From Chloroflexota bacterium (lineage in GTDB: Bacteria; Chloroflexota; UBA11872): a DNA stretch of 64,000 nt. Within the stretch, counting starts at the first letter, position 1, and every line of letters begins with the position of its first letter. The notes below the pieces were generated by a model. That model did no database searches. It had not been told where the DNA came from and saw only the letters and a program-made list of their open reading frames with translations. The stretch lies in contig JAJECS010000027.1 of assembly GCA_022821905.1 (NCBI GenBank), positions 248,001 to 312,000 on the forward strand, written 5' to 3'. Shown here in pieces: positions 1-64,000 of this stretch. A program made the translations under genes and the position numbers.

Positions 1-1
1 G

Positions 2-163
2 CCCCCGGAGGATCTGGAGGCACTGCGCGAACGCCTGGACCACTACGTGGATGCCGAAAGCGCCGCGGGCCTCGCGACCGTCATGATCACAAGCTCGCTG
101 TCAACGGCAGACGCCGAGCGGCTCGCGGGTGCGCTGGTGCAGTTCGCGCGTTCGCTCAGCTGA
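2..163 (+). CDS. C-terminal fragment of an unidentified protein
   Basis: An open frame enters from the left edge and stops at TGA 161-163. The 53 visible residues end in ALVQFARSLS and include a helical stretch rich in Ala, Leu, Glu and Arg. Codon use is GC-rich at third positions, as in the downstream genes. The stop lies 13 bases before the MFS transporter start, so the two may be cotranscribed. Too little is visible to name a family; helical C-termini of this kind occur in PLP-dependent aminotransferases and decarboxylases, but that is only a guess. Confidence 0.55.
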   Translation, partial: PPEDLEALRERLDHYVDAESAAGLATVMITSSLSTADAERLAGALVQFARSLS

Positions 164-176
164 GCCACGGCGCGTC

Positions 177-1589
177 ATGAGCCGGATACCCCGCTCGCGC
201 AAGTGGACGACGCTTGCGGTGGTCATGACCAGCGTGTTCATGGCCACGCTCGACTCCAGCGCCGTCAACATCACGCTGCCCACGCTGGCCGTCGAGCTTG
301 ACGCGACATTCGACGCGCTGCAGTGGGTGGTGCTGGCGTATTTGCTGGTCATCACCGGGCTGCTGCTGCCGTTCGGTCGTGCGGCGGACGTGCTGGGGCG
401 GCGTCGATTCTTCGTGGCCGGTCTGGCCATCTTCGTGGCCGGCTCGCTGCTGTCGGGCATGGCGGTCAACGTGTGGATGCTGGTGGCGTGTCGGGTTCTG
501 CAAGGGCTTGGCAGCGCCGCCACGCAGGCCATCGGCGCGGCGCTGGTGATCGATGCATTCCCGGAGAACGAGCGTGGCCGCGCCATGGGCTGGGTGCTCA
601 GCGCGGTTTCCGCGGGTCTCATCACCGGGCCGCTCGCCGGCGGCGTGCTCGTGGGCACCATAGGTTGGCGCTGGATCTTCTATCTCAACGTTCCGGTCGG
701 CCTGATCAGCCTGGCGTTCGGACTGCGGTCCCTCCCGTACGCCGCGCCCATTGGACCTCGGCGCTTCGACTTTGCCGGGGCGGCTTCGCTGGTGGCCGGC
801 GTGATGCTGGTGTTGTTCGGGCTCAATCGGGTGCAGGTGGCGGGTCTTGTGGCGCCGTTGGCGCTGGCGCCATTGCTGACGGGAATCGTGCTGCTCGGCG
901 GATTCCTGGCGTGGCAGCGCCGCTCGCCGGCGCCGACGGTCGACCTCGGGATGTTCCGCGTGCGCGAGCTGAGCGCGGCCACCCTGGCGGCCTTTCTGGC
1001 GTTCGCCGGGCTCTCGTCGCTCGTCCTGCTGTTGCCGTTCTATCTGCAGCGCGGTCTAGGGCTCGCTCCGGTGCAGGTCGGACTGGTCCTGGCGACGATC
1101 CCGGCCCTCATGGGATTGCTGGGACCGCCGTCCGGGGCGCTTGCGGATCGTCTGGGGCCGCGACCGGTCGCGTCGGTGGGCGTGGCCCTCACCGCGATCG
1201 GACTCGCGCTGATGGCGACGCTGGGAGACGCCGCCGGTCCCGGCGACGTCGTGGTGCGGACCCTGGTGACGGGTGTGGGGCTCGCTCTGTTCAACAGCGC
1301 CAACGCCAGCTCGCTCATGGGAGCGGCGGCGCCGCGCCATCGCGGGCAGGCCAGCGCCACCATGTCATTGGCGCGGAACACCGGGCAGTCGGTGGGACAG
1401 GCGCTCTGGGGGACGCTGTGGGGCGTGCTGGCGGCGGGAATGCTGGGCGTCGCGGTTGTCGGGGATCAACCGCTCGACACGGCCTTCGATGCCTTTCGCG
1501 TCACGTGGGCCGTGGCCGCGGCCGTCACCCTGCTGGCGCTGGTCGCCTCACTCGCTCGCGGGCCCGGTCGCGCCGAGGCGGCAACGTAG
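177..1589 (+). CDS. MFS drug exporter, DHA2 (EmrB/QacA) type
   Basis: A 470-residue major facilitator protein, predicted to be a proton-coupled exporter in the cytoplasmic membrane. Visible signatures are the first-helix motif LDSSAVNITLPTL, the loop 2-3 motif GRAADVLGRRR and the antiporter motif GPLAGGVL. The length and hydrophobic profile fit the 14-helix DHA2 class rather than 12-helix transporters. I chose ATG 177 because MSRIPRSRKW leads directly into helix 1; an earlier in-frame GTG at 129 would overlap the preceding gene. The substrate cannot be read from sequence, and no linked regulator is visible. Confidence 0.88.
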   Translation: MSRIPRSRKWTTLAVVMTSVFMATLDSSAVNITLPTLAVELDATFDALQWVVLAYLLVITGLLLPFGRAADVLGRRRFFVAGLAIFVAGSLLSGMAVNVWMLVACRVLQGLGSAATQAIGAALVIDAFPENERGRAMGWVLSAVSAGLITGPLAGGVLVGTIGWRWIFYLNVPVGLISLAFGLRSLPYAAPIGPRRFDFAGAASLVAGVMLVLFGLNRVQVAGLVAPLALAPLLTGIVLLGGFLAWQRRSPAPTVDLGMFRVRELSAATLAAFLAFAGLSSLVLLLPFYLQRGLGLAPVQVGLVLATIPALMGLLGPPSGALADRLGPRPVASVGVALTAIGLALMATLGDAAGPGDVVVRTLVTGVGLALFNSANASSLMGAAAPRHRGQASATMSLARNTGQSVGQALWGTLWGVLAAGMLGVAVVGDQPLDTAFDAFRVTWAVAAAVTLLALVASLARGPGRAEAAT

Positions 1590-1599
1590 GCGGAGTCCC

Positions 1600-2337
1600 T
1601 TAACCCGAGCGCCTGATGTCGATGATGTTCGGCGGCGCCGCTGTGGGATCGGTGATGGAGTCCGCATCCGGACGCAGCGGGTCCGGCGATCCGCCGGGTC
1701 CGCGCTGCCGGCGCAGATAGTCCAGGGCCTTGCGCGTATCGCTGGCGATGCGCGGAGCGACCGAGGTCCGCACCCGCCAGCGAAAGAGCCAATAGGTGAA
1801 CGACTTATAGGCCGGCCAGGCAAGGCGCTGCGGCGGGTCGTCGCCGCGCTCTTCCGCATAGGCCGCCAGCAGCTCCGACAGCGATCGACCATAGATGCGC
1901 TCGTAGATCCCAAGGCTCGCGGACGCGTCCAGCGCATGGGCCTTGGCCGCCTCGAGCTCGACGGCGCAATGCAGCGCTTCCTCGACGGTGATTCCGAAGA
2001 AGTAGTTGAGGTAGGCGGAATAGCCCTCGGGCCCCAAGGCGTCGCGGAACTCGGCCTCGGTCAGCGGGATCGGCGGTTCGCCGGCGAAGAGGAGGCGGTC
2101 GAGCTCGGCGCGCTTGGCGCCGCCGCCCACGGCAACCAGGCGTTCGATGACCAGCAACAGATCCAGCGCCTGCCCGTCGACGAGATAGACCAGCCGCCGC
2201 TGCCGCACGAGCTCTGATCGAAGCGTCCACGTGCCGGCCGCCCGAAGCGCCGCCAGATACCAATGCGTGCCGAGCGCCAGCTCCGCCCGATAGCGCGCGA
2301 ACGGCCGGGCCGCGTCCAGCGGCGCGCGACCGGTCAT
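1600..2337 (-). CDS. Hypothetical protein, 245 aa
   Basis: I do not recognise this protein. It is soluble and helix-rich, with acidic and aromatic stretches such as GYSAYLNYFFGITVEEALH and AYAEERGDDPPQRLAW, and no signal peptide or membrane segment. The frame stays open 23 codons further upstream, but those codons (MVDSRLRGNDEG...) are a read-through of the palindromic repeat at 2377-2404, so MTGRAPLD at 2337 is the better start. Its stop lies 10 bases from the end of the convergent MFS gene. Codon bias supports real coding. Confidence 0.6.
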   Translation of the reverse strand: MTGRAPLDAARPFARYRAELALGTHWYLAALRAAGTWTLRSELVRQRRLVYLVDGQALDLLLVIERLVAVGGGAKRAELDRLLFAGEPPIPLTEAEFRDALGPEGYSAYLNYFFGITVEEALHCAVELEAAKAHALDASASLGIYERIYGRSLSELLAAYAEERGDDPPQRLAWPAYKSFTYWLFRWRVRTSVAPRIASDTRKALDYLRRQRGPGGSPDPLRPDADSITDPTAAPPNIIDIRRSG

Positions 2338-2376
2338 CGCGGAATCCCGCCACGGAGACCCTTGCGTAACCCCTTC

Positions 2377-2404
2377 GTCATTCCCGCGGAGGCGGGAATC
2401 CACC
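2377..2404. repeat. dRS3-like palindromic repeat, copy 1
   Basis: Inverted arms ATTCCCGC (2380-2387) and GCGGGAAT (2392-2399) around a 4-base centre, flanked by GTC and CC. The same element recurs at 18481, 19414, 27174, 33310, 59491 (half copy) and 59530, with diverged copies at 21918, 21972 and 25861. It resembles the ATTCCC-N8-GGGAAT elements described in Neisseria (dRS3) and similar repeats in many GC-rich genomes. Confidence 0.85.
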
Positions 2405-2517
2405 ATTCAGTGAACCTGGTGGCGGGTGGGACGTGCACGGCGATCCTCCGCTTGCCCGGATGCTGCAAATGACCTCCTTCGCCGCTAGGTACGATCACGC
2501 CCGCGAGCCACGCACGA

Positions 2518-2955
2518 TTGGCGAGGGCGACGATCAAGCTGACCATTCACTGTGACGGCGCCAGCCGCGGCAACCCGGGAGCGGCGGCGGCCGGCGTGAT
2601 CGCGCTTGACGAGCACTACGAGATCGTGGCCCGAGCCGCGGTGCGGCTGGGCCGGATGACCAACAACCAGGCCGAATATCACGCCGTGTGGACCGGCATG
2701 CAGCTGGCCGGACAGCTCGGCGCCACGGAGATCGAGTTCCGGTTGGACAGCGAGTTGGTGGTGCGACAGCTCAGCGGCGAGTGGCGCATCAAGCACGCCG
2801 GTCTGCGCCCGTTGGCGGAACGCGTCCGGGCCGCCCAGCCGGCCGGGGCGCGGGTGCGATACGCCCACGTCAAGCGCGAAGCCAACGTCCTGGCAGACCG
2901 CCTGGCGAACTGGGCGCTGGACCGCATCGACCCGGCGGACGCCACGCCGGACTAG
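2518..2955 (+). CDS. RNase HI family protein
   Basis: A 145-residue RNase H fold protein, predicted to cut RNA in RNA-DNA hybrids in the cytoplasm. The four acidic catalytic positions are visible: D13 in CDGASRGNPG, E53 in NNQAEY, D77 in LDSELVV and D127 in ANVLADRLAN. The length matches the short bacterial and archaeal RNase HI group without the basic handle of E. coli RnhA. The start is TTG 2518, which gives MARATIKLTIHCDG; no in-frame ATG precedes the first catalytic strand. It stands alone upstream of the dcw promoter. Confidence 0.88.
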   Translation: MARATIKLTIHCDGASRGNPGAAAAGVIALDEHYEIVARAAVRLGRMTNNQAEYHAVWTGMQLAGQLGATEIEFRLDSELVVRQLSGEWRIKHAGLRPLAERVRAAQPAGARVRYAHVKREANVLADRLANWALDRIDPADATPD

Positions 2956-3017
2956 CCGCGGCGCGCAGGCGCAGGCGGCGGCCGGCCAAGAATCTCAAGG
3001 AATTCTCGGCAAATCAC

Positions 3018-3046
3018 TTGACGCCGAGTGGGGCCTATGGTTTACT
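3018..3046 (+). promoter_or_regulatory. Candidate sigma-70 promoter of the dcw operon
   Basis: A -35 box TTGACG (3018-3023) and a -10-like box TTTACT (3041-3046; 4 of 6 consensus bases) are separated by 17 bases. They lie about 95 bases upstream of mraZ in the only sizeable gap before the cluster. The -10 match is weak and there is no experimental support. Confidence 0.5.
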
Positions 3047-3056
3047 TCCGCCGTTG

Positions 3057-3099
3057 AATCACCACAGAAGTGGTGATTTGTGGGGGAACGTGGGGAGGA
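3057..3099 (+). promoter_or_regulatory. MraZ-box-like direct repeats with an overlapping inverted repeat
   Basis: Three TGG-starting motifs recur at exact 10-base spacing: TGGTGA at 3071, TGGGGG at 3081 and TGGGGA at 3091. E. coli MraZ binds TGGGN repeats separated by 5 bases upstream of its own gene, so this fits autoregulation. A perfect inverted repeat (AATCACCAC 3057-3065, GTGGTGATT 3070-3078, 4-base loop) overlaps the first motif close to the expected transcription start. The position, 41-83 bases upstream of mraZ, suits an operator; binding is inferred. Confidence 0.65.
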
Positions 3100-3139
3100 T
3101 GACCGCGAGCCATACGCGATCTCGCGAACGTCATGAGCA

Positions 3140-3580
3140 ATGCACGGCATCACAGGACTTCGAGTCCACCAACTCGACGCCAAGGGGCGTTTGGCCTTCC
3201 CCAGCAAGTTTCGTGCCTTGCTTCCCGGCGGGGGCGTGCTCACGGTGGGCGCCGAGCGGTGCCTCACATTTTATCCGAGCGAGCGCTGGCGCCAGATCGA
3301 GGAACGCCTCGCGGACATGGATCCCCTCGACCCCGACGTGCGCGATACCAAACGACGCGTCTTCGGCATGGCCGAGCGCGTGGACTTCGATGGGCAGGGC
3401 CGGATCAACATTCCGGCGCACCTCATCGATTTCGCTGGACTGGCAAAGAAGGTCGCCGTGATTGGCACCGGCGATGTCATTGAAATCTGGGACGCCGATA
3501 CCTGGCGCGATCAGCGCGACCGTATCGACGCGGACGCCGTCGCCATCATGCGGCGAGCCGGTGGAGGCGCCCCACACTAA
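3140..3580 (+). CDS. mraZ: Transcriptional regulator MraZ
   Basis: 146 residues, the usual MraZ length, with two SpoVT/AbrB-like DNA-binding halves: DAKGRLAFPSKFR at residues 13-25 and DGQGRINIPAHL near 84-95. In the family MraZ forms ring-shaped oligomers that bind TGGGN repeats and repress the division and cell-wall operon. ATG 3140 gives the canonical MHGITGLRVHQLDAKGR start. It is the first gene of the dcw run, preceded by matching repeats at 3071-3096 and followed by a strong hairpin before rsmH. Confidence 0.93.
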   Translation: MHGITGLRVHQLDAKGRLAFPSKFRALLPGGGVLTVGAERCLTFYPSERWRQIEERLADMDPLDPDVRDTKRRVFGMAERVDFDGQGRINIPAHLIDFAGLAKKVAVIGTGDVIEIWDADTWRDQRDRIDADAVAIMRRAGGGAPH

Positions 3581-3585
3581 CTTTC

Positions 3586-3633
3586 GGGTGTTCTATGGGG
3601 GACGCAGTGCCTCCCCTGCGTCCCCCATACACC
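3586..3633 (+). promoter_or_regulatory. Very stable hairpin over the rsmH start
   Basis: Perfect 14-base arms TATGGGGGACGCAG (3594-3607) and CTGCGTCCCCCATA (3616-3629) enclose an 8-base loop. After a 3-base bulge the stem continues as GTGG/CACC-type pairing outside. The ATG used for rsmH (3595) lies inside the left arm, and no U-run follows, so an intrinsic terminator is unlikely. It could hide the rsmH start, act as an attenuator or RNA-processing site, or offer an extra TGGGGG motif to MraZ. Confidence 0.7.
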
Positions 3634-4521
3634 AAACCTCCGAAGGGAGCGTCGCCAGTTCACGCTCCGGTGCTCGTTGCGGCGGTCATTGACCTCACGG
3701 AGGTTTCACGGCAGGGGAGCTACGTGGACGCGACGGCCGGCGCCGGGGGGCACACCCAAGCACTCCTAGACGCCGGAGCCGCACGCGTCCTGGCCCTCGA
3801 TGCCGATCCCGACGCCGTGGCGCGGCTTCGCGACAGATTCAACGACGATCCCCGCGTGTCGCCCGTGCAGGCGAACTTCCGCGACCTGGCGCGCGTCGCC
3901 CCGGCTCACGGCTTCGACCGCGCCGACGGGGTGATTTTTGATCTCGGACTCTCCAGCGACCAGCTCGACGATCCGTCGCGGGGGTTCTCGTTTCAGCACG
4001 ACGGGCCGCTCGACATGCGCTTCGATCCGAATTGCGGACGTCCCGCGCTGGACCTGGTGAACCATCTGCCCGAGCCGGAGCTTGCCGAGCTGCTGCGCCG
4101 CTATGGGGACGAGCGACGCGCCGGGCGCATTGCCCGCCGCATCGTGCAGCGCCGCCCGATGACCAGCACCGCGGTGCTGGCGGCGACGGTGAAACGCGCC
4201 ATCCCCGGTCGCCAGCGCATTCATCCGGCCACCCGCACGTTTCAGGCCTTGCGCATGGCCGTCAACGACGAGTTGGGCGCCCTGACGGCCGGCTTGCAGG
4301 CCGCGCACGACCTGGCCGCCCCGGATGGCCGCGTGGCGGTGATCGCATTCCACAGTCACGAGGACCGCATCGTCAAGCACCGGTTCCGCGCCTGGGCCGC
4401 CGCGGGCACGGCGGAGATTCTCACGCGCTCGCCCCTTCGAGCCGACGCGGCGGAAGTGACGGCGAATCGTCGAGCGCGCAGCGCCAAGCTGCGCGCCGCG
4501 CGTCTGACGCTGACCCACTGA
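3595..4521 (+). CDS. rsmH: 16S rRNA (cytosine(1402)-N(4))-methyltransferase RsmH
   Basis: A 308-residue SAM-dependent methyltransferase that methylates N4 of C1402 in 16S rRNA. The canonical HAPVLV start is at residues 23-28, the SAM motif YVDATAGAGGHT at 43-54, and the family markers GFSFQHDGPLDMRFD, HPATRTFQALRMAVNDEL and AFHSHEDRIVK follow; the usual FHSLEDR is here FHSHEDR. Length is normal for the family. The start is uncertain: ATG 3595 and GTG 3607 both lie inside the hairpin, and the first ~20 residues are not conserved. It is the second gene of the dcw operon. Confidence 0.93.
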   Translation: MGDAVPPLRPPYTKPPKGASPVHAPVLVAAVIDLTEVSRQGSYVDATAGAGGHTQALLDAGAARVLALDADPDAVARLRDRFNDDPRVSPVQANFRDLARVAPAHGFDRADGVIFDLGLSSDQLDDPSRGFSFQHDGPLDMRFDPNCGRPALDLVNHLPEPELAELLRRYGDERRAGRIARRIVQRRPMTSTAVLAATVKRAIPGRQRIHPATRTFQALRMAVNDELGALTAGLQAAHDLAAPDGRVAVIAFHSHEDRIVKHRFRAWAAAGTAEILTRSPLRADAAEVTANRRARSAKLRAARLTLTH

Positions 4522-4545
4522 TGGCCGCTCGTCCCGAGGTACGCC

Positions 4546-4881
4546 ATGGCCGTCCGTGAGGCACGGATCCAGCGCCGCGTGGCGCTGCCGGCGCAGTTTG
4601 CGCAGGTGGTCCTGCGGCCGATCAGCCCGTCGCGCCTGGTGCTGGCGCTCATCGTGGCGGCCTTTGTGCTCGCCATGGTCTGGGTGCAGCAGACGCAGGC
4701 GATCGTGCGCGTTGGCGGTGAGGTGCAGTCGCTGGAACGGCGGCTCGAAGTGCTGCTCCAGACGCAACAAGACCTCCGCGCGCAGCTGGCCACCGAAAAC
4801 GATCTGCCAACCGTGCAGCGGGTGGCCTTCAGGGACCTGGATATGCGCGAACCGACCGATTCGCTCTACGTCAACAGTTAG
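4546..4881 (+). CDS. ftsL: FtsL/DivIC-like septum protein, ended by an in-frame TAG
   Basis: A bitopic division protein, assigned by position and architecture: a basic cytoplasmic N-terminus, one membrane segment near residues 30-50 (LVLALIVAAFVLAMVWV) and a coiled coil near 55-82. The FtsL/DivIC group scaffolds the FtsQ-FtsI-FtsW complex. The frame stops at TAG 4879-4881 after 111 residues, but the same frame continues for 42 coding-like codons to TAG 5008-5010, including RLYAMPWWESFLRAI. The intact protein was therefore probably ~154 residues and overlapped the ftsI start. A C-to-T change (CAG to TAG), a sequencing error or suppression could explain the stop. Confidence 0.75.
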   Translation: MAVREARIQRRVALPAQFAQVVLRPISPSRLVLALIVAAFVLAMVWVQQTQAIVRVGGEVQSLERRLEVLLQTQQDLRAQLATENDLPTVQRVAFRDLDMREPTDSLYVNS

Positions 4882-5010
4882 GCCCTGCCGCCGGGCGTGT
4901 CTCTGGACCTACCGGTCTGGGCGGCGCCGGGTCAGCGGCTGTATGCGATGCCGTGGTGGGAATCATTTCTGCGAGCGATCAGTGCCAAGATCACCAGCCT
5001 CCGCGAATAG
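4882..5010 (+). pseudogene. Read-through extension of the ftsL-like gene
   Basis: These 42 codons plus TAG are in frame with the upstream ftsL-like gene across its amber codon. They have the GC-rich third positions of coding sequence and encode a plausible Trp-rich tail with PWWESFLRAI. No independent start with a ribosome site fits this piece, so it is best seen as the severed or suppressed C-terminus of the same gene. Its end overlaps the probable GTG 4982 start of ftsI, as expected for coupled neighbours. Confidence 0.6.
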
Positions 5011-6769
5011 ACGCCCGGTCTCCGACCGCGCCGACGCCCCCGCCGACCCGAGCCGGCGGCTGGCGATGATGCTTGGCGGCGCGGCGCTCGGCGCCGGCGT
5101 CCTCGGCTGGCGCCTGTACGACTGGCATGTCAACCAGGGGGCGGATCTCGCGGCCCGCGGCGCCGGTGAGCTGCTGGCGCGGACCGAGCTGCACCCGCGC
5201 CGGGGCACGATTTTCGACATCTCCGGCGACGTGCTGGCCATCGAGCGCAGCGCGACGCTCGTGGTGGCGGACCCACGCACGGTGCACGAGGAAAGCGCAC
5301 CCTTCGACGTCGCCAACCGCATCAACGACATCCTGGGCCTCGATCCCATTCCGGTGGCGAATGCGATCAGCAACCCGCGGTCCCGCTACGCGCTGTTGGC
5401 GCGGGGCATCTTGGGCGACGAGCAACGGCGGTTGCGCAGCGCCGTCGCGGCCGGCGAGCTGCCGGGCATCCGGCTCGAGCCGGATCGCGTGCGCGTCTAT
5501 CCCAATGGCCGGCTCGGCTCCCACGTGCTGGGGTTTCTCGGCGAGCGCGTCGATCGCCCCGGCGAAGTCGTGGGCCAAGCCGGGGTCGAGGCGCACTACG
5601 ACGATCTGCTGTCCGGCAGCCCCGGCCTGCGCACCTCGGACCTGGACCGCCTGGGCCGCGAGATCCCCATCGGGCGTCACAATCTGCTGCCGGCCCGCCA
5701 CGGGTCGCATCTCACGCTCACCCTCAACCGCACCATTCAGCACATCGTGGAGGAAGAGCTCGAGGTGGCAGTCGAGCGCTTCAGCGCGGCGTCGGGGTCG
5801 GTGATCATGCTGGACCCGCGCACCGGCGCCATCCTCGCGCTGGCCAACGTGCCTGACTACGACCCGGCGCGGGTGCACGAGTACCAGTCCTTCGGCCCGG
5901 AGTTCGCCAACCGCGCGCTGAGCCACGTCTACGAGCCGGGCAGCACGTTCAAGCTCGTCACGATGGCCGCCGGGCTGGACAGCAAGTCCATCACGCCTGA
6001 GTCGACCCATGACCTGCCGGGAACCATTCGCTACTTCGGCGAGGAGTTCAAGAACTGGGACCTGCAGACCTATCCCGACCAGAACATGACGAGCGTCCTG
6101 CGTCACTCGAGCAACACCGGCGCCATCTATGTCGCGGACAAGACCGGTCCGGACCGGTTCTACCGCTACATCGAGAAGTTTGGCTTCGGTGAGGTCAGCG
6201 GCGTGGACCTCAGCGGCGAGGTGCCGGGCATCGTGCGTCGGCGCGGCGACCGTGGGTGGTTTCAGGCCGATCTGGCGGCCAATTCGTTCGGTCACGGAAT
6301 CGGGACAACCGCGCTCCAGATTGCCGCCGCCATCGGCGCGGTCGCCAACGACGGCGTGCTCATGCGTCCCCACATCGTGCGGGCGGTCGAGCACCCCGAC
6401 GGTCGGCGGGGCTTTGTGCAGCCGCAGGAGGTGCGGCGGGTCGTTTCGGCCGACTCGGCGCGCACGCTCATGCAGATGATGGAGAGCGCCGAAGGGGGAA
6501 TTCCGAACAACCCCGCCACCGTGGCCGGATATCGCACCGCCGGCAAGACCGGCACCTCCGAAATTCCGGTCGGCGGGCGCTTTCAATCCGATCTCTCGAT
6601 CGCGTCCTACGTGGGATTCGGCCCGCTGGAGGACCCGAAACTGCTCACGCTGGTGGTCATCAACCGTCCTCAGGAGGGCTACTTCGGGGCATTCGTGGCG
6701 TCGCCGACGTTTCAGCGCATCATGACCCGGGTGTTTTCGTACCTGCGAATCCCGGCGCGGGCGGCGTGA
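4982..6769 (+). CDS. ftsI: Division transpeptidase, class B PBP (FtsI/PBP3 type)
   Basis: A septal peptidoglycan D,D-transpeptidase of 595 residues. It has one N-terminal membrane anchor (LGGAALGAGVLGW), a PBP dimerisation domain beginning RRGTIFDISGDVLAIERS, and a transpeptidase domain with the three active-site motifs: S321-T-F-K324 (nucleophile), S376-S-N378 and K522-T-G524. There is no PASTA domain. GTG 4982 overlaps the extended ftsL frame and gives a basic N-terminus; ATG 5066 or 5069 would cut just before the anchor. It is followed after 4 bases by ftsW, its expected SEDS partner. Confidence 0.92.
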   Translation: MPRSPASANRRPVSDRADAPADPSRRLAMMLGGAALGAGVLGWRLYDWHVNQGADLAARGAGELLARTELHPRRGTIFDISGDVLAIERSATLVVADPRTVHEESAPFDVANRINDILGLDPIPVANAISNPRSRYALLARGILGDEQRRLRSAVAAGELPGIRLEPDRVRVYPNGRLGSHVLGFLGERVDRPGEVVGQAGVEAHYDDLLSGSPGLRTSDLDRLGREIPIGRHNLLPARHGSHLTLTLNRTIQHIVEEELEVAVERFSAASGSVIMLDPRTGAILALANVPDYDPARVHEYQSFGPEFANRALSHVYEPGSTFKLVTMAAGLDSKSITPESTHDLPGTIRYFGEEFKNWDLQTYPDQNMTSVLRHSSNTGAIYVADKTGPDRFYRYIEKFGFGEVSGVDLSGEVPGIVRRRGDRGWFQADLAANSFGHGIGTTALQIAAAIGAVANDGVLMRPHIVRAVEHPDGRRGFVQPQEVRRVVSADSARTLMQMMESAEGGIPNNPATVAGYRTAGKTGTSEIPVGGRFQSDLSIASYVGFGPLEDPKLLTLVVINRPQEGYFGAFVASPTFQRIMTRVFSYLRIPARAA

Positions 6770-6773
6770 GCTG

Positions 6774-7910
6774 ATGGCGACGCAGGCACGGCCCGCCGCG
6801 CGTGGGCTCCGCTGGCCGCCGCAGGACCCAATTCTGCTTCTGCTCACGGTGCTGCTGCCCCTGGGCGGCGCGGTCATGGTCGCCAGCGCGCGCATTCCGG
6901 CGGTGCTCGGCGAGGGGGCGCCCCTCGACGCCGACACGATTCAGCAGATGATCTTCGGGATCACGGGACTGGTCTTGGCATTGGGTCTGAGCGCCGTGGA
7001 CTACCAGCGCTACGAGCGGGTGGCCCTTCCCGCCCTGGGCATCGCCTGGCTGCTGCTGCTTGGGGTCTACTTCTTCTCGAACGCGCCGCCCCAACTGGCG
7101 GCCCGACGCTGGTTCGTCATCGGCGACTTCACGCTGCAGCCCAGTGAGTTCGCCAAGCTCGCGCTGATTCTGGCGCTGGCCAAGCTGGGCAAGCACTTCG
7201 GCGGCCGCGTGCGTGATTGGCGCATTGGCCTGCTGGGTGGCGGCGGGTTGCTCGCGGCGGTGGTGCTGCCGGTGGTTGCCGAGCCCGACCTGGGAACGGC
7301 GGTCACGATGGCCGCGGTGGGTCTGGCCATGCTGTTCGTGGCCGGCGTCCGGCTGCGGCACCTGGCGGTGCTGCCGATCGGCGCGCTGGCGGCCGGCGCA
7401 ATCTCCATCGCCATTCACGAGTACCAGCGGGCGCGCGTGCTGGCCTTCATTACGCGTGACCCCGAGGTCACCAATACCGGCTATCAGGCCGCACAGGCCA
7501 AGATCGCCCTGGGCGCCGGCGGTGTCACCGGGCGCGGTCTGGGCGCCGGCACGCAGAAATTCCTGCTGCCGGTGCCCGATTCCGACTCCATCTTCGCCGT
7601 GATTGGCGAGGAGTTCGGCCTCGTCGGCACCGGACTCGTGCTGGTGCTCTTTCTCGCGTTGTTCGTGCGGGGAATCCAGATCGCGGGCTCGACCGAGGAT
7701 CCGTTCGGCCGCTTGCTGGCCGTAGGCATCGTCACCCAGCTCACGTTTCAGGCATTCGTCAACATGGGCGTCGTCACGGGATTGATCCCGGTCACGGGCC
7801 TCACGCTGCCATTCGTGAGCCTGGGCGGCTCGTCGCTTCTCGCCTCGCTGCTGATGATGGGCATGCTGCTCAACGTGGCGCGAAAATCCGCCCTGCAGCG
7901 GCGCGAATGA
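6774..7910 (+). CDS. ftsW: SEDS peptidoglycan glycosyltransferase FtsW
   Basis: A 378-residue polytopic SEDS protein that polymerises lipid II at the septum together with the class B PBP encoded just upstream. Typical SEDS features are visible: ARRWFVIGDFTLQPSEFAKLALIL, EPDLGTAVT carrying the conserved catalytic Asp region, the large loop with GYQAAQAKIALGAGGVTGRG and DSIFAVIGEEFGLVG, and the C-terminal PFVSLGGSSLLA. Length matches the family. Its TGA overlaps the murG ATG by four bases (ATGA at 7907), indicating translational coupling. Confidence 0.92.
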   Translation: MATQARPAARGLRWPPQDPILLLLTVLLPLGGAVMVASARIPAVLGEGAPLDADTIQQMIFGITGLVLALGLSAVDYQRYERVALPALGIAWLLLLGVYFFSNAPPQLAARRWFVIGDFTLQPSEFAKLALILALAKLGKHFGGRVRDWRIGLLGGGGLLAAVVLPVVAEPDLGTAVTMAAVGLAMLFVAGVRLRHLAVLPIGALAAGAISIAIHEYQRARVLAFITRDPEVTNTGYQAAQAKIALGAGGVTGRGLGAGTQKFLLPVPDSDSIFAVIGEEFGLVGTGLVLVLFLALFVRGIQIAGSTEDPFGRLLAVGIVTQLTFQAFVNMGVVTGLIPVTGLTLPFVSLGGSSLLASLLMMGMLLNVARKSALQRRE

Positions 7911-9031
7911 GAATCGTGCTGGCCGGCGGCGGCACCGCCGGACACATCTTCCCGACGCTGGCCGTCGCGCGGCGTTTGCGCACGCTGCTGGGCGACGACG
8001 GGGCCGATCTCACCATCGTCTGCGGCGCGCGCGAGCTCGACCGCGAGCTGTACCGTGGCGTGGAGTTCGACCTCTTTCCGATTCGTGTCCGCGGCATCGT
8101 GGGCGTGGGGTTCGCCCGGCTCCCGGCGCGGCTCTGGCGGCTTGGCGTCTCGACCGTTGCCGTGTGGCGCGACCTTGGCGCCCGACGGCCCGACGCGATC
8201 GTCCTGAGCGGCGGCTACGTAAGCGTTCCCGTCATGCTGGCCGGGTGGCTGCGGGGCATTCCCCGCCTGATCTTCTCGGGCGACGCGCAGCTGGGGTGGG
8301 CCACCAAGGCGTTGGCCCCGCTGGCAACCGTCGCCACGGTGTCCTTCCGCGAGGCGGTGGGGCAACTGCGCGGCCCACGGGTCGAATTCACGGGATATCC
8401 CCTGCGAGAGGCCTTTGCCAGCCCTGATCGCGATGCCGGCCGGTTTCGTGTGGGCGTCGCGCCGGACGAGCCCCTGGTGCTGGTGGTAGGCGGCAGCCAG
8501 GGCGCGCACGCGGTCAATGCCGCCGTCGCGCGGGATCTCACCCACCTGCTCGACCGGGCCGCCGTCGTGCACGTCACCGGGCGCGGCGATTTCGAGTGGC
8601 TCGCGTCGGTGCGTGAGAGCCTGTCCCCCGACCGGCGCGGGCGCTATCACGTCCATGCCTTTATCAACGAGGGCTTCGCGGACCTCATGGCGGCCGCCGA
8701 CCTGATCGTGACGCGTTCGGGCGCGACGGCGGTGGCGGAGCTCGGCGCGGTCGGCACCCCGGCCGTGATCGCACCCGGCGCCTTCGGGGCCGGACACCAG
8801 ATCGCCACGGCCAATGCTGTCGCCGCGTCGGGCGCGGCGGTCGTCCTGCTCGAAGATGACCTGGCCCGCGGCGAGCTGGCGTCGACGATCACCGACCTAT
8901 TGGCCGACGCTCCGCGACTGGACGGGATGCGAAGCGCCTCGGCCGCGCGAGGCCGGCCGGACGCCGCGGACGCGGTGGCCCGGCTCGCGATCGGGCTTGC
9001 CGATCCGACCTGCCAGGCGGCGACCGCATGA
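7907..9031 (+). CDS. murG: Lipid II synthase MurG (UDP-GlcNAc transferase)
   Basis: A GT28 glycosyltransferase of 374 residues that adds GlcNAc to lipid I at the inner membrane face to give lipid II. The N-terminal Gly loop GGGTAGH is at residues 7-13. The second-domain loop GGSQGAHAVN and the UDP-binding region TRSGATAVAELGAVGTPAVIAPG are clear. Length is slightly above the usual ~355. It overlaps ftsW upstream and murC downstream by four bases each, so the three are translated as a block. Confidence 0.93.
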   Translation: MRIVLAGGGTAGHIFPTLAVARRLRTLLGDDGADLTIVCGARELDRELYRGVEFDLFPIRVRGIVGVGFARLPARLWRLGVSTVAVWRDLGARRPDAIVLSGGYVSVPVMLAGWLRGIPRLIFSGDAQLGWATKALAPLATVATVSFREAVGQLRGPRVEFTGYPLREAFASPDRDAGRFRVGVAPDEPLVLVVGGSQGAHAVNAAVARDLTHLLDRAAVVHVTGRGDFEWLASVRESLSPDRRGRYHVHAFINEGFADLMAAADLIVTRSGATAVAELGAVGTPAVIAPGAFGAGHQIATANAVAASGAAVVLLEDDLARGELASTITDLLADAPRLDGMRSASAARGRPDAADAVARLAIGLADPTCQAATA

Positions 9032-10422
9032 GCGCCGCGCCCGGCCGGCTGCTCGGCACGGACGTGCGCCGCGTGCACGTGGTCGGCATTGCCGGCGCGG
9101 GCATGTCCGGCGTGGCGGCCGCGCTGCTCGATCTCGAGCTTGAAGTCAGCGGCAGCGACCTGCGCGCTTCCCCCGCCACGGCGCAGCTTGAGTCGCGCGG
9201 CGCTCGGATTCGTCAGGGCCACGCCGCCGGCAATGTGGCCGGCGCCGACCTGGTAGTGCATTCCGCCGCTGTTCCCGCCGACAATGCGGAGCTTGTCGAG
9301 GCCCGAACCCGCGGCGTGCCGGTGGCCTCGCGCGCGGCGATCATCGCCGAGCTCTTCAACGCGTCCCGCGGCATCGCCGTCGCCGGCACCCACGGCAAGT
9401 CCACCACCAGCGCCATGGTCGCGACGGTCCTGCGCGAAACCGGCCGCGATCCCAGCTTCCTGCTTGGCGCCGCCAGCCCGTCGCTCGATCACGCCAACGG
9501 GCGCTACCGGCGCGACAGCTGGATGGTCGTGGAAGCCGACGAATTCGATTCGGCGTTTCTCGCCTATCGACCAGAGATCGCGGTGATCACCAACCTGGAG
9601 CGCGATCACCTGGACTACTTTGGGACCGAGGCGCGCATGGTGGAGGCCTTTGCCGCGTTCGCGGCCGGCCTGCCCGCCGACGCCCGCCTGATCGCCCGCG
9701 GCGACGTGGCGGATCTGCGACGCGTCGCGGCACGCGCGCCCACGCCGGCCCTGTGGTTTGGCCCGGACGAAGCGTGGGACCTGGAGACACATTTGCCGGT
9801 CGCGGACGGGTGCCGGGTGGAGTTCCGCACGCCGCACGGGCCAGTGACCTGTCGCCTGCCGCTGCGCGGGCGTCACAACGCCTGGAACGCGCTGGCGGCG
9901 CTGATGGCCTGCACGTTGGCCGGAGTTCCCGTGTCCGAGGCCGCCCGAGCCCTCGAGTCGTTCGGCGGAGTCGAGCGCCGCTTGCAGCTTCGCGCCTGCG
10001 GCGGCGGCGTGCGGGTGTTGGAGGACTACGCCCACCATCCGACCGCCGTGCGCGCCACGGTCGAGGCCGCGCGCGAATGCACCCATCGGCGGCTCTGGGC
10101 GATCTACCAGCCGCTGCTCCGCAGCCGCACACTCGACTTGCTGGACGACTTTGTCGAGGCCTTCGCCGGCGCCGACCGCGTCACCTTTGCCGAGATCTAC
10201 TCGCCACCCGGCCGCGAGCAGGGCGTCGAGGCCAGCTCATCGCTGCTGGCCGCCCGGGTGCGGCATCCCGACGCCAGCTTTCTCCCGTCATTCGACGACA
10301 TTGCCGACCTGGTTGCCGCCGAGGCGGCCGACGGTGACGTGATCCTGGTGATGGGACCGGACTCCGTGACCCCGCTGGCCGATCGAATCAGCGTCTGGGT
10401 CAACGCGAGGGCCGCGGCTTGA
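9028..10422 (+). CDS. murC: UDP-N-acetylmuramate--L-alanine ligase MurC
   Basis: A Mur ligase of 464 residues that joins L-Ala to UDP-MurNAc with ATP. Domain 1 begins VHVVGIAGAGMSGVA; the ATP loop GTHGKST is at residues 120-126; VEADEFDSAFL, ITNLERDHLDYF and the C-terminal EDYAHHPTAV are typical of MurC. It is the only Mur ligase in this cluster: murD, murE and murF are absent. It overlaps murG (ATGA) and abuts murB. Confidence 0.93.
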   Translation: MSAAPGRLLGTDVRRVHVVGIAGAGMSGVAAALLDLELEVSGSDLRASPATAQLESRGARIRQGHAAGNVAGADLVVHSAAVPADNAELVEARTRGVPVASRAAIIAELFNASRGIAVAGTHGKSTTSAMVATVLRETGRDPSFLLGAASPSLDHANGRYRRDSWMVVEADEFDSAFLAYRPEIAVITNLERDHLDYFGTEARMVEAFAAFAAGLPADARLIARGDVADLRRVAARAPTPALWFGPDEAWDLETHLPVADGCRVEFRTPHGPVTCRLPLRGRHNAWNALAALMACTLAGVPVSEAARALESFGGVERRLQLRACGGGVRVLEDYAHHPTAVRATVEAARECTHRRLWAIYQPLLRSRTLDLLDDFVEAFAGADRVTFAEIYSPPGREQGVEASSSLLAARVRHPDASFLPSFDDIADLVAAEAADGDVILVMGPDSVTPLADRISVWVNARAAA

Positions 10423-10424
10423 GC

Positions 10425-11342
10425 ATGTCGCCGGCGCTCCCGGGGCACCTCGCCGTGCGCGAGGACGAGCCGCTGGCGCGGCACTCCACCTTCGGCGTGG
10501 GCGGCCCGGCCGACCTTTGGGTCGAAGTGCACGCCGTGGACGACCTCGTAGCGGTGCTCGACGCCGCCGAGGCGACCGGGACGCCGCGCACGGTCGTGGG
10601 ACACGGCACGAACCTGCTGGTCGCCGACGCCGGTATCAAGGGTCTGGTGGTCAGCAACAACTGCGTCGGATTGACCTTCGACGCGGCCGCCGGTCTGGCG
10701 CGCGTCGAATCGGGACACACGATGGCGCGGCTCGCTCGACAGGCCGCCGCGGCTGGGCACGCGGGGCTCGGGTTCGCGATCGGGGTGCCCGGCACCGTGG
10801 GCGGCGCCGTGTTTGGCAACGCCGGCGCCTGGGGCAGCGATATCGCGGCGGTGCTGGCGTCCGCCGACGTCTGGTATCCCAACGGCGTGCGTCGGCTGGG
10901 CCCGGACGACCTGGCCTTCGACTATCGGCACAGCGCCTTGCAAAACGATCCGCAAATGCCAATCGTGCTCAGCGCGTCGCTCGGCATCCAGCCCGGCGAC
11001 CCGGAGGCGCTGCACACGCAGCTGGAGACTTTCGCGCGCCGCCGGTTGGATACCCAGCCGCGCGGACAAACCGCCGGCTCGTTCTTCAAGAACCCGAGCG
11101 GAGACTACGCGGGACGTCTCATCGAGTCCGCCGGACTCAAGGGATGCGCTCGCGGCGGGGCCTTCGTGTCGCCGCTGCACGCCAACTTCATCAGCAACGA
11201 CGGCACCGCCACGGCGTCCGACATTCTGGCGCTGGCGTTGCACGTGCAGACCATCGTCCAGCAGCGGCATGGGATTCGCCTGGAGCCGGAGGTTCGCGTG
11301 CTGGGTCGCTGGGAGCCCGCGGCATCGGAGTTGCTGGCATGA
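10425..11342 (+). CDS. murB: UDP-N-acetylenolpyruvoylglucosamine reductase MurB
   Basis: An FAD-dependent enzyme of 305 residues that reduces the enolpyruvyl group to give UDP-MurNAc. FAD-binding stretches VVGHGTNLLVAD and GVPGTVGGAVFGNAGAWGSDI are visible, as is GSFFKNPSGDYAGRLIESAG, which holds the catalytic Ser of the short, type II MurB group. ATG 10425 is preferred; TTG 10419, overlapping the murC stop, would add two residues. Its TGA overlaps the ftsQ ATG. Confidence 0.92.
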   Translation: MSPALPGHLAVREDEPLARHSTFGVGGPADLWVEVHAVDDLVAVLDAAEATGTPRTVVGHGTNLLVADAGIKGLVVSNNCVGLTFDAAAGLARVESGHTMARLARQAAAAGHAGLGFAIGVPGTVGGAVFGNAGAWGSDIAAVLASADVWYPNGVRRLGPDDLAFDYRHSALQNDPQMPIVLSASLGIQPGDPEALHTQLETFARRRLDTQPRGQTAGSFFKNPSGDYAGRLIESAGLKGCARGGAFVSPLHANFISNDGTATASDILALALHVQTIVQQRHGIRLEPEVRVLGRWEPAASELLA

Positions 11343-12106
11343 CGACCGACCCCCGCCCGTGGCACGTGCATCTGCTGTCGCTGGGCGTTGCTGGCCTCAC
11401 CACCATCCTGCTGGTCTGGATGCTCACGTCGCCCGTGATGAAGATCCGAAACATCACCGTGCACCGCGCTGCGTCGTCTCCGCCGCCGGTCGTGAGCGCG
11501 GAGCGGATCGAGTCGCTGGTCGGGCAGTTCGTCGGGGCCAGCGTGTTTCGCGTCGACACCGCCGCCATCCGCGACGAGTTGCTTGAGATTCCGGGCGTGG
11601 CCGACGCGCTGGTTGACGTCGCCGTCGATGGCCATCTGACGGTGACGATCGCCTACGACGCGCCCGTGGCGAATTGGATCGTCGGCGGGCAGAGCTACCT
11701 GGTCGACGCCGACGGCCAGATCCTGGCGGCGCGCTATCGGCCAGACTTGGATCTGACCATCGAAGACACCGGCACGCGCGAGACCGCTCCGGGCGAGCAC
11801 ATCAATCTGCCCGCCCTGCTCGCCGCCCATCAGCTGCAGAGCAACCTGCCGCTGCTGCGGGTGTTCCCCAACCGGATCCAATACGCGGCGGGCAATCTCA
11901 CGGTCATCGACCACTCCGGCCGCGAGCTGCAGTTCGGCGGCATCGAGCAACTCGAGCCGAAGCTCGTGGCACTGCAGGCCGTGCTGGAGCGAGCCAACCG
12001 GCGCGGCGAGCGCATCGCGTCCGTGGACCTGCGCCCCGTGGACCGTCCCACCTACCGCACCACCAACGCCCCGCCGCTGATCAGCACGATCGGGGATCCC
12101 CCGTGA
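11339..12106 (+). CDS. ftsQ: Cell division protein FtsQ/DivIB-like
   Basis: A 255-residue bitopic protein with a short cytoplasmic segment, one membrane helix near residues 13-32 (SLGVAGLTTILLVWMLTSPV) and an extracytoplasmic POTRA-like start, KIRNITVHRA ... VSAERIESLVGQFVGASVFRVD ... IPGVADALVDVAVDGHLTVTI. FtsQ links early and late divisome proteins and works with FtsL and FtsB/DivIC. Identity rests on architecture and on its place between murB and ftsA; sequence conservation in this family is low. The start overlaps the murB stop. Confidence 0.85.
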   Translation: MTTDPRPWHVHLLSLGVAGLTTILLVWMLTSPVMKIRNITVHRAASSPPPVVSAERIESLVGQFVGASVFRVDTAAIRDELLEIPGVADALVDVAVDGHLTVTIAYDAPVANWIVGGQSYLVDADGQILAARYRPDLDLTIEDTGTRETAPGEHINLPALLAAHQLQSNLPLLRVFPNRIQYAAGNLTVIDHSGRELQFGGIEQLEPKLVALQAVLERANRRGERIASVDLRPVDRPTYRTTNAPPLISTIGDPP

Positions 12107-12167
12107 GATAGCGGCAGCGGAATCTGATGAGTCGGCAGACATCCGGGGGGCACTGGAGGAGCAGACG

Positions 12168-13418
12168 TTGGGACGCAATCGAACGGTCGTCGGGTTGGAC
12201 GTAGGCACGACCAAGACCTGTGTGGTCGTTGGTCAGGAATATCGGGACACGCAGCTGCACGTCCTGGGCATAGGCACCGCGCCGTCGCTTGGCCTCAAGG
12301 GCGGGCAGGTGGTCGACATCGTGCAGACGATCAAGGCCATCGACGCGGCGGTGATGCGTGCCGAGGAGGCCTCCGATACGCGGGTGCGGCACGTGGTGGC
12401 CGGCATCGCCGGGGGGCACCTGCAGTCCCATAGCCAACACGCCGAGTTGCGACTGGGCGCCGACGATCCGACGGTGCGACCGCGTCACATGAACAGCATC
12501 GTGCGCACCGCCGCGGCCATCTCGCTGCCGGCCGAGCGCGAAATCGCCGCCGTGATTCCCAAGACCTTCAGCGTGGACCATCTGACCGACGTGCTGGATC
12601 CGCGCGGCCTCACCGGGCGCTGCCTGCAGGTCGAGGCCCACGTGGTGACGGGCGCCACCAACGCCATGACGAACCTGGAGCGCTGCGTGACCGGCGCCGG
12701 CTGCGAGGTCCGTGATCGCGTCCTGCAGCCGCTGGCGTCGGCCGCGTCGTGTCTCACCGAGGACCAGCGTCGGGAAGGCGCGGCGGTGGTCGACATTGGC
12801 GGCGGCACCACCGACGTGGCGATCTATGTGGGCGACGCCTGCTGGCACATTGCGGTGCTGCCCATGGGCGGCGCGCTCGTGACGTCTGACATCGCGCGCG
12901 GCCTGCGCCTGCCGCTGCGAGTGGCCGAGGCCCTCAAGATCCAGCACGGCCGGGCCGATCCCTACGTCGATTCCGATGAGTCGGCCGTCGAGGTGCCGGG
13001 CTTTGACTATGGCGCGCCGGTCGCGGTTCGCCGCCGCGATCTGGCCCAGGTCATCGACGCGCGCATGGAGGAGATCTTCACGCACGTGAAGGATGAAATC
13101 GTGCGCAGCGGGTATTACGACGTGCTCACGGCCGGCGTCGCCCTGACGGGCGGCGGGTCGTTGATCCCGGGTCTGGCGGCCAAGGCGTCCGAGATTCTGG
13201 AGCTGCCCGTGACGCTGGGCCGGCCGCAGGCGCTCTGGGGCCTGGACGAGGGAATGCGCGAGCCGCAGTTCAGCACCGCCATCGGCCTCACGCTCATGGG
13301 CGCAACGCCGCGCCCTGATCACGGGTGGCTGGATCAGCGGCCCGTGCGGCGGGCCGGCGGGGTGCTCACCAGCTTCGGTTCGTGGCTGCGCGGTTTGGCC
13401 TCGCCGGCCGCGGCCTGA
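12168..13418 (+). CDS. ftsA: Cell division protein FtsA
   Basis: An actin-family ATPase of 416 residues that tethers FtsZ to the membrane. Actin-fold signatures are VVGLDVGTTKTCVVVG (phosphate 1), AVVDIGGGTTDVAIYVGD (phosphate 2) and ALTGGGSLIPGLAAKASEIL (adenosine). The C-terminal SFGSWLRGLASPA can form the amphipathic membrane helix. The start is TTG 12168 with a GGAGGA ribosome site seven bases upstream; no nearby ATG gives the conserved N-terminus. It precedes ftsZ by 108 bases. Confidence 0.93.
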   Translation: MGRNRTVVGLDVGTTKTCVVVGQEYRDTQLHVLGIGTAPSLGLKGGQVVDIVQTIKAIDAAVMRAEEASDTRVRHVVAGIAGGHLQSHSQHAELRLGADDPTVRPRHMNSIVRTAAAISLPAEREIAAVIPKTFSVDHLTDVLDPRGLTGRCLQVEAHVVTGATNAMTNLERCVTGAGCEVRDRVLQPLASAASCLTEDQRREGAAVVDIGGGTTDVAIYVGDACWHIAVLPMGGALVTSDIARGLRLPLRVAEALKIQHGRADPYVDSDESAVEVPGFDYGAPVAVRRRDLAQVIDARMEEIFTHVKDEIVRSGYYDVLTAGVALTGGGSLIPGLAAKASEILELPVTLGRPQALWGLDEGMREPQFSTAIGLTLMGATPRPDHGWLDQRPVRRAGGVLTSFGSWLRGLASPAAA

Positions 13419-13526
13419 CGAAATGTCCCACAGGCGCATTACTGTTGTGCATAATGAGTGGCCGAACGCGCGAGCTGACCGCATGACGTCCGCCAGCGCT
13501 GGACTCCGGCGACAGGGGACCAAGAC
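13419..13526 (+). promoter_or_regulatory. ftsA-ftsZ gap, possible ftsZ promoter
   Basis: A 108-base gap, the widest within the dcw operon after the mraZ leader. It contains a -10-like CATAAT at 13450-13455 in a locally AT-richer patch, but no convincing -35 box 17 bases upstream. Many bacteria place extra promoters before ftsZ, so an internal start is plausible but weakly supported. Confidence 0.3.
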
Positions 13527-14678
13527 ATGAACGACGATACCGGCAGCACGGGCCGCATTACACGACTCACGACGCCGCGGCGCGGGGCGTCCGAGGCTCC
13601 CAGCGAGCAATCCGCCACCATCAAGGTGGTCGGCGTGGGCGGCGGCGGCAGCAACGCCGTCGACCGGATGATCGATGTCGACGTCAGCGGCGTGGATTTC
13701 ATCACCGTCAACACGGACGCGCAGGCGCTGATGCGTTCGCAAGCCTCGGTGCGCGTGCACATTGGCGAAAAGGCCACCCGCGGGCTTGGATCCGGCGGCA
13801 ACCCGGCGCTGGGCCACAAGGCGGCCGAAGAATCCGCCGAGGATCTGCGCCAGTCGCTCGAAGGGGCCGACATGATCTTCATCGCCGCCGGCATGGGCGG
13901 CGGCACGGGCACGGGCGGCGCGCCGGTGGTGGCCGAGATCGCGCAGGAGAGCGACGCGCTGACCGTGGGCGTCGTCACCCGTCCGTTCGCGTTCGAAGGC
14001 ACGGCGCGCGCTCGCGTGGCCGATGAAGGCATCCAGGACCTCGCGGAGGGCGTCGACACGCTGGTGGTGATCCCCAACGACCGACTGCTCAACGTGGCCG
14101 ACGCCAAATCCACGATCAGCGAGGCCTTCGCGCTGGCCGACGACGTGCTGCGGCAGGCGATCCAGGGCGTCTCGGACCTCATCACCATGCCCGGGCTGAT
14201 CAACCTGGACTTCAACGACGTGCGGGCCGTCATGACCGATGCCGGAACCGCGCTCATGGCCATGGGCGAGGGCCAGGGCGAAACCCGCGCCACCGACGCC
14301 GTCACCCAGGCCCTCAACAGCCCGCTGCTCGACACCTCCATGGACGGCGCGCGCGGCGTGCTGCTGAACTTCACCGGCGGCTCGGACATGACGCTGTACG
14401 AAGTCAACGAGGCGGCGGAAATCGTGGCCAAGACGGCCGATCCAAACGCCAACATCATCTTCGGCACCGTGGTCGACGAGTCGCTCGAAGGTCGCATTCA
14501 CGTCACGGTGATCGCGACGGGCTTTCAACTCGAGCGCAAGGAAATGCGACCGGCCACGCGGACGCGCGCGCGAACGCCCGCCTCGCCCCGCGTGCGCGAG
14601 CTGGATTTCTCACCCGGTCCCGACGACCAGCCCGAAATCGAGATTCCGGCATTCCTGCGGCGCCGGTCCGCCGGGTAG
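13527..14678 (+). CDS. ftsZ: Cell division GTPase FtsZ
   Basis: A tubulin-like GTPase of 383 residues that forms the Z ring. The nucleotide loop GVGGGGSNAV is near residues 36-45, the tubulin signature GMGGGTGTGGAP at 122-133, and the T7 synergy-loop region is NLDFNDVRAVM. A short variable linker leads to the C-terminal peptide EIEIPAFLRRR, the site expected to bind FtsA. It is the last gene of the dcw run and is followed by yggS after 56 bases. Confidence 0.95.
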   Translation: MNDDTGSTGRITRLTTPRRGASEAPSEQSATIKVVGVGGGGSNAVDRMIDVDVSGVDFITVNTDAQALMRSQASVRVHIGEKATRGLGSGGNPALGHKAAEESAEDLRQSLEGADMIFIAAGMGGGTGTGGAPVVAEIAQESDALTVGVVTRPFAFEGTARARVADEGIQDLAEGVDTLVVIPNDRLLNVADAKSTISEAFALADDVLRQAIQGVSDLITMPGLINLDFNDVRAVMTDAGTALMAMGEGQGETRATDAVTQALNSPLLDTSMDGARGVLLNFTGGSDMTLYEVNEAAEIVAKTADPNANIIFGTVVDESLEGRIHVTVIATGFQLERKEMRPATRTRARTPASPRVRELDFSPGPDDQPEIEIPAFLRRRSAG

Positions 14679-14734
14679 GGGCACAACCGACCGCCAGCCC
14701 GTCGCCGGCGCCCGTCCCCGCCTAGAATGGCGGG

Positions 14735-15481
14735 ATGCAGGGTGCGCCTACCATCGATGACGGACTACGCCTGCGCATCGCGGCGGTGCGCCAGGAGATC
14801 GCGGCAGCTTGCGCCGCGGCCGGCCGCTCGCCCGAAACCGTCGATCTGGTGGCGGTGACCAAGACCGTGCCGGTCGACGTGGTGCAAGCGGCGCTCGCCG
14901 CCGGGCTGACGACGTTCGGTGAGAATCGAGTCCAGGAGGCCGATGCGAAGATTCCCCGGGTGGGCGGCGGGACGTGGCACCTCATCGGGCACTTGCAGCG
15001 CAACAAGGCGCGGACGGCGGTGCAACGCTTCGACTGCATCCAGAGCGTTGACTCTCCGCGACTGGCGCGGCGGCTGGACACGGTGCGCGAGCATGAGCCC
15101 GTGGACGTGTTGGCGCAGGTGAATCTCACCGGCGCGTCGACGCAAGAGGGCGTGGCGCCGGCGGATCTGCACAGGCTATGCGAGGTCATCGACCGCGAGA
15201 CCGGTCTGACGCTGCGCGGTCTGATGACCATTGGTCCGCTGGGGGGCGATCTGGCGGCCCTGCGCACCTGCTTTCGCGAGCTGCGGGAGATGCGCGACGC
15301 GCTGCGGCCACGGCTCCCAAATCAGCCGCTGACGGAGCTTTCCATGGGCATGACGGACGATTTTGGCGCGGCGATTGCCGAGGGCTCCACGATGGTTCGG
15401 GTCGGACGGGCTATCTTTGGCAGTCGCCCGACGGACGCGAGCGCCGTGCCCGCGCCGCCATCAATGGACTCGCCATGCTGA
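14735..15481 (+). CDS. YggS-family pyridoxal-phosphate homeostasis protein
   Basis: A 248-residue single-domain TIM-barrel PLP-binding protein of the YggS/PROSC family, which buffers free PLP and has no known catalytic reaction. The PLP lysine is K43 in LVAVTKTVP; FGENRVQEA, WHLIGHLQRNK, GLMTIGP and ELSMGMTDDFGAAIAEGSTMVRVGRAIFG are family signatures. The genes ftsZ-yggS-yggT are often neighbours in bacteria. Its last 7 bases overlap the yggT start. Confidence 0.92.
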   Translation: MQGAPTIDDGLRLRIAAVRQEIAAACAAAGRSPETVDLVAVTKTVPVDVVQAALAAGLTTFGENRVQEADAKIPRVGGGTWHLIGHLQRNKARTAVQRFDCIQSVDSPRLARRLDTVREHEPVDVLAQVNLTGASTQEGVAPADLHRLCEVIDRETGLTLRGLMTIGPLGGDLAALRTCFRELREMRDALRPRLPNQPLTELSMGMTDDFGAAIAEGSTMVRVGRAIFGSRPTDASAVPAPPSMDSPC

Positions 15482-15735
15482 CCGGTCTCATCGGATTCCT
15501 CGAAATCCTGGTCACGATCCTGGTATTCGCAATCGTTGGGCGCGCGCTGCTCTCCTGGTTCGTGCAAGACCCGAGCCACCCGCTGATGCGTCTGCTGATC
15601 GACGTCACCGAGCCGATTCTCGCGCCAATCCGCAATCGATTGCCCTCGTCCTGGATGATCGACCTGTCACCGCTGATCGCAATCGTGGTGATCCAGATCG
15701 TGTGGCGGTTGATCGTGTCGCTCGCGCTGCAATAG
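15475..15735 (+). CDS. YggT-family membrane protein
   Basis: An 86-residue protein with two hydrophobic segments (FLEILVTILVFAIVGRALLSWF and PLIAIVVIQIVWRLIVSLAL) and the family pattern RALLSWFVQDPSHPLMRLLIDVTEPILAPIRNRLP. This is one half of the duplicated unit seen in longer YggT proteins. The family is linked by context to division and osmotic tolerance; its molecular role is not settled. ATG 15475 lies inside the end of yggS. Confidence 0.88.
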   Translation: MLTGLIGFLEILVTILVFAIVGRALLSWFVQDPSHPLMRLLIDVTEPILAPIRNRLPSSWMIDLSPLIAIVVIQIVWRLIVSLALQ

Positions 15736-15814
15736 CGCGATGCCGTGTTAGTCGTGCAGCCCCGCGCCGCGGGCGCAGCCCCGATGAGCGTGCCGTCCAC
15801 GAAGCCCAACGCTC

Positions 15815-17110
15815 GTGCCTAGCCCCAGTCTCCAACGACCGCGAGGCACGGCCGACCGCCTGCCGGCCGACGCGCCCGCGTGGGAAGGCGTGCTGCGCGC
15901 GTTTGCGCGCGAGTGTCGGCTGCGCAACTTCCAGCCCATCAGCACGCCCACGTTCGAGACCACCGAGCTGTTCGACAAGGGCACCGGCGCCACCACGGAC
16001 ATCGTGCAGAAGGAGATGTACACCTTCGACGACCGCGGGGGCGACTCGCTCACCCTGCGGCCCGAGGGCACGCCCTCCATCGTGCGCGCCTACCAGCAGC
16101 ACGGCATGCACGTGCTGCCGCAGCCGGTGAAGCTCTACTACGTCCTGCCGGTGTTCCGCTACGACCGACCGCAGGCGGGACGGCTGCGCGAGCACCACCA
16201 GATCGGCGCCGAGGCCCTTGGCGACCCCAACCCCGCGGTGGACGCCGAGGTGATCGACCTGCTCTGGAGCACGCTGCGCGCGCTCGGAATCGCGGGCCTC
16301 GCGCTGCACGTCAACTCGCTTGGGGACCCGGAGTCGCGGCCGGAATACCGCGCCGCGCTGGTGGACTTCTTCACTCCGCGCACGGACAAGATGTGCGCCG
16401 ATTGCCAGATGCGGCTCACGCAAAACCCGCTGCGGCTGCTCGACTGCAAGAAGCCGACCTGCGCGCGTGTCAGTGCCGACGCCCCCCGCTCGCTCGACTA
16501 CCTCGGCGACGCCGCGCGCGAGCATTTCGACACGTTGCGACGCCTGCTCGGGGCGCTGGATATCCCGTGCACCCTGGACCACCGGCTGGTCCGCGGCCTG
16601 GACTACTACAACCGCACGGTGTTCGAGATCGTGCCGCCCGACGGCGGCGCCCAGAGCACCGTCGGCGGCGGCGGGCGCTACGACTTCCTGGCCGAGACGC
16701 TTGGCGGCCCGCATCTGCCTGGCGTCGGATTCGGCAGCGGCATCGAGCGCATATTGCTCAATCGCCACCGCGTCGGTCTCGAGGAAGCAGCGCCTTCACC
16801 ACCCGATGTATACGTCGCGCCCTTGGCTGATGCGGCGCTGACCGTCGTGACCACCGTGGCCGCTGGCCTGCGACGGGCGGGTGTCGCCGCCGAGGTCGGA
16901 TATGCCGCCGCGAGCCCGCGGTCCCACCTGCGCCGCGCCAACGCCCTCGGCGCGCGCGTGGCGCTGATCGTGGGCAATCGTGAGGTCGAGACCGGGCGCG
17001 TGTCCCTGAAGCCCCTCGACGGCGGCGACCAGGTCGACGTGGCGCTGGACGATGTCGTGTCGTCCACGCGGGCCGTGCTCGCCGCACCGGCGACCGCGAG
17101 CGACGCATGA
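15815..17110 (+). CDS. hisS: Histidine--tRNA ligase
   Basis: A class II aminoacyl-tRNA synthetase of 431 residues that charges tRNA-His. Motif 2 lies in TLRPEGTPSIVRAY, the histidine-binding signature is RGLDYYNRTVFEIV, motif 3 is in GVGFGSGIERIL, and the C-terminal anticodon-binding domain starts near VYVAPLADAAL. These features distinguish it from the HisZ paralogue, although it is followed directly by hisH. The start is GTG 15815 giving MPSPSLQRPRGTADRLP. Its stop overlaps the hisH start. Confidence 0.93.
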   Translation: MPSPSLQRPRGTADRLPADAPAWEGVLRAFARECRLRNFQPISTPTFETTELFDKGTGATTDIVQKEMYTFDDRGGDSLTLRPEGTPSIVRAYQQHGMHVLPQPVKLYYVLPVFRYDRPQAGRLREHHQIGAEALGDPNPAVDAEVIDLLWSTLRALGIAGLALHVNSLGDPESRPEYRAALVDFFTPRTDKMCADCQMRLTQNPLRLLDCKKPTCARVSADAPRSLDYLGDAAREHFDTLRRLLGALDIPCTLDHRLVRGLDYYNRTVFEIVPPDGGAQSTVGGGGRYDFLAETLGGPHLPGVGFGSGIERILLNRHRVGLEEAAPSPPDVYVAPLADAALTVVTTVAAGLRRAGVAAEVGYAAASPRSHLRRANALGARVALIVGNREVETGRVSLKPLDGGDQVDVALDDVVSSTRAVLAAPATASDA

Positions 17111-17739
17111 TCGCGGTCGTCGACTACGGCGCCGGCAATCTGCACAGCGTGGAGCGGGCGCTGCGGCACGTCGACGCCGAGATCACCGTGACCCACGATC
17201 CGTCCGAGATCGCCGACGCCACGGGCGTCGTCCTTCCCGGCGTCGGGGCCGCGGCCGATACCATGCGCGGTCTGGAGCGCGCCGGGGTGATCCCCGCCAT
17301 CCTCGACGCGATCGACGGCGGGGTGCCCTACCTGGGCATCTGCATGGGACTCCAGGTGCTCTACGAGGCCAGCGACGAGGACGGCGGCACGACCTGCCTC
17401 GGCGTGGTGCCGGGCCGCGTGGTGCGCTTTCCGCCCAGCCAGCACGTGCCGCACATGGGCTGGAACCAGGTCCGCCAGCAGGTCGAGTCGCCGCTGTTCG
17501 CGGGCATCCCGCAGGACGCCAACTTCTATTTCGTGCACTCGTACCACGCGCCCGTCGACGGCGCGCCGCACGTGGCCGCGACGACCGACTACAGCGTCAC
17601 ATTCACCAGTGCGCTGCTGCGCGACAACGTCTTCGCGACGCAGTTTCACCCCGAGAAGAGCGGCGCCGCGGGCTTGCGGCTCTACGCCAACTTCGTTCGC
17701 CTGGCGGGACAGCACCCGCGCGACGAAGCCATCCCGTGA
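17107..17739 (+). CDS. hisH: Imidazole glycerol phosphate synthase, glutaminase subunit HisH
   Basis: A class I glutamine amidotransferase of 210 residues that supplies ammonia to HisF. The triad is visible: C79 in YLGICMGLQ, H181 and E183 in QFHPEKSG; LPGVGA near residue 43 and PHMGWNQV are HisH-specific. It overlaps hisS by four bases and hisA by one base, so the run hisS-hisH-hisA is tightly coupled. Confidence 0.94.
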   Translation: MIAVVDYGAGNLHSVERALRHVDAEITVTHDPSEIADATGVVLPGVGAAADTMRGLERAGVIPAILDAIDGGVPYLGICMGLQVLYEASDEDGGTTCLGVVPGRVVRFPPSQHVPHMGWNQVRQQVESPLFAGIPQDANFYFVHSYHAPVDGAPHVAATTDYSVTFTSALLRDNVFATQFHPEKSGAAGLRLYANFVRLAGQHPRDEAIP

Positions 17740-18473
17740 TGGAGGTCTATCCCCCCGTCGATATCCGCGGCGGTCGCTGCGTGCAGCTGGTGCAAGGCGA
17801 CTTTGAGCGGGAGACGGTCTTTTTCGACGATCCGGTGGAGGCGGCCGGTCACTGGATGGCGCAGGGCGCTCCCTGGTTGCACGTCGTTGATCTCGACGGC
17901 GCCCGCGACGGCGTCAGCAGCAACGCGGCGATCATCGAGGAGATCGTCGCCGCCGCTGGAGATGTTCCCGTGCAGGTGGCGGGCGGCATCCGCACGCCGG
18001 CCGACATCGAGCGCGTGCTTGGGCATGGGGCCGCAAGGATCGTGCTGGGAACCGCCGCTGTGCGTGATCCCGCGTTGCTGGCGCGCGCCGCCGCTGGTCA
18101 TCCCGGCCGTATCGCCGTGGCGGTGGAAGGCCGCGAGGGCATGGCGGTCACCGATGCCTGGGCGAAGGAATCCACGCTGCCGGTCGGTGAGCTGGCGGCA
18201 CGGGCGGTGGACGCCGGGGCCGCGGCCATCATCTACACCGACGTGGTCGTCGAGGGCATGCTCAAGGGACCCAACGTCGCGGGCACGCGGGATCTGGTCG
18301 ATCAGGTCGGGGAGCACCTGCCGGTGATCGCCTCGGGCGGCGTGGCGTCGCTCGAAGACATCGCCCGGCTGCGCGAAGCCGGAGCGTCCGGCGTCATCAT
18401 CGGCAGCGCCCTCTACCGCCGGGCGTTCACGCTCGGCGAGGCCATCCAAACCGCAAGAGAAACTCATGCCTAG
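17739..18473 (+). CDS. hisA: Phosphoribosylformimino-AICAR-ribotide isomerase HisA
   Basis: A (beta/alpha)8 isomerase of 244 residues in histidine biosynthesis. The first catalytic Asp is D8 in PPVDIRGG; VVDLDGARDG, VAGGIRT, YTDVVVEGMLKGPN and VIASGGVAS give the two phosphate sites. The second catalytic Asp, at E. coli position 129 in a LALDVR-type strand, appears here as Glu (E130 in VAVEGREG); I aligned this by eye. The start overlaps the hisH stop. The product feeds HisH-HisF. Confidence 0.92.
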   Translation: MEVYPPVDIRGGRCVQLVQGDFERETVFFDDPVEAAGHWMAQGAPWLHVVDLDGARDGVSSNAAIIEEIVAAAGDVPVQVAGGIRTPADIERVLGHGAARIVLGTAAVRDPALLARAAAGHPGRIAVAVEGREGMAVTDAWAKESTLPVGELAARAVDAGAAAIIYTDVVVEGMLKGPNVAGTRDLVDQVGEHLPVIASGGVASLEDIARLREAGASGVIIGSALYRRAFTLGEAIQTARETHA

Positions 18474-18480
18474 CCTCTCC

Positions 18481-18506
18481 GTCATTCCCGCGAAGGCGGG
18501 AATCCA
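18481..18506. repeat. dRS3-like palindromic repeat, copy 2
   Basis: A full copy (ATTCCCGC, central GAAG, GCGGGAAT) sits in the hisA-hisF gap, 7 bases after the hisA stop. In RNA it can fold into a short hairpin, which could soften polarity between the two genes. Confidence 0.85.
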
Positions 18507-18590
18507 CCCCCAGCCGCAGCTGGATTGCCCGGCGGACCCTCCGCACACGGGCGGGCCTGAGACCAAAGGACACGCGGCTTTGCCTCCGCC

Positions 18591-19451
18591 ATGCCGGAGC
18601 ACATCCCCGTGCTGACCCGTCGCATCATTCCCTGCCTCGACGTCAAGAACGGCCGCAACGTCCGCGGCGTGAAGTTCTCCGCCGACGTGGACGCCGGCGA
18701 TCCTGTCGAGCTGGCCGCGCGCTACGACCGGGAAGGCGCCGACGAGTTGGTCTTCTACGACATCACGGCCTCCGCCGAGGGCCGCGACATCATGGGCGAC
18801 CTCGTCGAGCGCGTGGCGTCCGAAGTCTTCATTCCGCTCACCGTCGGCGGCGGCCTGCGCAATGCCGACGACATGTACGCCATGCTGCGGCGCGGGGCGG
18901 AGAAGGTGTCGATCAACAGCGCCGCCCATCGCGATCCCGACCTGATCCGGATCGGCGCCGACCGATTCGGGTCGCAGTGCATCGTGCTCTCCATCGACGC
19001 GCAGCTACGCAGCGACCGCGATTCGCCCTGGTGGGAGGTGGTGCTGGACGGCGGCCGCACGCCCACCGGCCTGGACGCCATCGAGGTCGCCCAACGTGGA
19101 GTGGAGCTGGGCGCGGGCGAGATCGTGATGAACAGCATCGACGCCGACGGCACGCGTGCCGGATACGACCTGGACCAGTTGCGCGCCGTCTCCGACGTCG
19201 TGCCGGTGCCGGTGGTCGCCTCGGGGGGCGCCGGGTCGATCGAGCACATCCGCGCGGCGTTGGTCGAAGGCCGCGCCCATGCCGCGCTGGCGGCGTCGAT
19301 CTTTCACTTCAAGATGATCAGCATCGAGCGCGTCAAGCGGGAGCTGGTGGCGGCGGGGCTGCCCATGCGCATGGACCCCTTCGCGGCGGTTGCCGTCTCG
19401 GGGCGCCCAATCCGTCATTCCCGCGAAGGCGGGAATCCAGACCGGACCTAG
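18591..19451 (+). CDS. hisF: Imidazole glycerol phosphate synthase, cyclase subunit HisF
   Basis: A (beta/alpha)8 cyclase of 286 residues that uses ammonia from HisH to make IGP and AICAR. The catalytic aspartates are D17 in PCLDVKNGR and D136 in LSIDAQ; TVGGGLRN, KVSINSAA, NSIDADGT and VASGGAGS are typical. The usual HisF is ~255 residues. The extra C-terminal tail here (RPIRHSREGGNPDRT) is translated from a dRS3-like repeat at 19414-19440, so an element inserted near the 3' end has replaced the native stop. Confidence 0.94.
   Translation: MPEHIPVLTRRIIPCLDVKNGRNVRGVKFSADVDAGDPVELAARYDREGADELVFYDITASAEGRDIMGDLVERVASEVFIPLTVGGGLRNADDMYAMLRRGAEKVSINSAAHRDPDLIRIGADRFGSQCIVLSIDAQLRSDRDSPWWEVVLDGGRTPTGLDAIEVAQRGVELGAGEIVMNSIDADGTRAGYDLDQLRAVSDVVPVPVVASGGAGSIEHIRAALVEGRAHAALAASIFHFKMISIERVKRELVAAGLPMRMDPFAAVAVSGRPIRHSREGGNPDRT
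19414..19440. repeat. dRS3-like palindromic repeat inside the hisF 3' end
   Basis: A full-length copy of the ATTCCCGC/GCGGGAAT element, read in frame as HSREGGNP at the end of HisF. It is one of two copies in this window that lie inside a translated gene; the other is at 33310. Confidence 0.85.
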
Positions 19452-19603
19452 CCCTCGTCGACCGGCAACTCCGGGGCAACAGCCGTCGGCGCATCGCTTC
19501 CATCGCGCCGCGTCGCGGCGCGCCACACTCGGTAACCCACATCGAGGCCGAAGCCGAGCGCGATCGTGCCCACGATGACAAAGAAAACGATCGTCTCAAT
19601 CAT
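19448..19603 (-). CDS. Possible small membrane protein, 51 aa
   Basis: A short reverse-strand frame starts at ATG 19603 and encodes MIETIVFFVIVGTIALGFGL, then a basic stretch (YRVWRAATRR) and an acidic tail. It looks like a single-pass protein with a cytoplasmic C-terminus. Its stop codon overlaps the convergent hisF stop (19448-19451). No strong ribosome site is visible. It fills the hisF to DapA-like gap with no competing feature. The function is unknown. Confidence 0.45.
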   Translation of the reverse strand: MIETIVFFVIVGTIALGFGLDVGYRVWRAATRRDGSDAPTAVAPELPVDEG

Positions 19604-19629
19604 GGGCGCATCATGCCGGGTGCGGGCGG

Positions 19630-20493
19630 TCAGCCGATCCCAAGCGTCTCACAGAGCCGATCCAGCTTGCGCAGTGCCTCGTTGTCCAATTGACTCTCTG
19701 CCGGTGCGCGGAAGTGACTGTGCGCGATCACGCCCTCGCGCCGCAGCATCTCCTTGTACACGGCCCCGCCGATGGCGTTCAGGGGCGCGATCTCGCGTTG
19801 CCACGTCTCGCGGGCGTCCTCCCGCCGGCCCGCATGCCAGAGGTCCCAAATGCGCACGAACGATCCGACCAGGGCCGCGTGGGGCATGGTGCCCCGCGAC
19901 CCGATGTCCAACTCCTCGATGAGCGCGCTGCCACTGGCGCCGCCGATGATCGTGACCCGGTCGCCGGCCTTGGCGATGGCCTCGGCCACGGATTCCGCCG
20001 GCGGGGCGCTCTCGACTTTGGCGAATTGGACCTGAGGCACGGCCCGGGCCAGCGCCGCCAGCTCGTCGCCCGAAAGGTGCGCGCCGGTCATCACCTGCAC
20101 GACGATGGGAATCCGAATGGCCGCGGCCACGGCCCGGAAATAGCCGTGGATCTCCGCCTCAGGCAGCCCATTGGCCGGCGGAATCAACATCACCGCCGAC
20201 GCCCCGAGCGCCTCGGCCTCCCGGCTGGCGCGCGCGGCAAGGACGGTGGCTGGATATCCGGTTGACATAACGATTGGAATCCGACCGCACGCCTGGTCGA
20301 TGGTGACCCTCGCGACCAGCGTGCGCTCGGCTTCGCTCAGCTTGGGCAGCTCGCTGCCGAAGGCGATCCCCAGGCCGTGTGCGCCGGCGTCGATGCAATA
20401 GTCCACCTCGCGCCGCAGGCTCTCCTCGTCCACCCGGTCGTCGAGGTCGAACGGCGTCTTGAGGATGGGAATCACGCCACGGATATCGGCCAT
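19630..20493 (-). CDS. DapA/NanA-family aldolase, non-canonical
   Basis: A 287-residue protein of the dihydrodipicolinate synthase / N-acetylneuraminate lyase family, a class I aldolase fold. The Schiff-base lysine is K159 in VQFAKVES. The usual GTTGE motif is replaced by IAFGSE (residues 43-48), and the proton-relay Tyr region reads VVQVMTG with no Tyr. It is therefore unlikely to be the lysine-pathway DapA and more likely acts on a sugar-derived keto acid. ATG 20493 (MADIRGVIPILKTPF) is the family start. It is divergent from the zinc dehydrogenase, with a 92-base gap. Confidence 0.85.
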   Translation of the reverse strand: MADIRGVIPILKTPFDLDDRVDEESLRREVDYCIDAGAHGLGIAFGSELPKLSEAERTLVARVTIDQACGRIPIVMSTGYPATVLAARASREAEALGASAVMLIPPANGLPEAEIHGYFRAVAAAIRIPIVVQVMTGAHLSGDELAALARAVPQVQFAKVESAPPAESVAEAIAKAGDRVTIIGGASGSALIEELDIGSRGTMPHAALVGSFVRIWDLWHAGRREDARETWQREIAPLNAIGGAVYKEMLRREGVIAHSHFRAPAESQLDNEALRKLDRLCETLGIG

Positions 20494-20585
20494 GGCCTTA
20501 GGCTCCGGCGGACGGCTGCGCGGCATTGTTAGCAGAGGATGCTGCACGGGCATACTGGCGTCGCGGCTTGCCACCGAAAGAGCCA

Positions 20586-21752
20586 ATGACCGCCGCCAGC
20601 CATGTCCGCGTCGTGACCTTCGACGGTCCCGGCACGCCTCCGGTGCTGCGGCGGGTTCCCCGGCCGTCCGTGCCGCCGCGGGGCGCGCTGATTCGCATCG
20701 AGGCTTGCGGCGTCTGCGGCACCGATCTGCACATCCTCCAGGGGCACTGGCCGGGCGAGTTGCCCTGGCCGATCACGCTGGGTCACGAGCTGGCGGGCGT
20801 GGTGGAAGAGATCGGGCCGCAACTGCGCACCGATGCGACCGGCGCGCCGCTTCGCGAAGGCGACCACGTGATGCTGCCGCCGCTCAACGCGTGCGGCGTG
20901 TGCGAGGTCTGCGTCGACACGCCCGAGCGCGCCAACAAGTGCCTCAACCCGACTTACTACGGGCGAAAGATCCCCTTCGACCGTCCGCCGCACCTCTGGG
21001 GCGGTTGGGCCGACATGCTGTTCGTGGACCTGGACGCCTTTCCCGCCACCAAGCTCTTTCGGCTGCCGGACGACATGCCGCTGATGGTGGGCACGCTGGT
21101 CGAGCCCTACAGCTCGGTGACGCGGGCCTTCAATCGGGTGGACGCGCTGGGCGTTGGCCTGCGAACCGCAGGCGCGTCGGTGGTGATTCAGGGCGCCGGG
21201 CCGATTGGGTTGCTTGCCACCGTCGCCGCGCGCCAGCGTGGGGCAGCCACCGTGGTGATGGTGGGCGATCCCGAAACGCCGCGACTGGACTTGGCGCGTG
21301 CGTTTGGCGCCGATGCCACCGTGTCGCTCACGGCCACGCCGGACGCGGCGGACCGCATTGCCGCGGTGCGGGAGGCGGTAGGCGGCGCGGGCGCCGACAT
21401 CGTAATCGGATGCTCGGGCAACCCCGCCGCCGGACCCGAGGGCGTCGAGATGCTGCGCGACGGCGGGACATTCGTCGAGATGGGGCAGTTCACCGACGCC
21501 GGCAGCTTCGACACCAGCTGGCACCGTATCTGCACCAAGGAAATCCAGCTGCTCGGCAGCTGGGCCTTTACGCCGGATGAGGTCGCCCAGGCCTTGCGCG
21601 ACCTGCACGCCATCCAGTCCGACCATGACTGGCCGCGGCTGCACACGCGCTTCCCGCTCAGCACCGACGGAGTGACGGCCGCGATCGCGGCGGCCACGCA
21701 AATGACCGCCCTGAAAGCGACCGTGGTGCCGGCGATCGCTGGCGGCGACTGA
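20586..21752 (+). CDS. Zinc-dependent MDR-family dehydrogenase
   Basis: A medium-chain alcohol/sorbitol dehydrogenase-type enzyme of 388 residues. Catalytic zinc positions are C44 in CGVCGTDLH and H67-E68 in GHELAG; the structural zinc cysteines are C103, C106, C109 and C119, with longer last spacing than usual. The NAD(P) fold has GAGPIGLLA. It probably oxidises a polyol or sugar alcohol. ATG 20586 (MTAASHVRV) begins the conserved part. Its divergent neighbour, the DapA-like aldolase, suggests a shared sugar-degradation role. Confidence 0.88.
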   Translation: MTAASHVRVVTFDGPGTPPVLRRVPRPSVPPRGALIRIEACGVCGTDLHILQGHWPGELPWPITLGHELAGVVEEIGPQLRTDATGAPLREGDHVMLPPLNACGVCEVCVDTPERANKCLNPTYYGRKIPFDRPPHLWGGWADMLFVDLDAFPATKLFRLPDDMPLMVGTLVEPYSSVTRAFNRVDALGVGLRTAGASVVIQGAGPIGLLATVAARQRGAATVVMVGDPETPRLDLARAFGADATVSLTATPDAADRIAAVREAVGGAGADIVIGCSGNPAAGPEGVEMLRDGGTFVEMGQFTDAGSFDTSWHRICTKEIQLLGSWAFTPDEVAQALRDLHAIQSDHDWPRLHTRFPLSTDGVTAAIAAATQMTALKATVVPAIAGGD

Positions 21753-22086
21753 CCCAACGCACCTGTCACTCCGAGCGCAGCGAGGAGTCTCAGATGCACG
21801 ATCCCGGCCGGCCACGTTGAACTCAGTAGTTTCCTCACGCTCGTTCTGGCTCTCCGCGTTGGCAGTCAATGAATCTCGAACTGCCGCGGCGAAGTGCTCG
21901 ACCCAGCGCGATCTCCCGTCACCCCGGCGAAGGCCGGGGTCCAGGTTCAATTCGCGCGCCTACGACCCCGCCTGGATTCCGGCCTCCGCCGGAATGACGG
22001 ACCGGAGGCGAAATCCTCTCGTCGAAATCACACGTGTGCCGCGCCAGTTCCGGCACCTGGATCGCAATGATCTACGCTAGCCCGCA
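21753..22086. other. Gene-free stretch with repeat fragments
   Basis: No supported gene is seen in these 334 bases. They contain a CACTCCGAGCGCAGCGAGGA motif near 21768, a dispersed-repeat type common in environmental GC-rich genomes. They also hold two diverged dRS3-like palindromes in opposite orientations: 21918-21945 (ACCCCGGC/GCCGGGGT arms) and 21972-21998 (ATTCCGGC/GCCGGAAT arms). The pair could fold together. Confidence 0.6.
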
Positions 22087-22644
22087 ATGGACAAACTCCC
22101 CCGCACCATCCGCACGCCGCGACTGACCCTGCGGCCGTTCGAGTTGCGCGATATCGAGCCCCGCATGGTCTATTGCAACGACGCCGAGTGGGCCCGCTAT
22201 TTTCCTCTTCCGTTCCCGTATACCCGCCGTGACGCGGAGGAATTCGTCGTCGGGCGGCTGCTGGATGATTGGGGCCGAGACCCGTGCTGGTGGGCGGCCG
22301 ATCTGGACGGGGAGCTGATCGGCCACATCGGGCTGTGGCCCGACCCGCAGAATCGCCACGCGGAGGTCGGCTATGCGTTCGCCCGGCCGCGTTGGGGCCA
22401 GGGCTTCGCCACCGAGGTGGTAAGCGCCGTGGTGGACGCCGTCTTCACCACCACCGACTTCGAGCGCGTGTACGCCCGCGTCGACGTGCGCAATGGCGCC
22501 TCGCGGCGGGTTCTGGAGAAGGTGGGCATGGTCCAGGTCGGCGAGGTGCGCGACAACCGCGTCGCGCATGGTCTGCGCGTCGACGACGCCTTCTACGCGG
22601 TGCTCAAGAGCGACTGGCCGCCTGCGGGAGATGCGAGCAACTGA
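22087..22644 (+). CDS. GNAT acetyltransferase, RimJ/RimL type
   Basis: A 185-residue acetyltransferase of the GNAT fold. The N-terminus TIRTPRLTLRPFELRDIEP is the RimJ/RimL pattern; the acetyl-CoA loop lies in EVGYAFARPRWGQGFATE (R/Q-x-x-G-x-G/A form), and VRNGASRRVLEKVGM is the conserved C-terminal strand-helix. The substrate may be a protein N-terminus or a small amine; context does not tell. The start is ATG 22087. Confidence 0.88.
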   Translation: MDKLPRTIRTPRLTLRPFELRDIEPRMVYCNDAEWARYFPLPFPYTRRDAEEFVVGRLLDDWGRDPCWWAADLDGELIGHIGLWPDPQNRHAEVGYAFARPRWGQGFATEVVSAVVDAVFTTTDFERVYARVDVRNGASRRVLEKVGMVQVGEVRDNRVAHGLRVDDAFYAVLKSDWPPAGDASN

Positions 22645-22697
22645 GCCCGCGCGGCGCTATCATCGCTGCCCTCACCGCCCACAATCTCCGTAGTGCC

Positions 22698-23726
22698 ATG
22701 AACGAGTTTCGCGACTCGACCGACCTCGTCGGCGACGCCGCCCGCCTGCGCGCCCGCGCCGAGGCGGACGGCTATCTCTTCATTCGGGGCCTGTTGCCCG
22801 CCGCAAACCTGGAGCGCACGCGGCTGGAGTATCTCGAGGTCCTGCGCGACGTGGGCTATGTCGATGCCGAGGGCTTCCGAGACCAGCTCGTCAATCCCGC
22901 CAACATCCCGGACGGTCGCGGGAGCCTGCACAACGACACGTACGCGGAGCTCTACCTGCTCGAATCGTTCCACGCGCTGCAGCTGGAGCCGGCGTTGCTG
23001 GACGTCATGGAGGCCTTGCTCGACCCCCCGGTGCTGGCGCATCCCAGCATCATCTCGCGCGTGATGTTCCCGCAACGCGAGATGTTCACCACGCCCCCGC
23101 ACCAGGACTTTCCCCACGTGCAGGGCACGCACGACGTCTACACGGCGTGGTTTCCCCTGCACGATTTGCCGGCGTCGATGGGCGGACTGGCAGTGGCCGC
23201 CGGCTCACACCGCCGGGGCGTCTACGACTATCGCCCGGCGCTAGGGGCGGGCGGCATCGCGGTGATCGATCCGCTGCAAGATTCGTGGGCGACCAACGAG
23301 TTCCGCCAGGGCGACGTCCTCATCTTCCACAGCCTCACGGTGCATCGGGGTCTGCCGGTCACGGGCGACCGGGTCCGGATGTCCGTCGACGGACGCTATC
23401 AGTCGGTGCGCGAGCCTGTGCTCCAGCGGAGCCTGCTGCCGCACATGGGCGTGACGACCTGGGAAAGGGTCTATGCCGGCTGGGCGTCCGACGACTTGAA
23501 GTACTACTGGTCCGACCTCGAGACCACGATCGCCGACGTCAACGATGCCCATCTCGAACAGGTGGATGCTCGGACGCTCGAGGAATTTGAGAACGGCTCG
23601 CTGCCACCCGAACTGGTGAAGAAATCCATCGGCGCATTGGAGCGGATCATCGAGCGCGACGATCCGGATCTGCGCGAGCGGGCGGCCGCGGCGCTGGCCG
23701 CCCACTCCGCCTCCGATGAGTCGTAG
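22698..23726 (+). CDS. Phytanoyl-CoA dioxygenase (PhyH) family protein
   Basis: A 342-residue Fe(II)/2-oxoglutarate oxygenase-like protein. The metal triad is visible as H135-x-D137 (PPHQDFPH) and H216 (HSLTVHRGLP), with a following Arg (GDRVRM) for 2-oxoglutarate. It has a ~70-residue C-terminal extension beyond the core. Such proteins are abundant in marine Chloroflexota and act on diverse small molecules, so the substrate is unknown. ATG 22698 opens MNEFRDSTDL, and the next gene follows after 18 bases. Confidence 0.86.
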   Translation: MNEFRDSTDLVGDAARLRARAEADGYLFIRGLLPAANLERTRLEYLEVLRDVGYVDAEGFRDQLVNPANIPDGRGSLHNDTYAELYLLESFHALQLEPALLDVMEALLDPPVLAHPSIISRVMFPQREMFTTPPHQDFPHVQGTHDVYTAWFPLHDLPASMGGLAVAAGSHRRGVYDYRPALGAGGIAVIDPLQDSWATNEFRQGDVLIFHSLTVHRGLPVTGDRVRMSVDGRYQSVREPVLQRSLLPHMGVTTWERVYAGWASDDLKYYWSDLETTIADVNDAHLEQVDARTLEEFENGSLPPELVKKSIGALERIIERDDPDLRERAAAALAAHSASDES

Positions 23727-23744
23727 GCGCCGGCTGGGTATTGG

Positions 23745-25385
23745 ATGACGATCCGCTCGGCGTCTGACGACGCCCAACCGCACGACGCCCCTACGGCCGC
23801 GACCGGTGCGCGCGGCCCGCGCCGCGTGGCGAACGTCAACACCACGGACATGCGCAGCGCCATCGACCTTGGCACGCGCGCCATGGCTCGCTGCTTCAAC
23901 GCCGACGACGACGATCTCCCCTTCATGTACTCCCGCGTATGGCCCGACGGCTGGTTCGGGTTCAGCCCGTGGCACTGCGCCGTGCAGGTGTCGGGCCGTC
24001 ACCTGGAGGCGATGCTGCGAGCCGCCGAGGTCACCGGCGCGCCGGTGGATGAGGAAGCCATCGCCAAGCACACGCGCGGGGCGCTGTTCTCCTTCACAGG
24101 GCCGGTGCCGCTGCCCTGCAACCGCCGCGAGATGGGCGGACCGTTGGTCGAGGTGGACGAGCACAGCATTCGCGAAGGGTTCCACGGGCTCAATGCGCTC
24201 GTGCGGGACTACAACCACGACCAAGCGGCGGAGCTGGCCGAGCGCTGCATCGCCGCGATCCAAGAGTTCTGGTCGCCCGAGAGCGGCTGGAATCTGACCG
24301 CGCTCAATCGCCGGTCCGGCCTGGACTTCCAGGCCCGGCCGACCTTCGTCGAGGGGGTCGGGCGGGCCATCGGGCCGCTGGTCAAATGCGTCCGCACCAC
24401 GGGGTCGGACGCGGCGCTGGAGCTGGCGCAGACGCTGAAGGACCACGCGCTGGACACCGCCTTCCTGGCCGACGGCTCGTACGAATGGGAGCGCTTCGGG
24501 GCGCACGGGCACTCCACGACGTGCGTGATGTCGTCGCTGGCGCAGCTGGCCGACCTGACCGACGACGACGGATTGCTGGAGCGCGTCCGCACCTTCTACG
24601 ACCGCGGGCTGTGGACCATCCGCACCGAGATTGGCTGGGTGATGGAGCGCAGCGACCCGGGTCGCAACCCCGACCAGGGCGAGCTGAACAACACCGGCGA
24701 CGTGCTGGAGACGGCGCTGATCCTGGCGCGGCGGGGCTATACGAGCTACTACGACGACGCCGAGCAGATGCTGCGCGCGCACATCCTGCCGTCGCAATTT
24801 CGCGACCTGTCGTTCACGGGGCCGCCGCCGGAATCCGATCACAGCGACGCGCGCCGCGACGTGGCCGATCGCGCGCTGGGAATGTTCGGCTTTTGCGCTC
24901 CCTACGCGCACCGTCCGATCGGGATTGCCGAGGTCGCGCCCAGCTGGGACGTGGTGGCCGGCACGACGGGCTCGCTTTGCGAGGCGTTCGTGGACGCCGT
25001 GCGCCGCGACGGCGATGTCACTCGCGTGAACCTGTGGTTCGATCGCGAGACCGCCGACGCGCGCGTGGAGTCGCGCTATGCCGATGGAGTGCTTCGCGTC
25101 ATCCCGCTGCGCCGTGGGCCGATTGCGGTGCGGATTCCGCAATGGCTCGACCCGGACCAGATCGAGGTCGAACCGGCCGGGCTCGAGCGCCGTTTCGCGG
25201 ACGGCTATCTGGAGTTCCCGACCGCCGCGCCCAATCAGGCCATCACGTTGCACGCGACGCTGCCCATGCGGGAGCTGGTGCTGAAACACCGCACCCGCGA
25301 CATCCGCGTGCGGTTGCGCGGCGCCGCGGTCGAGGCCATGGACAGCTTCGGCACCGACTTCACCTACTTCGACCCGCTCGACTGA
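23745..25385 (+). CDS. Predicted six-hairpin glycosidase-like protein
   Basis: A 546-residue soluble protein without a signal peptide. The central part has repeated helical hairpins (LAQTLKDHALDTAFLADGSY ... SSLAQLADLTDDDGLLERVR ... GDVLETALILARRGY), as in alpha/alpha-toroid glycosidases, and the C-terminal ~100 residues are beta-rich (VNLWFDRETADARVESRYAD ... ITLHATLPM). This layout resembles GH127-type beta-L-arabinofuranosidases and related uncharacterised proteins. I cannot point to a certain catalytic residue. It follows the PhyH gene closely and may form an operon with it. Confidence 0.6.
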   Translation: MTIRSASDDAQPHDAPTAATGARGPRRVANVNTTDMRSAIDLGTRAMARCFNADDDDLPFMYSRVWPDGWFGFSPWHCAVQVSGRHLEAMLRAAEVTGAPVDEEAIAKHTRGALFSFTGPVPLPCNRREMGGPLVEVDEHSIREGFHGLNALVRDYNHDQAAELAERCIAAIQEFWSPESGWNLTALNRRSGLDFQARPTFVEGVGRAIGPLVKCVRTTGSDAALELAQTLKDHALDTAFLADGSYEWERFGAHGHSTTCVMSSLAQLADLTDDDGLLERVRTFYDRGLWTIRTEIGWVMERSDPGRNPDQGELNNTGDVLETALILARRGYTSYYDDAEQMLRAHILPSQFRDLSFTGPPPESDHSDARRDVADRALGMFGFCAPYAHRPIGIAEVAPSWDVVAGTTGSLCEAFVDAVRRDGDVTRVNLWFDRETADARVESRYADGVLRVIPLRRGPIAVRIPQWLDPDQIEVEPAGLERRFADGYLEFPTAAPNQAITLHATLPMRELVLKHRTRDIRVRLRGAAVEAMDSFGTDFTYFDPLD

Positions 25386-25491
25386 CGGCATGAGGGCATC
25401 CACCAGGGCTGCCCCCTACAAAACGTCGCCGAATAACGGTCCGGTGTAGCATCTGTCCGACGTGGGGACGCGCGCGGGATGCGAGCAAGGC

Positions 25492-25839
25492 ATGAAGGTT
25501 CGAGCCGTCGACTTCGTTCAGATCCAGGTGCGCGACATGGACCGGGCGCTGGGCTTCTATCGCGACGCCCTGGGGATGCCGGTCGGCCAGGCGTGGGACG
25601 ACGAATGGGTGGAGCTGGCGGCCGGCGACACCACCATCGCGCTGGCGGCGGAGGCCGAGGGCGTGAGCGTGGCGCTGTCCGTCGATAGCGTGAGCGACGC
25701 GGTCGAAGAGCTCAGGGCCAAGGGCGTGGAGGTGGTGGCCGAACCGCACGGCAACGAATGGTGCGCCGGCGCCGCGATCAGGGACCCGGAGGGCAACCTG
25801 GTGGTGCTGCACCAGCGTCACGACGGCACTGCGGGATAG
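25492..25839 (+). CDS. VOC-superfamily (glyoxalase/dioxygenase-like) protein
   Basis: A 115-residue single VOC domain: VDFVQIQVRDMDRALGFYRDALGM opens the first beta-alpha-beta-beta module and AAIRDPEGNLVVLHQ closes the second. Metal-binding positions are not obvious beyond the C-terminal acidic and Gln/His residues. I use ATG 25492 (MKVRAVDF) because the earlier GTG 25462 adds ten unconserved residues. The reaction is unknown. Confidence 0.82.
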   Translation: MKVRAVDFVQIQVRDMDRALGFYRDALGMPVGQAWDDEWVELAAGDTTIALAAEAEGVSVALSVDSVSDAVEELRAKGVEVVAEPHGNEWCAGAAIRDPEGNLVVLHQRHDGTAG

Positions 25840-26490
25840 CGAGACTCTTGCGTACTTCTTCGTCATTCCGGCGCCGGCCGTACTCCAGTCTGGTCGAATC
25901 TCCAAGTGCCCTCGTGGCACGCGCTGGGGGCGGTTCGCGAACGACCCCTGCTGAGCATCTGCGGAGTTTTGCCGACCGTCTCGGCGACTGGGTCGCACGA
26001 AAAAGGCGTGAGCGGGCGAATGCGTGGGGCCACCCGCCGAACGCTGAATTCTCGGGGCCGAATCGGTTCTACGTGTCGAGGGCCAATGGCCATTCCGACT
26101 TTCGCAAGGCGGAAGGTGCGCGACGCTACGCACCCGGCGTGATTCGCCGCTACCAGCCCGTCGTCAGGTCACAGGCAGTGCTGCCGCGACGCCCTGCCGC
26201 TCCGCTCCGGTGGCTGGGACTGGCGGTGACGGGCTTGCAAATGGCCCGGCGCGGCCTGCAGGGGGTAGCGCGGGCAACCGCGCATCTTCTGCTGGATGAC
26301 TCGGCGACGTCATCTCGCAGCCAGCGCGCGATTACCGACGCGTCGATTCGGCACAACATGCCCATCCACACGCTGTCGGGCTACGGGGCTTCTGATCTGA
26401 ACTAGCCAAGGCTGCAGGGCCTCGCGACTCTTCGCGACTGGGCATCGGCGCTGCAATTGACCGCCCGCAAAGCGCTTCGGTGCTTGCATA
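25840..26490. other. Probably non-coding, degraded stretch
   Basis: About 650 bases with no gene I can support. Several frames are open, but none has a recognisable domain, a ribosome site or consistent codon bias. It holds a partial dRS3-like element (25861-25880) and a diverged copy of the GGCGGTTCGCGAACC palindrome (25925-25949). GC content looks lower than in the flanking genes. It may be a decayed gene or an insertion scar between the VOC gene and vapBC. Confidence 0.45.
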
Positions 26491-26520
26491 ATGCCAGCAC
26501 TGCTGGCACTATGCTGGCAT
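26491..26520 (+). promoter_or_regulatory. vapBC operator with three half-sites
   Basis: TGCCAGCA (26492-26499), one base, then TGCTGGCA (26501-26508) form a perfect palindrome. A further TGCTGGCA follows at 26512-26519, 11 bases on, and runs into the vapB ATG (26519). A -10-like GCATAATG lies at 26486-26493. Repeated palindromes at the leader are typical for antitoxin-dimer binding sites, so negative autoregulation by the VapB-VapC complex is expected. Confidence 0.65.
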
Positions 26521-26755
26521 GCCAGTCCAAATCAACATCCGCAACGTTCCCGAAGAGGTACGCAACGAGTTGGCGTCGCGCGCGGCCCGTCGCGGCCAGT
26601 CCATGCAGGAGTTCCTGCGCGGCGAGTTGGAGCGCATCGCGTCTCGGCCCTCCAACGACGTCTTGCTGCAAGAGGTGCGTCGACGCGTGGAAGCGTCAGG
26701 CACGCGCGTGACGGCGGCAGAAATCCTTGCGGCCCGCGACGCGGACCGGAAGTGA
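26519..26755 (+). CDS. Antitoxin of a VapBC/FitAB-type pair
   Basis: A 78-residue protein with an N-terminal ribbon-helix-helix domain (VQINIRNVPEEVRNELASRAARRGQSMQEFLR), as in FitA/VapB antitoxins, followed by a charged tail likely to wrap the toxin. It should dimerise on the operator overlapping its start and neutralise the PIN toxin encoded next. Its TGA overlaps the toxin GTG start (GTGA at 26752). Confidence 0.85.
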   Translation: MPVQINIRNVPEEVRNELASRAARRGQSMQEFLRGELERIASRPSNDVLLQEVRRRVEASGTRVTAAEILAARDADRK

Positions 26756-27153
26756 GGGCCGTCGTTGACGCGTCCGTCCTCACCGCGACCCTAGTCGATG
26801 CAGGACCCGAGGGTGAGTGGGCCAGAGCAGCGGTCGTTGATGGGCCTCTGGCCGGACCGGAGTTCGTCTTGGCCGAGACCAGCAACATCCTGCGCCGGCT
26901 GGAGCGCACCGGCGAGATTTCGTCGCTGGAAGCCATCGCCAGCCACCGTGACATGCTGCGGATGGACATCGCGTTGTTTTCGTTCGCCCCGTACGCCGAG
27001 CGCGTGTGGGCGCTGCGCGCAAACGTCACCAGCTACGACGCGTGGTACGTCGCGCTGGCCGAGGCCCTCGACTATCCGATCGTGACGCTCGATCGGAGGC
27101 TTAGCCGCGCCACCGGACCCAGGTGCGACTTCATCACGCCGCCCCACCAATAG
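26752..27153 (+). CDS. PIN-domain ribonuclease toxin (VapC type)
   Basis: A 133-residue PIN domain. Acidic residues expected to bind Mg are D6 in AVVDASVL, E42 in LAETSN, the Asp in TSYDAWYVALAEAL and the Asp in VTLDRRL. VapC proteins cut specific RNAs, often tRNA or rRNA loops. The start is GTG 26752, overlapping the antitoxin stop by four bases, which couples translation. The pair sits beside repeat-rich sequence, consistent with an accessory stability module. Confidence 0.87.
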   Translation: MRAVVDASVLTATLVDAGPEGEWARAAVVDGPLAGPEFVLAETSNILRRLERTGEISSLEAIASHRDMLRMDIALFSFAPYAERVWALRANVTSYDAWYVALAEALDYPIVTLDRRLSRATGPRCDFITPPHQ

Positions 27154-27173
27154 CCCGCCGCGACACCGTTCAC

Positions 27174-27200
27174 GTCATTCCCGCGCAGGCGGGAATCCAC
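27174..27200. repeat. dRS3-like palindromic repeat, copy 4
   Basis: A full copy with central GCAG, 20 bases after the vapC stop and before the reverse-strand thioesterase. In either orientation it can form a short hairpin at a convergent gene end. Confidence 0.85.
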
Positions 27201-27288
27201 CGGACATGCCGGAAAGGGGCCTGCCCGAAGGCGAAATGGGCCGGAATCCGGTCCGGTCGATACCGGTAACGCGGGATGATTGCGGTAG

Positions 27289-27309
27289 GGGCGGGTCTCA
27301 GACCCGCCC
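27289..27309. repeat. Palindrome with GGGCGGGTCT arms
   Basis: Perfect 10-base arms GGGCGGGTCT (27289-27298) and AGACCCGCCC (27300-27309) flank a single C. It lies in the convergent vapC-thioesterase gap and could terminate transcription from both sides, although no U-run follows. Similar GGGGCGGGT-type elements are dispersed in other environmental genomes. Confidence 0.75.
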
Positions 27310-27363
27310 GTTGTTTTGGCTCGAACCCGCGGTACCGACCGACCCTGAGCTGCGATCACCCGC

Positions 27364-27798
27364 TCACAACTCCCGCATCTTGAGCCAGGTGGGGTGGTCG
27401 GCGGTGAGCCGCCGGGGCCGGCCGTCCCCGTCCACGAAGGCGTTCTGCGTCGTCGCGGTCGCCAGCAGCGTGTCGCCGCGCCGAATCGCGTATCGCAGCC
27501 GCACCCGTAGCCGCGAGACCTCGTCCACCCACACGTCCACGGTCACCACGTCCTCGCCCATGGCCGGTGAGATATAGCGGCAACTGCACTCGACCAACGA
27601 CAGGAACATGCCGCCGGCGGTGAGATCCGCGTAGCCCAGGTCGATCGCCCGCAGCCACCCGAGCCGCGCCTCTTCGAGCCAGAGGATGTAGCTGGAATGG
27701 TGCGCGATGCCCTGCGCGTCGGTATCGGAATAGCGCACGCGCAGGGTCTCGCGGTGGGCGGGCGGCGCATCTGGGACGTCCCGGCATTCGCGGGGCAT
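27364..27798 (-). CDS. YbgC/4HBT-type acyl-CoA thioesterase
   Basis: A 144-residue hotdog-fold protein. The active-site motif is RYSDTDAQGIAHHSSYILWLEEAR, with D27 as the likely catalytic Asp of the 4-hydroxybenzoyl-CoA thioesterase group. It should hydrolyse a small acyl-CoA in the cytoplasm. The start MPRECRDVPDA precedes the core by ~15 residues, and an internal start is possible. It lies 16 bases downstream of the DUF4432 gene on the same strand. Confidence 0.87.
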   Translation of the reverse strand: MPRECRDVPDAPPAHRETLRVRYSDTDAQGIAHHSSYILWLEEARLGWLRAIDLGYADLTAGGMFLSLVECSCRYISPAMGEDVVTVDVWVDEVSRLRVRLRYAIRRGDTLLATATTQNAFVDGDGRPRRLTADHPTWLKMREL

Positions 27799-27814
27799 TG
27801 GACCGCGCGGTGGA

Positions 27815-28894
27815 CTAGGCGCCGACGAGCGCGAGGAAGCCGTCGATGGCGTCCGCTCCGTCGAGCACCTGGATGCGCACGTCGAATGACGCCGTCTCGC
27901 CGGGCTCGAGGGAATGCAGGGTGCCGTCGGCGCGGTTGCGCGCGCGACCCAGCACGGTCGCGTTGCCGGGCTCGATGCCGGTCACATAGTCGCCGGGCGT
28001 GGTGTTTCGCCAGTGGTTGAGGTAGGGCAGCTGGTTCTTGTTCCAGGTGAATCCCAGCCCCATCCCGTCGCCCAGCCCGCGATTGACCAGCGCCGCGTGA
28101 ACCGTGCCGTCGGCCGCGGCCTCCACGTCGTGAATCAGCACCTGCACCTGCCAGTCGATGGAGGGGCCTTCGTAGACCTCCCACCCCTCCTTGCTGGCCC
28201 CGGCGTATTCGTCGTGAAACCGCCGGGATTGGCTGCGCACGTGGAACCGCGCGCCCTCGTCGAGCAGCGGATGGCCGGGATTCATGTGGTAGAGGATCAT
28301 CATGTGCTGGGTGCGGTGGCCGTGATTGGTCACCGTGTCGTGGATCTCGATGGTGCTCGAGCCCAGCGCGGTCTCGATGCGGCGGACGAGCTCCAGGTTT
28401 TCGCCATAGAGAATCGCCTGGCGCACGCGGCCCTGGACCCACATGCGGTACTCGTCGCCGTCCCACGCGCCGTCCGCCCACACATTGGTCGCGCCCAGAT
28501 TGGACAGGCGTCCGTGCAGGCCCTCGGCGCCGGCCTCGTCGTCGTCATCCACCGGGTCGCCCACGTTGGTGAGGCCGCCGGTCGCCAGCAGGCCGAGCAC
28601 CGTGGTGCGAATCCAGCCCTGACCGCCGGGCTCGTAGCGCGCGCCCTGCACGTCGCCCGTCGGCGTGCGAAACGCCAGGGGTATGCCGCGATACGAAGCG
28701 CCCGAAATGTCCAGGGCGCGTCCGGGGAGCACGGTGAAGCGCAGGCCCGACCCGGTGTCGAAATCGACCGCCTCCACGCCGTCGCCCGAGCCGCCGTCCA
28801 GGCGGTATTCGCGGACGCCGCCGACCTGGGAAAGGTCGCCAACACGCGCCATCAACTCCGCGCGGGTGTAGTCACGTCCCCAAAGCGTTGGCAT
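27815..28894 (-). CDS. DUF4432 family, aldose 1-epimerase-like protein
   Basis: A 359-residue beta-sandwich protein of the galactose mutarotase-like superfamily. LPGRALDISGASYRGIPLAF, GGLTNVGDP and LHGRLSNLGATNV match the DUF4432 pattern; ILYHMNPGHPLLDEGA and the C-terminal GIEPGNATVLGRARNR contain conserved His and Glu residues expected in the sugar-binding cleft. It probably acts on or binds a free sugar. ATG 28894 (MPTLWGRDY) is preferred over 28927. Confidence 0.85.
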   Translation of the reverse strand: MPTLWGRDYTRAELMARVGDLSQVGGVREYRLDGGSGDGVEAVDFDTGSGLRFTVLPGRALDISGASYRGIPLAFRTPTGDVQGARYEPGGQGWIRTTVLGLLATGGLTNVGDPVDDDDEAGAEGLHGRLSNLGATNVWADGAWDGDEYRMWVQGRVRQAILYGENLELVRRIETALGSSTIEIHDTVTNHGHRTQHMMILYHMNPGHPLLDEGARFHVRSQSRRFHDEYAGASKEGWEVYEGPSIDWQVQVLIHDVEAAADGTVHAALVNRGLGDGMGLGFTWNKNQLPYLNHWRNTTPGDYVTGIEPGNATVLGRARNRADGTLHSLEPGETASFDVRIQVLDGADAIDGFLALVGA

Positions 28895-29015
28895 CAGGTC
28901 GTCCCCCGTCCATATCGAGAGCCGCATTGTAGGCAGGCTGCAAATGCGCGCTTTCGTTTCCTCGCGCGGGGGAGCGCGCTTTCTTTCCCGCTCTCATTTG
29001 AGGGGGTTCCGGTGG

Positions 29016-29037
29016 CCCATGCTGCGCGCAGCATGGG
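29016..29037. repeat. Perfect 22-base palindrome
   Basis: Arms CCCATGCTGCG and CGCAGCATGGG meet without a loop. It lies in the gap between the DUF402 and DUF4432 genes. A second copy with one mismatch sits 18 bases further on (29056-29079). As a pair they resemble a REP-like or BIME arrangement. Confidence 0.85.
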
Positions 29038-29055
29038 AGATTCAGCCGCGGCCGG

Positions 29056-29079
29056 CCCCACGCTGCGCGCAGCATGGGG
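29056..29079. repeat. Second copy of the palindrome, one mismatch
   Basis: Arms CCCCACGCTGCG and CGCAGCATGGGG, with a single mismatched pair (C29061 with A29074). It starts 13 bases from the DUF402 stop, on the downstream side of that reverse-strand gene, so it may protect the transcript end. Confidence 0.8.
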
Positions 29080-29091
29080 CGACGGGCGTTG

Positions 29092-29697
29092 CTAGTTGGT
29101 GATGTCCCAGTTGCACGGCAGCGGCGGGACCGGCCATGCCGGATCGGGACGCCATGACTCCCAGCCGTCGGCGAACGGCGAGCGCCTCGCCTCCAGCCGT
29201 GCGACTGCGCGCCGGCCTTCCGCATAGAAGGCATCGGCTTGGGTCTGCGTGACCAGCCCCAGGGCGACCGCCCTGGTCAGCTCGTCTTCGTCCTTCCACT
29301 GCCAGCCGGCCAGGTCGGGCTCGACGACGAGATCCAGGACGTGGTCGGTGAAGTCGAAGCCGATGGGCGTGCGCGTGTAGGCGCTTTCGAGGTTGATATA
29401 CCAGCGATGAAACCGGTCGCCCTTCCACATGGCGTAGCAGGCGTGCGCGTCGCCCGGGTACTTGATGCGGATCAGGTCATCCCGCCAGGCGTTGTCGACG
29501 AGCTCCCAGTCGCCGACCGGCAAGTGGTCCGAGTGGTAGGTGCTCTTGTTCTTGATTGGCGTGCCGGCGGCCAGGTAGAGGGCCGTGATTCGCTCGATGT
29601 CGGCGATCACCGTCATCGGCATGGCGATTTGGATCTTCGCGCCCCACACGCTGCGCACAACGACCTGGTCGCCGAGCCGTCGGCGCTGGGCAGTCAC
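29092..29697 (-). CDS. DUF402 (FomD-like) protein
   Basis: A 201-residue protein of the DUF402 family, whose studied members hydrolyse nucleotide-linked phosphoesters with a divalent metal (FomD in fosfomycin synthesis). The N-terminus GDQVVVRSVWGAKIQIAMPMTVIAD and the core DLIRIKYPGDAHACYAMWK ... RWYINLESAYTRTPIGFDFTDHVLDLVVEPD carry the conserved Trp, Tyr and acidic residues. No phosphonate genes are nearby, so the substrate is unknown. Confidence 0.82.
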   Translation of the reverse strand: MTAQRRRLGDQVVVRSVWGAKIQIAMPMTVIADIERITALYLAAGTPIKNKSTYHSDHLPVGDWELVDNAWRDDLIRIKYPGDAHACYAMWKGDRFHRWYINLESAYTRTPIGFDFTDHVLDLVVEPDLAGWQWKDEDELTRAVALGLVTQTQADAFYAEGRRAVARLEARRSPFADGWESWRPDPAWPVPPLPCNWDITN

Positions 29698-29719
29698 GGC
29701 AGGATCGCCCCGGCGCTGC

Positions 29720-30106
29720 CTACCCGATGGGCTGATGGAAATACCAGCAGAGCCCGTCCGGCGCGACGACGAAGAACACCTGGAATTTCTCCCCGTCGCG
29801 TTCGTCTACGCGCCAGTTCGCGATGGCGACGCCCTTGGCCTCCAGCTCCTCCCTGGCGCGGTGAATGTCGCTGACCAGGATGGCCGCGCCGTCCGCGCTG
29901 GCGTCGCCGCCGTTCACGGCAAAGCCAAGCCGCACGTCGTCACGCTCCATGAACACGGTGGGAACCGGGCTGTCGCGGCGCTCGGCCTCGGTGAGCCCGA
30001 AGGACCGCCCATACCACTCCGCCGCCTGATCGAGATCCTCGACGGGCAGCGCGAGCACGTCGTCCTGGAAGGGAAAGGCCGCTTCGAAGAGGGGTTTGTC
30101 ATTCAT
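29720..30106 (-). CDS. VOC-superfamily protein
   Basis: A 128-residue VOC domain: DDVLALPVEDLDQAAEWYGRSFGL begins it and FQVFFVVAPDGLCWYFHQP closes it. It is about the size of single-domain glyoxalase-like proteins. It is separate from the VOC protein at 25492 and not closely similar to it. It is encoded just upstream of the DUF402 gene on the same strand. The reaction is unknown. Confidence 0.82.
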   Translation of the reverse strand: MNDKPLFEAAFPFQDDVLALPVEDLDQAAEWYGRSFGLTEAERRDSPVPTVFMERDDVRLGFAVNGGDASADGAAILVSDIHRAREELEAKGVAIANWRVDERDGEKFQVFFVVAPDGLCWYFHQPIG

Positions 30107-30216
30107 GGCTCGACGTCCGTGGTGACAGGCGGGAGCGGGAGAACGGGTAAGTCACGGCCAAGAGCCTTGCGTGCCATGGGCGCGTTCGAGGCGCAAGATC
30201 ACCAGGCCGCAGATTC

Positions 30217-30801
30217 CTAAGCATCAGGTTCGCCGCCGACCTCCTGGGGTCGAGTGTCCACCTGCAATGCCGCAATCGCCCACAGCAGGAGGACCAGGAC
30301 CAGCAGCGGATTTAGGGCCTCCCACAGGATGTCGTGGTTGACAAAATAGGCATTGATGAACAGGACAGTTCCCAGCGCGGCGAAGATCGCTGCGCCGATT
30401 CCGTCCCAAAAGCCACCGCGAGTCCAAAGCCCGACTACGGCAACGGTGCTGCAGCCGAGAAAGAGCGGATTGACGGCTCTCCAGACGTTGCCAACGTGGT
30501 CGCCGAACAGCGCATCGGTATAGGCGTTGAGGAAGACGATCAGCGCGAAGATGGCCAGAATCAGACTGCGCGTCCAAGCCACGCGACGGGTGCCGCTCCA
30601 GAGCCACCAGACGCCAGAGATGCTCATGAGCAACGCACCGAGTTGCCACAGTCGCCAGGTCCAGTTGTCGGTGGAAGCGAGGTCCGGCTGGCTGAACATG
30701 TCGGTCTGATCGCCCCAGGCGAACAGCGCGACGCCGAGAACCGCCGCGCTGAGAAGCGCCTGGGCGGCGCTCAGATCGCGACTCCGAAATATGCTGAACA
30801 T
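30217..30801 (-). CDS. Predicted membrane protein with about five helices
   Basis: A 194-residue hydrophobic protein that I do not recognise. Helices are visible near residues 11-29, 50-68, 77-95, 110-128 and 135-180 (for example SLILAIFALIVFLNAYTDALF). Two similar blocks (LFGDHVGNVWRAVNPLFLG and FVNHDILWEALNPLLVLVL) hint at an internal duplication. ATG 30801 is supported by a GGAGG site seven bases upstream; the frame is open further back but without such a site. Confidence 0.65.
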   Translation of the reverse strand: MFSIFRSRDLSAAQALLSAAVLGVALFAWGDQTDMFSQPDLASTDNWTWRLWQLGALLMSISGVWWLWSGTRRVAWTRSLILAIFALIVFLNAYTDALFGDHVGNVWRAVNPLFLGCSTVAVVGLWTRGGFWDGIGAAIFAALGTVLFINAYFVNHDILWEALNPLLVLVLLLWAIAALQVDTRPQEVGGEPDA

Positions 30802-31001
30802 CAGGCGACCTCCAGTCGACATGGGCCATAGGTATGGTCCCACGCTGCACGCCGCGCGGGCTACCGGGCATAAACCATGGTCGCGCCTGGCTCGGATGGC
30901 GATGGACGGTTTGAGCGTCGTGTCCAAGACTAGGGCTTGACTGGGTCAACGCCGCCAAAGTTGCCGTCGAATGAAGCACGTGCCGCCGAAACTGCCACAC
31001 C

Positions 31002-31021
31002 GGGCGGTTCGCGAACCGTCC
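31002..31021. repeat. Palindrome centred on TTCGCGAA
   Basis: GGGCGGTTCG and CGAACCGTCC arms with one G-T pair, 20 bases before the start of the SAF-domain gene. It resembles the diverged copy at 25925-25949, so it is a second dispersed palindrome family in this window. Confidence 0.65.
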
Positions 31022-31041
31022 CTACCTCGGATCCCGGCCCC

Positions 31042-32391
31042 ATGATGCGTCCATTGCTCGAGCGATTGGAGGCGCGCGGGTCGGCCGGCCGACCCGTGAC
31101 GGTGGCGCTGGCGGGCGCCGGTCGGTTTGGGACGAGCATCGCGGCGCAGATTGCGCAGATGGACGGTCTGCGACTGGCGGCGGTGGCCGATCCCAACGCC
31201 GAGAACGGCGCGGAGGCCCTGCGCGCGGCCGGCTGGGCGGACGAACAGTTGCGGCGCTGCGAGAGTGCGGTCGCCGCGCAGGCGGCCGTTGAATCAGGCG
31301 AAGCCGCACTTGCGCCCGACGCCGAGGCGTTGGCGTCCGCGCCCATCGAGGTGTTCGTGGACGCGACCGGCATCCCGGACGTGGCCGCCCGAAACGCCTG
31401 GGCGGCGTTGCACGCAGGCCGCCACGTCGTCATGGTCACGGTCGAGGCGGACATGAGCTGCGGCTGGGCCTTGGCGCGGGAGGCGCGTCGGCAGGGCGTC
31501 GTCTACACCCTCGCCGCCGGCGACCAGCCGATCGCCATCATGGAGCTGTTCGACTGGGCCGTCGCGCTGGGTCTGGACCCCGTGGCCGTGGGACGCGGCA
31601 CGCGCCTCTACCCGCACGACCGCCACGGAGACGCCGACAAGGCCCTGGCGCGGCTCGGCTACGACGCGGAGACGGCAGACCGTCTGCGCCTGAACGCGCA
31701 GATGTACAACTCGTTCCGCGACGGCACCAAGTCCCAGATCGAGATGTGCGCCGTGTCCAACATGACCGGTCTGCCGCCAGACCGTCGCGGCATGCACGAG
31801 CCGTCGGCCGGCTTGAACGAGCTGCCCAACCTGTTCGCGCCGCGCGACGCCGGCGGTCTGCTGCACGGGACGGGCGTGGTCGACCTGGCAAACGCCGTGG
31901 CGCCCGATGGCGCGTCCGAGATGCCGGAACACATCGCCACCGGCGTCTGGGCCGTGGTCACCTGCGACGACGATCGCGTGCTCGAGGACCTGCGCATCCA
32001 CGGCACGCGCGTCTCCCGCGACGGGCGGCGCACGCTGCTGTTCCGCGAGTACCACCTGTGCGGCGTGGAGACGCCGCTTAGCATCGCGCAGGCTGCGCTG
32101 CTGGGCGCGACGTCGGGTGCGCCGCGCGAGACGCCGACCTCCGAGGTTCTGGCATTCGCCAAGCGCGACCTGCGGCCGGGCGACACGCTGGACGGGTCCG
32201 GCGGGCGGCTGGTCTATGGCCTGATCGACCGGGCGGAAGCGGTGAGCGCCGACGGCGTGCTGCCGTTGGGGCTCACCTACGGGGCCGCCGTGCGCGAGCC
32301 GGTGGCCGCAGATCAGCCGATTCCCCTGGATGCCGTGAGCGTGGTCCAGGACTCATTCGTGGCACGGCTGCGCGAGGAGGCCGGCGCATAG
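31042..32391 (+). CDS. NAD(P)-dependent dehydrogenase with SAF domain
   Basis: A 449-residue protein with an N-terminal Rossmann fold (VALAGAGRFGTSIAAQIAQ) related to homoserine dehydrogenase and a C-terminal SAF-like domain (EVLAFAKRDLRPGDTLDGSGGRLVYGLI ... IPLDAV), as in sialic-acid synthase tails and UxaA-type proteins. YTLAAGDQPIAIMELFDWA and NSFRDGTKSQIEMCAVSN lie in the middle domain. It probably oxidises a sugar-acid-like substrate, but this family is not well characterised. The start is ATG 31042 or 31045. Its stop codon coincides with the breakpoint of the truncated array copy P1. Confidence 0.8.
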   Translation: MMRPLLERLEARGSAGRPVTVALAGAGRFGTSIAAQIAQMDGLRLAAVADPNAENGAEALRAAGWADEQLRRCESAVAAQAAVESGEAALAPDAEALASAPIEVFVDATGIPDVAARNAWAALHAGRHVVMVTVEADMSCGWALAREARRQGVVYTLAAGDQPIAIMELFDWAVALGLDPVAVGRGTRLYPHDRHGDADKALARLGYDAETADRLRLNAQMYNSFRDGTKSQIEMCAVSNMTGLPPDRRGMHEPSAGLNELPNLFAPRDAGGLLHGTGVVDLANAVAPDGASEMPEHIATGVWAVVTCDDDRVLEDLRIHGTRVSRDGRRTLLFREYHLCGVETPLSIAQAALLGATSGAPRETPTSEVLAFAKRDLRPGDTLDGSGGRLVYGLIDRAEAVSADGVLPLGLTYGAAVREPVAADQPIPLDAVSVVQDSFVARLREEAGA

Positions 32392-34766
32392 ACCGCGATG
32401 TCGTCGTTTCGCCAGATTCGACTCCACTTCCGAGTAGGCGTCATCGACGGCTCGACCGACGCCGGCAGGACCACCAGATCGGGCGACCGCTCGCCCAGCG
32501 GCTCCACCGTCCACGGTGCGGGCGCGTGCAGGTGCAGGGGCTGCGTGTCGACGGCGCCGGTCAGGCGCGTGTGGGACAGCGCCGAGGCGACTCGCAGCCC
32601 GTCCAGCCAGCCGAGCTCCGGGGCGAGATGCACGATCGCCGACGACGGTGCCGAGCGCAGCGCTTCGAATGACTCGGGATGCGGCTCGACGTCGAGCGTC
32701 AGGAACGCCTGCCTGACGCGGTAGAGCGCTTCGGCGCCATCTCGCGCCACGAGCTCGAACAGGTTCGGGTCCGCCAGCCGGCGTTGCGCCCGCGGCGGCA
32801 GCGCGGCTACCCAGGCGTCCGTCGCGTGGACGTACTCGATGCCCAGTCGTCGTATCGCGCCCGGCTCCAGCATGTGGACGGCATCGAGGTACTCGGGGCC
32901 GGTGAAATAGATCAGGTGGGACAGCTCGACAAATCCGGCGTGGCTGGGTCGGCCGGTAGCCAGGGACACGGCCCAATAGGGCCACTCGGGCGTCAACACG
33001 CGGGTGCGCAGCGGCGTGTGGTTGCGGATGTAGCTCGCCAGGCGGTGCGACATGGCCGGTAGTTGGAATCGCCGCGCTGGCGGCGCCGCCCATCCGGCGT
33101 TGGCCAACTGCACACCGCCTCCAACCGCTGCCGCCAGGCTGTGAATCGGGCCCGCGATAGTCGGCCAGAGGACCAGCCCCACGAGGAGTGCGGCGAGCGC
33201 GGGGCGCCAGCAAACTTGCGCCAAGGTGGCAGGGGAGAGGCTTGCGTGACGCAGGCGGAGAAGAGTTGTAAGGGGAGATCCGCGCAAGGTCTCAGGATTA
33301 CCGGGAGGTGGATTCCCGCCTTCGCGGGAATGACGGAGAGGCTTCGCGAAGGTCTGGGAGAGGTAGGCGGCGAGCGCGAGCAGCAGGGCCACCAGCGCGA
33401 GATTGCGGGCGTGTCCCGCCAGGCGGCTCACCACCCACGGCGCGGGCGAGTAGTTGAGAACCAGCCAGGCCATCACCAGCGCGGCGGCGCCCGCGGCCAG
33501 CGCCACCACCAGCCGATCTCGGCGAGCCAGGAGCACGGCGAGGCCCGCCACGACCACGGGGCCGACGCCCAGCACGCCGATACCGCCCGGACGCGCGTCG
33601 AACGTGCCGAACGCCTGCCAGCGCGTTCGATCGATGTCCCACGACAGTCCGAGGCCGTTGGATGGACCGCCGTCGAGGAGCACGGTGAAGGCCCCGCCGC
33701 CAAGGAGCATCAGGAGCACGGCCAGCCCGAGCCCCGCGCCCAGTCGCGGCACGCCGCCGCCGGGCCGCTCTCGCGCGACGCGGACGGCTGCCAGCACGGC
33801 CCACAAGACAAGCACCACAGGTGCGAGCGAGGTCACGAGAATGCCGAGGAAACCAACGACCGCCCCGAGCGTCAGCACGCCGTGCCATGTCGCGCGCTCA
33901 GATCGGACCGCGTGCTCCAGCACCACGAACGTGAGCGCGTATCCCAGGGTGAATGCCGGTGTCCAGATGTCGTGCAGCGCCGCCGATTCCGACGGCCACG
34001 ACGGCCCGAGCGATGGCCAGTAGATTTCGGCAAGCGATCCCTGGAAATCGGCCGCCGGGAGTCCGGCGGGCACGGGAAGCTGCAAGATGCCGCCGCCCAG
34101 GTTGGTCCAGGTCCAGGCGCCGGCGGTGAGCAGCAGCGGGGAAACGACCAGCGCGACTGGCCACGCCCCTCGCCCCAGCAGACCCGTCGCTACCACCAGG
34201 GCGAAGGCGGACCAGGCGTAGGCGCCGAGCAGCTCCTGCACGAACGCCAGGTCGGGCCCGATCGGCGGCGTGAGCAGGCCGACCAGCAAATCGACGCCGT
34301 GGTGGTAGCGCACGGGGCTGCCCGGATTCCAGGGCGCCTCGGGAGGAAATCCACCCGCCCGCATCCACGCGGCCAAGCCGAGGTGAAGCGTTGGGTCCGG
34401 GCTCTCGAGCAGCTGCCGGCTGGCGAGCGTCAGCCACAGCAGGGCGAGGACGGCAACGGCAAAGGCCGCCGCCACGCGTGGGCGAGGCCAAACGCAGTGG
34501 CGCGCGCGCCACGCAACGACCACACCCAGGACGAGCGTGACGCTCCAGCCCACGGCGGCGCCGGCCAATCCCGGCACGATGTAGAGCGCAAAGTTCGTGA
34601 TTAATCCCCAGAGCGCGGGGCCGACGACCAGGCCCTGCGCCAGGGCCGCCCGCTCATCGCCCTGCCGCAGGGCCACGCGGACGACGACATAGCCGACCGC
34701 GGCCAGCGCCGCGAGCTTCGCCGCCAGCAGCAGGAGCCCCGGCATGACGGCCGGATCAACGATCAT
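32313..34766 (-). CDS. Array copy P1: truncated GT-C-like membrane protein
   Basis: 817 residues. The N-terminal membrane half (D124, Y154-H155-H156) and middle region (YLDAVHMLEPGAIRRLGIEYVHATDAW, ALYRVRQAFL) match the other copies. The C-terminal beta-rich domain is missing: similarity ends at AVYAP near 32392, exactly where the convergent SAF-domain gene ends, and the last ~25 residues are antisense to that gene. After AGHARN, about 40 residues encoded around 33230-33360 are extra and include HSREGGNP from a dRS3-like repeat. Function may be altered or lost. Confidence 0.8.
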   Translation of the reverse strand: MIVDPAVMPGLLLLAAKLAALAAVGYVVVRVALRQGDERAALAQGLVVGPALWGLITNFALYIVPGLAGAAVGWSVTLVLGVVVAWRARHCVWPRPRVAAAFAVAVLALLWLTLASRQLLESPDPTLHLGLAAWMRAGGFPPEAPWNPGSPVRYHHGVDLLVGLLTPPIGPDLAFVQELLGAYAWSAFALVVATGLLGRGAWPVALVVSPLLLTAGAWTWTNLGGGILQLPVPAGLPAADFQGSLAEIYWPSLGPSWPSESAALHDIWTPAFTLGYALTFVVLEHAVRSERATWHGVLTLGAVVGFLGILVTSLAPVVLVLWAVLAAVRVARERPGGGVPRLGAGLGLAVLLMLLGGGAFTVLLDGGPSNGLGLSWDIDRTRWQAFGTFDARPGGIGVLGVGPVVVAGLAVLLARRDRLVVALAAGAAALVMAWLVLNYSPAPWVVSRLAGHARNLALVALLLALAAYLSQTFAKPLRHSREGGNPPPGNPETLRGSPLTTLLRLRHASLSPATLAQVCWRPALAALLVGLVLWPTIAGPIHSLAAAVGGGVQLANAGWAAPPARRFQLPAMSHRLASYIRNHTPLRTRVLTPEWPYWAVSLATGRPSHAGFVELSHLIYFTGPEYLDAVHMLEPGAIRRLGIEYVHATDAWVAALPPRAQRRLADPNLFELVARDGAEALYRVRQAFLTLDVEPHPESFEALRSAPSSAIVHLAPELGWLDGLRVASALSHTRLTGAVDTQPLHLHAPAPWTVEPLGERSPDLVVLPASVEPSMTPTRKWSRIWRNDDIAVYAPASSRSRATNESWTTLTASRGIG
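33310..33334. repeat. dRS3-like palindromic repeat inside array copy P1
   Basis: A full inverted-orientation copy (GGATTCCCGC ... GCGGGAATGAC) lies in frame within P1 and is translated as HSREGGNP. The other seven paralogues lack it at the matching place. Confidence 0.85.
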
Positions 34767-34776
34767 TCGCCCACTC

Positions 34777-34894
34777 TCACCCGATGCGTCGGAGCTTGTG
34801 GCCGGTTACATGGTGCGACGCGATGGCGGCGGGCGGGTCCGCCGCCTGAGCGCCGCTTCCGTCCCATTCGGCGCACTCGCAGCGACGCGGAACG
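34777..34894 (-). pseudogene. P1-P2 spacer: decayed oxidoreductase 3' end
   Basis: The reverse-strand translation ends ...SHHVTGHKLRRIG and then stops, which aligns with YQDVTDRKLGLID at the end of the Gfo/Idh/MocA gene at 55721. The upstream part is too decayed to align. Alone this match is weak; its position in the repeating unit supports it. Confidence 0.5.
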
Positions 34895-37735
34895 CTATGG
34901 CGGCGATTCGCCGCGGACGCTTTCGTGCACCGAGTACGTGATCTGGCCGTCGTCGGCGACGTCAATCCGCATCACTGGAATGAAGGCGGCCTCCCGCCAA
35001 GAGTTTGGCTGCCATTCGTGTTGCAGGCGGAGCGCCAAGACCCAGGCCCCTGTCCCCAAGCCGCCGTCCGATGCGTCGAGCGGCGCCAAGGTTCCGCGGT
35101 CGTTCCGCACGGCCAGAGTGGCCGCCGGCACGTCCAACTCGTACGAGTGGGTGCTGGCGTCCATGTTTGACGAGATTAGCCCGGCGAACCACTTGGCAAT
35201 CTTCGGCCCACGGCCGCCGGTGAGGAACTCCATTGGCATTTCCCAAGGCGACGCGTCGTCCACCGCGACCACGACCCAATCCTGGCCCGTCCATCGCTCC
35301 GGCGCCTGGTTGTCGAACGTGGCGGTAAAGGCTATGCGCCCCTCGTCAAGGTGGGCGTCGGAAATCTCGACTCTTACCGGCGACTCTTCGAGGGCTACCC
35401 GCGGCGGCGTCATCGGTGCAACCGTTCCATCGGGCGCGTAGACGGCAATCTCGGCGCTGTGCCAGATGGGCTGCCGGGCGCCGGGCGGAAACGCCCACGT
35501 CCACGGTTCAACCGCCGCTGGGAGGACGATCAGATTGGGCACGTCCGCGCCGGGCGGATCCACCGTCCAGGGCACGGGCGTACGCACGTGCAGCCGCAGC
35601 GTGTTGATGGCGCCCACGAGTTGGGCGTGAGGCAATACCGACGCGACGCGAAGCCGTTCCAGCCAGTTGGTTTGCGGGGCGAGGTAGACCGATGTCTCCG
35701 GCGGCACCGACCGCAGCGCCTCGAACGACTCGGGATGCGGCGCCACGTCGAGCTCGAGGAATTTCGGTTGAATGCGATAGAACGCCTCGTCGCGGTCGCG
35801 GAAGAGGAGTTCGAACAGGCTCGGGTCCGCCAGCCACTTCCGGGCCCGGTCCGGCAGAGAATCTACCCAGATATCGGTGGCGTGGACGTATTCGAGGCCC
35901 AAGCGCCGGATGGCGGCCGGCTCGAGATAGTGACGGGCGTCCCAATACTCCGGGCCGGGGTGATAGATCAGGTAGATCACGTCGGCAAAACCCGCATTGT
36001 TCGGGCGGCCGGTGCCGAGAAACACGTTCCAGTAAGGCCACTCGGTGGCGAGCACGCGGGCATCCACGGCGGTGTTGGCCCGGATGTAGTCCGCCACGGG
36101 TCCCGTCAACGCCCGCAGTTGAAACCGGCGCATGGGCACATCCACGCCCTGGTCTCGCAGCTCCGTTTGCACCCATCTGGCATTGCCGATCTGCACGCCA
36201 TTGCCGATCGCCAGCCCCAGACCGCGGGCGGGCGCCACGATCGTCGGCCACGTGATCAGAGCGACCAGCACGGCGCCGGTGGCGTAGCGCCAGCGTCCGG
36301 GCGGGAGGTCCGAAAGGCGCGAGCTCGCCGCGAGAAGCAGCGCCACGAGCGCCAGATTGCGGGCATGCCCCGCTATGCGATTGGTATCCCAGGGCGCCGG
36401 CGGATAGGTCAGCGCGAGCCAGAGGAGCACCAGCAAGCCGGCGCACGCCGCGAGCGTCACCACCAGCCGGTCGCGTCGCGCGAGCGCCACGGCCACGCCC
36501 GCAAGCGCCAGCGGCCCGACGCCCAGCAGGCCCACGCCGCCGGGACGCGCGTCGAACGAGCCCAGCACCCGCCAGTGTTGAGACTCCAGGCCCTGCGCCA
36601 GCGTCAAGCCAGCCGTTGGCGATCCATCCAGGAGTCCCGTGAAGGCGCCGCCGCCGCCGAGCAGCAGCAGACCACCCAGGATCGGACCGGCGCCCAGTCG
36701 GAGCGCCGCCTGCGCCGGCGGCTCGTTCCGCCGTGCTTGCAGGAAGTGCATCACCGCCAGCCCGGCCCAGGCGAGCAGCACCGCCGGCACGAGCGTGGTC
36801 GAAAGCAGACCCAGGAAGCCGACGAATGCCGCCAGCGCCAGCGACTCTCGCCACAACCAGCGCTGGCGGCTTGCCGCATGTTGGAGCACCACGAAAGCCA
36901 CGGCGTACCCCAGCGGGAATCCGGGCTTCCAGATGTCGGACAGCACTTGCGAAAACGTCGCGCTGGCGGACAGCTCGACGTGCGGCCAGTAGATATCGAT
37001 TAGCGAGGCTCGAAGGCCCGGCTCGGGCAGTCCTGCCGGCAGGGGCAGCTGCAGAACCCCAGCGCCGACGTCGCTAAAGGTCCAGAGTCCGCTGCTCAGC
37101 AGGAGCGGGGCTGTGACGATCACGCCGACCAGCGATGCCCGCTGCAGCAGTGCGGTGGTCACGATCAGGACGAGGGTCGTCCAGGCGTAGGCGCCCAGCA
37201 GCTCGGAGACGAACGCGAGGTCCGGCCCGAACGGGGGCGCGAGCAACCCGACGAGCAAGTCGGTCGCGTGGTGATAGCGGATGAGGGTGCCCGCGTTCCA
37301 GGGCAACTCCGGCGGAAAGCCGCCGGCTCGGAAGGTCGCAACCAGCCCGAGGTGGATGGGCGGGTCGGGGATCAGCATGAGCTGGCGACTGGCGAGCGCC
37401 GCCCAGGTGAGGGCCAGGACCGCCACGGCAAAGACCGCGACCACCCGCGGCCGCGGACGCATGGAGCGAGGCGCGCGCCATGCCAGGACCGCCCCCAGGG
37501 TAAGGGTGATCCCCCAGCCGACGGCCGCCCCCGCGAGCCCCGGAACCAGGTACAGCACGAAATTGGTGAACAGGCCCCAGAGGGCGAGCCCGACGACCAA
37601 GCCTTGGGCGAGAGCCACGCGCTCGTCGGCTTGCCGCAACACGACCCTCACGACGATGTAGCCCACCGCGGCCAGGGCGATTAGCTCCGCCGCCAGCAGC
37701 AGCAGACCCGGAATTACGGTCGGATCGAGGGTCAA
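34895..37735 (-). CDS. Array copy P2: GT-C-like polytopic membrane protein
   Basis: 946 residues from a TTG start at 37735 (LTLDPTVIPG), matching the MTLDSTVIPG start of P3. Candidate active residues D124 (LIPDPPIHLG) and Y154-H155-H156 are intact. Features in order: about a dozen helices to residue ~500, the soluble middle region with TGRPNNAGF and YLEPAAIRRLGLEYVHATD, then the C-terminal domain with WTGQDWVV, AKWFAGL and HEWQPN. P2 and P3 share long, nearly identical middle segments, including TELRDQGVDVPMRRFQLRA, so they are the closest pair in the array. Confidence 0.85.
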   Translation of the reverse strand: MTLDPTVIPGLLLLAAELIALAAVGYIVVRVVLRQADERVALAQGLVVGLALWGLFTNFVLYLVPGLAGAAVGWGITLTLGAVLAWRAPRSMRPRPRVVAVFAVAVLALTWAALASRQLMLIPDPPIHLGLVATFRAGGFPPELPWNAGTLIRYHHATDLLVGLLAPPFGPDLAFVSELLGAYAWTTLVLIVTTALLQRASLVGVIVTAPLLLSSGLWTFSDVGAGVLQLPLPAGLPEPGLRASLIDIYWPHVELSASATFSQVLSDIWKPGFPLGYAVAFVVLQHAASRQRWLWRESLALAAFVGFLGLLSTTLVPAVLLAWAGLAVMHFLQARRNEPPAQAALRLGAGPILGGLLLLGGGGAFTGLLDGSPTAGLTLAQGLESQHWRVLGSFDARPGGVGLLGVGPLALAGVAVALARRDRLVVTLAACAGLLVLLWLALTYPPAPWDTNRIAGHARNLALVALLLAASSRLSDLPPGRWRYATGAVLVALITWPTIVAPARGLGLAIGNGVQIGNARWVQTELRDQGVDVPMRRFQLRALTGPVADYIRANTAVDARVLATEWPYWNVFLGTGRPNNAGFADVIYLIYHPGPEYWDARHYLEPAAIRRLGLEYVHATDIWVDSLPDRARKWLADPSLFELLFRDRDEAFYRIQPKFLELDVAPHPESFEALRSVPPETSVYLAPQTNWLERLRVASVLPHAQLVGAINTLRLHVRTPVPWTVDPPGADVPNLIVLPAAVEPWTWAFPPGARQPIWHSAEIAVYAPDGTVAPMTPPRVALEESPVRVEISDAHLDEGRIAFTATFDNQAPERWTGQDWVVVAVDDASPWEMPMEFLTGGRGPKIAKWFAGLISSNMDASTHSYELDVPAATLAVRNDRGTLAPLDASDGGLGTGAWVLALRLQHEWQPNSWREAAFIPVMRIDVADDGQITYSVHESVRGESPP

Positions 37736-37829
37736 GCGCCAGACCTTCGCGGCGCATCCACCGGTTGCCGTCGAGCCTCGCGGACCCGAACGCAACTCTC
37801 TCGACGAGCCGACGGCTCACGTCGAAAGA

Positions 37830-37913
37830 GGCCGGTCGATTCGTCACGCGATTGCAGGCCGCGTGGACCTCTGTCGTCGATCTCAGGCATGGCGCCCATC
37901 TTGCCCGACCTGG
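37830..37913 (-). pseudogene. P2-P3 spacer: decayed oxidoreductase 3' end
   Basis: The reverse-strand translation GKMGAMPEIDDRGPRGLQSR aligns with QAGAMVTLDDVRSGRVSAYQ of the oxidoreductase. At DNA level GATTCGTCACG matches GATCCGTCACG near its 3' end. Stop codons and indels show it is not functional. Confidence 0.6.
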
Positions 37914-40778
37914 CTATGGCGTTGTCGATGTCCTTGGTAGCGCCGCCCCATTGAGCGCATCGTCAAACACCGCGTGGGAGATCTCCCCAGCATCGGAGAC
38001 CGTGATCGCCAGCACCGGAATAACGGCGACGTCCCGCCAAATGTTCGGCTGCCACTCGTGCCGCAAGCGGATCGCCAGCACCCAAGAGCCCACGCCCAGC
38101 TCGCCGTCGGACGCCGAGAGCGGCACAAACTCCCCGGCGTCGTTGCGCACCGCTAACCGCGCCGCCGGCACGTCGAATTCGTAGGTGTGCGAGTCAGTGG
38201 CCGAACCCGACGAGACCAGGCCGGCGAACCACTTGGCGATCGCGGGTCCACGGTCGCGGCCCTTGCCGTGAAAGCCGACTGGAATCGCCAACGGCGTGGC
38301 GTCGACCCCCACGACCACCCAGTCCTGGGCTGTCCAACGATCCGGCGCCCGGTTGTCAAACGTGGTCGAGAAGACGATGCGTCCATCGTCCATGTGGGCA
38401 TCGGTTATCTCGACGGCTACCGGCGGCGTTTCGAGCGCCGTTCGGGGCGGCGTGATTGCTGCAACGGCGCCGTTGGGCGCATAGACGGCAACCTCGTCGT
38501 TCCGCCAAATGGGTTGCCGGCCGTCGGATGGGAACATCCACGTCCACGGTTCGACGTACGCCGGGAGGACGATCAGGTCGGGTACGTTCTCGCCCAGGGG
38601 TTCGACCGTCCACGGCTCCGACGAGCGTACGTGCAGCGGCAGTGCGTTGAACGCCCCGACCAGCCGGGTGTGCGGCAACACTGACGCAACACGGAGTCGG
38701 TCCGACCAGATAGTTTGCGGAGTCAGGTACACCGTCGTCCCAGGCGGCACCGCCCGCAGCGCTTCAAACGACTCGGGATACGGCGCGACGTCGAGCTCGA
38801 GGAATGCCGGCTGCATCCGATAGAACGCCTCGTCGCCTTCGCCGATCAACAGCTCGAACAGGCTCGGATCCGCGAGCCACCGCCTGGCCCGATCGGGCAG
38901 CAAATCTATCCAGGCATCGGTGGCGAGAACGTATTCGAGGCCCAGGCGCCGGATGGCGGCCGGCTCGAGGTAGTGGCGGGCGTCCCAATACTCCGGCCCT
39001 CGGTGATAGTTCAGGTGGCTCACGTTGGCAAAACCCGCGTTGTTTGGCCGGCCGGTGCCGAGGAACACGTTCCAATAGGGCCACTCGGTGGCGAGCACGC
39101 GAGCATCCACGGCGGTCTTGGTCCGGATGTAGTCCGCCACGGGTCCCGTCACGGCCCGCAGTTGAAACCGGCGCATGGGCACATCCACGCCCTGGTCGCG
39201 CAGCTCCGTTTGCACCCACCTGGCGTTGGCGAGCTGCACGCCGTTGCCGATCGCGAGGCCGAGATTTCGCACGGGTGTCACTACCGTTGGCCAGACGATG
39301 AGACCCACCAGCAGCGCGCCAACACTGACGCGCCAACGTCCGGGCGGAATGTGAGAGAGGCGGGAGCTGAGTGCCAACAAGAGCGCCACGAGCGACAGGT
39401 TGCGGGCATGCCCCGCCAGGCGGTTGACATCCACGGGCGCCGGCGGATACGTCAGCGCGAGCCAGAGCAGCACGAGCAGGCCGGCGGTCGCCGCCAGCGT
39501 CACCACCAGCCGGTCGCGCCGCGCGAGCGCCACCGCCCCGCCCGCAAGCGCCAGCGGCCCGACTCCCAGCAGGCCCACACCGCCGGGACGCGCGTCGAAC
39601 GACCCCAGCGCCTGCCAGTAGTCCGACTTCAGGCTCTGCGCCAGCATCAAGGCCGACGGTCGCGATCCCTCCAGGAGTCCGGTAAACGCGCCGCCTCCGC
39701 CGAGCAGCAACACCCCGGCAATCACTGGACCCGCGCCCAGTCGGAGTGCCGCCTGCGCCGGTGGCTCGGTCCGCCGTGCTTGCAGGAAGTGCATCACCGC
39801 CAGTCCGGCCCACACGACCAGCACCACCGGCACGAGCGTCATGGAGAGCAGGCCCAGGAAGCCGACCAGGCCGGCCAGCGTCAGCGCATCGCGCCACGAC
39901 TGGCGCTTTCCGCTCGCCGCATGCTGCAGCACGACGAAAGCCAGGGCGTATCCCAACGGGAATGCCGGCTTCCAGATGTCAGCCAACGAACTGTGCTTAG
40001 GCGTGGTCGGGGGAAGCTCGACGTGCGGCCAATAGACGTCGCCGAGCGACGCGCGCAGGCCCGCCTCGGGCAGCCCGGACGGAATCGGCAGTTGCAACAC
40101 GCCCGGTCCGGTATTGGTGAAGGACCAAAGACCGCTGCTGAGCATGAGCGGGACCGTGACCAACACGCTGACGCGCGATCCCCGTTGCAGCAGCGCGGTG
40201 GCTACGATCAGGACCAGGCTCGTCCAGGCGTAGGCGCCCAGAATCTCGGACACGAATGCGAGGTCGGGGCCCACTGGTGGGGCTAGCAGGCCGACCAGCA
40301 GGTCAGTTGCGTGGTGATATCGCACGACCGTGTCCGCGTGCCAGGGCGCCTCCGGGGGGAATCCGCCGGCCCTGATGGCGGCACCCAATCCGAGATGGGT
40401 TTGCGGGTCGGGAACACCCATCAACTGGCGGCTGGCAAGCGCGACCCACAGGAGCGCCAGCACGGCGACGCTGAATCCGGCGACCGTGCGGATCTGCGGC
40501 CGGATGCGGCGGTTCGTCCGCCAGGCCAGGCCGACGCCGATTGCCATGAGGATCGTCCAGCCGACAGCCGCCCCCGCGAGACCCGGGACGATGTAGAGCG
40601 TGAAATTGGTCAGCACGCCCCAGAGGGCGAGGCCGACCACCAGGCCTTGGGCGAGAGCCACGCGCTCATCGGCTTGCCGCAGCACGACCCGCACGACGAC
40701 ATAGCCCACCGCGGCCAGGGCAATTAGCTCCGCCGCCAGCAGCAGAAGCCCCGGAATTACGGTTGAATCAAGGGTCAA
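37914..40778 (-). CDS. Array copy P3: GT-C-like polytopic membrane protein
   Basis: 954 residues from TTG 40778. D124 (GVPDPQTHLG) and Y154-H155-H156 are intact. The middle region repeats the P2 version almost exactly (QGVDVPMRRFQLRA, TEWPYWNVFLGTGRPNNAGF), whereas the first helices and C-terminal domain differ more. The C-terminal domain has WTAQDWVV in place of the WTGQDWVV of the others and HEWQPNIWRDVAVIPV. It is the downstream neighbour of P4 in transcription. Confidence 0.86.
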   Translation of the reverse strand: MTLDSTVIPGLLLLAAELIALAAVGYVVVRVVLRQADERVALAQGLVVGLALWGVLTNFTLYIVPGLAGAAVGWTILMAIGVGLAWRTNRRIRPQIRTVAGFSVAVLALLWVALASRQLMGVPDPQTHLGLGAAIRAGGFPPEAPWHADTVVRYHHATDLLVGLLAPPVGPDLAFVSEILGAYAWTSLVLIVATALLQRGSRVSVLVTVPLMLSSGLWSFTNTGPGVLQLPIPSGLPEAGLRASLGDVYWPHVELPPTTPKHSSLADIWKPAFPLGYALAFVVLQHAASGKRQSWRDALTLAGLVGFLGLLSMTLVPVVLVVWAGLAVMHFLQARRTEPPAQAALRLGAGPVIAGVLLLGGGGAFTGLLEGSRPSALMLAQSLKSDYWQALGSFDARPGGVGLLGVGPLALAGGAVALARRDRLVVTLAATAGLLVLLWLALTYPPAPVDVNRLAGHARNLSLVALLLALSSRLSHIPPGRWRVSVGALLVGLIVWPTVVTPVRNLGLAIGNGVQLANARWVQTELRDQGVDVPMRRFQLRAVTGPVADYIRTKTAVDARVLATEWPYWNVFLGTGRPNNAGFANVSHLNYHRGPEYWDARHYLEPAAIRRLGLEYVLATDAWIDLLPDRARRWLADPSLFELLIGEGDEAFYRMQPAFLELDVAPYPESFEALRAVPPGTTVYLTPQTIWSDRLRVASVLPHTRLVGAFNALPLHVRSSEPWTVEPLGENVPDLIVLPAYVEPWTWMFPSDGRQPIWRNDEVAVYAPNGAVAAITPPRTALETPPVAVEITDAHMDDGRIVFSTTFDNRAPDRWTAQDWVVVGVDATPLAIPVGFHGKGRDRGPAIAKWFAGLVSSGSATDSHTYEFDVPAARLAVRNDAGEFVPLSASDGELGVGSWVLAIRLRHEWQPNIWRDVAVIPVLAITVSDAGEISHAVFDDALNGAALPRTSTTP

Positions 40779-40859
40779 GCCCGAGACCCCCGCAGCGCAT
40801 CCAGCGGTTGCCGTCGAGCCTCGCAGACCCAGGCGCGACTCTCTCGACCAGCCGACGGC

Positions 40860-40956
40860 TCACGACGGCCGATACCGGTCGATTCCTCACGGGGTCGCAG
40901 GCCGCATGTATCGCTGTCGTCGATCCTTGGCATGGGTTCCATCTTGCCCGACGTGA
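40860..40956 (-). pseudogene. P3-P4 spacer: decayed oxidoreductase 3' end
   Basis: A close relative of the P2-P3 spacer (both contain a GGCATGG-N5-CCATCTTGCCCGAC-like block next to the stop of the preceding copy). It translates as GKMEPMPRIDDSDTCGLRP, aligning loosely with the GAM-x-x-LDD segment of the oxidoreductase. It is more decayed than the P6-P7 and P7-P8 spacers. Confidence 0.5.
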
Positions 40957-43827
40957 CTATGGCGTCGCTGGGGTCCCGGGCCGCGATGACCCCTCGCGCA
41001 CGTCGTCGAAGACCGCGAACGCGACTTCACCGGACTCGGAGATTGTGATCCGGAGCACGGGAATGAACGCCGCTTCCCGCCAAGTGCCAGGCCGCCACTC
41101 GTGCCGCAGCCGCAGCGCCAAGACCCAGGTTCCAGCCTCCAGGTCGCCCTCCGCCGCCGGCAGCGGGGTGAAGGCGCCGCGGTCATTGCGCGCCGAAAGA
41201 CTGGGAACCTGGACATCGAGCGCGTAGGTGTGGGAGCTCGTCGCCGAACCCGCCGAGAGCAGGCCGTCGAACCATTTGGCCACCTCAGGTCCGCGGCCGC
41301 CGCTCAGGAATCTGGCGGGAAGCGGCCACGGCCCGTCGTCCAGCTCGACGATGACCCAATCCTGGCCCGTCCAGCGGTCCGGCCCGTGCTCGGTAAACGC
41401 CGCATCGAATGTGACCCGGCCTCGCTCGGTGCTCAGGTGCGATACCCGGACGGTGACGGGCGGCGCGGCGCGGTCCGGCGGCTCCACGATTGGGGGGACC
41501 GCCCCGCGCGGCGCATAGACCGCGATCTCGTCGTTCCGCCAGATCGGTCGCCGCCCTTCGACCGGCAGAAACATCCACGCCCAGGGCTCGATCAACGACG
41601 GAAGCACAACCAGATCCGGCGCCTGTTCCCCGAGCGGCGCCACCTCCCACGGTACGGACGAGCGGGGGAACAGGAGCTCGCTGCGAACCGCCCCAAGCAA
41701 ATGCGCGTGTGACAGCGCGGCGGCGACTCGGAGTCTGGTCAACCAGTGGACATGCGGGGACAGATACGCCGTGGTCGATGCGGGAACGGAGCGCAGCGCC
41801 TCGAACGATTCAGGATGCGGGGGAACGTCGAGCTCGAAGAACGCCGCACGCACGCGGTAGAGCGCCTCCGTGCCGTCGCGCGCCAAGAGGTCGAACAGGC
41901 CAGGATCGGCCAGCCAGCGTTGCGCCCGTGCGGGCAACTCGGCCACCCAGTCTTCCGTCGCATAGACATAGTCGATCTCCAGCCGCCGGATCGCGGCCGG
42001 CTCGAGATAGGTGACGGCATCCAGATATTCGGGTCCCCGGTGGTAGATCTGGTGGACGACGCCGACGAATCCGGCGGCGTTGGGGCGGCCGGTGGCGAGG
42101 AAGACCTGCGAATAGGCTGGCTCGACGTCGAGCACGCGCGCGTCAGTGGCCGTGTGGTCCCGGATGAAGGTTGCCAGACGGTCGGATATGGTCGGCATCG
42201 GTGTGCGCCGCACGACCGCCGTGGGCTCCGGTTCGCCCTGAATCTGCACAGCCGGTGCCGCGTTGGCCAGCTGGATGCCGTTGCCGAGTGCGAAACCGAG
42301 ATGGCCAACCGGTGCCACCACCCTTGGCCAGGCGACGAGGCCCACGAGCAGAAGCCCGACCGCGTAGCGCCAGCGCCCGGACCACAGATCCGGCAAACGG
42401 CTGGCGAGCGCCAGCAGCAGCCCCAGCATTGCGAAGTTGCGGGCATGCCCGGCCAGGCGGTTCACGTCCCAGGGCGCGGGCGGATAGCTCACCACCAGCC
42501 ATCCCAGCGCCAGCAGGCCGACGCCCGCGGCCAGTGCCAGCACGAGGCCGTTGCGCCGCTCGAGCAGGACGGCGACGCCCGCCAACGCCACCGGACCGAC
42601 GCCCACCAGGGCCACGCCGCCGGGCAGCGGGTCGAACACCCCCAGCAGAAGCCATCCGTCCGGGTGGCCGTGCCACCCAAGCAAGAGCTCGGAGGGCGAT
42701 GAGGCGTCCAGGAAGCCGGTGAACAAGCCGCCGCCGGCCAGCAGCAGCAGCGCGGCCAGCGCCAGTCCCGCGGCCGACCGCATGGCCGAGCCGAGCGCCG
42801 CGCGATCCCGCCGCGACCGCGCGAGCCGCCACGCCGCGGTGCCCGCCCACACGGCGACCACCACCGGCACGAGCGTCGTGACCAGCAGGCCAAGGAATCC
42901 GACCAGGCCGGCGAGTGTGAGTACGGCGGGCCACGACCGGTCCTCCGCGCGCGCCGCTCGCTCGAACACGACAAGCGTCAGTGCATAGCCCAGGGTGAAT
43001 TCGGGCTTCCAGATGTCCGGCAGGATTGGTGCGGGAAAGTCCGCGCCCGGCCCGACCGTTGGCCAATAGATGTCGGCCAGGGACGCCCGCAGACCCGCCG
43101 CCGGCAGCCCGGCCGGAATGGGTATCTGCAGGATTCCGCCACCCATGCCTTCCCACTCCCATTCGCCGGTCGTCCAAACGCCAATCGTGATCAGAAGAGG
43201 CGCGAGGATCAGGGCGACTACCCACGATGCGCGCTGCGCAACGAGTGACATGGCCGCCAGCACGTAGCTGATCCAGGCGTAGACGCCCAGCAGCTCCGAT
43301 ACGAACGCCAGGTTTGGCCCGAACGGCGGCGTCAGCAGCCCGACCATCAGTGAGGGGCCGTGGTGATAGCGCAGCGGCGCTCCCGGGCTCCACGGCAGCT
43401 CCGGTGGAAAAACGCCGGCCCGGATCGTGGCCGCCAAGCCCAGGTGGATCGGCATGTCGGGAATTGCCAGGAGCTGCCGGCTGGCCAGCCCAGCCACGAC
43501 GAGCGCCAGAACGACGCCGGCAAACGCGGCTACCGTGCGGAGCGGCAGGCGGATTTGCGGGCGCGCGCGCCACGCCAGTCCCGCGCCCAGCGCGAGGATG
43601 ACCCCCCAGCCCACCGCCGCGCCCGCGTGCCCGGGCACGACGTATTGCACGAAGTTGACCACCAGTCCCCACAGCACCAGGCCGACTGCGAGACCTTGAG
43701 CCAGCGCCAGCCGGTCGTCGGCTTGTCGCAGCGCCACCCGCACCACCACATAGCCCACGGCGGCAAGCGCCATGAACTCCGCCGCCAGCAAGAGCAGCCC
43801 TGGGATGACCGCAGGTTCAATCTTCAT
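40957..43827 (-). CDS. Array copy P4: GT-C-like polytopic membrane protein
   Basis: 956 residues, ATG start MKIEPAVIPG. D124 (AIPDMPIHLG) and Y154-H155-H156 are intact. The first large loop is longer than in the others (GVWTTGEWEWEGMGGGILQ). The segment after the last helix is unique (QIQGEPEPTAVVRRTPMPT). The C-terminal domain has WTGQDWVI, AKWFDGLLS and HEWRPGTWREAAFIPV, a variant of the HEWQPN motif. The shortest spacer of the array (35 bases) separates it from P5. Confidence 0.86.
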   Translation of the reverse strand: MKIEPAVIPGLLLLAAEFMALAAVGYVVVRVALRQADDRLALAQGLAVGLVLWGLVVNFVQYVVPGHAGAAVGWGVILALGAGLAWRARPQIRLPLRTVAAFAGVVLALVVAGLASRQLLAIPDMPIHLGLAATIRAGVFPPELPWSPGAPLRYHHGPSLMVGLLTPPFGPNLAFVSELLGVYAWISYVLAAMSLVAQRASWVVALILAPLLITIGVWTTGEWEWEGMGGGILQIPIPAGLPAAGLRASLADIYWPTVGPGADFPAPILPDIWKPEFTLGYALTLVVFERAARAEDRSWPAVLTLAGLVGFLGLLVTTLVPVVVAVWAGTAAWRLARSRRDRAALGSAMRSAAGLALAALLLLAGGGLFTGFLDASSPSELLLGWHGHPDGWLLLGVFDPLPGGVALVGVGPVALAGVAVLLERRNGLVLALAAGVGLLALGWLVVSYPPAPWDVNRLAGHARNFAMLGLLLALASRLPDLWSGRWRYAVGLLLVGLVAWPRVVAPVGHLGFALGNGIQLANAAPAVQIQGEPEPTAVVRRTPMPTISDRLATFIRDHTATDARVLDVEPAYSQVFLATGRPNAAGFVGVVHQIYHRGPEYLDAVTYLEPAAIRRLEIDYVYATEDWVAELPARAQRWLADPGLFDLLARDGTEALYRVRAAFFELDVPPHPESFEALRSVPASTTAYLSPHVHWLTRLRVAAALSHAHLLGAVRSELLFPRSSVPWEVAPLGEQAPDLVVLPSLIEPWAWMFLPVEGRRPIWRNDEIAVYAPRGAVPPIVEPPDRAAPPVTVRVSHLSTERGRVTFDAAFTEHGPDRWTGQDWVIVELDDGPWPLPARFLSGGRGPEVAKWFDGLLSAGSATSSHTYALDVQVPSLSARNDRGAFTPLPAAEGDLEAGTWVLALRLRHEWRPGTWREAAFIPVLRITISESGEVAFAVFDDVREGSSRPGTPATP

Positions 43828-43862
43828 GGGCTCGGCCGGGCCCAGGACCGTGGGCGCTTCAC

Positions 43863-46718
43863 CTAGGTGGACGCCGCACGGTCAGCGAGAAGGTCGTCAA
43901 AGGGCTCGTATGCGATTTCTCCACCCTCAAACACCCTCACGCGAACGACTGGAATGACCGCGGCGTCGCGCCATTGGTTCGGCTGGTACTCGTGCCGCAG
44001 GCGAAGCGCCAGCGTGTAGCCGCCTGGGCCGAGATTCGCATCGGACGCCGGCAGCGGGACGAATTCCCCGCTGTCGTTGCGCACGGACAGTGCGGACACC
44101 GACGCATCGAAACGATACGTGTGCGACGTCGTGGCCCCGGCCGGAGAGAGCAACCCCTGAACCCACTGGGCGTTCACCGGCTGTTGCCCGTGGCGATAGA
44201 CCTCGGTTGGTATGGCCCACGGCGAATGATCGCCGGCGATGACTATCCAATCCTGTCCCGACCAGGGCTGCGAGCTGCCCTCGTCGAACGCCGCCGTAAA
44301 TTCGATGCGTCCTTCGGCCGTCTTCACGTCGGTGACTTCTATACGAATCGGCGGCGGGTCGACCGGCGGTGCATCGGCCGGGACGGGCCCTTCCAATATC
44401 CGCGGCGCCACGCCGGTGGGAGCATAGACCGCAACACCTTCATACCACCAGATCGGTGACCGGTTCGTCGGCCGAAACATCCACGGTGTCGAGCCGGTCG
44501 GCAGGACAACGAAGTCGGGCGTCTGATCGCTCAGTGGATCGACCTGCCATTTCGCGGGCGGAATGACGTGCAGGAACAACGGGTCGAGCTCTCCCACCAG
44601 CCGAGCATGCGACAGCGCCGCACCGACGAGCAACGTGTCGTACTCCCTGGGCGGCGTCACCAGATAGACCGTGGCCGACGGCGACACGGCCTGCCGCAGC
44701 GCCTCGAAGGATGCCGGTTCGGGGGCAACCTCAAGGCTCAGAAACGCCCGCCGCACGCGATACAGCGCCTGGGGGCCGTCGCGGACCACCGGCTCGAACA
44801 GCCGAGAGTCGTCGAGCCACGCCTGCGCCAGCCGCGGCAACGTGGCCACCCAGGAGTCGGTCGCATGCACATACTCGATGCCCAGCCGGCGGACGGCGGA
44901 CGGATCGAGATAGCCGAGCACGTCCAGATGCTCTGGACCCACATGGTGCGTTTGATACGAGAGCCCGAGAATGCCCGAGGCATTCGGTCGGCCGGTGTGA
45001 ACCGTCATGCCCCAGGCGTTCGGCCCGGAGGTGAACACGCGCGCGTCAAGTGGCGTGCGGTCGCGGACGTAGTCTGCCACCGCCGGAGAGACGTCGGGCA
45101 TCGCATACCGCAGGCGCTCGTTCCCCGTTGCCGGTGAGGCGGCATCGGCCGGCACGCGGGCGGCGTTTGCGATGTCCACCCCGTTGGCCAGGGACATGCC
45201 GAGGATGCGGGCGGGTCTTGCGATCGTCGGCCAGACGAGCAACAGCGCGAGAAGCGCGCCCGCCGCATATCGCCAGCGGGGCTGCAGCCGCGCGAGGCCG
45301 CAGCCGAGGGCCAGAACCACAGCCGCCAGCGCAAAGTACCGGCCGTGTCCGGCAATTCGGTTCAAATCCCAGGGCGCCGGCGGGTAGTCCAGCAGAATCC
45401 ATGCCAGCGTAAACATGCCCGCCCCGAGCGCCAGCACGACGATCAAGCGATCTCGCCGTCCCAGTGCAGCCGCAACCCCGGCGACGACCAGCGGCCCGAT
45501 CTCAGCGAGCAGGCTGGAGCCGCCCGCTCCGCGGGACAGTTGGCCGAAGGCGATGCCCACGTCGTCGAGCCCGCGCGGCGCGATCGCCAACCCCGCCGAG
45601 GACTGTCCGTCGAGGGCGCGAGCGAATGCGCCGCCACTGACCAGCAGGAGGACGGCGGCAACCGCCAGCGCCCCACCCGCTTGCAGCGCCATCCGGCCCA
45701 CATGGCCGCCCGCGCGCCTCAGTTGGATGAGGTGGACCGCCTCAATGCCGGTCCACAGTGCCAGCACAACCAGCACCACGGCAGATTGGACCAGGCCCAG
45801 AAAGCCAACCAATGCCGCAAGGGTCAGGCGAACGAACCACGGCCCGTGCCGCGCCGCGAGGGCCCGCTCGATTACCACCAGGGCCAGGGCGTATGCCAAC
45901 GTGAACGCGGGCAGCCAGATGTCGGGCAGGGCCCCCGCCGGCAGACGCAGACTTGCCGGTGGCGTCGGCCAGTAGGTTTCGCCCAGGGATGCGAGGCCCG
46001 CGGACGACAGCTCGGTGGGAAGTGGGGGCGCCGCCGTCACGACACTGCGCATGCCATGCCACGTCCAGGCGCCGGCGGTAATGAGGAGCGGCGCCACGGC
46101 AACGACGGCGAACCAACCGCCGCGCCGGTGGAGCGCCGTGACCACGATCGCCGCGAGAGCGGTCCAGAAGTACGCTCCAAGCACCTCCGACACGAAGGCA
46201 AAGTCGGGACCCGTGGGCGGCGCCAGCAGCCCAACCAACACGTCCACGCCGTAGTGGTATCGCAGGGGCATCCCAGGACTCCACGAGAGCTCGGGCGGGA
46301 AGATTCCGGCACGCGCCGCGGCGCCCACGCCGAGGTGTTGATACGGATCGGGCATGGCCATCGTCTGCCGGCTGGCGAGTGCGACCCAGAGGATGGCCAG
46401 GACCGCGACGACGAAGCCGGCCACAACTCGTGGCGGAGGGCGTACGGCGTGGGGCGCGCGCCAGGCCAGCGCCGCGCCCAGACCGAGCGTGACGCCCCAG
46501 CCGACGAGTGCCCCGGCAAGGCCGGGGGCCAGATGCAGGACCAAGCTAATGACGAGGCCCCAGAGCGCCGGGCCAACCACCAGACCCTGCGCCAGCGCCA
46601 TCACCTCGTCCGTCTGCCGCAGCGCCACCCGCGCCACGACATAGCCGACAATGGCCAGCGCGGCGAGTTCGGCGAGGAGCAGCAGCAGGCCCGGAAGGAC
46701 CGCTGGATCGACGGTCAT
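43863..46718 (-). CDS. Array copy P5: GT-C-like polytopic membrane protein
   Basis: 951 residues from ATG 46718 (MTVDPAVLPG); the frame stays open nine codons upstream but the family start is clear. D124 (AMPDPYQHLG) and Y154-H155-Y156 are present. The variable segment reads RVPADAASPATGNERLRYAM. The middle region departs most from the others (SGPNAWGMTVHTGRPNASGILG and LGYLDPSAVRRLG). The C-terminal domain is of the HEYQPN type (GGYTLALRLRHEYQPNQWR) shared with P7 and P8. Confidence 0.86.
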   Translation of the reverse strand: MTVDPAVLPGLLLLLAELAALAIVGYVVARVALRQTDEVMALAQGLVVGPALWGLVISLVLHLAPGLAGALVGWGVTLGLGAALAWRAPHAVRPPPRVVAGFVVAVLAILWVALASRQTMAMPDPYQHLGVGAAARAGIFPPELSWSPGMPLRYHYGVDVLVGLLAPPTGPDFAFVSEVLGAYFWTALAAIVVTALHRRGGWFAVVAVAPLLITAGAWTWHGMRSVVTAAPPLPTELSSAGLASLGETYWPTPPASLRLPAGALPDIWLPAFTLAYALALVVIERALAARHGPWFVRLTLAALVGFLGLVQSAVVLVVLALWTGIEAVHLIQLRRAGGHVGRMALQAGGALAVAAVLLLVSGGAFARALDGQSSAGLAIAPRGLDDVGIAFGQLSRGAGGSSLLAEIGPLVVAGVAAALGRRDRLIVVLALGAGMFTLAWILLDYPPAPWDLNRIAGHGRYFALAAVVLALGCGLARLQPRWRYAAGALLALLLVWPTIARPARILGMSLANGVDIANAARVPADAASPATGNERLRYAMPDVSPAVADYVRDRTPLDARVFTSGPNAWGMTVHTGRPNASGILGLSYQTHHVGPEHLDVLGYLDPSAVRRLGIEYVHATDSWVATLPRLAQAWLDDSRLFEPVVRDGPQALYRVRRAFLSLEVAPEPASFEALRQAVSPSATVYLVTPPREYDTLLVGAALSHARLVGELDPLFLHVIPPAKWQVDPLSDQTPDFVVLPTGSTPWMFRPTNRSPIWWYEGVAVYAPTGVAPRILEGPVPADAPPVDPPPIRIEVTDVKTAEGRIEFTAAFDEGSSQPWSGQDWIVIAGDHSPWAIPTEVYRHGQQPVNAQWVQGLLSPAGATTSHTYRFDASVSALSVRNDSGEFVPLPASDANLGPGGYTLALRLRHEYQPNQWRDAAVIPVVRVRVFEGGEIAYEPFDDLLADRAAST

Positions 46719-46734
46719 TCGCCCAGCCTCAGCA

Positions 46735-46838
46735 ACGCGGTCCAACCATTTCGCGCCTTACGCTTTGCCCAGCTCGGGCATTGTCACGCGGCAGCATGGC
46801 TCCAATCTTGCCGGAGTCACCCACGGCCGCCTGAAGGC
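46735..46838 (-). pseudogene. P5-P6 spacer: decayed oxidoreductase 3' end
   Basis: The reverse-strand translation SGKIGAMLPRDNARAGQSVR aligns with SQAGAMVTLDDVRSGRVSAY of the oxidoreductase C-terminus, with GAM and the R-x-G spacing kept. It ends at a stop before the P5 start. Confidence 0.6.
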
Positions 46839-49664
46839 CTACGGAAGTGCCCGCCCGAGCACGTCGTCAAATACTGCATACGAGACTTCGCCGGCCTCGG
46901 AGACCTGGAACCGCATCACCGGAATGAACGCCGCTTCGCGCCAAATGTTCGGTTGCCACTCATGTTGCAGCCTCAGGGCCAACATCCAGGAACCCGCGCC
47001 AACCTTGCCATCCGACGCCTCGAGCGGCACGAATGTTCCGCTCTCATTTCGAACCGCCAACGTGGATGTCGACGCGTCGAGTTGATAGGTGTGCATGGTC
47101 GCCGCCGACTCCGGCGAGATCAGCCCGGCGAACCACCGCGCCACCTTCGGTCCGCGGCCGCCGTCGAGAAATCGGTCGGGAATTGCCCAGGGTCCATCCG
47201 CCACCGGAATCACGACCCAGTCCTGGCCGGTCCACCGTTCCGGCGCGTGCTCGGTGAACGTCGCCTCGAAGGTCACGCGCCCTTGCTCAAGACTTGTCTG
47301 CGTCACCCGCACCGAGACTGGCAACGCCTCGGGTGCCGGACCCGGCGGCGTGATCGACGCGAATCCCCCATTGGGCGCATAGACGGCGACCCGCCCGTTC
47401 TGCCAGATGGGCTGCCGACCGGCGGCCGGGAACATCCGCGTCCACGGTTCGATGGACGCGGGAAGGACGACCAGGTCAGGCGTCTGCTCGTCCAGCGGTT
47501 CCACTGTCCACGGCGCGGGGGATCGCAAGTGCAGCCGCTGCACGTCCACATAGCCCAGCAGGCGGGCATGGCTGAGCACCGACGCGATGAGGAGCCGCTC
47601 ATTTTCCCCGACTTGCGGGGCCAAATGGACCACCGTCGACGGCGGCACGGCGCGTAAGGCCTCGAAAGTCTGCGGATGCGGCGCCACGTCAAGCTCAAGA
47701 AAGGCGGGCCGGATCCGGTAGAGGGCCTCCGCGCCGTCGCGAATGAGCAACTCAAATAGGCGCGGGTCCGCCAGCCAGCGCGCCGCCCGGTCGGGCAGAT
47801 CGGCTTCCCAGTCGTCTGTCGCGTAGACGTATTCGAGCCCCAGCCGTCGCACGGCGGCCGGTTCGAGAAAGTCCCGGACATCGAGGTACTCCGCGCCGAT
47901 GCCGTAATTGAGGTTGGTCGCGTTGGCAAATCCTGCGTTGTTTGGGCGGCCGGTGGCATAGAACACATGCTGGTCCCTGGCGGCGAATACACGGGCGTCC
48001 ACGGCCAGGTGGTCCCGGATATGGTCCGCCACGCGATCGGAGATGGCCGGCATTCCAAACCGTCGACCGGACGCCGGCTCGCCCCACCCCGGCAACCCGT
48101 CGTGCACCGAACCCTCATTGGCCAGCTGCACGCCATTCCCGATCGCGAGACCAAGAGTGCGCGCGGGTTCCACCACGGTCGGCCAGGTAATCAGAATCGC
48201 CACAAGGGCGGCGGCGTAGCGCCGACGGGCAGGCCGAAAGTCAGCCAGCCGAATGGCCAGCGCCAGTGCCAACGCCACCAGCGCGAGATTGCGGGCATGC
48301 CCGGCAAACCGGTTGATGTTCCACTGCAACGCGGGATAGTCCAGCGCCAGCCAGGCCACCGCCAACAGGACAGCGCCCGCCGCGAGCGCCACCACCAGCC
48401 GGTCGCGCCGCGCCAGCGCCACCGCCACGGCCGCGGCCGCCAGCGGCCCCACGCCCAGCACGCCCACGCCGCCGGGACGCGCGTCGAACAAGCCGAGCGC
48501 TTGCCACTGTGTCGCGCTGAGCCCATCCCTGAGGGTCAATCCGGATGCGGATTCCCCACTCAGAATTCCCGAAAATGCGCCGCCGGCGCCGACCAATAGC
48601 AGAACCGCCAGCGCGGGCCCCATGCCCGATCGCAGCGCCGCCACCACCGAGCCGGCTTCCCGATGTCGCATGAAATGCATCACGGCCAGGCCCGCCCACA
48701 CCAGCCCCACGCCCGAAGCGAGCGTGGGTGACAGCAGGCCCAGAAAGCCGACCAGTCCCGCCAGCGTCAGGCTGGCGCGCCACGACCAGCGCTCGAGCCG
48801 CGCGGCGCGCTCCAGCACGACGTACGCCAGGGCGTAGGCCAGCAGAAACGCGGGCTTCCAGATTTCGGGCAACACGTCGGAAAGACGCAGGGCTGGGGAC
48901 AGCTCGACCGTCGGCCAATAGACGTCGCCGAGCGATGCGCGCAGGCCCGCTTCCGGCAACCCCGCCGGCACCGGCAGCTGGACAGCCCCCGCATCCCAGC
49001 TGAGGAGCGTCCAGAGACCGTGGCTGATCAGCAGTGGGCCAAGCACGAGCGCGGCCATCCACGACCCCAGCCGCAGCAGCAACGTCACGACCACCAGGAC
49101 CATGGAGGTCCAGGCGTAGGCGCTTATCGACTCGTGCACCAGCGCCAGGTCCGGCCCGCTGGGTGGCGTCAACAGCCCGATCAGCAGGGCGGTGCCGTAG
49201 GGATATGGGGCTGGCGTCCCTGGAACCCAGGGCAGCTCCGGCGGAAACCCGCCCGCCCGGATCGAGGACGCCAGCCCCAGGACCATATACGGATCGGTGA
49301 CCGTTATCAGCTGTCGACTGGCGAGCGCCGCCCAAAAGAGCGCCAGGAACGCCGCGATGAACCCAGCGACGACGCGCGGCCGGAGCCGGATGGGACTTGT
49401 GGCGCGCCAGGCCAGGACCACACCCAGCGTGAGCAGAACGACCCAGCCGGCAATCGCCCCGGCACGCCCGTGGAAGACATACAGAAAAAAGGCGACGATC
49501 AATCCCCAGAGCGCGGGTCCGACGATCAGGCCCTGCGCCAGGGCCATGCGCTCATCCGCTTGGCGCAGCACCACCCGCACCACGACATAGCCGACAGCGG
49601 CGAGGGCGACAAGCTCGGCCACCAGCAGCAGCAGGCCCGGAAGGACCGCCGGATCAACGGTCAT
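46839..49664 (-). CDS. Array copy P6: GT-C-like protein with His155 replaced
   Basis: 941 residues, ATG start MTVDPAVLPG. D124 is present (TVTDPYMVLG), but the Y-H-H/Y motif conserved elsewhere reads PYPYG, so position 155 is Pro. P6 also lacks the His before LG at 128. The middle region keeps TGRPNNAGFANATNLNYG and FLEPAAVRRLGLEYVYATDDW. The C-terminal domain is of the HEWQPN type (WTGQDWVV, ARWFAGL). It may have a changed specificity or be inactive. Confidence 0.86.
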   Translation of the reverse strand: MTVDPAVLPGLLLLVAELVALAAVGYVVVRVVLRQADERMALAQGLIVGPALWGLIVAFFLYVFHGRAGAIAGWVVLLTLGVVLAWRATSPIRLRPRVVAGFIAAFLALFWAALASRQLITVTDPYMVLGLASSIRAGGFPPELPWVPGTPAPYPYGTALLIGLLTPPSGPDLALVHESISAYAWTSMVLVVVTLLLRLGSWMAALVLGPLLISHGLWTLLSWDAGAVQLPVPAGLPEAGLRASLGDVYWPTVELSPALRLSDVLPEIWKPAFLLAYALAYVVLERAARLERWSWRASLTLAGLVGFLGLLSPTLASGVGLVWAGLAVMHFMRHREAGSVVAALRSGMGPALAVLLLVGAGGAFSGILSGESASGLTLRDGLSATQWQALGLFDARPGGVGVLGVGPLAAAAVAVALARRDRLVVALAAGAVLLAVAWLALDYPALQWNINRFAGHARNLALVALALALAIRLADFRPARRRYAAALVAILITWPTVVEPARTLGLAIGNGVQLANEGSVHDGLPGWGEPASGRRFGMPAISDRVADHIRDHLAVDARVFAARDQHVFYATGRPNNAGFANATNLNYGIGAEYLDVRDFLEPAAVRRLGLEYVYATDDWEADLPDRAARWLADPRLFELLIRDGAEALYRIRPAFLELDVAPHPQTFEALRAVPPSTVVHLAPQVGENERLLIASVLSHARLLGYVDVQRLHLRSPAPWTVEPLDEQTPDLVVLPASIEPWTRMFPAAGRQPIWQNGRVAVYAPNGGFASITPPGPAPEALPVSVRVTQTSLEQGRVTFEATFTEHAPERWTGQDWVVIPVADGPWAIPDRFLDGGRGPKVARWFAGLISPESAATMHTYQLDASTSTLAVRNESGTFVPLEASDGKVGAGSWMLALRLQHEWQPNIWREAAFIPVMRFQVSEAGEVSYAVFDDVLGRALP

Positions 49665-49684
49665 TCGCCCGCCTACACCAAGGG

Positions 49685-49799
49685 ATCCCAGCCATACGGT
49701 CCGCTAGGTCGTAGTCGACGGCGACGCTGCCGTTGCGCACTTCGTCACGCGCGTGCATCGCGCCTGCATCGCTCGATTCGAGCATGGCGGCGCCGGAGT
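49685..49799 (-). pseudogene. P6-P7 spacer: oxidoreductase 3' end remnant
   Basis: A clear match: the translation AMLESSDAGAMHARDEVRNG aligns with LAVHESSQAGAMVTLDDVRS of the oxidoreductase and continues SVAVDYDLADRMAGI against RVSAYQDVTDRKLGLI. The junction with the P7 stop (GCCGGAGTCTATGGGAG) is nearly the same as at the P7-P8 spacer (GCCAGAGTCTAAGGGAG), so both derive from one original fusion point. Confidence 0.8.
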
Positions 49800-52652
49800 C
49801 TATGGGAGCAGCCTCTCGTCCAGCACGTCGCCAAGTATCTCGAATGAGGCCTCGCCGGTCTCGGTGACTCTGATCCGTAGCACCGGGATGACGGCGGCGT
49901 CCCGCCATTGGTTGGGCTGATACTCGTGTCGCAGGCGCAGCGCCAGCGTGTAGCCGCCCGGACCGAGGTCCGCCGCCGAGGTCGGCACCGGCACGAATGC
50001 GCCGGCATCGTTGCGGACCGACAAACCGGCATCCCCCGCATCGAACCGGTAGACATGCCTCACCGTCGCACTGCCTGCGGCCAGGAGCCCCCCAAACCAC
50101 TTGGCAATCGTCGGTTCGCCGCCACGGCGAAGGGCCGCTGCGGGAATGGCCCACGGCGATTGGTCGCCTTCCAGGATGACCCAATCCTGGCCCGTCCATC
50201 CCTCCGCAACGCGCTCGGCAAAGGAAGCGACGAATTCAATGATCCCGTCCTCCATCGTCACGTCGGTCACCTTCAACGACACCGGCGGGGGATCGCCCGA
50301 CGGCCCGGCATCCGGGATCGGTGGGTCAAAGATCCGCGGCACCGCGCCGTCAGGTGCGTAGATCGCAATGTCATCGCGCCGCCAGACCGGTGACCGCGCC
50401 GAGGGATGGAACATCCAGGGGATTGCGCTCGTCGGCAAAACGACCAGCTCGGGAGTCTCGTCGGTCAGGGAGTCGACGTGCCATTGCGCGGAACGTATGG
50501 CGTGGAGCAGCCGCGGATCGAGCTCACCCACGAGCCGGGCATGCGACAGGGTTGCCGCAACGCGGAGCGTGCTGGGTTCTACCGGCGGAACAACGAGATA
50601 GGCCGTTGCCGTCGGCGGAACCGCTTGCCGTAGGGCGGCAAATGACTCGGGCGTCGGCGGAACATCGAGACTTAGGAACGCCTGCCGCACCCGGAAGAGT
50701 CGCTCGTCGTCGTCCTGGACCAAGAGCTCGAATAATTCCGGGTCGGCCAGCCACGTCTGGGCCCGCTGGGGCAGGGCGGCTGCCCACGCATCCGTGGCAT
50801 GGACATATTCAACGTCCAGCCGCTGGATGGCAGCCGGTTCGAGATAGTTGATCGCATCCAGGAACTCCGGACCGGGGAAGTAGTTCAAGTGGGTGAAATC
50901 GGCAATGCCCGCGTTGTTCGGGCGGCCGGTGGCAAAGAGCACCTGCCAGTGGGACGGCTTCGGAGCCAGAACGCGCGCATCCACGGAGGTGTGGTTCCGG
51001 ATGTAGTCCGCCACGCGTGCGGACATCGACGGCAGCCGATAGCGGCGCAGCGGAATATCCACGCCCTGATCGATCAGCTCCTCCCGCACCCAAGTGGCGT
51101 TGGCCAGTTGGACGCCGTGGCTGATGGCCAGGCCGAGACTTCGGACCGGCGCCACGACGGTGGGCCAGGTGATGAGAATCGCGACAAGCCCGGCGGCGTA
51201 GCGCTGGCGGGTGGCCCGGAGGTCTCCGAGACGCGATGTCATCGCGAGCAGCAGCGCCACCAGCGCCAGATTGCGCGCATGCCCCGCCAGCCGATTCAGG
51301 TCCCAGGGCGCCGGCGGGTAGTTCAGCGCCAGCCAGGCGAGCGCGAACAGGCCGGCTCCCGCCGCCAGCGCCAGCACCAGGCGGTCACGTCGCGCCAGCA
51401 CCGCCGCAAGTCCGGCAACGGCCAACGGTCCGAGGCCCAGGAGGCCCGCGCCTCCGGGCCGTGGATCGACGGTGCCGAGCACCTGCCAGCTACCAGGTTC
51501 GAAGCTTCGCGCCAGCTCCAGTCCGGACGGCGGCGCGCCGTCCAGGATTCCCGTGAACGCGCCGCCGCCAACCAGAATCAGCAGCCCCGCCAGTGCCAGG
51601 CCGGCGCCACCCCGCAAGGCCTCGCCGCGCATGGAGCCGGAACGCCGGGCTCGCAGGACGTGCCATCCGGCCAGACCGGCCCACACCACAACCACCACCG
51701 GCACGAGGGAGGTCATGAGCAGGCCCAAGAACCCGACCAGTCCCGCCAGCGTCAACGACGCGCTCCACGACCAGCGCTCCGACCTCGCCGCGTACTCCAG
51801 CACCACGAACGTCAGGGCATATGCCAGCGTGTACGCGGGAACTTCAATATCGGCCAACAGATCGGTAAGCCGCACATTTGGCGACAGCTCAACCAACGGC
51901 CAATAGATGTCACCGAGCGACGCGCGCAGGCCCGCCTCCGGCAGCCCCACCGGAATTGGTCCGTGCAAGATCGCGCCTTCCGCCGGGGTCGTCCACGTCC
52001 AAAGCCCGTTGGCGAGCAGCAGCGGGGCGGCCACGAGCACGGCAATGGGAGACGCGCGCCGCAGCAGCGCCGTGATCACGATCAGCGCAAAGCTCGTCCA
52101 GGCAAAGGCGCTCAGCAGTTCGGTGACCAGCGCCAGGTCCGGCCCCGACGGCGGCGCCAGCAGTCCGATCAGCACGTCAGGACCGTAGTGAAATCGCACT
52201 GGGATCCCCGGGCTCCACGCGAGTTCCGGGGGGAACCCGCCCGCCCGGATCCAGGCCGCCAGTCCCAGACGCAGCTCGGGATGTGAGATGCCCATGAGCT
52301 GTCGGCTGGCCAGCGCGGCCAACATGAGCGCCAGCACGGCGACGGCGAATCCCGCGGCCACGCCCGGCCGCGGGCGGATGTGGTCAGGAGCGCGCCAGGC
52401 CAGGACTGCGCCAACGGTGAGCACGACGCCCCAACCCACGGCCGCCCCCGCGAGTCCGGGAACGACGTAAAGAATGAAGTTGACGATCACGCCCCAAAGG
52501 GCGGGGCCAACCGCCAGCCCCTGCGCCAAGGCCATGCGCTCGTCGTCCTGGCGCAGCGCCACGCGAACCACGACGTAGCCCACCGCGGCCAGCGCGGCCA
52601 GCTCCAGCGCCAAGAGCAGCAGGCCGGGGACGACCGCCGGATCAACGGTCAC
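49800..52652 (-). CDS. Array copy P7: GT-C-like protein with Asp124 replaced
   Basis: 950 residues from GTG 52652 (MTVDPAVVPG), with a GGAG site upstream. The otherwise conserved D124 is His (GISHPELRLG), and the next motif is F154-H155-Y156. Its middle region (EELIDQGVDIPLRRYRLPS) resembles P2 and P3, but its C-terminal domain is of the HEYQPN type of P5 and P8. P7 is therefore a mosaic. WTGQDWVI and AKWFGGLL are present. Confidence 0.87.
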   Translation of the reverse strand: MTVDPAVVPGLLLLALELAALAAVGYVVVRVALRQDDERMALAQGLAVGPALWGVIVNFILYVVPGLAGAAVGWGVVLTVGAVLAWRAPDHIRPRPGVAAGFAVAVLALMLAALASRQLMGISHPELRLGLAAWIRAGGFPPELAWSPGIPVRFHYGPDVLIGLLAPPSGPDLALVTELLSAFAWTSFALIVITALLRRASPIAVLVAAPLLLANGLWTWTTPAEGAILHGPIPVGLPEAGLRASLGDIYWPLVELSPNVRLTDLLADIEVPAYTLAYALTFVVLEYAARSERWSWSASLTLAGLVGFLGLLMTSLVPVVVVVWAGLAGWHVLRARRSGSMRGEALRGGAGLALAGLLILVGGGAFTGILDGAPPSGLELARSFEPGSWQVLGTVDPRPGGAGLLGLGPLAVAGLAAVLARRDRLVLALAAGAGLFALAWLALNYPPAPWDLNRLAGHARNLALVALLLAMTSRLGDLRATRQRYAAGLVAILITWPTVVAPVRSLGLAISHGVQLANATWVREELIDQGVDIPLRRYRLPSMSARVADYIRNHTSVDARVLAPKPSHWQVLFATGRPNNAGIADFTHLNYFPGPEFLDAINYLEPAAIQRLDVEYVHATDAWAAALPQRAQTWLADPELFELLVQDDDERLFRVRQAFLSLDVPPTPESFAALRQAVPPTATAYLVVPPVEPSTLRVAATLSHARLVGELDPRLLHAIRSAQWHVDSLTDETPELVVLPTSAIPWMFHPSARSPVWRRDDIAIYAPDGAVPRIFDPPIPDAGPSGDPPPVSLKVTDVTMEDGIIEFVASFAERVAEGWTGQDWVILEGDQSPWAIPAAALRRGGEPTIAKWFGGLLAAGSATVRHVYRFDAGDAGLSVRNDAGAFVPVPTSAADLGPGGYTLALRLRHEYQPNQWRDAAVIPVLRIRVTETGEASFEILGDVLDERLLP

Positions 52653-52687
52653 TTAGGCAAGCTCCGCATGACGGCCAACGCTTTGCG

Positions 52688-52821
52688 TCACGGGCTCATA
52701 TCGAAAGGGCCGAGCGTTCGATCCGTCACATCCTGGCAGGTGCTGGTCGGGCCGCTGCACACGTCGTCACACGTGAGCAGCGCGCCCGCGGCGCTCAACT
52801 CGAGTACGGCGACGCCAGAGT
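52688..52821 (-). pseudogene. P7-P8 spacer: oxidoreductase 3' end remnant
   Basis: The best-preserved fossil. The translation VAVLELSAAGALLTCDDVCS aligns with LVLAVHESSQAGAMVTLDDV and continues to CQDVTDRTLGPFD against YQDVTDRKLGLID. The DNA is alignable over ~110 bases with the oxidoreductase between about 55735 and 55845. It lacks the rest of the gene, so it cannot encode an enzyme. Confidence 0.85.
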
Positions 52822-55677
52822 CTAAGGGAGCGGGCTCCCGCGCAGCACATCGTCGAACACCTCGAACGAAACCTCGCCAGTCTCGGCGACCCTGATCCGC
52901 ACCACCGGAATCACGGCGGCGTCGCGCCAATAGTTTGGCTGGTATTCATGTCGCAAGCGAAGCGCCAGGGTGTAACCGCCCGGGCCAAGGTCTGCCGCCG
53001 ACGTCGGCAGCGGCACGAAGGCGCCGGCGTCGTTGCGCACCGACAGTTCGGCCGTCCGTACGTCAAACCGGTACGTGTGGGTCGAAGTCGCCCCACCCGG
53101 CGAGAGCAGACCCCCAAACCATTTGGCGTTCGTCGGCTCGTCGCCCCGGCGGAAGACCTCGGTCGGAATTGCCCACGGTGATCGGTCACCCTTGATGACC
53201 ACCCAATCCTGCCCCGTCCACCCTTGCGAGTCGCGCTCCTCGAAGGCCGCGACAAACTCGATGCGGCCGTCCGCCACGGTCACCTCGGTCACCTCCAGCA
53301 GCACGGGCGGCGAAACGCCGGGCACCGGGCCATCTGGCGGCGCACCGTCCATGATCCGCGGCATCGCGCCGTCCGGCGCGTACACCCCGACGCCCTCTCG
53401 CCACCAGATCGGCGTCCGCGCCGAAGACTCAAACATCCAGGGATCCGCGTTGGTCGGCAAAACGACGAGGTCCGGAGTCTCGTCGGTCAACGGATCGACC
53501 TGCCACCTCGCGGGCGGTACCAGGTGGAGTTGCTGTGGGTCCATCTGGCCGATCAGTCGGGCGTGCGACAGCGCCGATGCAACACGGACCATCTGGACAC
53601 GGGTGTGCGGGAATACCAGATACACCGTGGCCGACGGCGGCACGGCCTGCCGGAGCGCCTCGAATGAGGCGGGATCGGGCGGCGCGTCGAGGCTCAGAAA
53701 CGCCTGCCGCACCCGGTAGAGCCGCTCGCGGTCGTCGCTCGCCAATAGCTCGAACAATCGCGGATCGCCCAGCCAACCCTGCGCCCGCGTCGGCAGCTCG
53801 GCTATCCACGCGTCCGTGGCATGGACGTATTCGATGCCAAGCGCCCGAAGCGCCGCCGGCTCGAGATAGTGCACGGCGTCCAGATATTCCGCGCCAATCA
53901 AGTAGTTCAGGTGCGTCAGGCCGGCAAACCCGGCGTTGTTGGGACGACCGGTGGCGAAGAACACGTTCCAATAGCGCCCTTCGGCGCCAAGCACGCGCGC
54001 ATCCAACGCCACGTGGTCCCGGATATAGGCCGCCAGATCTTCGGAGACGAGCGGGATCTGAAACCGCCGCCTGGGCACCGTCTCGCCCCGGTCAGGCAAC
54101 TCCTCGCTCACCCATCCGGCATTCGCCAGTTCGACCCCGCGCCCGATCGCCAGGCCGAGATTCCGTGCCGGGACGACGACCGTGGGCCATGTAATGAGGA
54201 TCGCCACCAGCGCCGCCGCAATGTGCCGGCGGTGGGGTCGGAGATCGTGCAGGCGGGCCGTGAGCGCCAGCAGCACCGCCGCCAACGCCAGGTTGCGTGC
54301 ATGCCCGGCGAAACGATTCACGTCCCACGGGGCCGGCGGATACGTCAACACCATCCAGGCGAGCGCCAGCACGACGGCGCCCGCCGCCAACGCCAGCACC
54401 AGCCGGTCGCGCCGCGCCAGCACCACGGCCACGCCGGCGACGGCCAGTGGCCCGACACCCAGCAGGCCCACGCCGCCGGGCCGCGCGGCAAATGTGCCGA
54501 GCGCCTGCCAGAGTTCCTCGTGAAGGCTTGGCGCCAACTCGAAACCGGACGACGGCGCACCGCTGAGGACCCTCGCAAACGCGCCGCCGCCGCCGAGGAT
54601 CAGCGCCACCGCCAGCGCCAGCCCCGTGCCGGCTCGGAGCGCTTCGTTCCTGGCCGAGCCGGATCTCCTGGCTCGCATGACCTGCCAGCCGGACAGGGCG
54701 GCCCACAGGACCCCGGCCACTGGAACGAGCGTGGGTGAGACCAAGCTCAGGAAGCCGACCAATCCCGCCAGCGTGATCGCGGCAGGCCATGCCGCGCGTT
54801 CGGAGCGAGCGGCGCGCTCCAGCACCACAAACGTCAGCGCATAGCCCAGCGGGAAGTGTGGTTTCCAGATATCCGGCAGCAGATCCGTGAGCGGCGGCAT
54901 CGGGTTCGCTGACAGCGCAACCGACGGCCAGTAGACGTCGCCGAGCGATGCGCGCAAGCCCGCCTCTGGCAGGCCGGCCGGAACGGGCAGCAGGAACACT
55001 GCCGCTGAAACGTTGGAAAAGGTCCAAAGACCGGCGCTGAGCAGGAGCGGGGCGGCGACGAGCACGCTGACGAGCGATGCCCGCTGTAGCAACGCCGTCG
55101 TCACGATCAGGATGAGGCTCGCCCAGCAATAGGCGCCGAAAATCTCCGTCACAAACGCCGGATCGGGTCCCACCGGCGGCGTCAAGAGCCCGACGAGGAG
55201 GGAAACGCCATGGTGGTAGGGCGAGGGCGTCCCTGGGCTCCAAAACAGCTCGGGCGGATACGCGCCCTCGCGGAGCGAGACCGCCAACCCCAACTGCGTT
55301 TGCGGATCCGGGATCCAAAGGAGTTGACGGCTGGCAAGTCCAGCCCACAGGAGCGCCACGACAACCACCGCAAATCCCGCGGCCACGCGCGGGCGCGGCC
55401 CAATGGGATTCGGTGCGCGCCATATCAGGATTCCGCCCAGTGCGAGCGTGAGGCCCCAGCCGACCGCCGCGCCCGCCATTCCTGGGACGGCGTACAGCAC
55501 GAAATTGACGATCAGGCCCCAGATCGCGGGGCCGACCACCAGGCCCTGCGCCAACGCTGCGCGGTCGTCGTCCTGGCGCAGCGCCACCCGCACGACGACA
55601 TAACCGACGGCGGCGAGCGTCGCGAGTTCCGCCACCAGCAGCAGCAGGCCCGGAAGGACCGCCGGATCAACGGTCAT
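52822..55677 (-). CDS. Array copy P8: GT-C-like polytopic membrane protein
   Basis: 951 residues, ATG 55677 with GGAGG eight bases upstream; probably the first array gene to be transcribed, 43 bases after the oxidoreductase. Order of features: helices from residue 8; D124 (WIPDPQTQLG); loop PPELFWSPG 141-149; Y154-H155-H156; further helices to ~500; NRFAGHARN 454-462; variable segment ~520-545; TGRPNNAGF 576-584; YLEPAALRALGIEYVHATDAW 604-624; LYRVRQAFL 653-661; VYAPDG 765-770; C-terminal domain with GWTGQDWVV 819-827, AKWF 851-854 and HEYQPN 910-915. The FPPE-PW-G-YHH loop and late ALYRV element resemble DUF2298/YYY-type GT-C transferases; the activity is not proven. Confidence 0.87.
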   Translation of the reverse strand: MTVDPAVLPGLLLLVAELATLAAVGYVVVRVALRQDDDRAALAQGLVVGPAIWGLIVNFVLYAVPGMAGAAVGWGLTLALGGILIWRAPNPIGPRPRVAAGFAVVVVALLWAGLASRQLLWIPDPQTQLGLAVSLREGAYPPELFWSPGTPSPYHHGVSLLVGLLTPPVGPDPAFVTEIFGAYCWASLILIVTTALLQRASLVSVLVAAPLLLSAGLWTFSNVSAAVFLLPVPAGLPEAGLRASLGDVYWPSVALSANPMPPLTDLLPDIWKPHFPLGYALTFVVLERAARSERAAWPAAITLAGLVGFLSLVSPTLVPVAGVLWAALSGWQVMRARRSGSARNEALRAGTGLALAVALILGGGGAFARVLSGAPSSGFELAPSLHEELWQALGTFAARPGGVGLLGVGPLAVAGVAVVLARRDRLVLALAAGAVVLALAWMVLTYPPAPWDVNRFAGHARNLALAAVLLALTARLHDLRPHRRHIAAALVAILITWPTVVVPARNLGLAIGRGVELANAGWVSEELPDRGETVPRRRFQIPLVSEDLAAYIRDHVALDARVLGAEGRYWNVFFATGRPNNAGFAGLTHLNYLIGAEYLDAVHYLEPAALRALGIEYVHATDAWIAELPTRAQGWLGDPRLFELLASDDRERLYRVRQAFLSLDAPPDPASFEALRQAVPPSATVYLVFPHTRVQMVRVASALSHARLIGQMDPQQLHLVPPARWQVDPLTDETPDLVVLPTNADPWMFESSARTPIWWREGVGVYAPDGAMPRIMDGAPPDGPVPGVSPPVLLEVTEVTVADGRIEFVAAFEERDSQGWTGQDWVVIKGDRSPWAIPTEVFRRGDEPTNAKWFGGLLSPGGATSTHTYRFDVRTAELSVRNDAGAFVPLPTSAADLGPGGYTLALRLRHEYQPNYWRDAAVIPVVRIRVAETGEVSFEVFDDVLRGSPLP

Positions 55678-55720
55678 TCAGGCAGCCTCCGCCAGACCGT
55701 CACCGACCGTCGCCACCGGC

Positions 55721-56977
55721 TCAATCTATGAGGCCAAGCTTTCGATCCGTCACGTCCTGGTAGGCGCTCACGCGGCCGCTGCGCACGTCATCGAGCGTGA
55801 CCATCGCGCCGGCCTGGCTCGACTCGTGCACCGCGAGCACCAGAGCCACGGCGGCCTCGCCGGCCTCGAGGTCCACTTCGACGGGGGTGCCCGAATCGAT
55901 GGCCAGGGCCAGCTCGCCAAGCTCCAGGGCGATGAGCTTGCGGTCGGCCTCGGGGAATTGAAAGTCGTAACGCGCCATGCGGTCGGCGCCAAAGAGATCC
56001 GTCGTCAGCGGGTCCAGCGCAAAGTCGGACGCCAGGTCCAGCACCGCCGCATCATCCAGCGGCTCCGCGCCGCCGCGCCAGACCTTCAGCGGGCGACCGC
56101 TGCGCACCCCGAAGGTCTCGAGCCGGCCCTCCGAACCCAGCACCGCGCTCAGGCTTTCGCCCGCATCCGGGGCCGAGAGCTCGAGTCCCCAGGTGCCGGC
56201 GGCGCCCGAGGCAAACCCAAGCATGGCCTGCAGCGAGTCGGGCGCCGTGGCCTCGAACGTGTCCGGCAAATCTCCGCGGAAACGCGCGTACATGCCACTG
56301 GGCGCTTCATCCACGCGCTCGGTCGTGCGCACCGGCTCCAGCAGCCGCGTGATGCCGGCCACCCGATCGACCGGCCCCATCAGGTACTCGATCATGTCGG
56401 CGTAGTGCACGCCCACGTCCATCAGCGGGCCGCCGTCCTCCCGGAAGTGCCGCCAGGGTGTGATGAGCATGGCGTCGGTGCCGCCGGCCCGCAGCTCGAC
56501 AATGGAGCGCGGCTCACCGATGGCGTCTGCGTCTAGGAGCGCGCGCGCGAGCCGGAAAATCGGGTCGCGGCGATAGTTTTCCGCCACCGACACCAGGCGC
56601 CCGGAGCGCGACGCCGCCGCGCGAATCCGGGCGCAGGCTCGCATCGTGACCGCCAATGGCTTTTCGACGAGCACGTGAAGGCCGGCATCCAGCGCCTCGA
56701 CGGCCGCGACGTGGTGCGTGCCGGCAGTCGTCACAATGTCTGCCGCCTCTAGCTCGGGCCGCTGGGCCTTGGCCTCTGCAATGCTCGTGCAGGCGGCGGC
56801 GCGGTTGCCGAGAAGCTCGGCCACCTCTCCGGCCACAAACTCCGCGCGCTCGCGGTCCACGTCCACCACCGCGGCCAGATCCACGAGACCCGGACGCACC
56901 CGCGCGAGCTCCACGAAGCCCCGCAAGTGACGCCGGCCCATGCCACCGCATCCGACCAACGCAAATTGGTGCCCCAT
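55721..56977 (-). CDS. Gfo/Idh/MocA-family oxidoreductase
   Basis: A 418-residue NAD(P)-dependent sugar or inositol dehydrogenase-like protein. The Rossmann loop GCGGMGRRH is at residues 9-17 and the cofactor/active-site motif E105-K106-P107 in VEKPLAV; MDVGVHYADMIEYLMG carries the conserved second-domain Asp and His. The C-terminal ~41 codons are the source of the fossil pieces found in the array spacers. It lies 42 bases downstream of the sorbosone-type gene and 43 bases upstream of P8, consistent with one reverse operon. Confidence 0.9.
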   Translation of the reverse strand: MGHQFALVGCGGMGRRHLRGFVELARVRPGLVDLAAVVDVDRERAEFVAGEVAELLGNRAAACTSIAEAKAQRPELEAADIVTTAGTHHVAAVEALDAGLHVLVEKPLAVTMRACARIRAAASRSGRLVSVAENYRRDPIFRLARALLDADAIGEPRSIVELRAGGTDAMLITPWRHFREDGGPLMDVGVHYADMIEYLMGPVDRVAGITRLLEPVRTTERVDEAPSGMYARFRGDLPDTFEATAPDSLQAMLGFASGAAGTWGLELSAPDAGESLSAVLGSEGRLETFGVRSGRPLKVWRGGAEPLDDAAVLDLASDFALDPLTTDLFGADRMARYDFQFPEADRKLIALELGELALAIDSGTPVEVDLEAGEAAVALVLAVHESSQAGAMVTLDDVRSGRVSAYQDVTDRKLGLID

Positions 56978-57019
56978 GCCAACTCCTCGTGCTGCCCTGG
57001 AGTCGATGATACGTAGGAC

Positions 57020-58561
57020 TCAGCCGACGGCGCGAAGTCGCAGCAGGCGGCCGGCGTCGTCGGTGATGTACAGCTCTCCCGCCTCGTCCTCGCCAAACGA
57101 CGTGATGCGGGCGTCCACCTCGCCCTGCAACGTCATTTGCCACGCGCCCGCCGCGTCGCGCCGCAGCGTCCAGACGTTGCCGCTGCAGTAGTCGCCGAAG
57201 ACATATGCGCCCACAAGCGCTGGGTGCGCCGCGCCGCGATAGACGTAGCCGCCGGTGACCGAGCAGCCGCCGTCCCGGCCATAGACGGCGATCGGTGGGG
57301 TGAACCGCGGCGAGTTGCAGTCGGGACTGCCCTCGACGAAGCAACTGAAGCCCTCCATGAGCTTCCAGCCGTAGTTCTCCGCGCCCGTTGATGAGGCCGG
57401 AGCGAAGTCGATTTCCTCGTAGCTGTTTTGGCCCACGTCGGCGATGTAAAGGTCGCCGGTGGCGCGATCGAACGAGAAGCGCCAGGGATTGCGCAGACCG
57501 TAGGCCCAGATCTCGGCGCGTGCCTCCGGCACGCCCACGAACGGATTGTCGGACGGCACGCGGTAGACGCCTGGCTCGCTCACGTCCAGCCGCAGCAGGG
57601 TGCCCAGCCACGTGTCCAGGCGCTGGCCGTGATTCTGCGGATCGCCCGCCGCGCCGCCGTCGCCCAGCCCCACGTACAGCATGCCGTCCGGCCCGAACGT
57701 CACCATGCCGCCGTTGTGATTGGCAAACGGCTGCGCCTGCGTGAGCAGCACCTGCGCCGACTCGGGATCGGCCCGGTCGGGGTCGGCTGAGACCCGGTAC
57801 TCGGCGACCACCGTCGCGCCGCGCAACTGGGTGTAGAACACGAAGAAGCGGCCGTTGGCGTCGTAGTCCGGGTGGAAGGCCAGGCCCAGCAGCCCGCGCT
57901 CGTTGGCTCGGGAGCTGACGATGCCGGTGATGTCCAGGAAGGGTTCCGGCGCAAGCTGCCCGTCGGCCACGATGCGAATGCGGCCTTCCTTCTCGATCAC
58001 GAACAGACGACCCGAGCCGTCGCCGGCGTGGCCGGCATAGACGGGGCGGACCAGGCCGCCAACGACCACATCGGCGGCGAGTCCCCGGAGCGGAGGCGGA
58101 GTCTGGGTCGGCTCGGGGACCGGAGTGGGTGTGGGCGGCATCGTCGGAGTCGGCGTTGGGGCGGCCGATGGCGTCGGGGTCGGCTCGGGTTCCGGAGTTG
58201 GCGATGGGGCAGCCGGAGTTACCGGGGCAGGCGTGACGACCGACGTCGCCGTTGGGGAAGGTGCGGGCGCGGCGGTCGTCTGAGGCGTCGCGGTCGTCGC
58301 GGGAGATGCCGTTGGCGAGGGCGTCGGAGCGGCTGCGAGCGACTGGGTCGGCGTCGGGCTCGGTACGGCGGCGGCGGTCGGCTTGGGCCGCGCCGTTGGG
58401 CGCGGGACCACCCCTGCGGCGGTTTCGGCGGCTACCGGGGCGGTCACCGGCACGGGCGTGGGGGATGCAGGCTCGACCACCCGCTCTCCGCCGGCGTCGC
58501 AGGTGGCGCCGGCCATGAGGGCGAGCAATATTGCGGCCAGCGCCAGCCGAGCTCGAGTCAT
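57020..58561 (-). CDS. Secreted glucose/sorbosone dehydrogenase-like beta-propeller
   Basis: 513 residues: a basic N-terminus and hydrophobic core (ALAAILLALMAGATC, a Sec or imperfect lipoprotein signal), then a Pro/Thr/Ala-rich linker from about 30 to 155, then a PQQ-type six-bladed propeller. FANHNGGMVTFGPDGMLYVGLGDGG carries the His equivalent to the catalytic base of soluble glucose dehydrogenase; WAYGLRNPWRFSFD and ADVGQNSYEEID are family marks. The linker suggests display at the cell surface. ATG 58561 starts the signal; the gene is divergent from the SDR gene. Confidence 0.88.
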   Translation of the reverse strand: MTRARLALAAILLALMAGATCDAGGERVVEPASPTPVPVTAPVAAETAAGVVPRPTARPKPTAAAVPSPTPTQSLAAAPTPSPTASPATTATPQTTAAPAPSPTATSVVTPAPVTPAAPSPTPEPEPTPTPSAAPTPTPTMPPTPTPVPEPTQTPPPLRGLAADVVVGGLVRPVYAGHAGDGSGRLFVIEKEGRIRIVADGQLAPEPFLDITGIVSSRANERGLLGLAFHPDYDANGRFFVFYTQLRGATVVAEYRVSADPDRADPESAQVLLTQAQPFANHNGGMVTFGPDGMLYVGLGDGGAAGDPQNHGQRLDTWLGTLLRLDVSEPGVYRVPSDNPFVGVPEARAEIWAYGLRNPWRFSFDRATGDLYIADVGQNSYEEIDFAPASSTGAENYGWKLMEGFSCFVEGSPDCNSPRFTPPIAVYGRDGGCSVTGGYVYRGAAHPALVGAYVFGDYCSGNVWTLRRDAAGAWQMTLQGEVDARITSFGEDEAGELYITDDAGRLLRLRAVG

Positions 58562-58667
58562 GCGGCGACGCCTCTCAACACCTGAACGATGCGCATGGTC
58601 ACGAGTGAGAGAATATCCGCCATGAGCCCGAGCCGGGACGTCCGGCGACGCAATCTGGCGGAGGCAT

Positions 58668-59435
58668 ATGGGAAGACTCGAAGGAAAGGCCGCGCTGATC
58701 ACGGGCGGTGGCACGGGCATCGGGCGCGCCATCGCCCTGCGCTTCGCGGCGGAAGGCGCGCGCGTCGTGATCGCGCAGCGCAACGCCGAGGCGCTCGATG
58801 CGACGGTCGCCGACATTGAGGCGGACGGCGGTTGGGCCCAGGCAGTCCCGACCGACATCACGCAGACCGACCAGGTGCTCGCGCTCGTCGATCAGGCAAT
58901 TGAAGCGACGGGCCGGCTGGACATCCTGGTCAACAACGCCGGGCGCACCGGTCGCGCGGGCGCGTTTCTCGATGTCGAGCTCGATGTCTGGCGCGACTTC
59001 ATCGAGACCAATCTCACCGGACCGTTTGTCATCGCGCAGGCGGTGGCGCGTCACATGGTGTCGGCCCGAATTCCGGGCCGGATCATCAACACCGGCTCGG
59101 TGGACTCCTTCGCCTCCGAGATGCAGGCCGCGCCCTACGCCGCCAGCAAGGGCGGCCTCCTGATGCTCACGCGCAGCATGGCGATCGAGCTCGGCGGCCA
59201 CGGCATCGCGGTCAATCTCCTGGCGCCCGGTCCCATCCTGGTGGACAAGAACGCGCCGCGCTATCAGGACCCGGCCCTGGTGGCCAAGCGCACGGAGGCC
59301 ATTCCGCTGGGTCCCTTTGGACGGGTCGAGGACGTGGCCGCCGCGGCGCTCTTCCTGGCCAGCGACGAGTGTCAATACGTGACCGGCAGCGCCATCACCA
59401 TCGACGGCGGCACGCTGGCTAAGGCGCACTTCTAG
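58668..59435 (+). CDS. Short-chain dehydrogenase/reductase
   Basis: A classical SDR of 255 residues: cofactor loop TGGGTGIG near residues 12-19, NNAG 89-92, and catalytic S144, Y157 and K161 (YAASK). The end TGSAITIDGGTLAKAHF is typical. The lack of an Asp after strand 2 (VVIAQRNAEAL) leaves NAD versus NADP open. ATG 58668 has a GGAGG site close upstream. It is divergent from the sorbosone-type gene, suggesting shared control of sugar oxidation. Confidence 0.9.
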   Translation: MGRLEGKAALITGGGTGIGRAIALRFAAEGARVVIAQRNAEALDATVADIEADGGWAQAVPTDITQTDQVLALVDQAIEATGRLDILVNNAGRTGRAGAFLDVELDVWRDFIETNLTGPFVIAQAVARHMVSARIPGRIINTGSVDSFASEMQAAPYAASKGGLLMLTRSMAIELGGHGIAVNLLAPGPILVDKNAPRYQDPALVAKRTEAIPLGPFGRVEDVAAAALFLASDECQYVTGSAITIDGGTLAKAHF

Positions 59436-59490
59436 GAAACCCCTGACAAAAGCGCCTTCCCCCTTTGAGGGGACCATTGCGTGACCCTTC

Positions 59491-59556
59491 CGTCATTCCC
59501 GCGAAGGAAGACCATTGCGCACCCCCTCCGTCATTCCCGCGAAGGCGGGAATCCAG
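59491..59556. repeat. One half and one full dRS3-like repeat
   Basis: A half copy (CATTCCCGCGAAGGA, 59491-59510) is followed by a full copy (59530-59556). Both are preceded by a similar ACC(A)TTGCG-N-CC-CTCCGTC context, so the pair looks like a local duplication with one arm lost. It fills the gap between the convergent SDR and M81 genes. Confidence 0.8.
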
Positions 59557-59675
59557 TCCGGTCAATCCTGGAGGCGCGCTGGAAACCTGGCGTAGAGCCT
59601 GCCCTGCACTCGATACAGGGGTGAGGGTGATCCGGGGCATACGAGCGGGGTATCGACCAGTCGCGCAATGGCCCC

Positions 59676-61151
59676 CTAAAGCTCGACGTCGTCCAGCGGC
59701 CAGATCGGCCGGCGCAGCCGGGTGTACCGATGCTCCCGCGGGTCGAAACGGTGCTGCGCCGGGAACGCCACCCGATGCACGCTGCCGGCGATCGGCTCGT
59801 AGGCGCCGCGGAAGTGGTTGGCGGACTTGACGCCGATCCATGACAGGCGCTCGGGCTCGAAGCCGAGCATTCGCGGTCCCTCCAGGTCGAACACCTGCAT
59901 CCGGTGCGTCGTCACCGCGACGTGGACGCCGCCGATCCGCAGCAGCGCCGACGGACCGAAGTCCTGCACCATGCCCGTGTACATGGGACCGGTGATCGGA
60001 AAGCGCAGGTCCAACAAGCGCTCCACCACCGCCGTGGCGCGAACGGGCGGCCCCTGGTCCGGCGCCGACTTGCCGCCGATGTCCACGGAAATCTCGGCGC
60101 CCTCGCCCGCCTGCCGGGCAATCTCCACGACCTCCGGGTCGCAGATGGTGACGATGAGGGCGTTGGATAGCCCCGCGTCCAGAAACGCCCGCAGCATGCC
60201 AACCGAGTCGCCCGGCGCGCCGCCGCCCGGATTGTCCTGCGGGTCGCCGAACACGGCTGGCCCGCCGTCCACGGCCCGAGCCGATTGCAGCGCCTCATCC
60301 CAGGACTCCAGGTCGGGCAGGAACTGCTCGCGCTGGGCGTAGATCCAGCTACTCAGCGCCTCGGCTTGGCGCCGTGCGAGATCCGCGTCGCGGTCGGCGA
60401 CCACGATCACGGACGCCCCGGCGTCGTGGATGTCCGCCCACGGGAAGCCCGGCGCCACCGACGCGGTGAGAATGCCGGGCTGCGTCTCCAGCGCGTGGGC
60501 GCGGGCGATGATCGTGTCGAACGGCTCGCGCCCGGTGAACTGCCCGCCTGTCCACAGCATCGGCAGCTGCCGCCACGCCATCACGGGGGATAGCTCGCCG
60601 CGCAGCGTCCCCACGATCATCTCCGAGGCTTCCAGCCCTCGCTCCAGGAAGTCGGTGTGCGGGTAGTTGTCGCAGGGAATCAGCGCGGTGGTGGAGTCGC
60701 ACATGCGCTGGGTGATGTTCCCGTGGAGGTCCAGCGTGGATATGACCGGCGGGTCGTGGCCGATCACCTCGCGGATGCCGCCGAGCAGATCGCCCTCACC
60801 GTCCTCAACATCCTCGATGACCATCGCCCCGTGAAGGTCCAGCAGCACGCCGTCCACCGGACCCAGGTTCGCCAGGCGCTCCAGGAACTCGCCCTTCAGT
60901 CGCCGCCAGGCCTCTGACTCGACCGGGGCCGACGGCTCGGCAAAGGTCCACAGCACGGGCGCCAGCTCGAAACCGAACTCCTCCGCGCCTGCGATGAATC
61001 CCCCGGCGCCGGAGTTGACGCCGCGATGCACGTCAATGATCTCGTCGCCCCGCAGCAGCCCCCGCCCGGTCTCCGAAAACGCCTCATAGGGCGTCGCAAC
61101 GGGCGTAAACGAGCTCGATTCGTGCGCGATGGCGCCAATGGCAATCCGCAT
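59676..61151 (-). CDS. M81-family metallopeptidase (MlrC-like)
   Basis: A 491-residue protein of the MlrC/M81 family, named after the microcystin-degradation enzyme. The N-terminus MRIAIGAIAHESSSFTPV is the family start; STLDLHGNIT and PCDNYPHTDFLERG carry the Asp and His residues expected to bind zinc; DPQDNPGGGAPGDSVGMLRA and VKSANHFRGAYEPIA are conserved blocks. Most members are in bacteria that never meet microcystin, so a different peptide or amide substrate is likely. ATG 61151 is used instead of 61199. Confidence 0.87.
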   Translation of the reverse strand: MRIAIGAIAHESSSFTPVATPYEAFSETGRGLLRGDEIIDVHRGVNSGAGGFIAGAEEFGFELAPVLWTFAEPSAPVESEAWRRLKGEFLERLANLGPVDGVLLDLHGAMVIEDVEDGEGDLLGGIREVIGHDPPVISTLDLHGNITQRMCDSTTALIPCDNYPHTDFLERGLEASEMIVGTLRGELSPVMAWRQLPMLWTGGQFTGREPFDTIIARAHALETQPGILTASVAPGFPWADIHDAGASVIVVADRDADLARRQAEALSSWIYAQREQFLPDLESWDEALQSARAVDGGPAVFGDPQDNPGGGAPGDSVGMLRAFLDAGLSNALIVTICDPEVVEIARQAGEGAEISVDIGGKSAPDQGPPVRATAVVERLLDLRFPITGPMYTGMVQDFGPSALLRIGGVHVAVTTHRMQVFDLEGPRMLGFEPERLSWIGVKSANHFRGAYEPIAGSVHRVAFPAQHRFDPREHRYTRLRRPIWPLDDVEL

Positions 61152-61229
61152 GGGCAGGGCCTTGCGGGGACAAGCAAGCGTGCCGCCAAACCGTGGCACG
61201 CGGGCGCTTAGACCGTCAACGGGCTGGCC

Positions 61230-64000
<2,771 letters not shown>

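Follow-up and report, generated by a model that had tools for sequence, protein, structure and literature searches.

The window, i.e. the whole stretch of 64,000 nucleotides that was analysed, comes from a member of the phylum Chloroflexota and carries on its minus strand between 32313 and 55677 eight open reading frames in direct orientation, which make up a tandem array of one large membrane-protein family. A preceding sequence-only reading had described an eight-copy direct array with a period of about 3.0 kb at this position, and both statements were borne out: the eight minus-strand ORFs lie where it had placed them, and internal repeats, from families present in all eight copies, recur at 2.89-3.06 kb. 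The array is confirmed as genuine and as eight copies long. Transcription runs from 55677 to 32313, with P8 as the first gene and the short copy P1 as the last, and the 3' ends of P1 and of the gene at 30937-32391, which converges on it, overlap by 79 nt. The features of the locus are the following.

30937..32391, plus strand: DRL-type oxidoreductase gene, weak SAF match, convergent with P1
32313..34766, minus strand: P1, short form without the C-terminal beta domain, 817 aa, last array gene (ORF, alignment, counterpart at the same end in five related species)
33207..33359, minus strand: in-frame insert in P1, within a loop that joins two helices of the model, containing a dispersed repeat of the CGTCATTCCCGCGAAGGCGGGAATCCA type
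34895..37795, minus strand: P2, array member; homology starts about 20 codons into the ORF
37914..40778, minus strand: P3, array member
40957..43827, minus strand: P4, array member
43863..46745, minus strand: P5, array member; homology starts about 10 codons into the ORF
46746..46838, minus strand: spacer upstream of P5, decayed Gfo/Idh/MocA 3' piece, 24 aa aligned within the last 40 residues; score 46, 0/200 shuffles as high
46839..49664, minus strand: P6, array member
49665..49799, minus strand: spacer upstream of P6, decayed Gfo/Idh/MocA 3' end, 35 aa, about 112 nt; score 77, 0/200 shuffles as high
49800..52652, minus strand: P7, array member; His in place of the candidate catalytic Asp
52653..52821, minus strand: spacer upstream of P7, Gfo/Idh/MocA 3' end decayed but traceable to the final residue, 38 aa, about 126 nt; score 99, 0/200 shuffles as high
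52822..55677, minus strand: P8, first array gene, adjoins the intact Gfo/Idh/MocA gene
55721..56977, minus strand: Gfo/Idh/MocA-family oxidoreductase gene, source of the scars; anchors the locus on its upstream side in five related genomes

Alignment of the eight proteins, as the earlier reading had proposed, yields one family with 186 invariant columns; seven copies align end to end and P1 does so except for its C-terminal domain. Identity to P8 is 55-67% across the copies, and P2 and P3 are locally closer (85-87% DNA identity over 300 nt). The description of seven full copies and one truncated copy holds for the lengths (seven of 941-966 aa, one of 817 aa), but the truncation is not a random one. 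In all six species of the genus a short copy occupies the same end of the array and lacks the same C-terminal domain, its profile match ending at position 776-780 of 944, and in the three species measured its dN/dS is 0.26-0.35. Judged from these comparisons, P1 is a conserved short form and no chance truncation. Likewise, the statement that all copies but P1 look intact stands for P2-P8, which contain no internal stop, but the frame of P1 is open too. The short copy of the related genome G005 has one in-frame TGA, near its end. The loop that holds the P1 insert also carries inserts in G001 and G003, and none in G002, G004 and G005.

A survey of related genomes, which had also been proposed, recovered arrays of 4-12 copies at the same locus in the five other genomes of the genus. 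The upstream flank is the same in all five and both flanks in four, in which the gene at 30937-32391 forms the far-end anchor; the G001 stretch stops short of that flank. Family members are present in 6/6 genomes of the genus and in 20 of the 24 genomes searched of its order, with up to 18 matches per genome within the order. An assembly artefact of repeats had been a concern: the assembly is a 31-contig draft, and the relatives used are drafts as well, except G006. Nevertheless, mis-assembly is very improbable, because the copies are too diverged to be collapsed or mis-joined and because five related drafts assemble arrays at this locus. With copies only 55-67% identical to P8, the array is not the product of a recent amplification, nor is it a collapsed repeat.

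The copies differ in how widely they are shared. Among the arrays of the five related species, P1 and P2 have reciprocal best matches in 5/5 each, P3, P4, P5 and P7 in two species each, P8 in one and P6 in none, so that the far-end copies are common to all six species and most copies nearer the Gfo/Idh/MocA gene are common to few. An exception to this polarity is found in G005, where P4 and P5 are separated by two copies that are not shared. Wholesale inactivation of the copies, which the sequence-only reading had considered, is contradicted by the open frames of all eight and by a dN/dS of 0.23-0.35 in 17/17 array ortholog comparisons (flanks: 0.03-0.19). Turnover of copies, purifying selection and synteny are shown by the comparison of genomes.

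The spacers between the copies hold traces of the neighbouring gene. Decayed 3' ends of a Gfo/Idh/MocA gene were recognised in 10/44 spacers, each scoring above all 200 composition shuffles, and the same test with seven control gene tails gave 0/44 for each. In G001 and G003 the single clear scar sits at the far end of the array, and in G002 a clear scar is present in 0/9 spacers; taken singly, none of the rank correlations between scar score and distance reaches significance (p 0.05, 0.18, 0.21). The presence of such fossil gene ends between copies suggests that the array grew by repeated duplication beside the Gfo/Idh/MocA gene, in which case the duplicated unit would have consisted of the end of that gene plus one membrane-protein gene. 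Two relatives additionally contain exact inter-copy tracts of 675 and 351 nt, which point to local gene conversion or to recent partial duplication. Scars and tracts together imply that mutation alone can make and reshape copies, and one could thus view the array as a neutral relic of duplication, its copies retained merely through slow loss and without any selected variety. The array dN/dS lies above that of the flanks, as such a relic would have it, but it is well under 1 in every ortholog comparison, and with eight open frames and family members in every genome of the genus we regard a neutral relic as improbable.

To which family the proteins belong is not evident from curated profiles. 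The HMM search that had been proposed was run, and no window copy passes a Pfam or NCBIfam cut-off. For DUF2298 (PF10060; gathering score 27.8 bits) the Pfam scan lists P1 at 16.3 bits and none of the other seven, and the best window copy in the genome search reaches 23.7 bits; a family member elsewhere (G020 C19) scores 29.8 bits. A Pfam scan of 50 members gave no match better than E 0.0075. TIGR03662 is matched by 6 of the 50 members scanned (best E 1e-5), P3 being the best of the eight window copies (E 1e-5, 24.4 bits, below the NCBIfam cut-off of 300.25 bits). The PDB was of no help: a search with a 71-row profile retrieved a single match (E 1.9), no GT-C protein, and no Emb chain at E <= 10. 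At the level of profile-profile comparison, by contrast, a 110-row family profile aligns collinearly with a 10-row DUF2298 profile (hhalign, residues 18-658 to 38-754, probability 90%, E 1.4e-6 in a single comparison), over a stretch that comprises the membrane region and the soluble domain that comes after it. Shallower control profiles gave E 8e-4 for PMT_2, outside the N-terminus, and E 0.24 for TIGR03663, and direct links to these two families were rejected as not convincing.

The two families further share the layout of the first loop, i.e. an acidic residue, PP..PW and an aromatic motif, although the latter reads YH[HY]G in the array family and NYYYFG or NYYYLG in DUF2298/Chlor_Arch_YYY. 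The NYYY motif, which we take to be the source of the name Chlor_Arch_YYY (TIGR03662), is absent from the array family, which has Y-H-[HY] instead (H at position 155 in 106/108). The array family differs also in an additional C-terminal domain of about 170 aa, in forming tandem arrays and in scoring under both curated cut-offs. On the basis of these profile and motif comparisons the array proteins constitute a divergent sister family of DUF2298/Chlor_Arch_YYY. At another place the same genome also has a canonical DUF2298 gene (C7:50563), with a TIGR03663 gene (C7:52728) nearby.

The assignment to the GT-C type rests on the fold, the loop layout and the DUF2298 link, because the direct PMT_2 and TIGR03663 profile links are not convincing. 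The eight copies by themselves yielded a structure model of low quality (pLDDT 45), and a better one was obtained from 13 rows (mean pLDDT 60). Against the PDB the latter gave five matches at E <= 0.001, namely AftA (two, including the best match), oligosaccharyltransferase-complex chains (two) and DPY19 (one), with low TM-scores of 0.15-0.24 by query length; over the ten best matches the TM-scores are 0.13-0.24 and the rmsd 17-25 A. From rank 11 on (E 0.06) unrelated transporters appear, and no Emb chain is among the 50 of 152 matches listed. The first extracytoplasmic loop of GT-C glycosyltransferases bears an acidic residue. Among 107 aligned copies, the corresponding residue 124 (D124 of P8), our candidate for the catalytic residue, is D 98 times and E four times; it is acidic in 7/8 window copies, and P7 and four further copies of the 107 lack an acidic residue here. 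The C-terminal domain has 12 invariant positions in 25 sequences, three of them Trp; it is modelled with beta strands (pLDDT mostly under 50) and is without a family match. In its beta-rich character and its invariant Trp it is reminiscent of the carbohydrate-binding modules (CBMs) of Emb-type GT-Cs, and it may bind sugars.

A GT-C-like fold does not by necessity imply glycosyltransfer, and the proteins could instead be flippases, receptors or scaffolds for lipid-linked sugars, in which case the array would provide variety in binding, not in catalysis. In the literature found, as far as its accessible text extends, no tested function of DUF2298 was seen, and P7 and its G004 orthologue both keep a His at the candidate site with a dN/dS of 0.24 between them. 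Nevertheless, the residue is acidic in 102/107 copies and each of the five matches at E <= 0.001 is either a glycosyltransferase or a chain of a glycosyltransferase complex, and we hold such a non-catalytic role to be unlikely, if still worth considering.

The sequence-only reading had expected selection for dosage or variety. The evidence leans to variety, given the identities, the differing candidate catalytic residue and the turnover between species. Dosage, i.e. extra copies that raise the output of one activity, we put lower and consider quite doubtful. Direct tandem genes without a consensus promoter found in 32000-51900 (by a scan that is weak for such GC-rich DNA; a terminator scan of the same region was uninformative) could be co-transcribed, the exact tracts in two relatives homogenise parts of the sequence, and in the tree the copies of G006, those of G020 and six of G003 group by genome. 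Seven of the eight window copies, however, group with copies from other species, the identity to P8 is no higher than 67%, and the short form and P7 deviate from the rest at sites that are probably functional.

The array is most likely a repertoire of surface glycosyltransferases that depend on lipid-linked sugars and evolve by birth and death. More specifically, we favour with moderate confidence eight divergent GT-C-type membrane glycosyltransferases that use a lipid-sugar donor and surface acceptors and that have grown in number by tandem duplication; catalysis, the lipid-linked donor, the substrate and the role in surface variety are those we infer from the above. Each protein would probably take a sugar from a polyprenyl-phosphate carrier at the outer face of the membrane by means of the acidic loop residue and add it to a cell-surface glycan or glycoprotein, the acceptor being held by the beta-rich C-terminal domain, a role that has been proposed for the CBMs in EmbC and GT136, and separate copies may make separate linkages or select separate acceptors. 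Growth would have occurred, at least in part, through tandem duplication of the last ~40 Gfo/Idh/MocA codons with one membrane-protein gene, leaving a partial gene end between copies as a decaying scar; old copies would be kept at the far end, copies near the Gfo/Idh/MocA gene gained and lost, and segments at times copied between paralogues. A bolder version, which we put forward as speculative and rather unlikely, is that of a polarised, self-renewing repertoire, in which the unit is duplicated repeatedly beside one anchor gene at a fixed site, copy order is a record of age, and gene conversion and loss of catalytic residues yield new surface glycans against phages or predators or for matching a host.

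Our literature searches found no description of this eight-copy array. Among the closest known systems are the Emb arabinosyltransferases (EmbC, EmbA, EmbB) of mycobacteria and AftA, the latter being the best structural match; the Emb set counts three genes versus eight in the array, and the array family has no sequence match to an Emb chain. The GT136 ribofuranosyltransferase ORF12 is, in the part of the source available, a GT-C protein with a C-terminal CBM that is still active without it, which parallels the short copy P1 (PMC11127046). ORF12 cooperates with the synthase of its donor and with a flippase of the MATE type (PMC11127046), whereas no lipid-sugar synthase or flippase was recognised in the 30 flanking ORFs scanned beside the array, some of which are without family. 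The TTT solute-binding proteins of Rhodoplanes, a lineage-specific bacterial gene-family expansion in the text available, are likewise one family multiplied in one lineage, although family and scale differ (PMC5994714).

With this locus DUF2298, and probably also the GT-C glycosyltransferases, gain a sister family that is so far uncharacterised. From the arrays of six species at one locus, together with the fossil gene ends, one can read how a bacterial tandem array of very large genes arises, takes its order and is trimmed. Should the copies have different substrates, they would represent a natural series on the change of specificity in such enzymes.

The eight-copy direct tandem array that the sequence-only reading had placed at 32313-55677 was recovered by our analysis, in that eight open reading frames of the same orientation occupy this interval on the minus strand, numbered P1 (at 32313) to P8 (at 52822) and transcribed from P8 towards P1, with the repeat families that include all eight copies spaced at 2.89-3.06 kb. 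Seven copies are full-length (941-966 aa) and one is shorter (817 aa), as had been proposed. When all eight are aligned, the copies are 55-67% identical to P8 and 186 columns are invariant; P2 and P3 form a locally closer pair (85-87% DNA identity across 300 nt). The relevant features are:

4556-14678, division and cell-wall cluster (PBP, FtsW/RodA, GT28, Mur ligase, MurB, FtsA, FtsZ)
30937-32391 (+), DRL gene, convergent with P1
32313-55677 (-), array P1-P8
33207-33359, dispersed palindromic repeat, in frame within P1; others near 2391, 18495, 19428, 27188 and 59544
55721-56977 (-), Gfo/Idh/MocA gene, adjoining P8
61230-63938, type I restriction enzyme R-subunit-like protein, close to the window end

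The survey of related genomes that had been suggested revealed the same locus in five further genomes from the genus (G001-G005), with arrays of 4, 7, 12, 9 and 7 members, respectively, counting only frames of at least 350 aa; broken copies may lie within the ~1.8-kb gaps of the G001 and G003 arrays. In all five the array starts next to the Gfo/Idh/MocA and GSDH-type genes (89.7-94% identity), past which lie an SDR gene (~97% identity) and, wherever the sequenced stretch extends that far, MlrC. The DRL gene (86-92% identity) is found at the opposite end in four, the G001 stretch stopping within P1. In a quick tree of 112 rows, seven of the eight window copies cluster with copies of other species; exceptions to such mixing are the copies of two further relatives (G006 and G020) and six copies of G003, which cluster by genome. 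Reciprocal best matches are present in all five species' arrays for P1 and P2, in two each for P3, P4, P5 and P7, in one for P8 and in none for P6.

The spacers probably retain traces of how the array grew. Translated, those upstream of P5, P6 and P7 contain 24-38 residues that align inside the C-terminal 40 residues of the Gfo/Idh/MocA protein, and upstream of P7 the match extends to its final residue. Coding-strand spacers of at least 30 nt from the six genomes (44 in total) were compared in three frames with 200 composition shuffles each: ten scored above all shuffles for the Gfo/Idh/MocA end, three more (that of P2 in the window and one each in G004 and G005) were equalled or exceeded by one or two of the 200 shuffles, and the control ends of seven other genes yielded 0/44 each. 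In the window's genome, G004 and G005, all eight strong scars lie within the three spacers closest to the intact gene (8/9 versus 0/12 farther ones, counts that are non-independent owing to shared descent), the rank correlations not being significant individually (p 0.05, 0.18 and 0.21). G001 and G003 have a single scar each, at the far end, and G002 has none in nine spacers. The scars are most simply explained if a unit comprising the Gfo/Idh/MocA end and one membrane-protein gene was repeatedly duplicated in tandem, with decay afterwards. The five spacers (67-88 nt) among the six species-specific copies of G003 are without clear scars, and ordinary unequal exchange therefore probably contributes as well. 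Exact tracts are common to two G004 copies (675 nt) and to two copies on one G002 contig, C23 (351 nt), while the longest in five orthologous pairs measured is at most 145 nt; such tracts could stem from gene conversion or from a recent partial duplication, though assembly error in those drafts may also account for them.

The shorter copy had been called truncated. It is indeed shorter, but in our interpretation it is a stable short form: in all six species the array member at the DRL end is without the C-terminal domain, its match ending at 776-780 of 944, and its dN/dS is 0.26-0.35 (window's genome, G004 and G005). Its tail, which in the window shares 79 nt with the convergent DRL gene, carries SRATNES in four of six species (G005 stops earlier and the G001 stretch is cut). 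Counting close variants, the window has six occurrences of the palindromic repeat that lies within P1 (CGTCATTCCCGCGAAGGCGGGAATCCA); the same P1 loop has inserts in G001 and G003 and none in G002, G004 and G005. By Nei-Gojobori counts, dN/dS is 0.23-0.35 for array orthologues (17 comparisons), 0.17-0.26 for the single copies elsewhere in the genome (four) and 0.03-0.19 for flanking genes (seven). Purifying selection thus acts on the array, more loosely than on its flanks.

The profile search that had been advised gave a collinear match to DUF2298 (residues 18-658, probability 90%, E 1.4e-6 for a single comparison), with weaker matches to PMT_2 (E 8e-4) and TIGR03663 (E 0.24), both shallow profiles. 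In genome searches with DUF2298, several family members match below the cut-off in the same N-terminal register, and one from G020 exceeds it. The better structure model (mean pLDDT 60, pTM 0.53) retrieved AftA, OST-complex and DPY19 chains at E <= 0.001 with low TM-scores. The first loop contains PP..PW, YH[HY]G and an acidic position (D 98, E 4, H 3 and N 2 in 107 copies); P7 is among the copies with His there, as is its orthologue in G004. A distinct beta-rich domain, its modelled fold of low confidence, makes up the last ~170 residues; across 25 sequences it has 12 invariant positions, of which three are Trp.

The window's genome, a 2.95-Mb draft of 31 contigs, has ten family matches at E <= 1e-20, i.e. 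the array plus one copy each on contigs C15 and C7 (48% and 47% identical to P8). At this threshold 20 of 24 genomes searched within the order have 3-18 matches each; among 17 genomes from elsewhere in the class, matches are weak in two (7e-14 and 8e-11) and absent at E <= 1e-10 in the other 15. At L047:3758-9408, where a contig of the window's genome ends, two adjoining distant relatives, one of 1014 aa and the other a partial sequence of 823 aa, form a single long outlying branch in the tree. At G001:C75:66057-69299 and its equivalents in several genomes, DUF2298 and PMT_2 matches fall in open frames of equal length (~1450-1650 aa), possibly a double GT-C fusion protein. The single-contig relative G006, with only four matches to the array family, has six one-strand PMT_2 matches 2.7-5.7 kb apart (G006:C1:2978265-2996772), perhaps another GT-C array.

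By analogy with EmbC (PMC3044687) and GT136 (PMC11127046), the array proteins would move a sugar from a lipid carrier onto a surface glycan, the acceptor being held by the C-terminal domain. According to PMC11127046, GT136 remains active without its C-terminal domain, which fits the stable short copy found here. Among 30 flanking ORFs scanned, no donor synthase or flippase was recognised. Given the division and cell-wall cluster, the organism probably makes peptidoglycan. DUF2298 appears in earlier literature (PMC8756737), and our searches retrieved nothing on TIGR03662/TIGR03663; nor was the array described in the literature found on sponge/Chloroflexi symbionts, GT-C enzymes and tandem arrays (including passages of PMC6306507). 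The enzymology is what we infer and the genome biology is well supported: P1-P8 is a real array, remodelled and lineage-specific, whose members belong to a new GT-C-like family.
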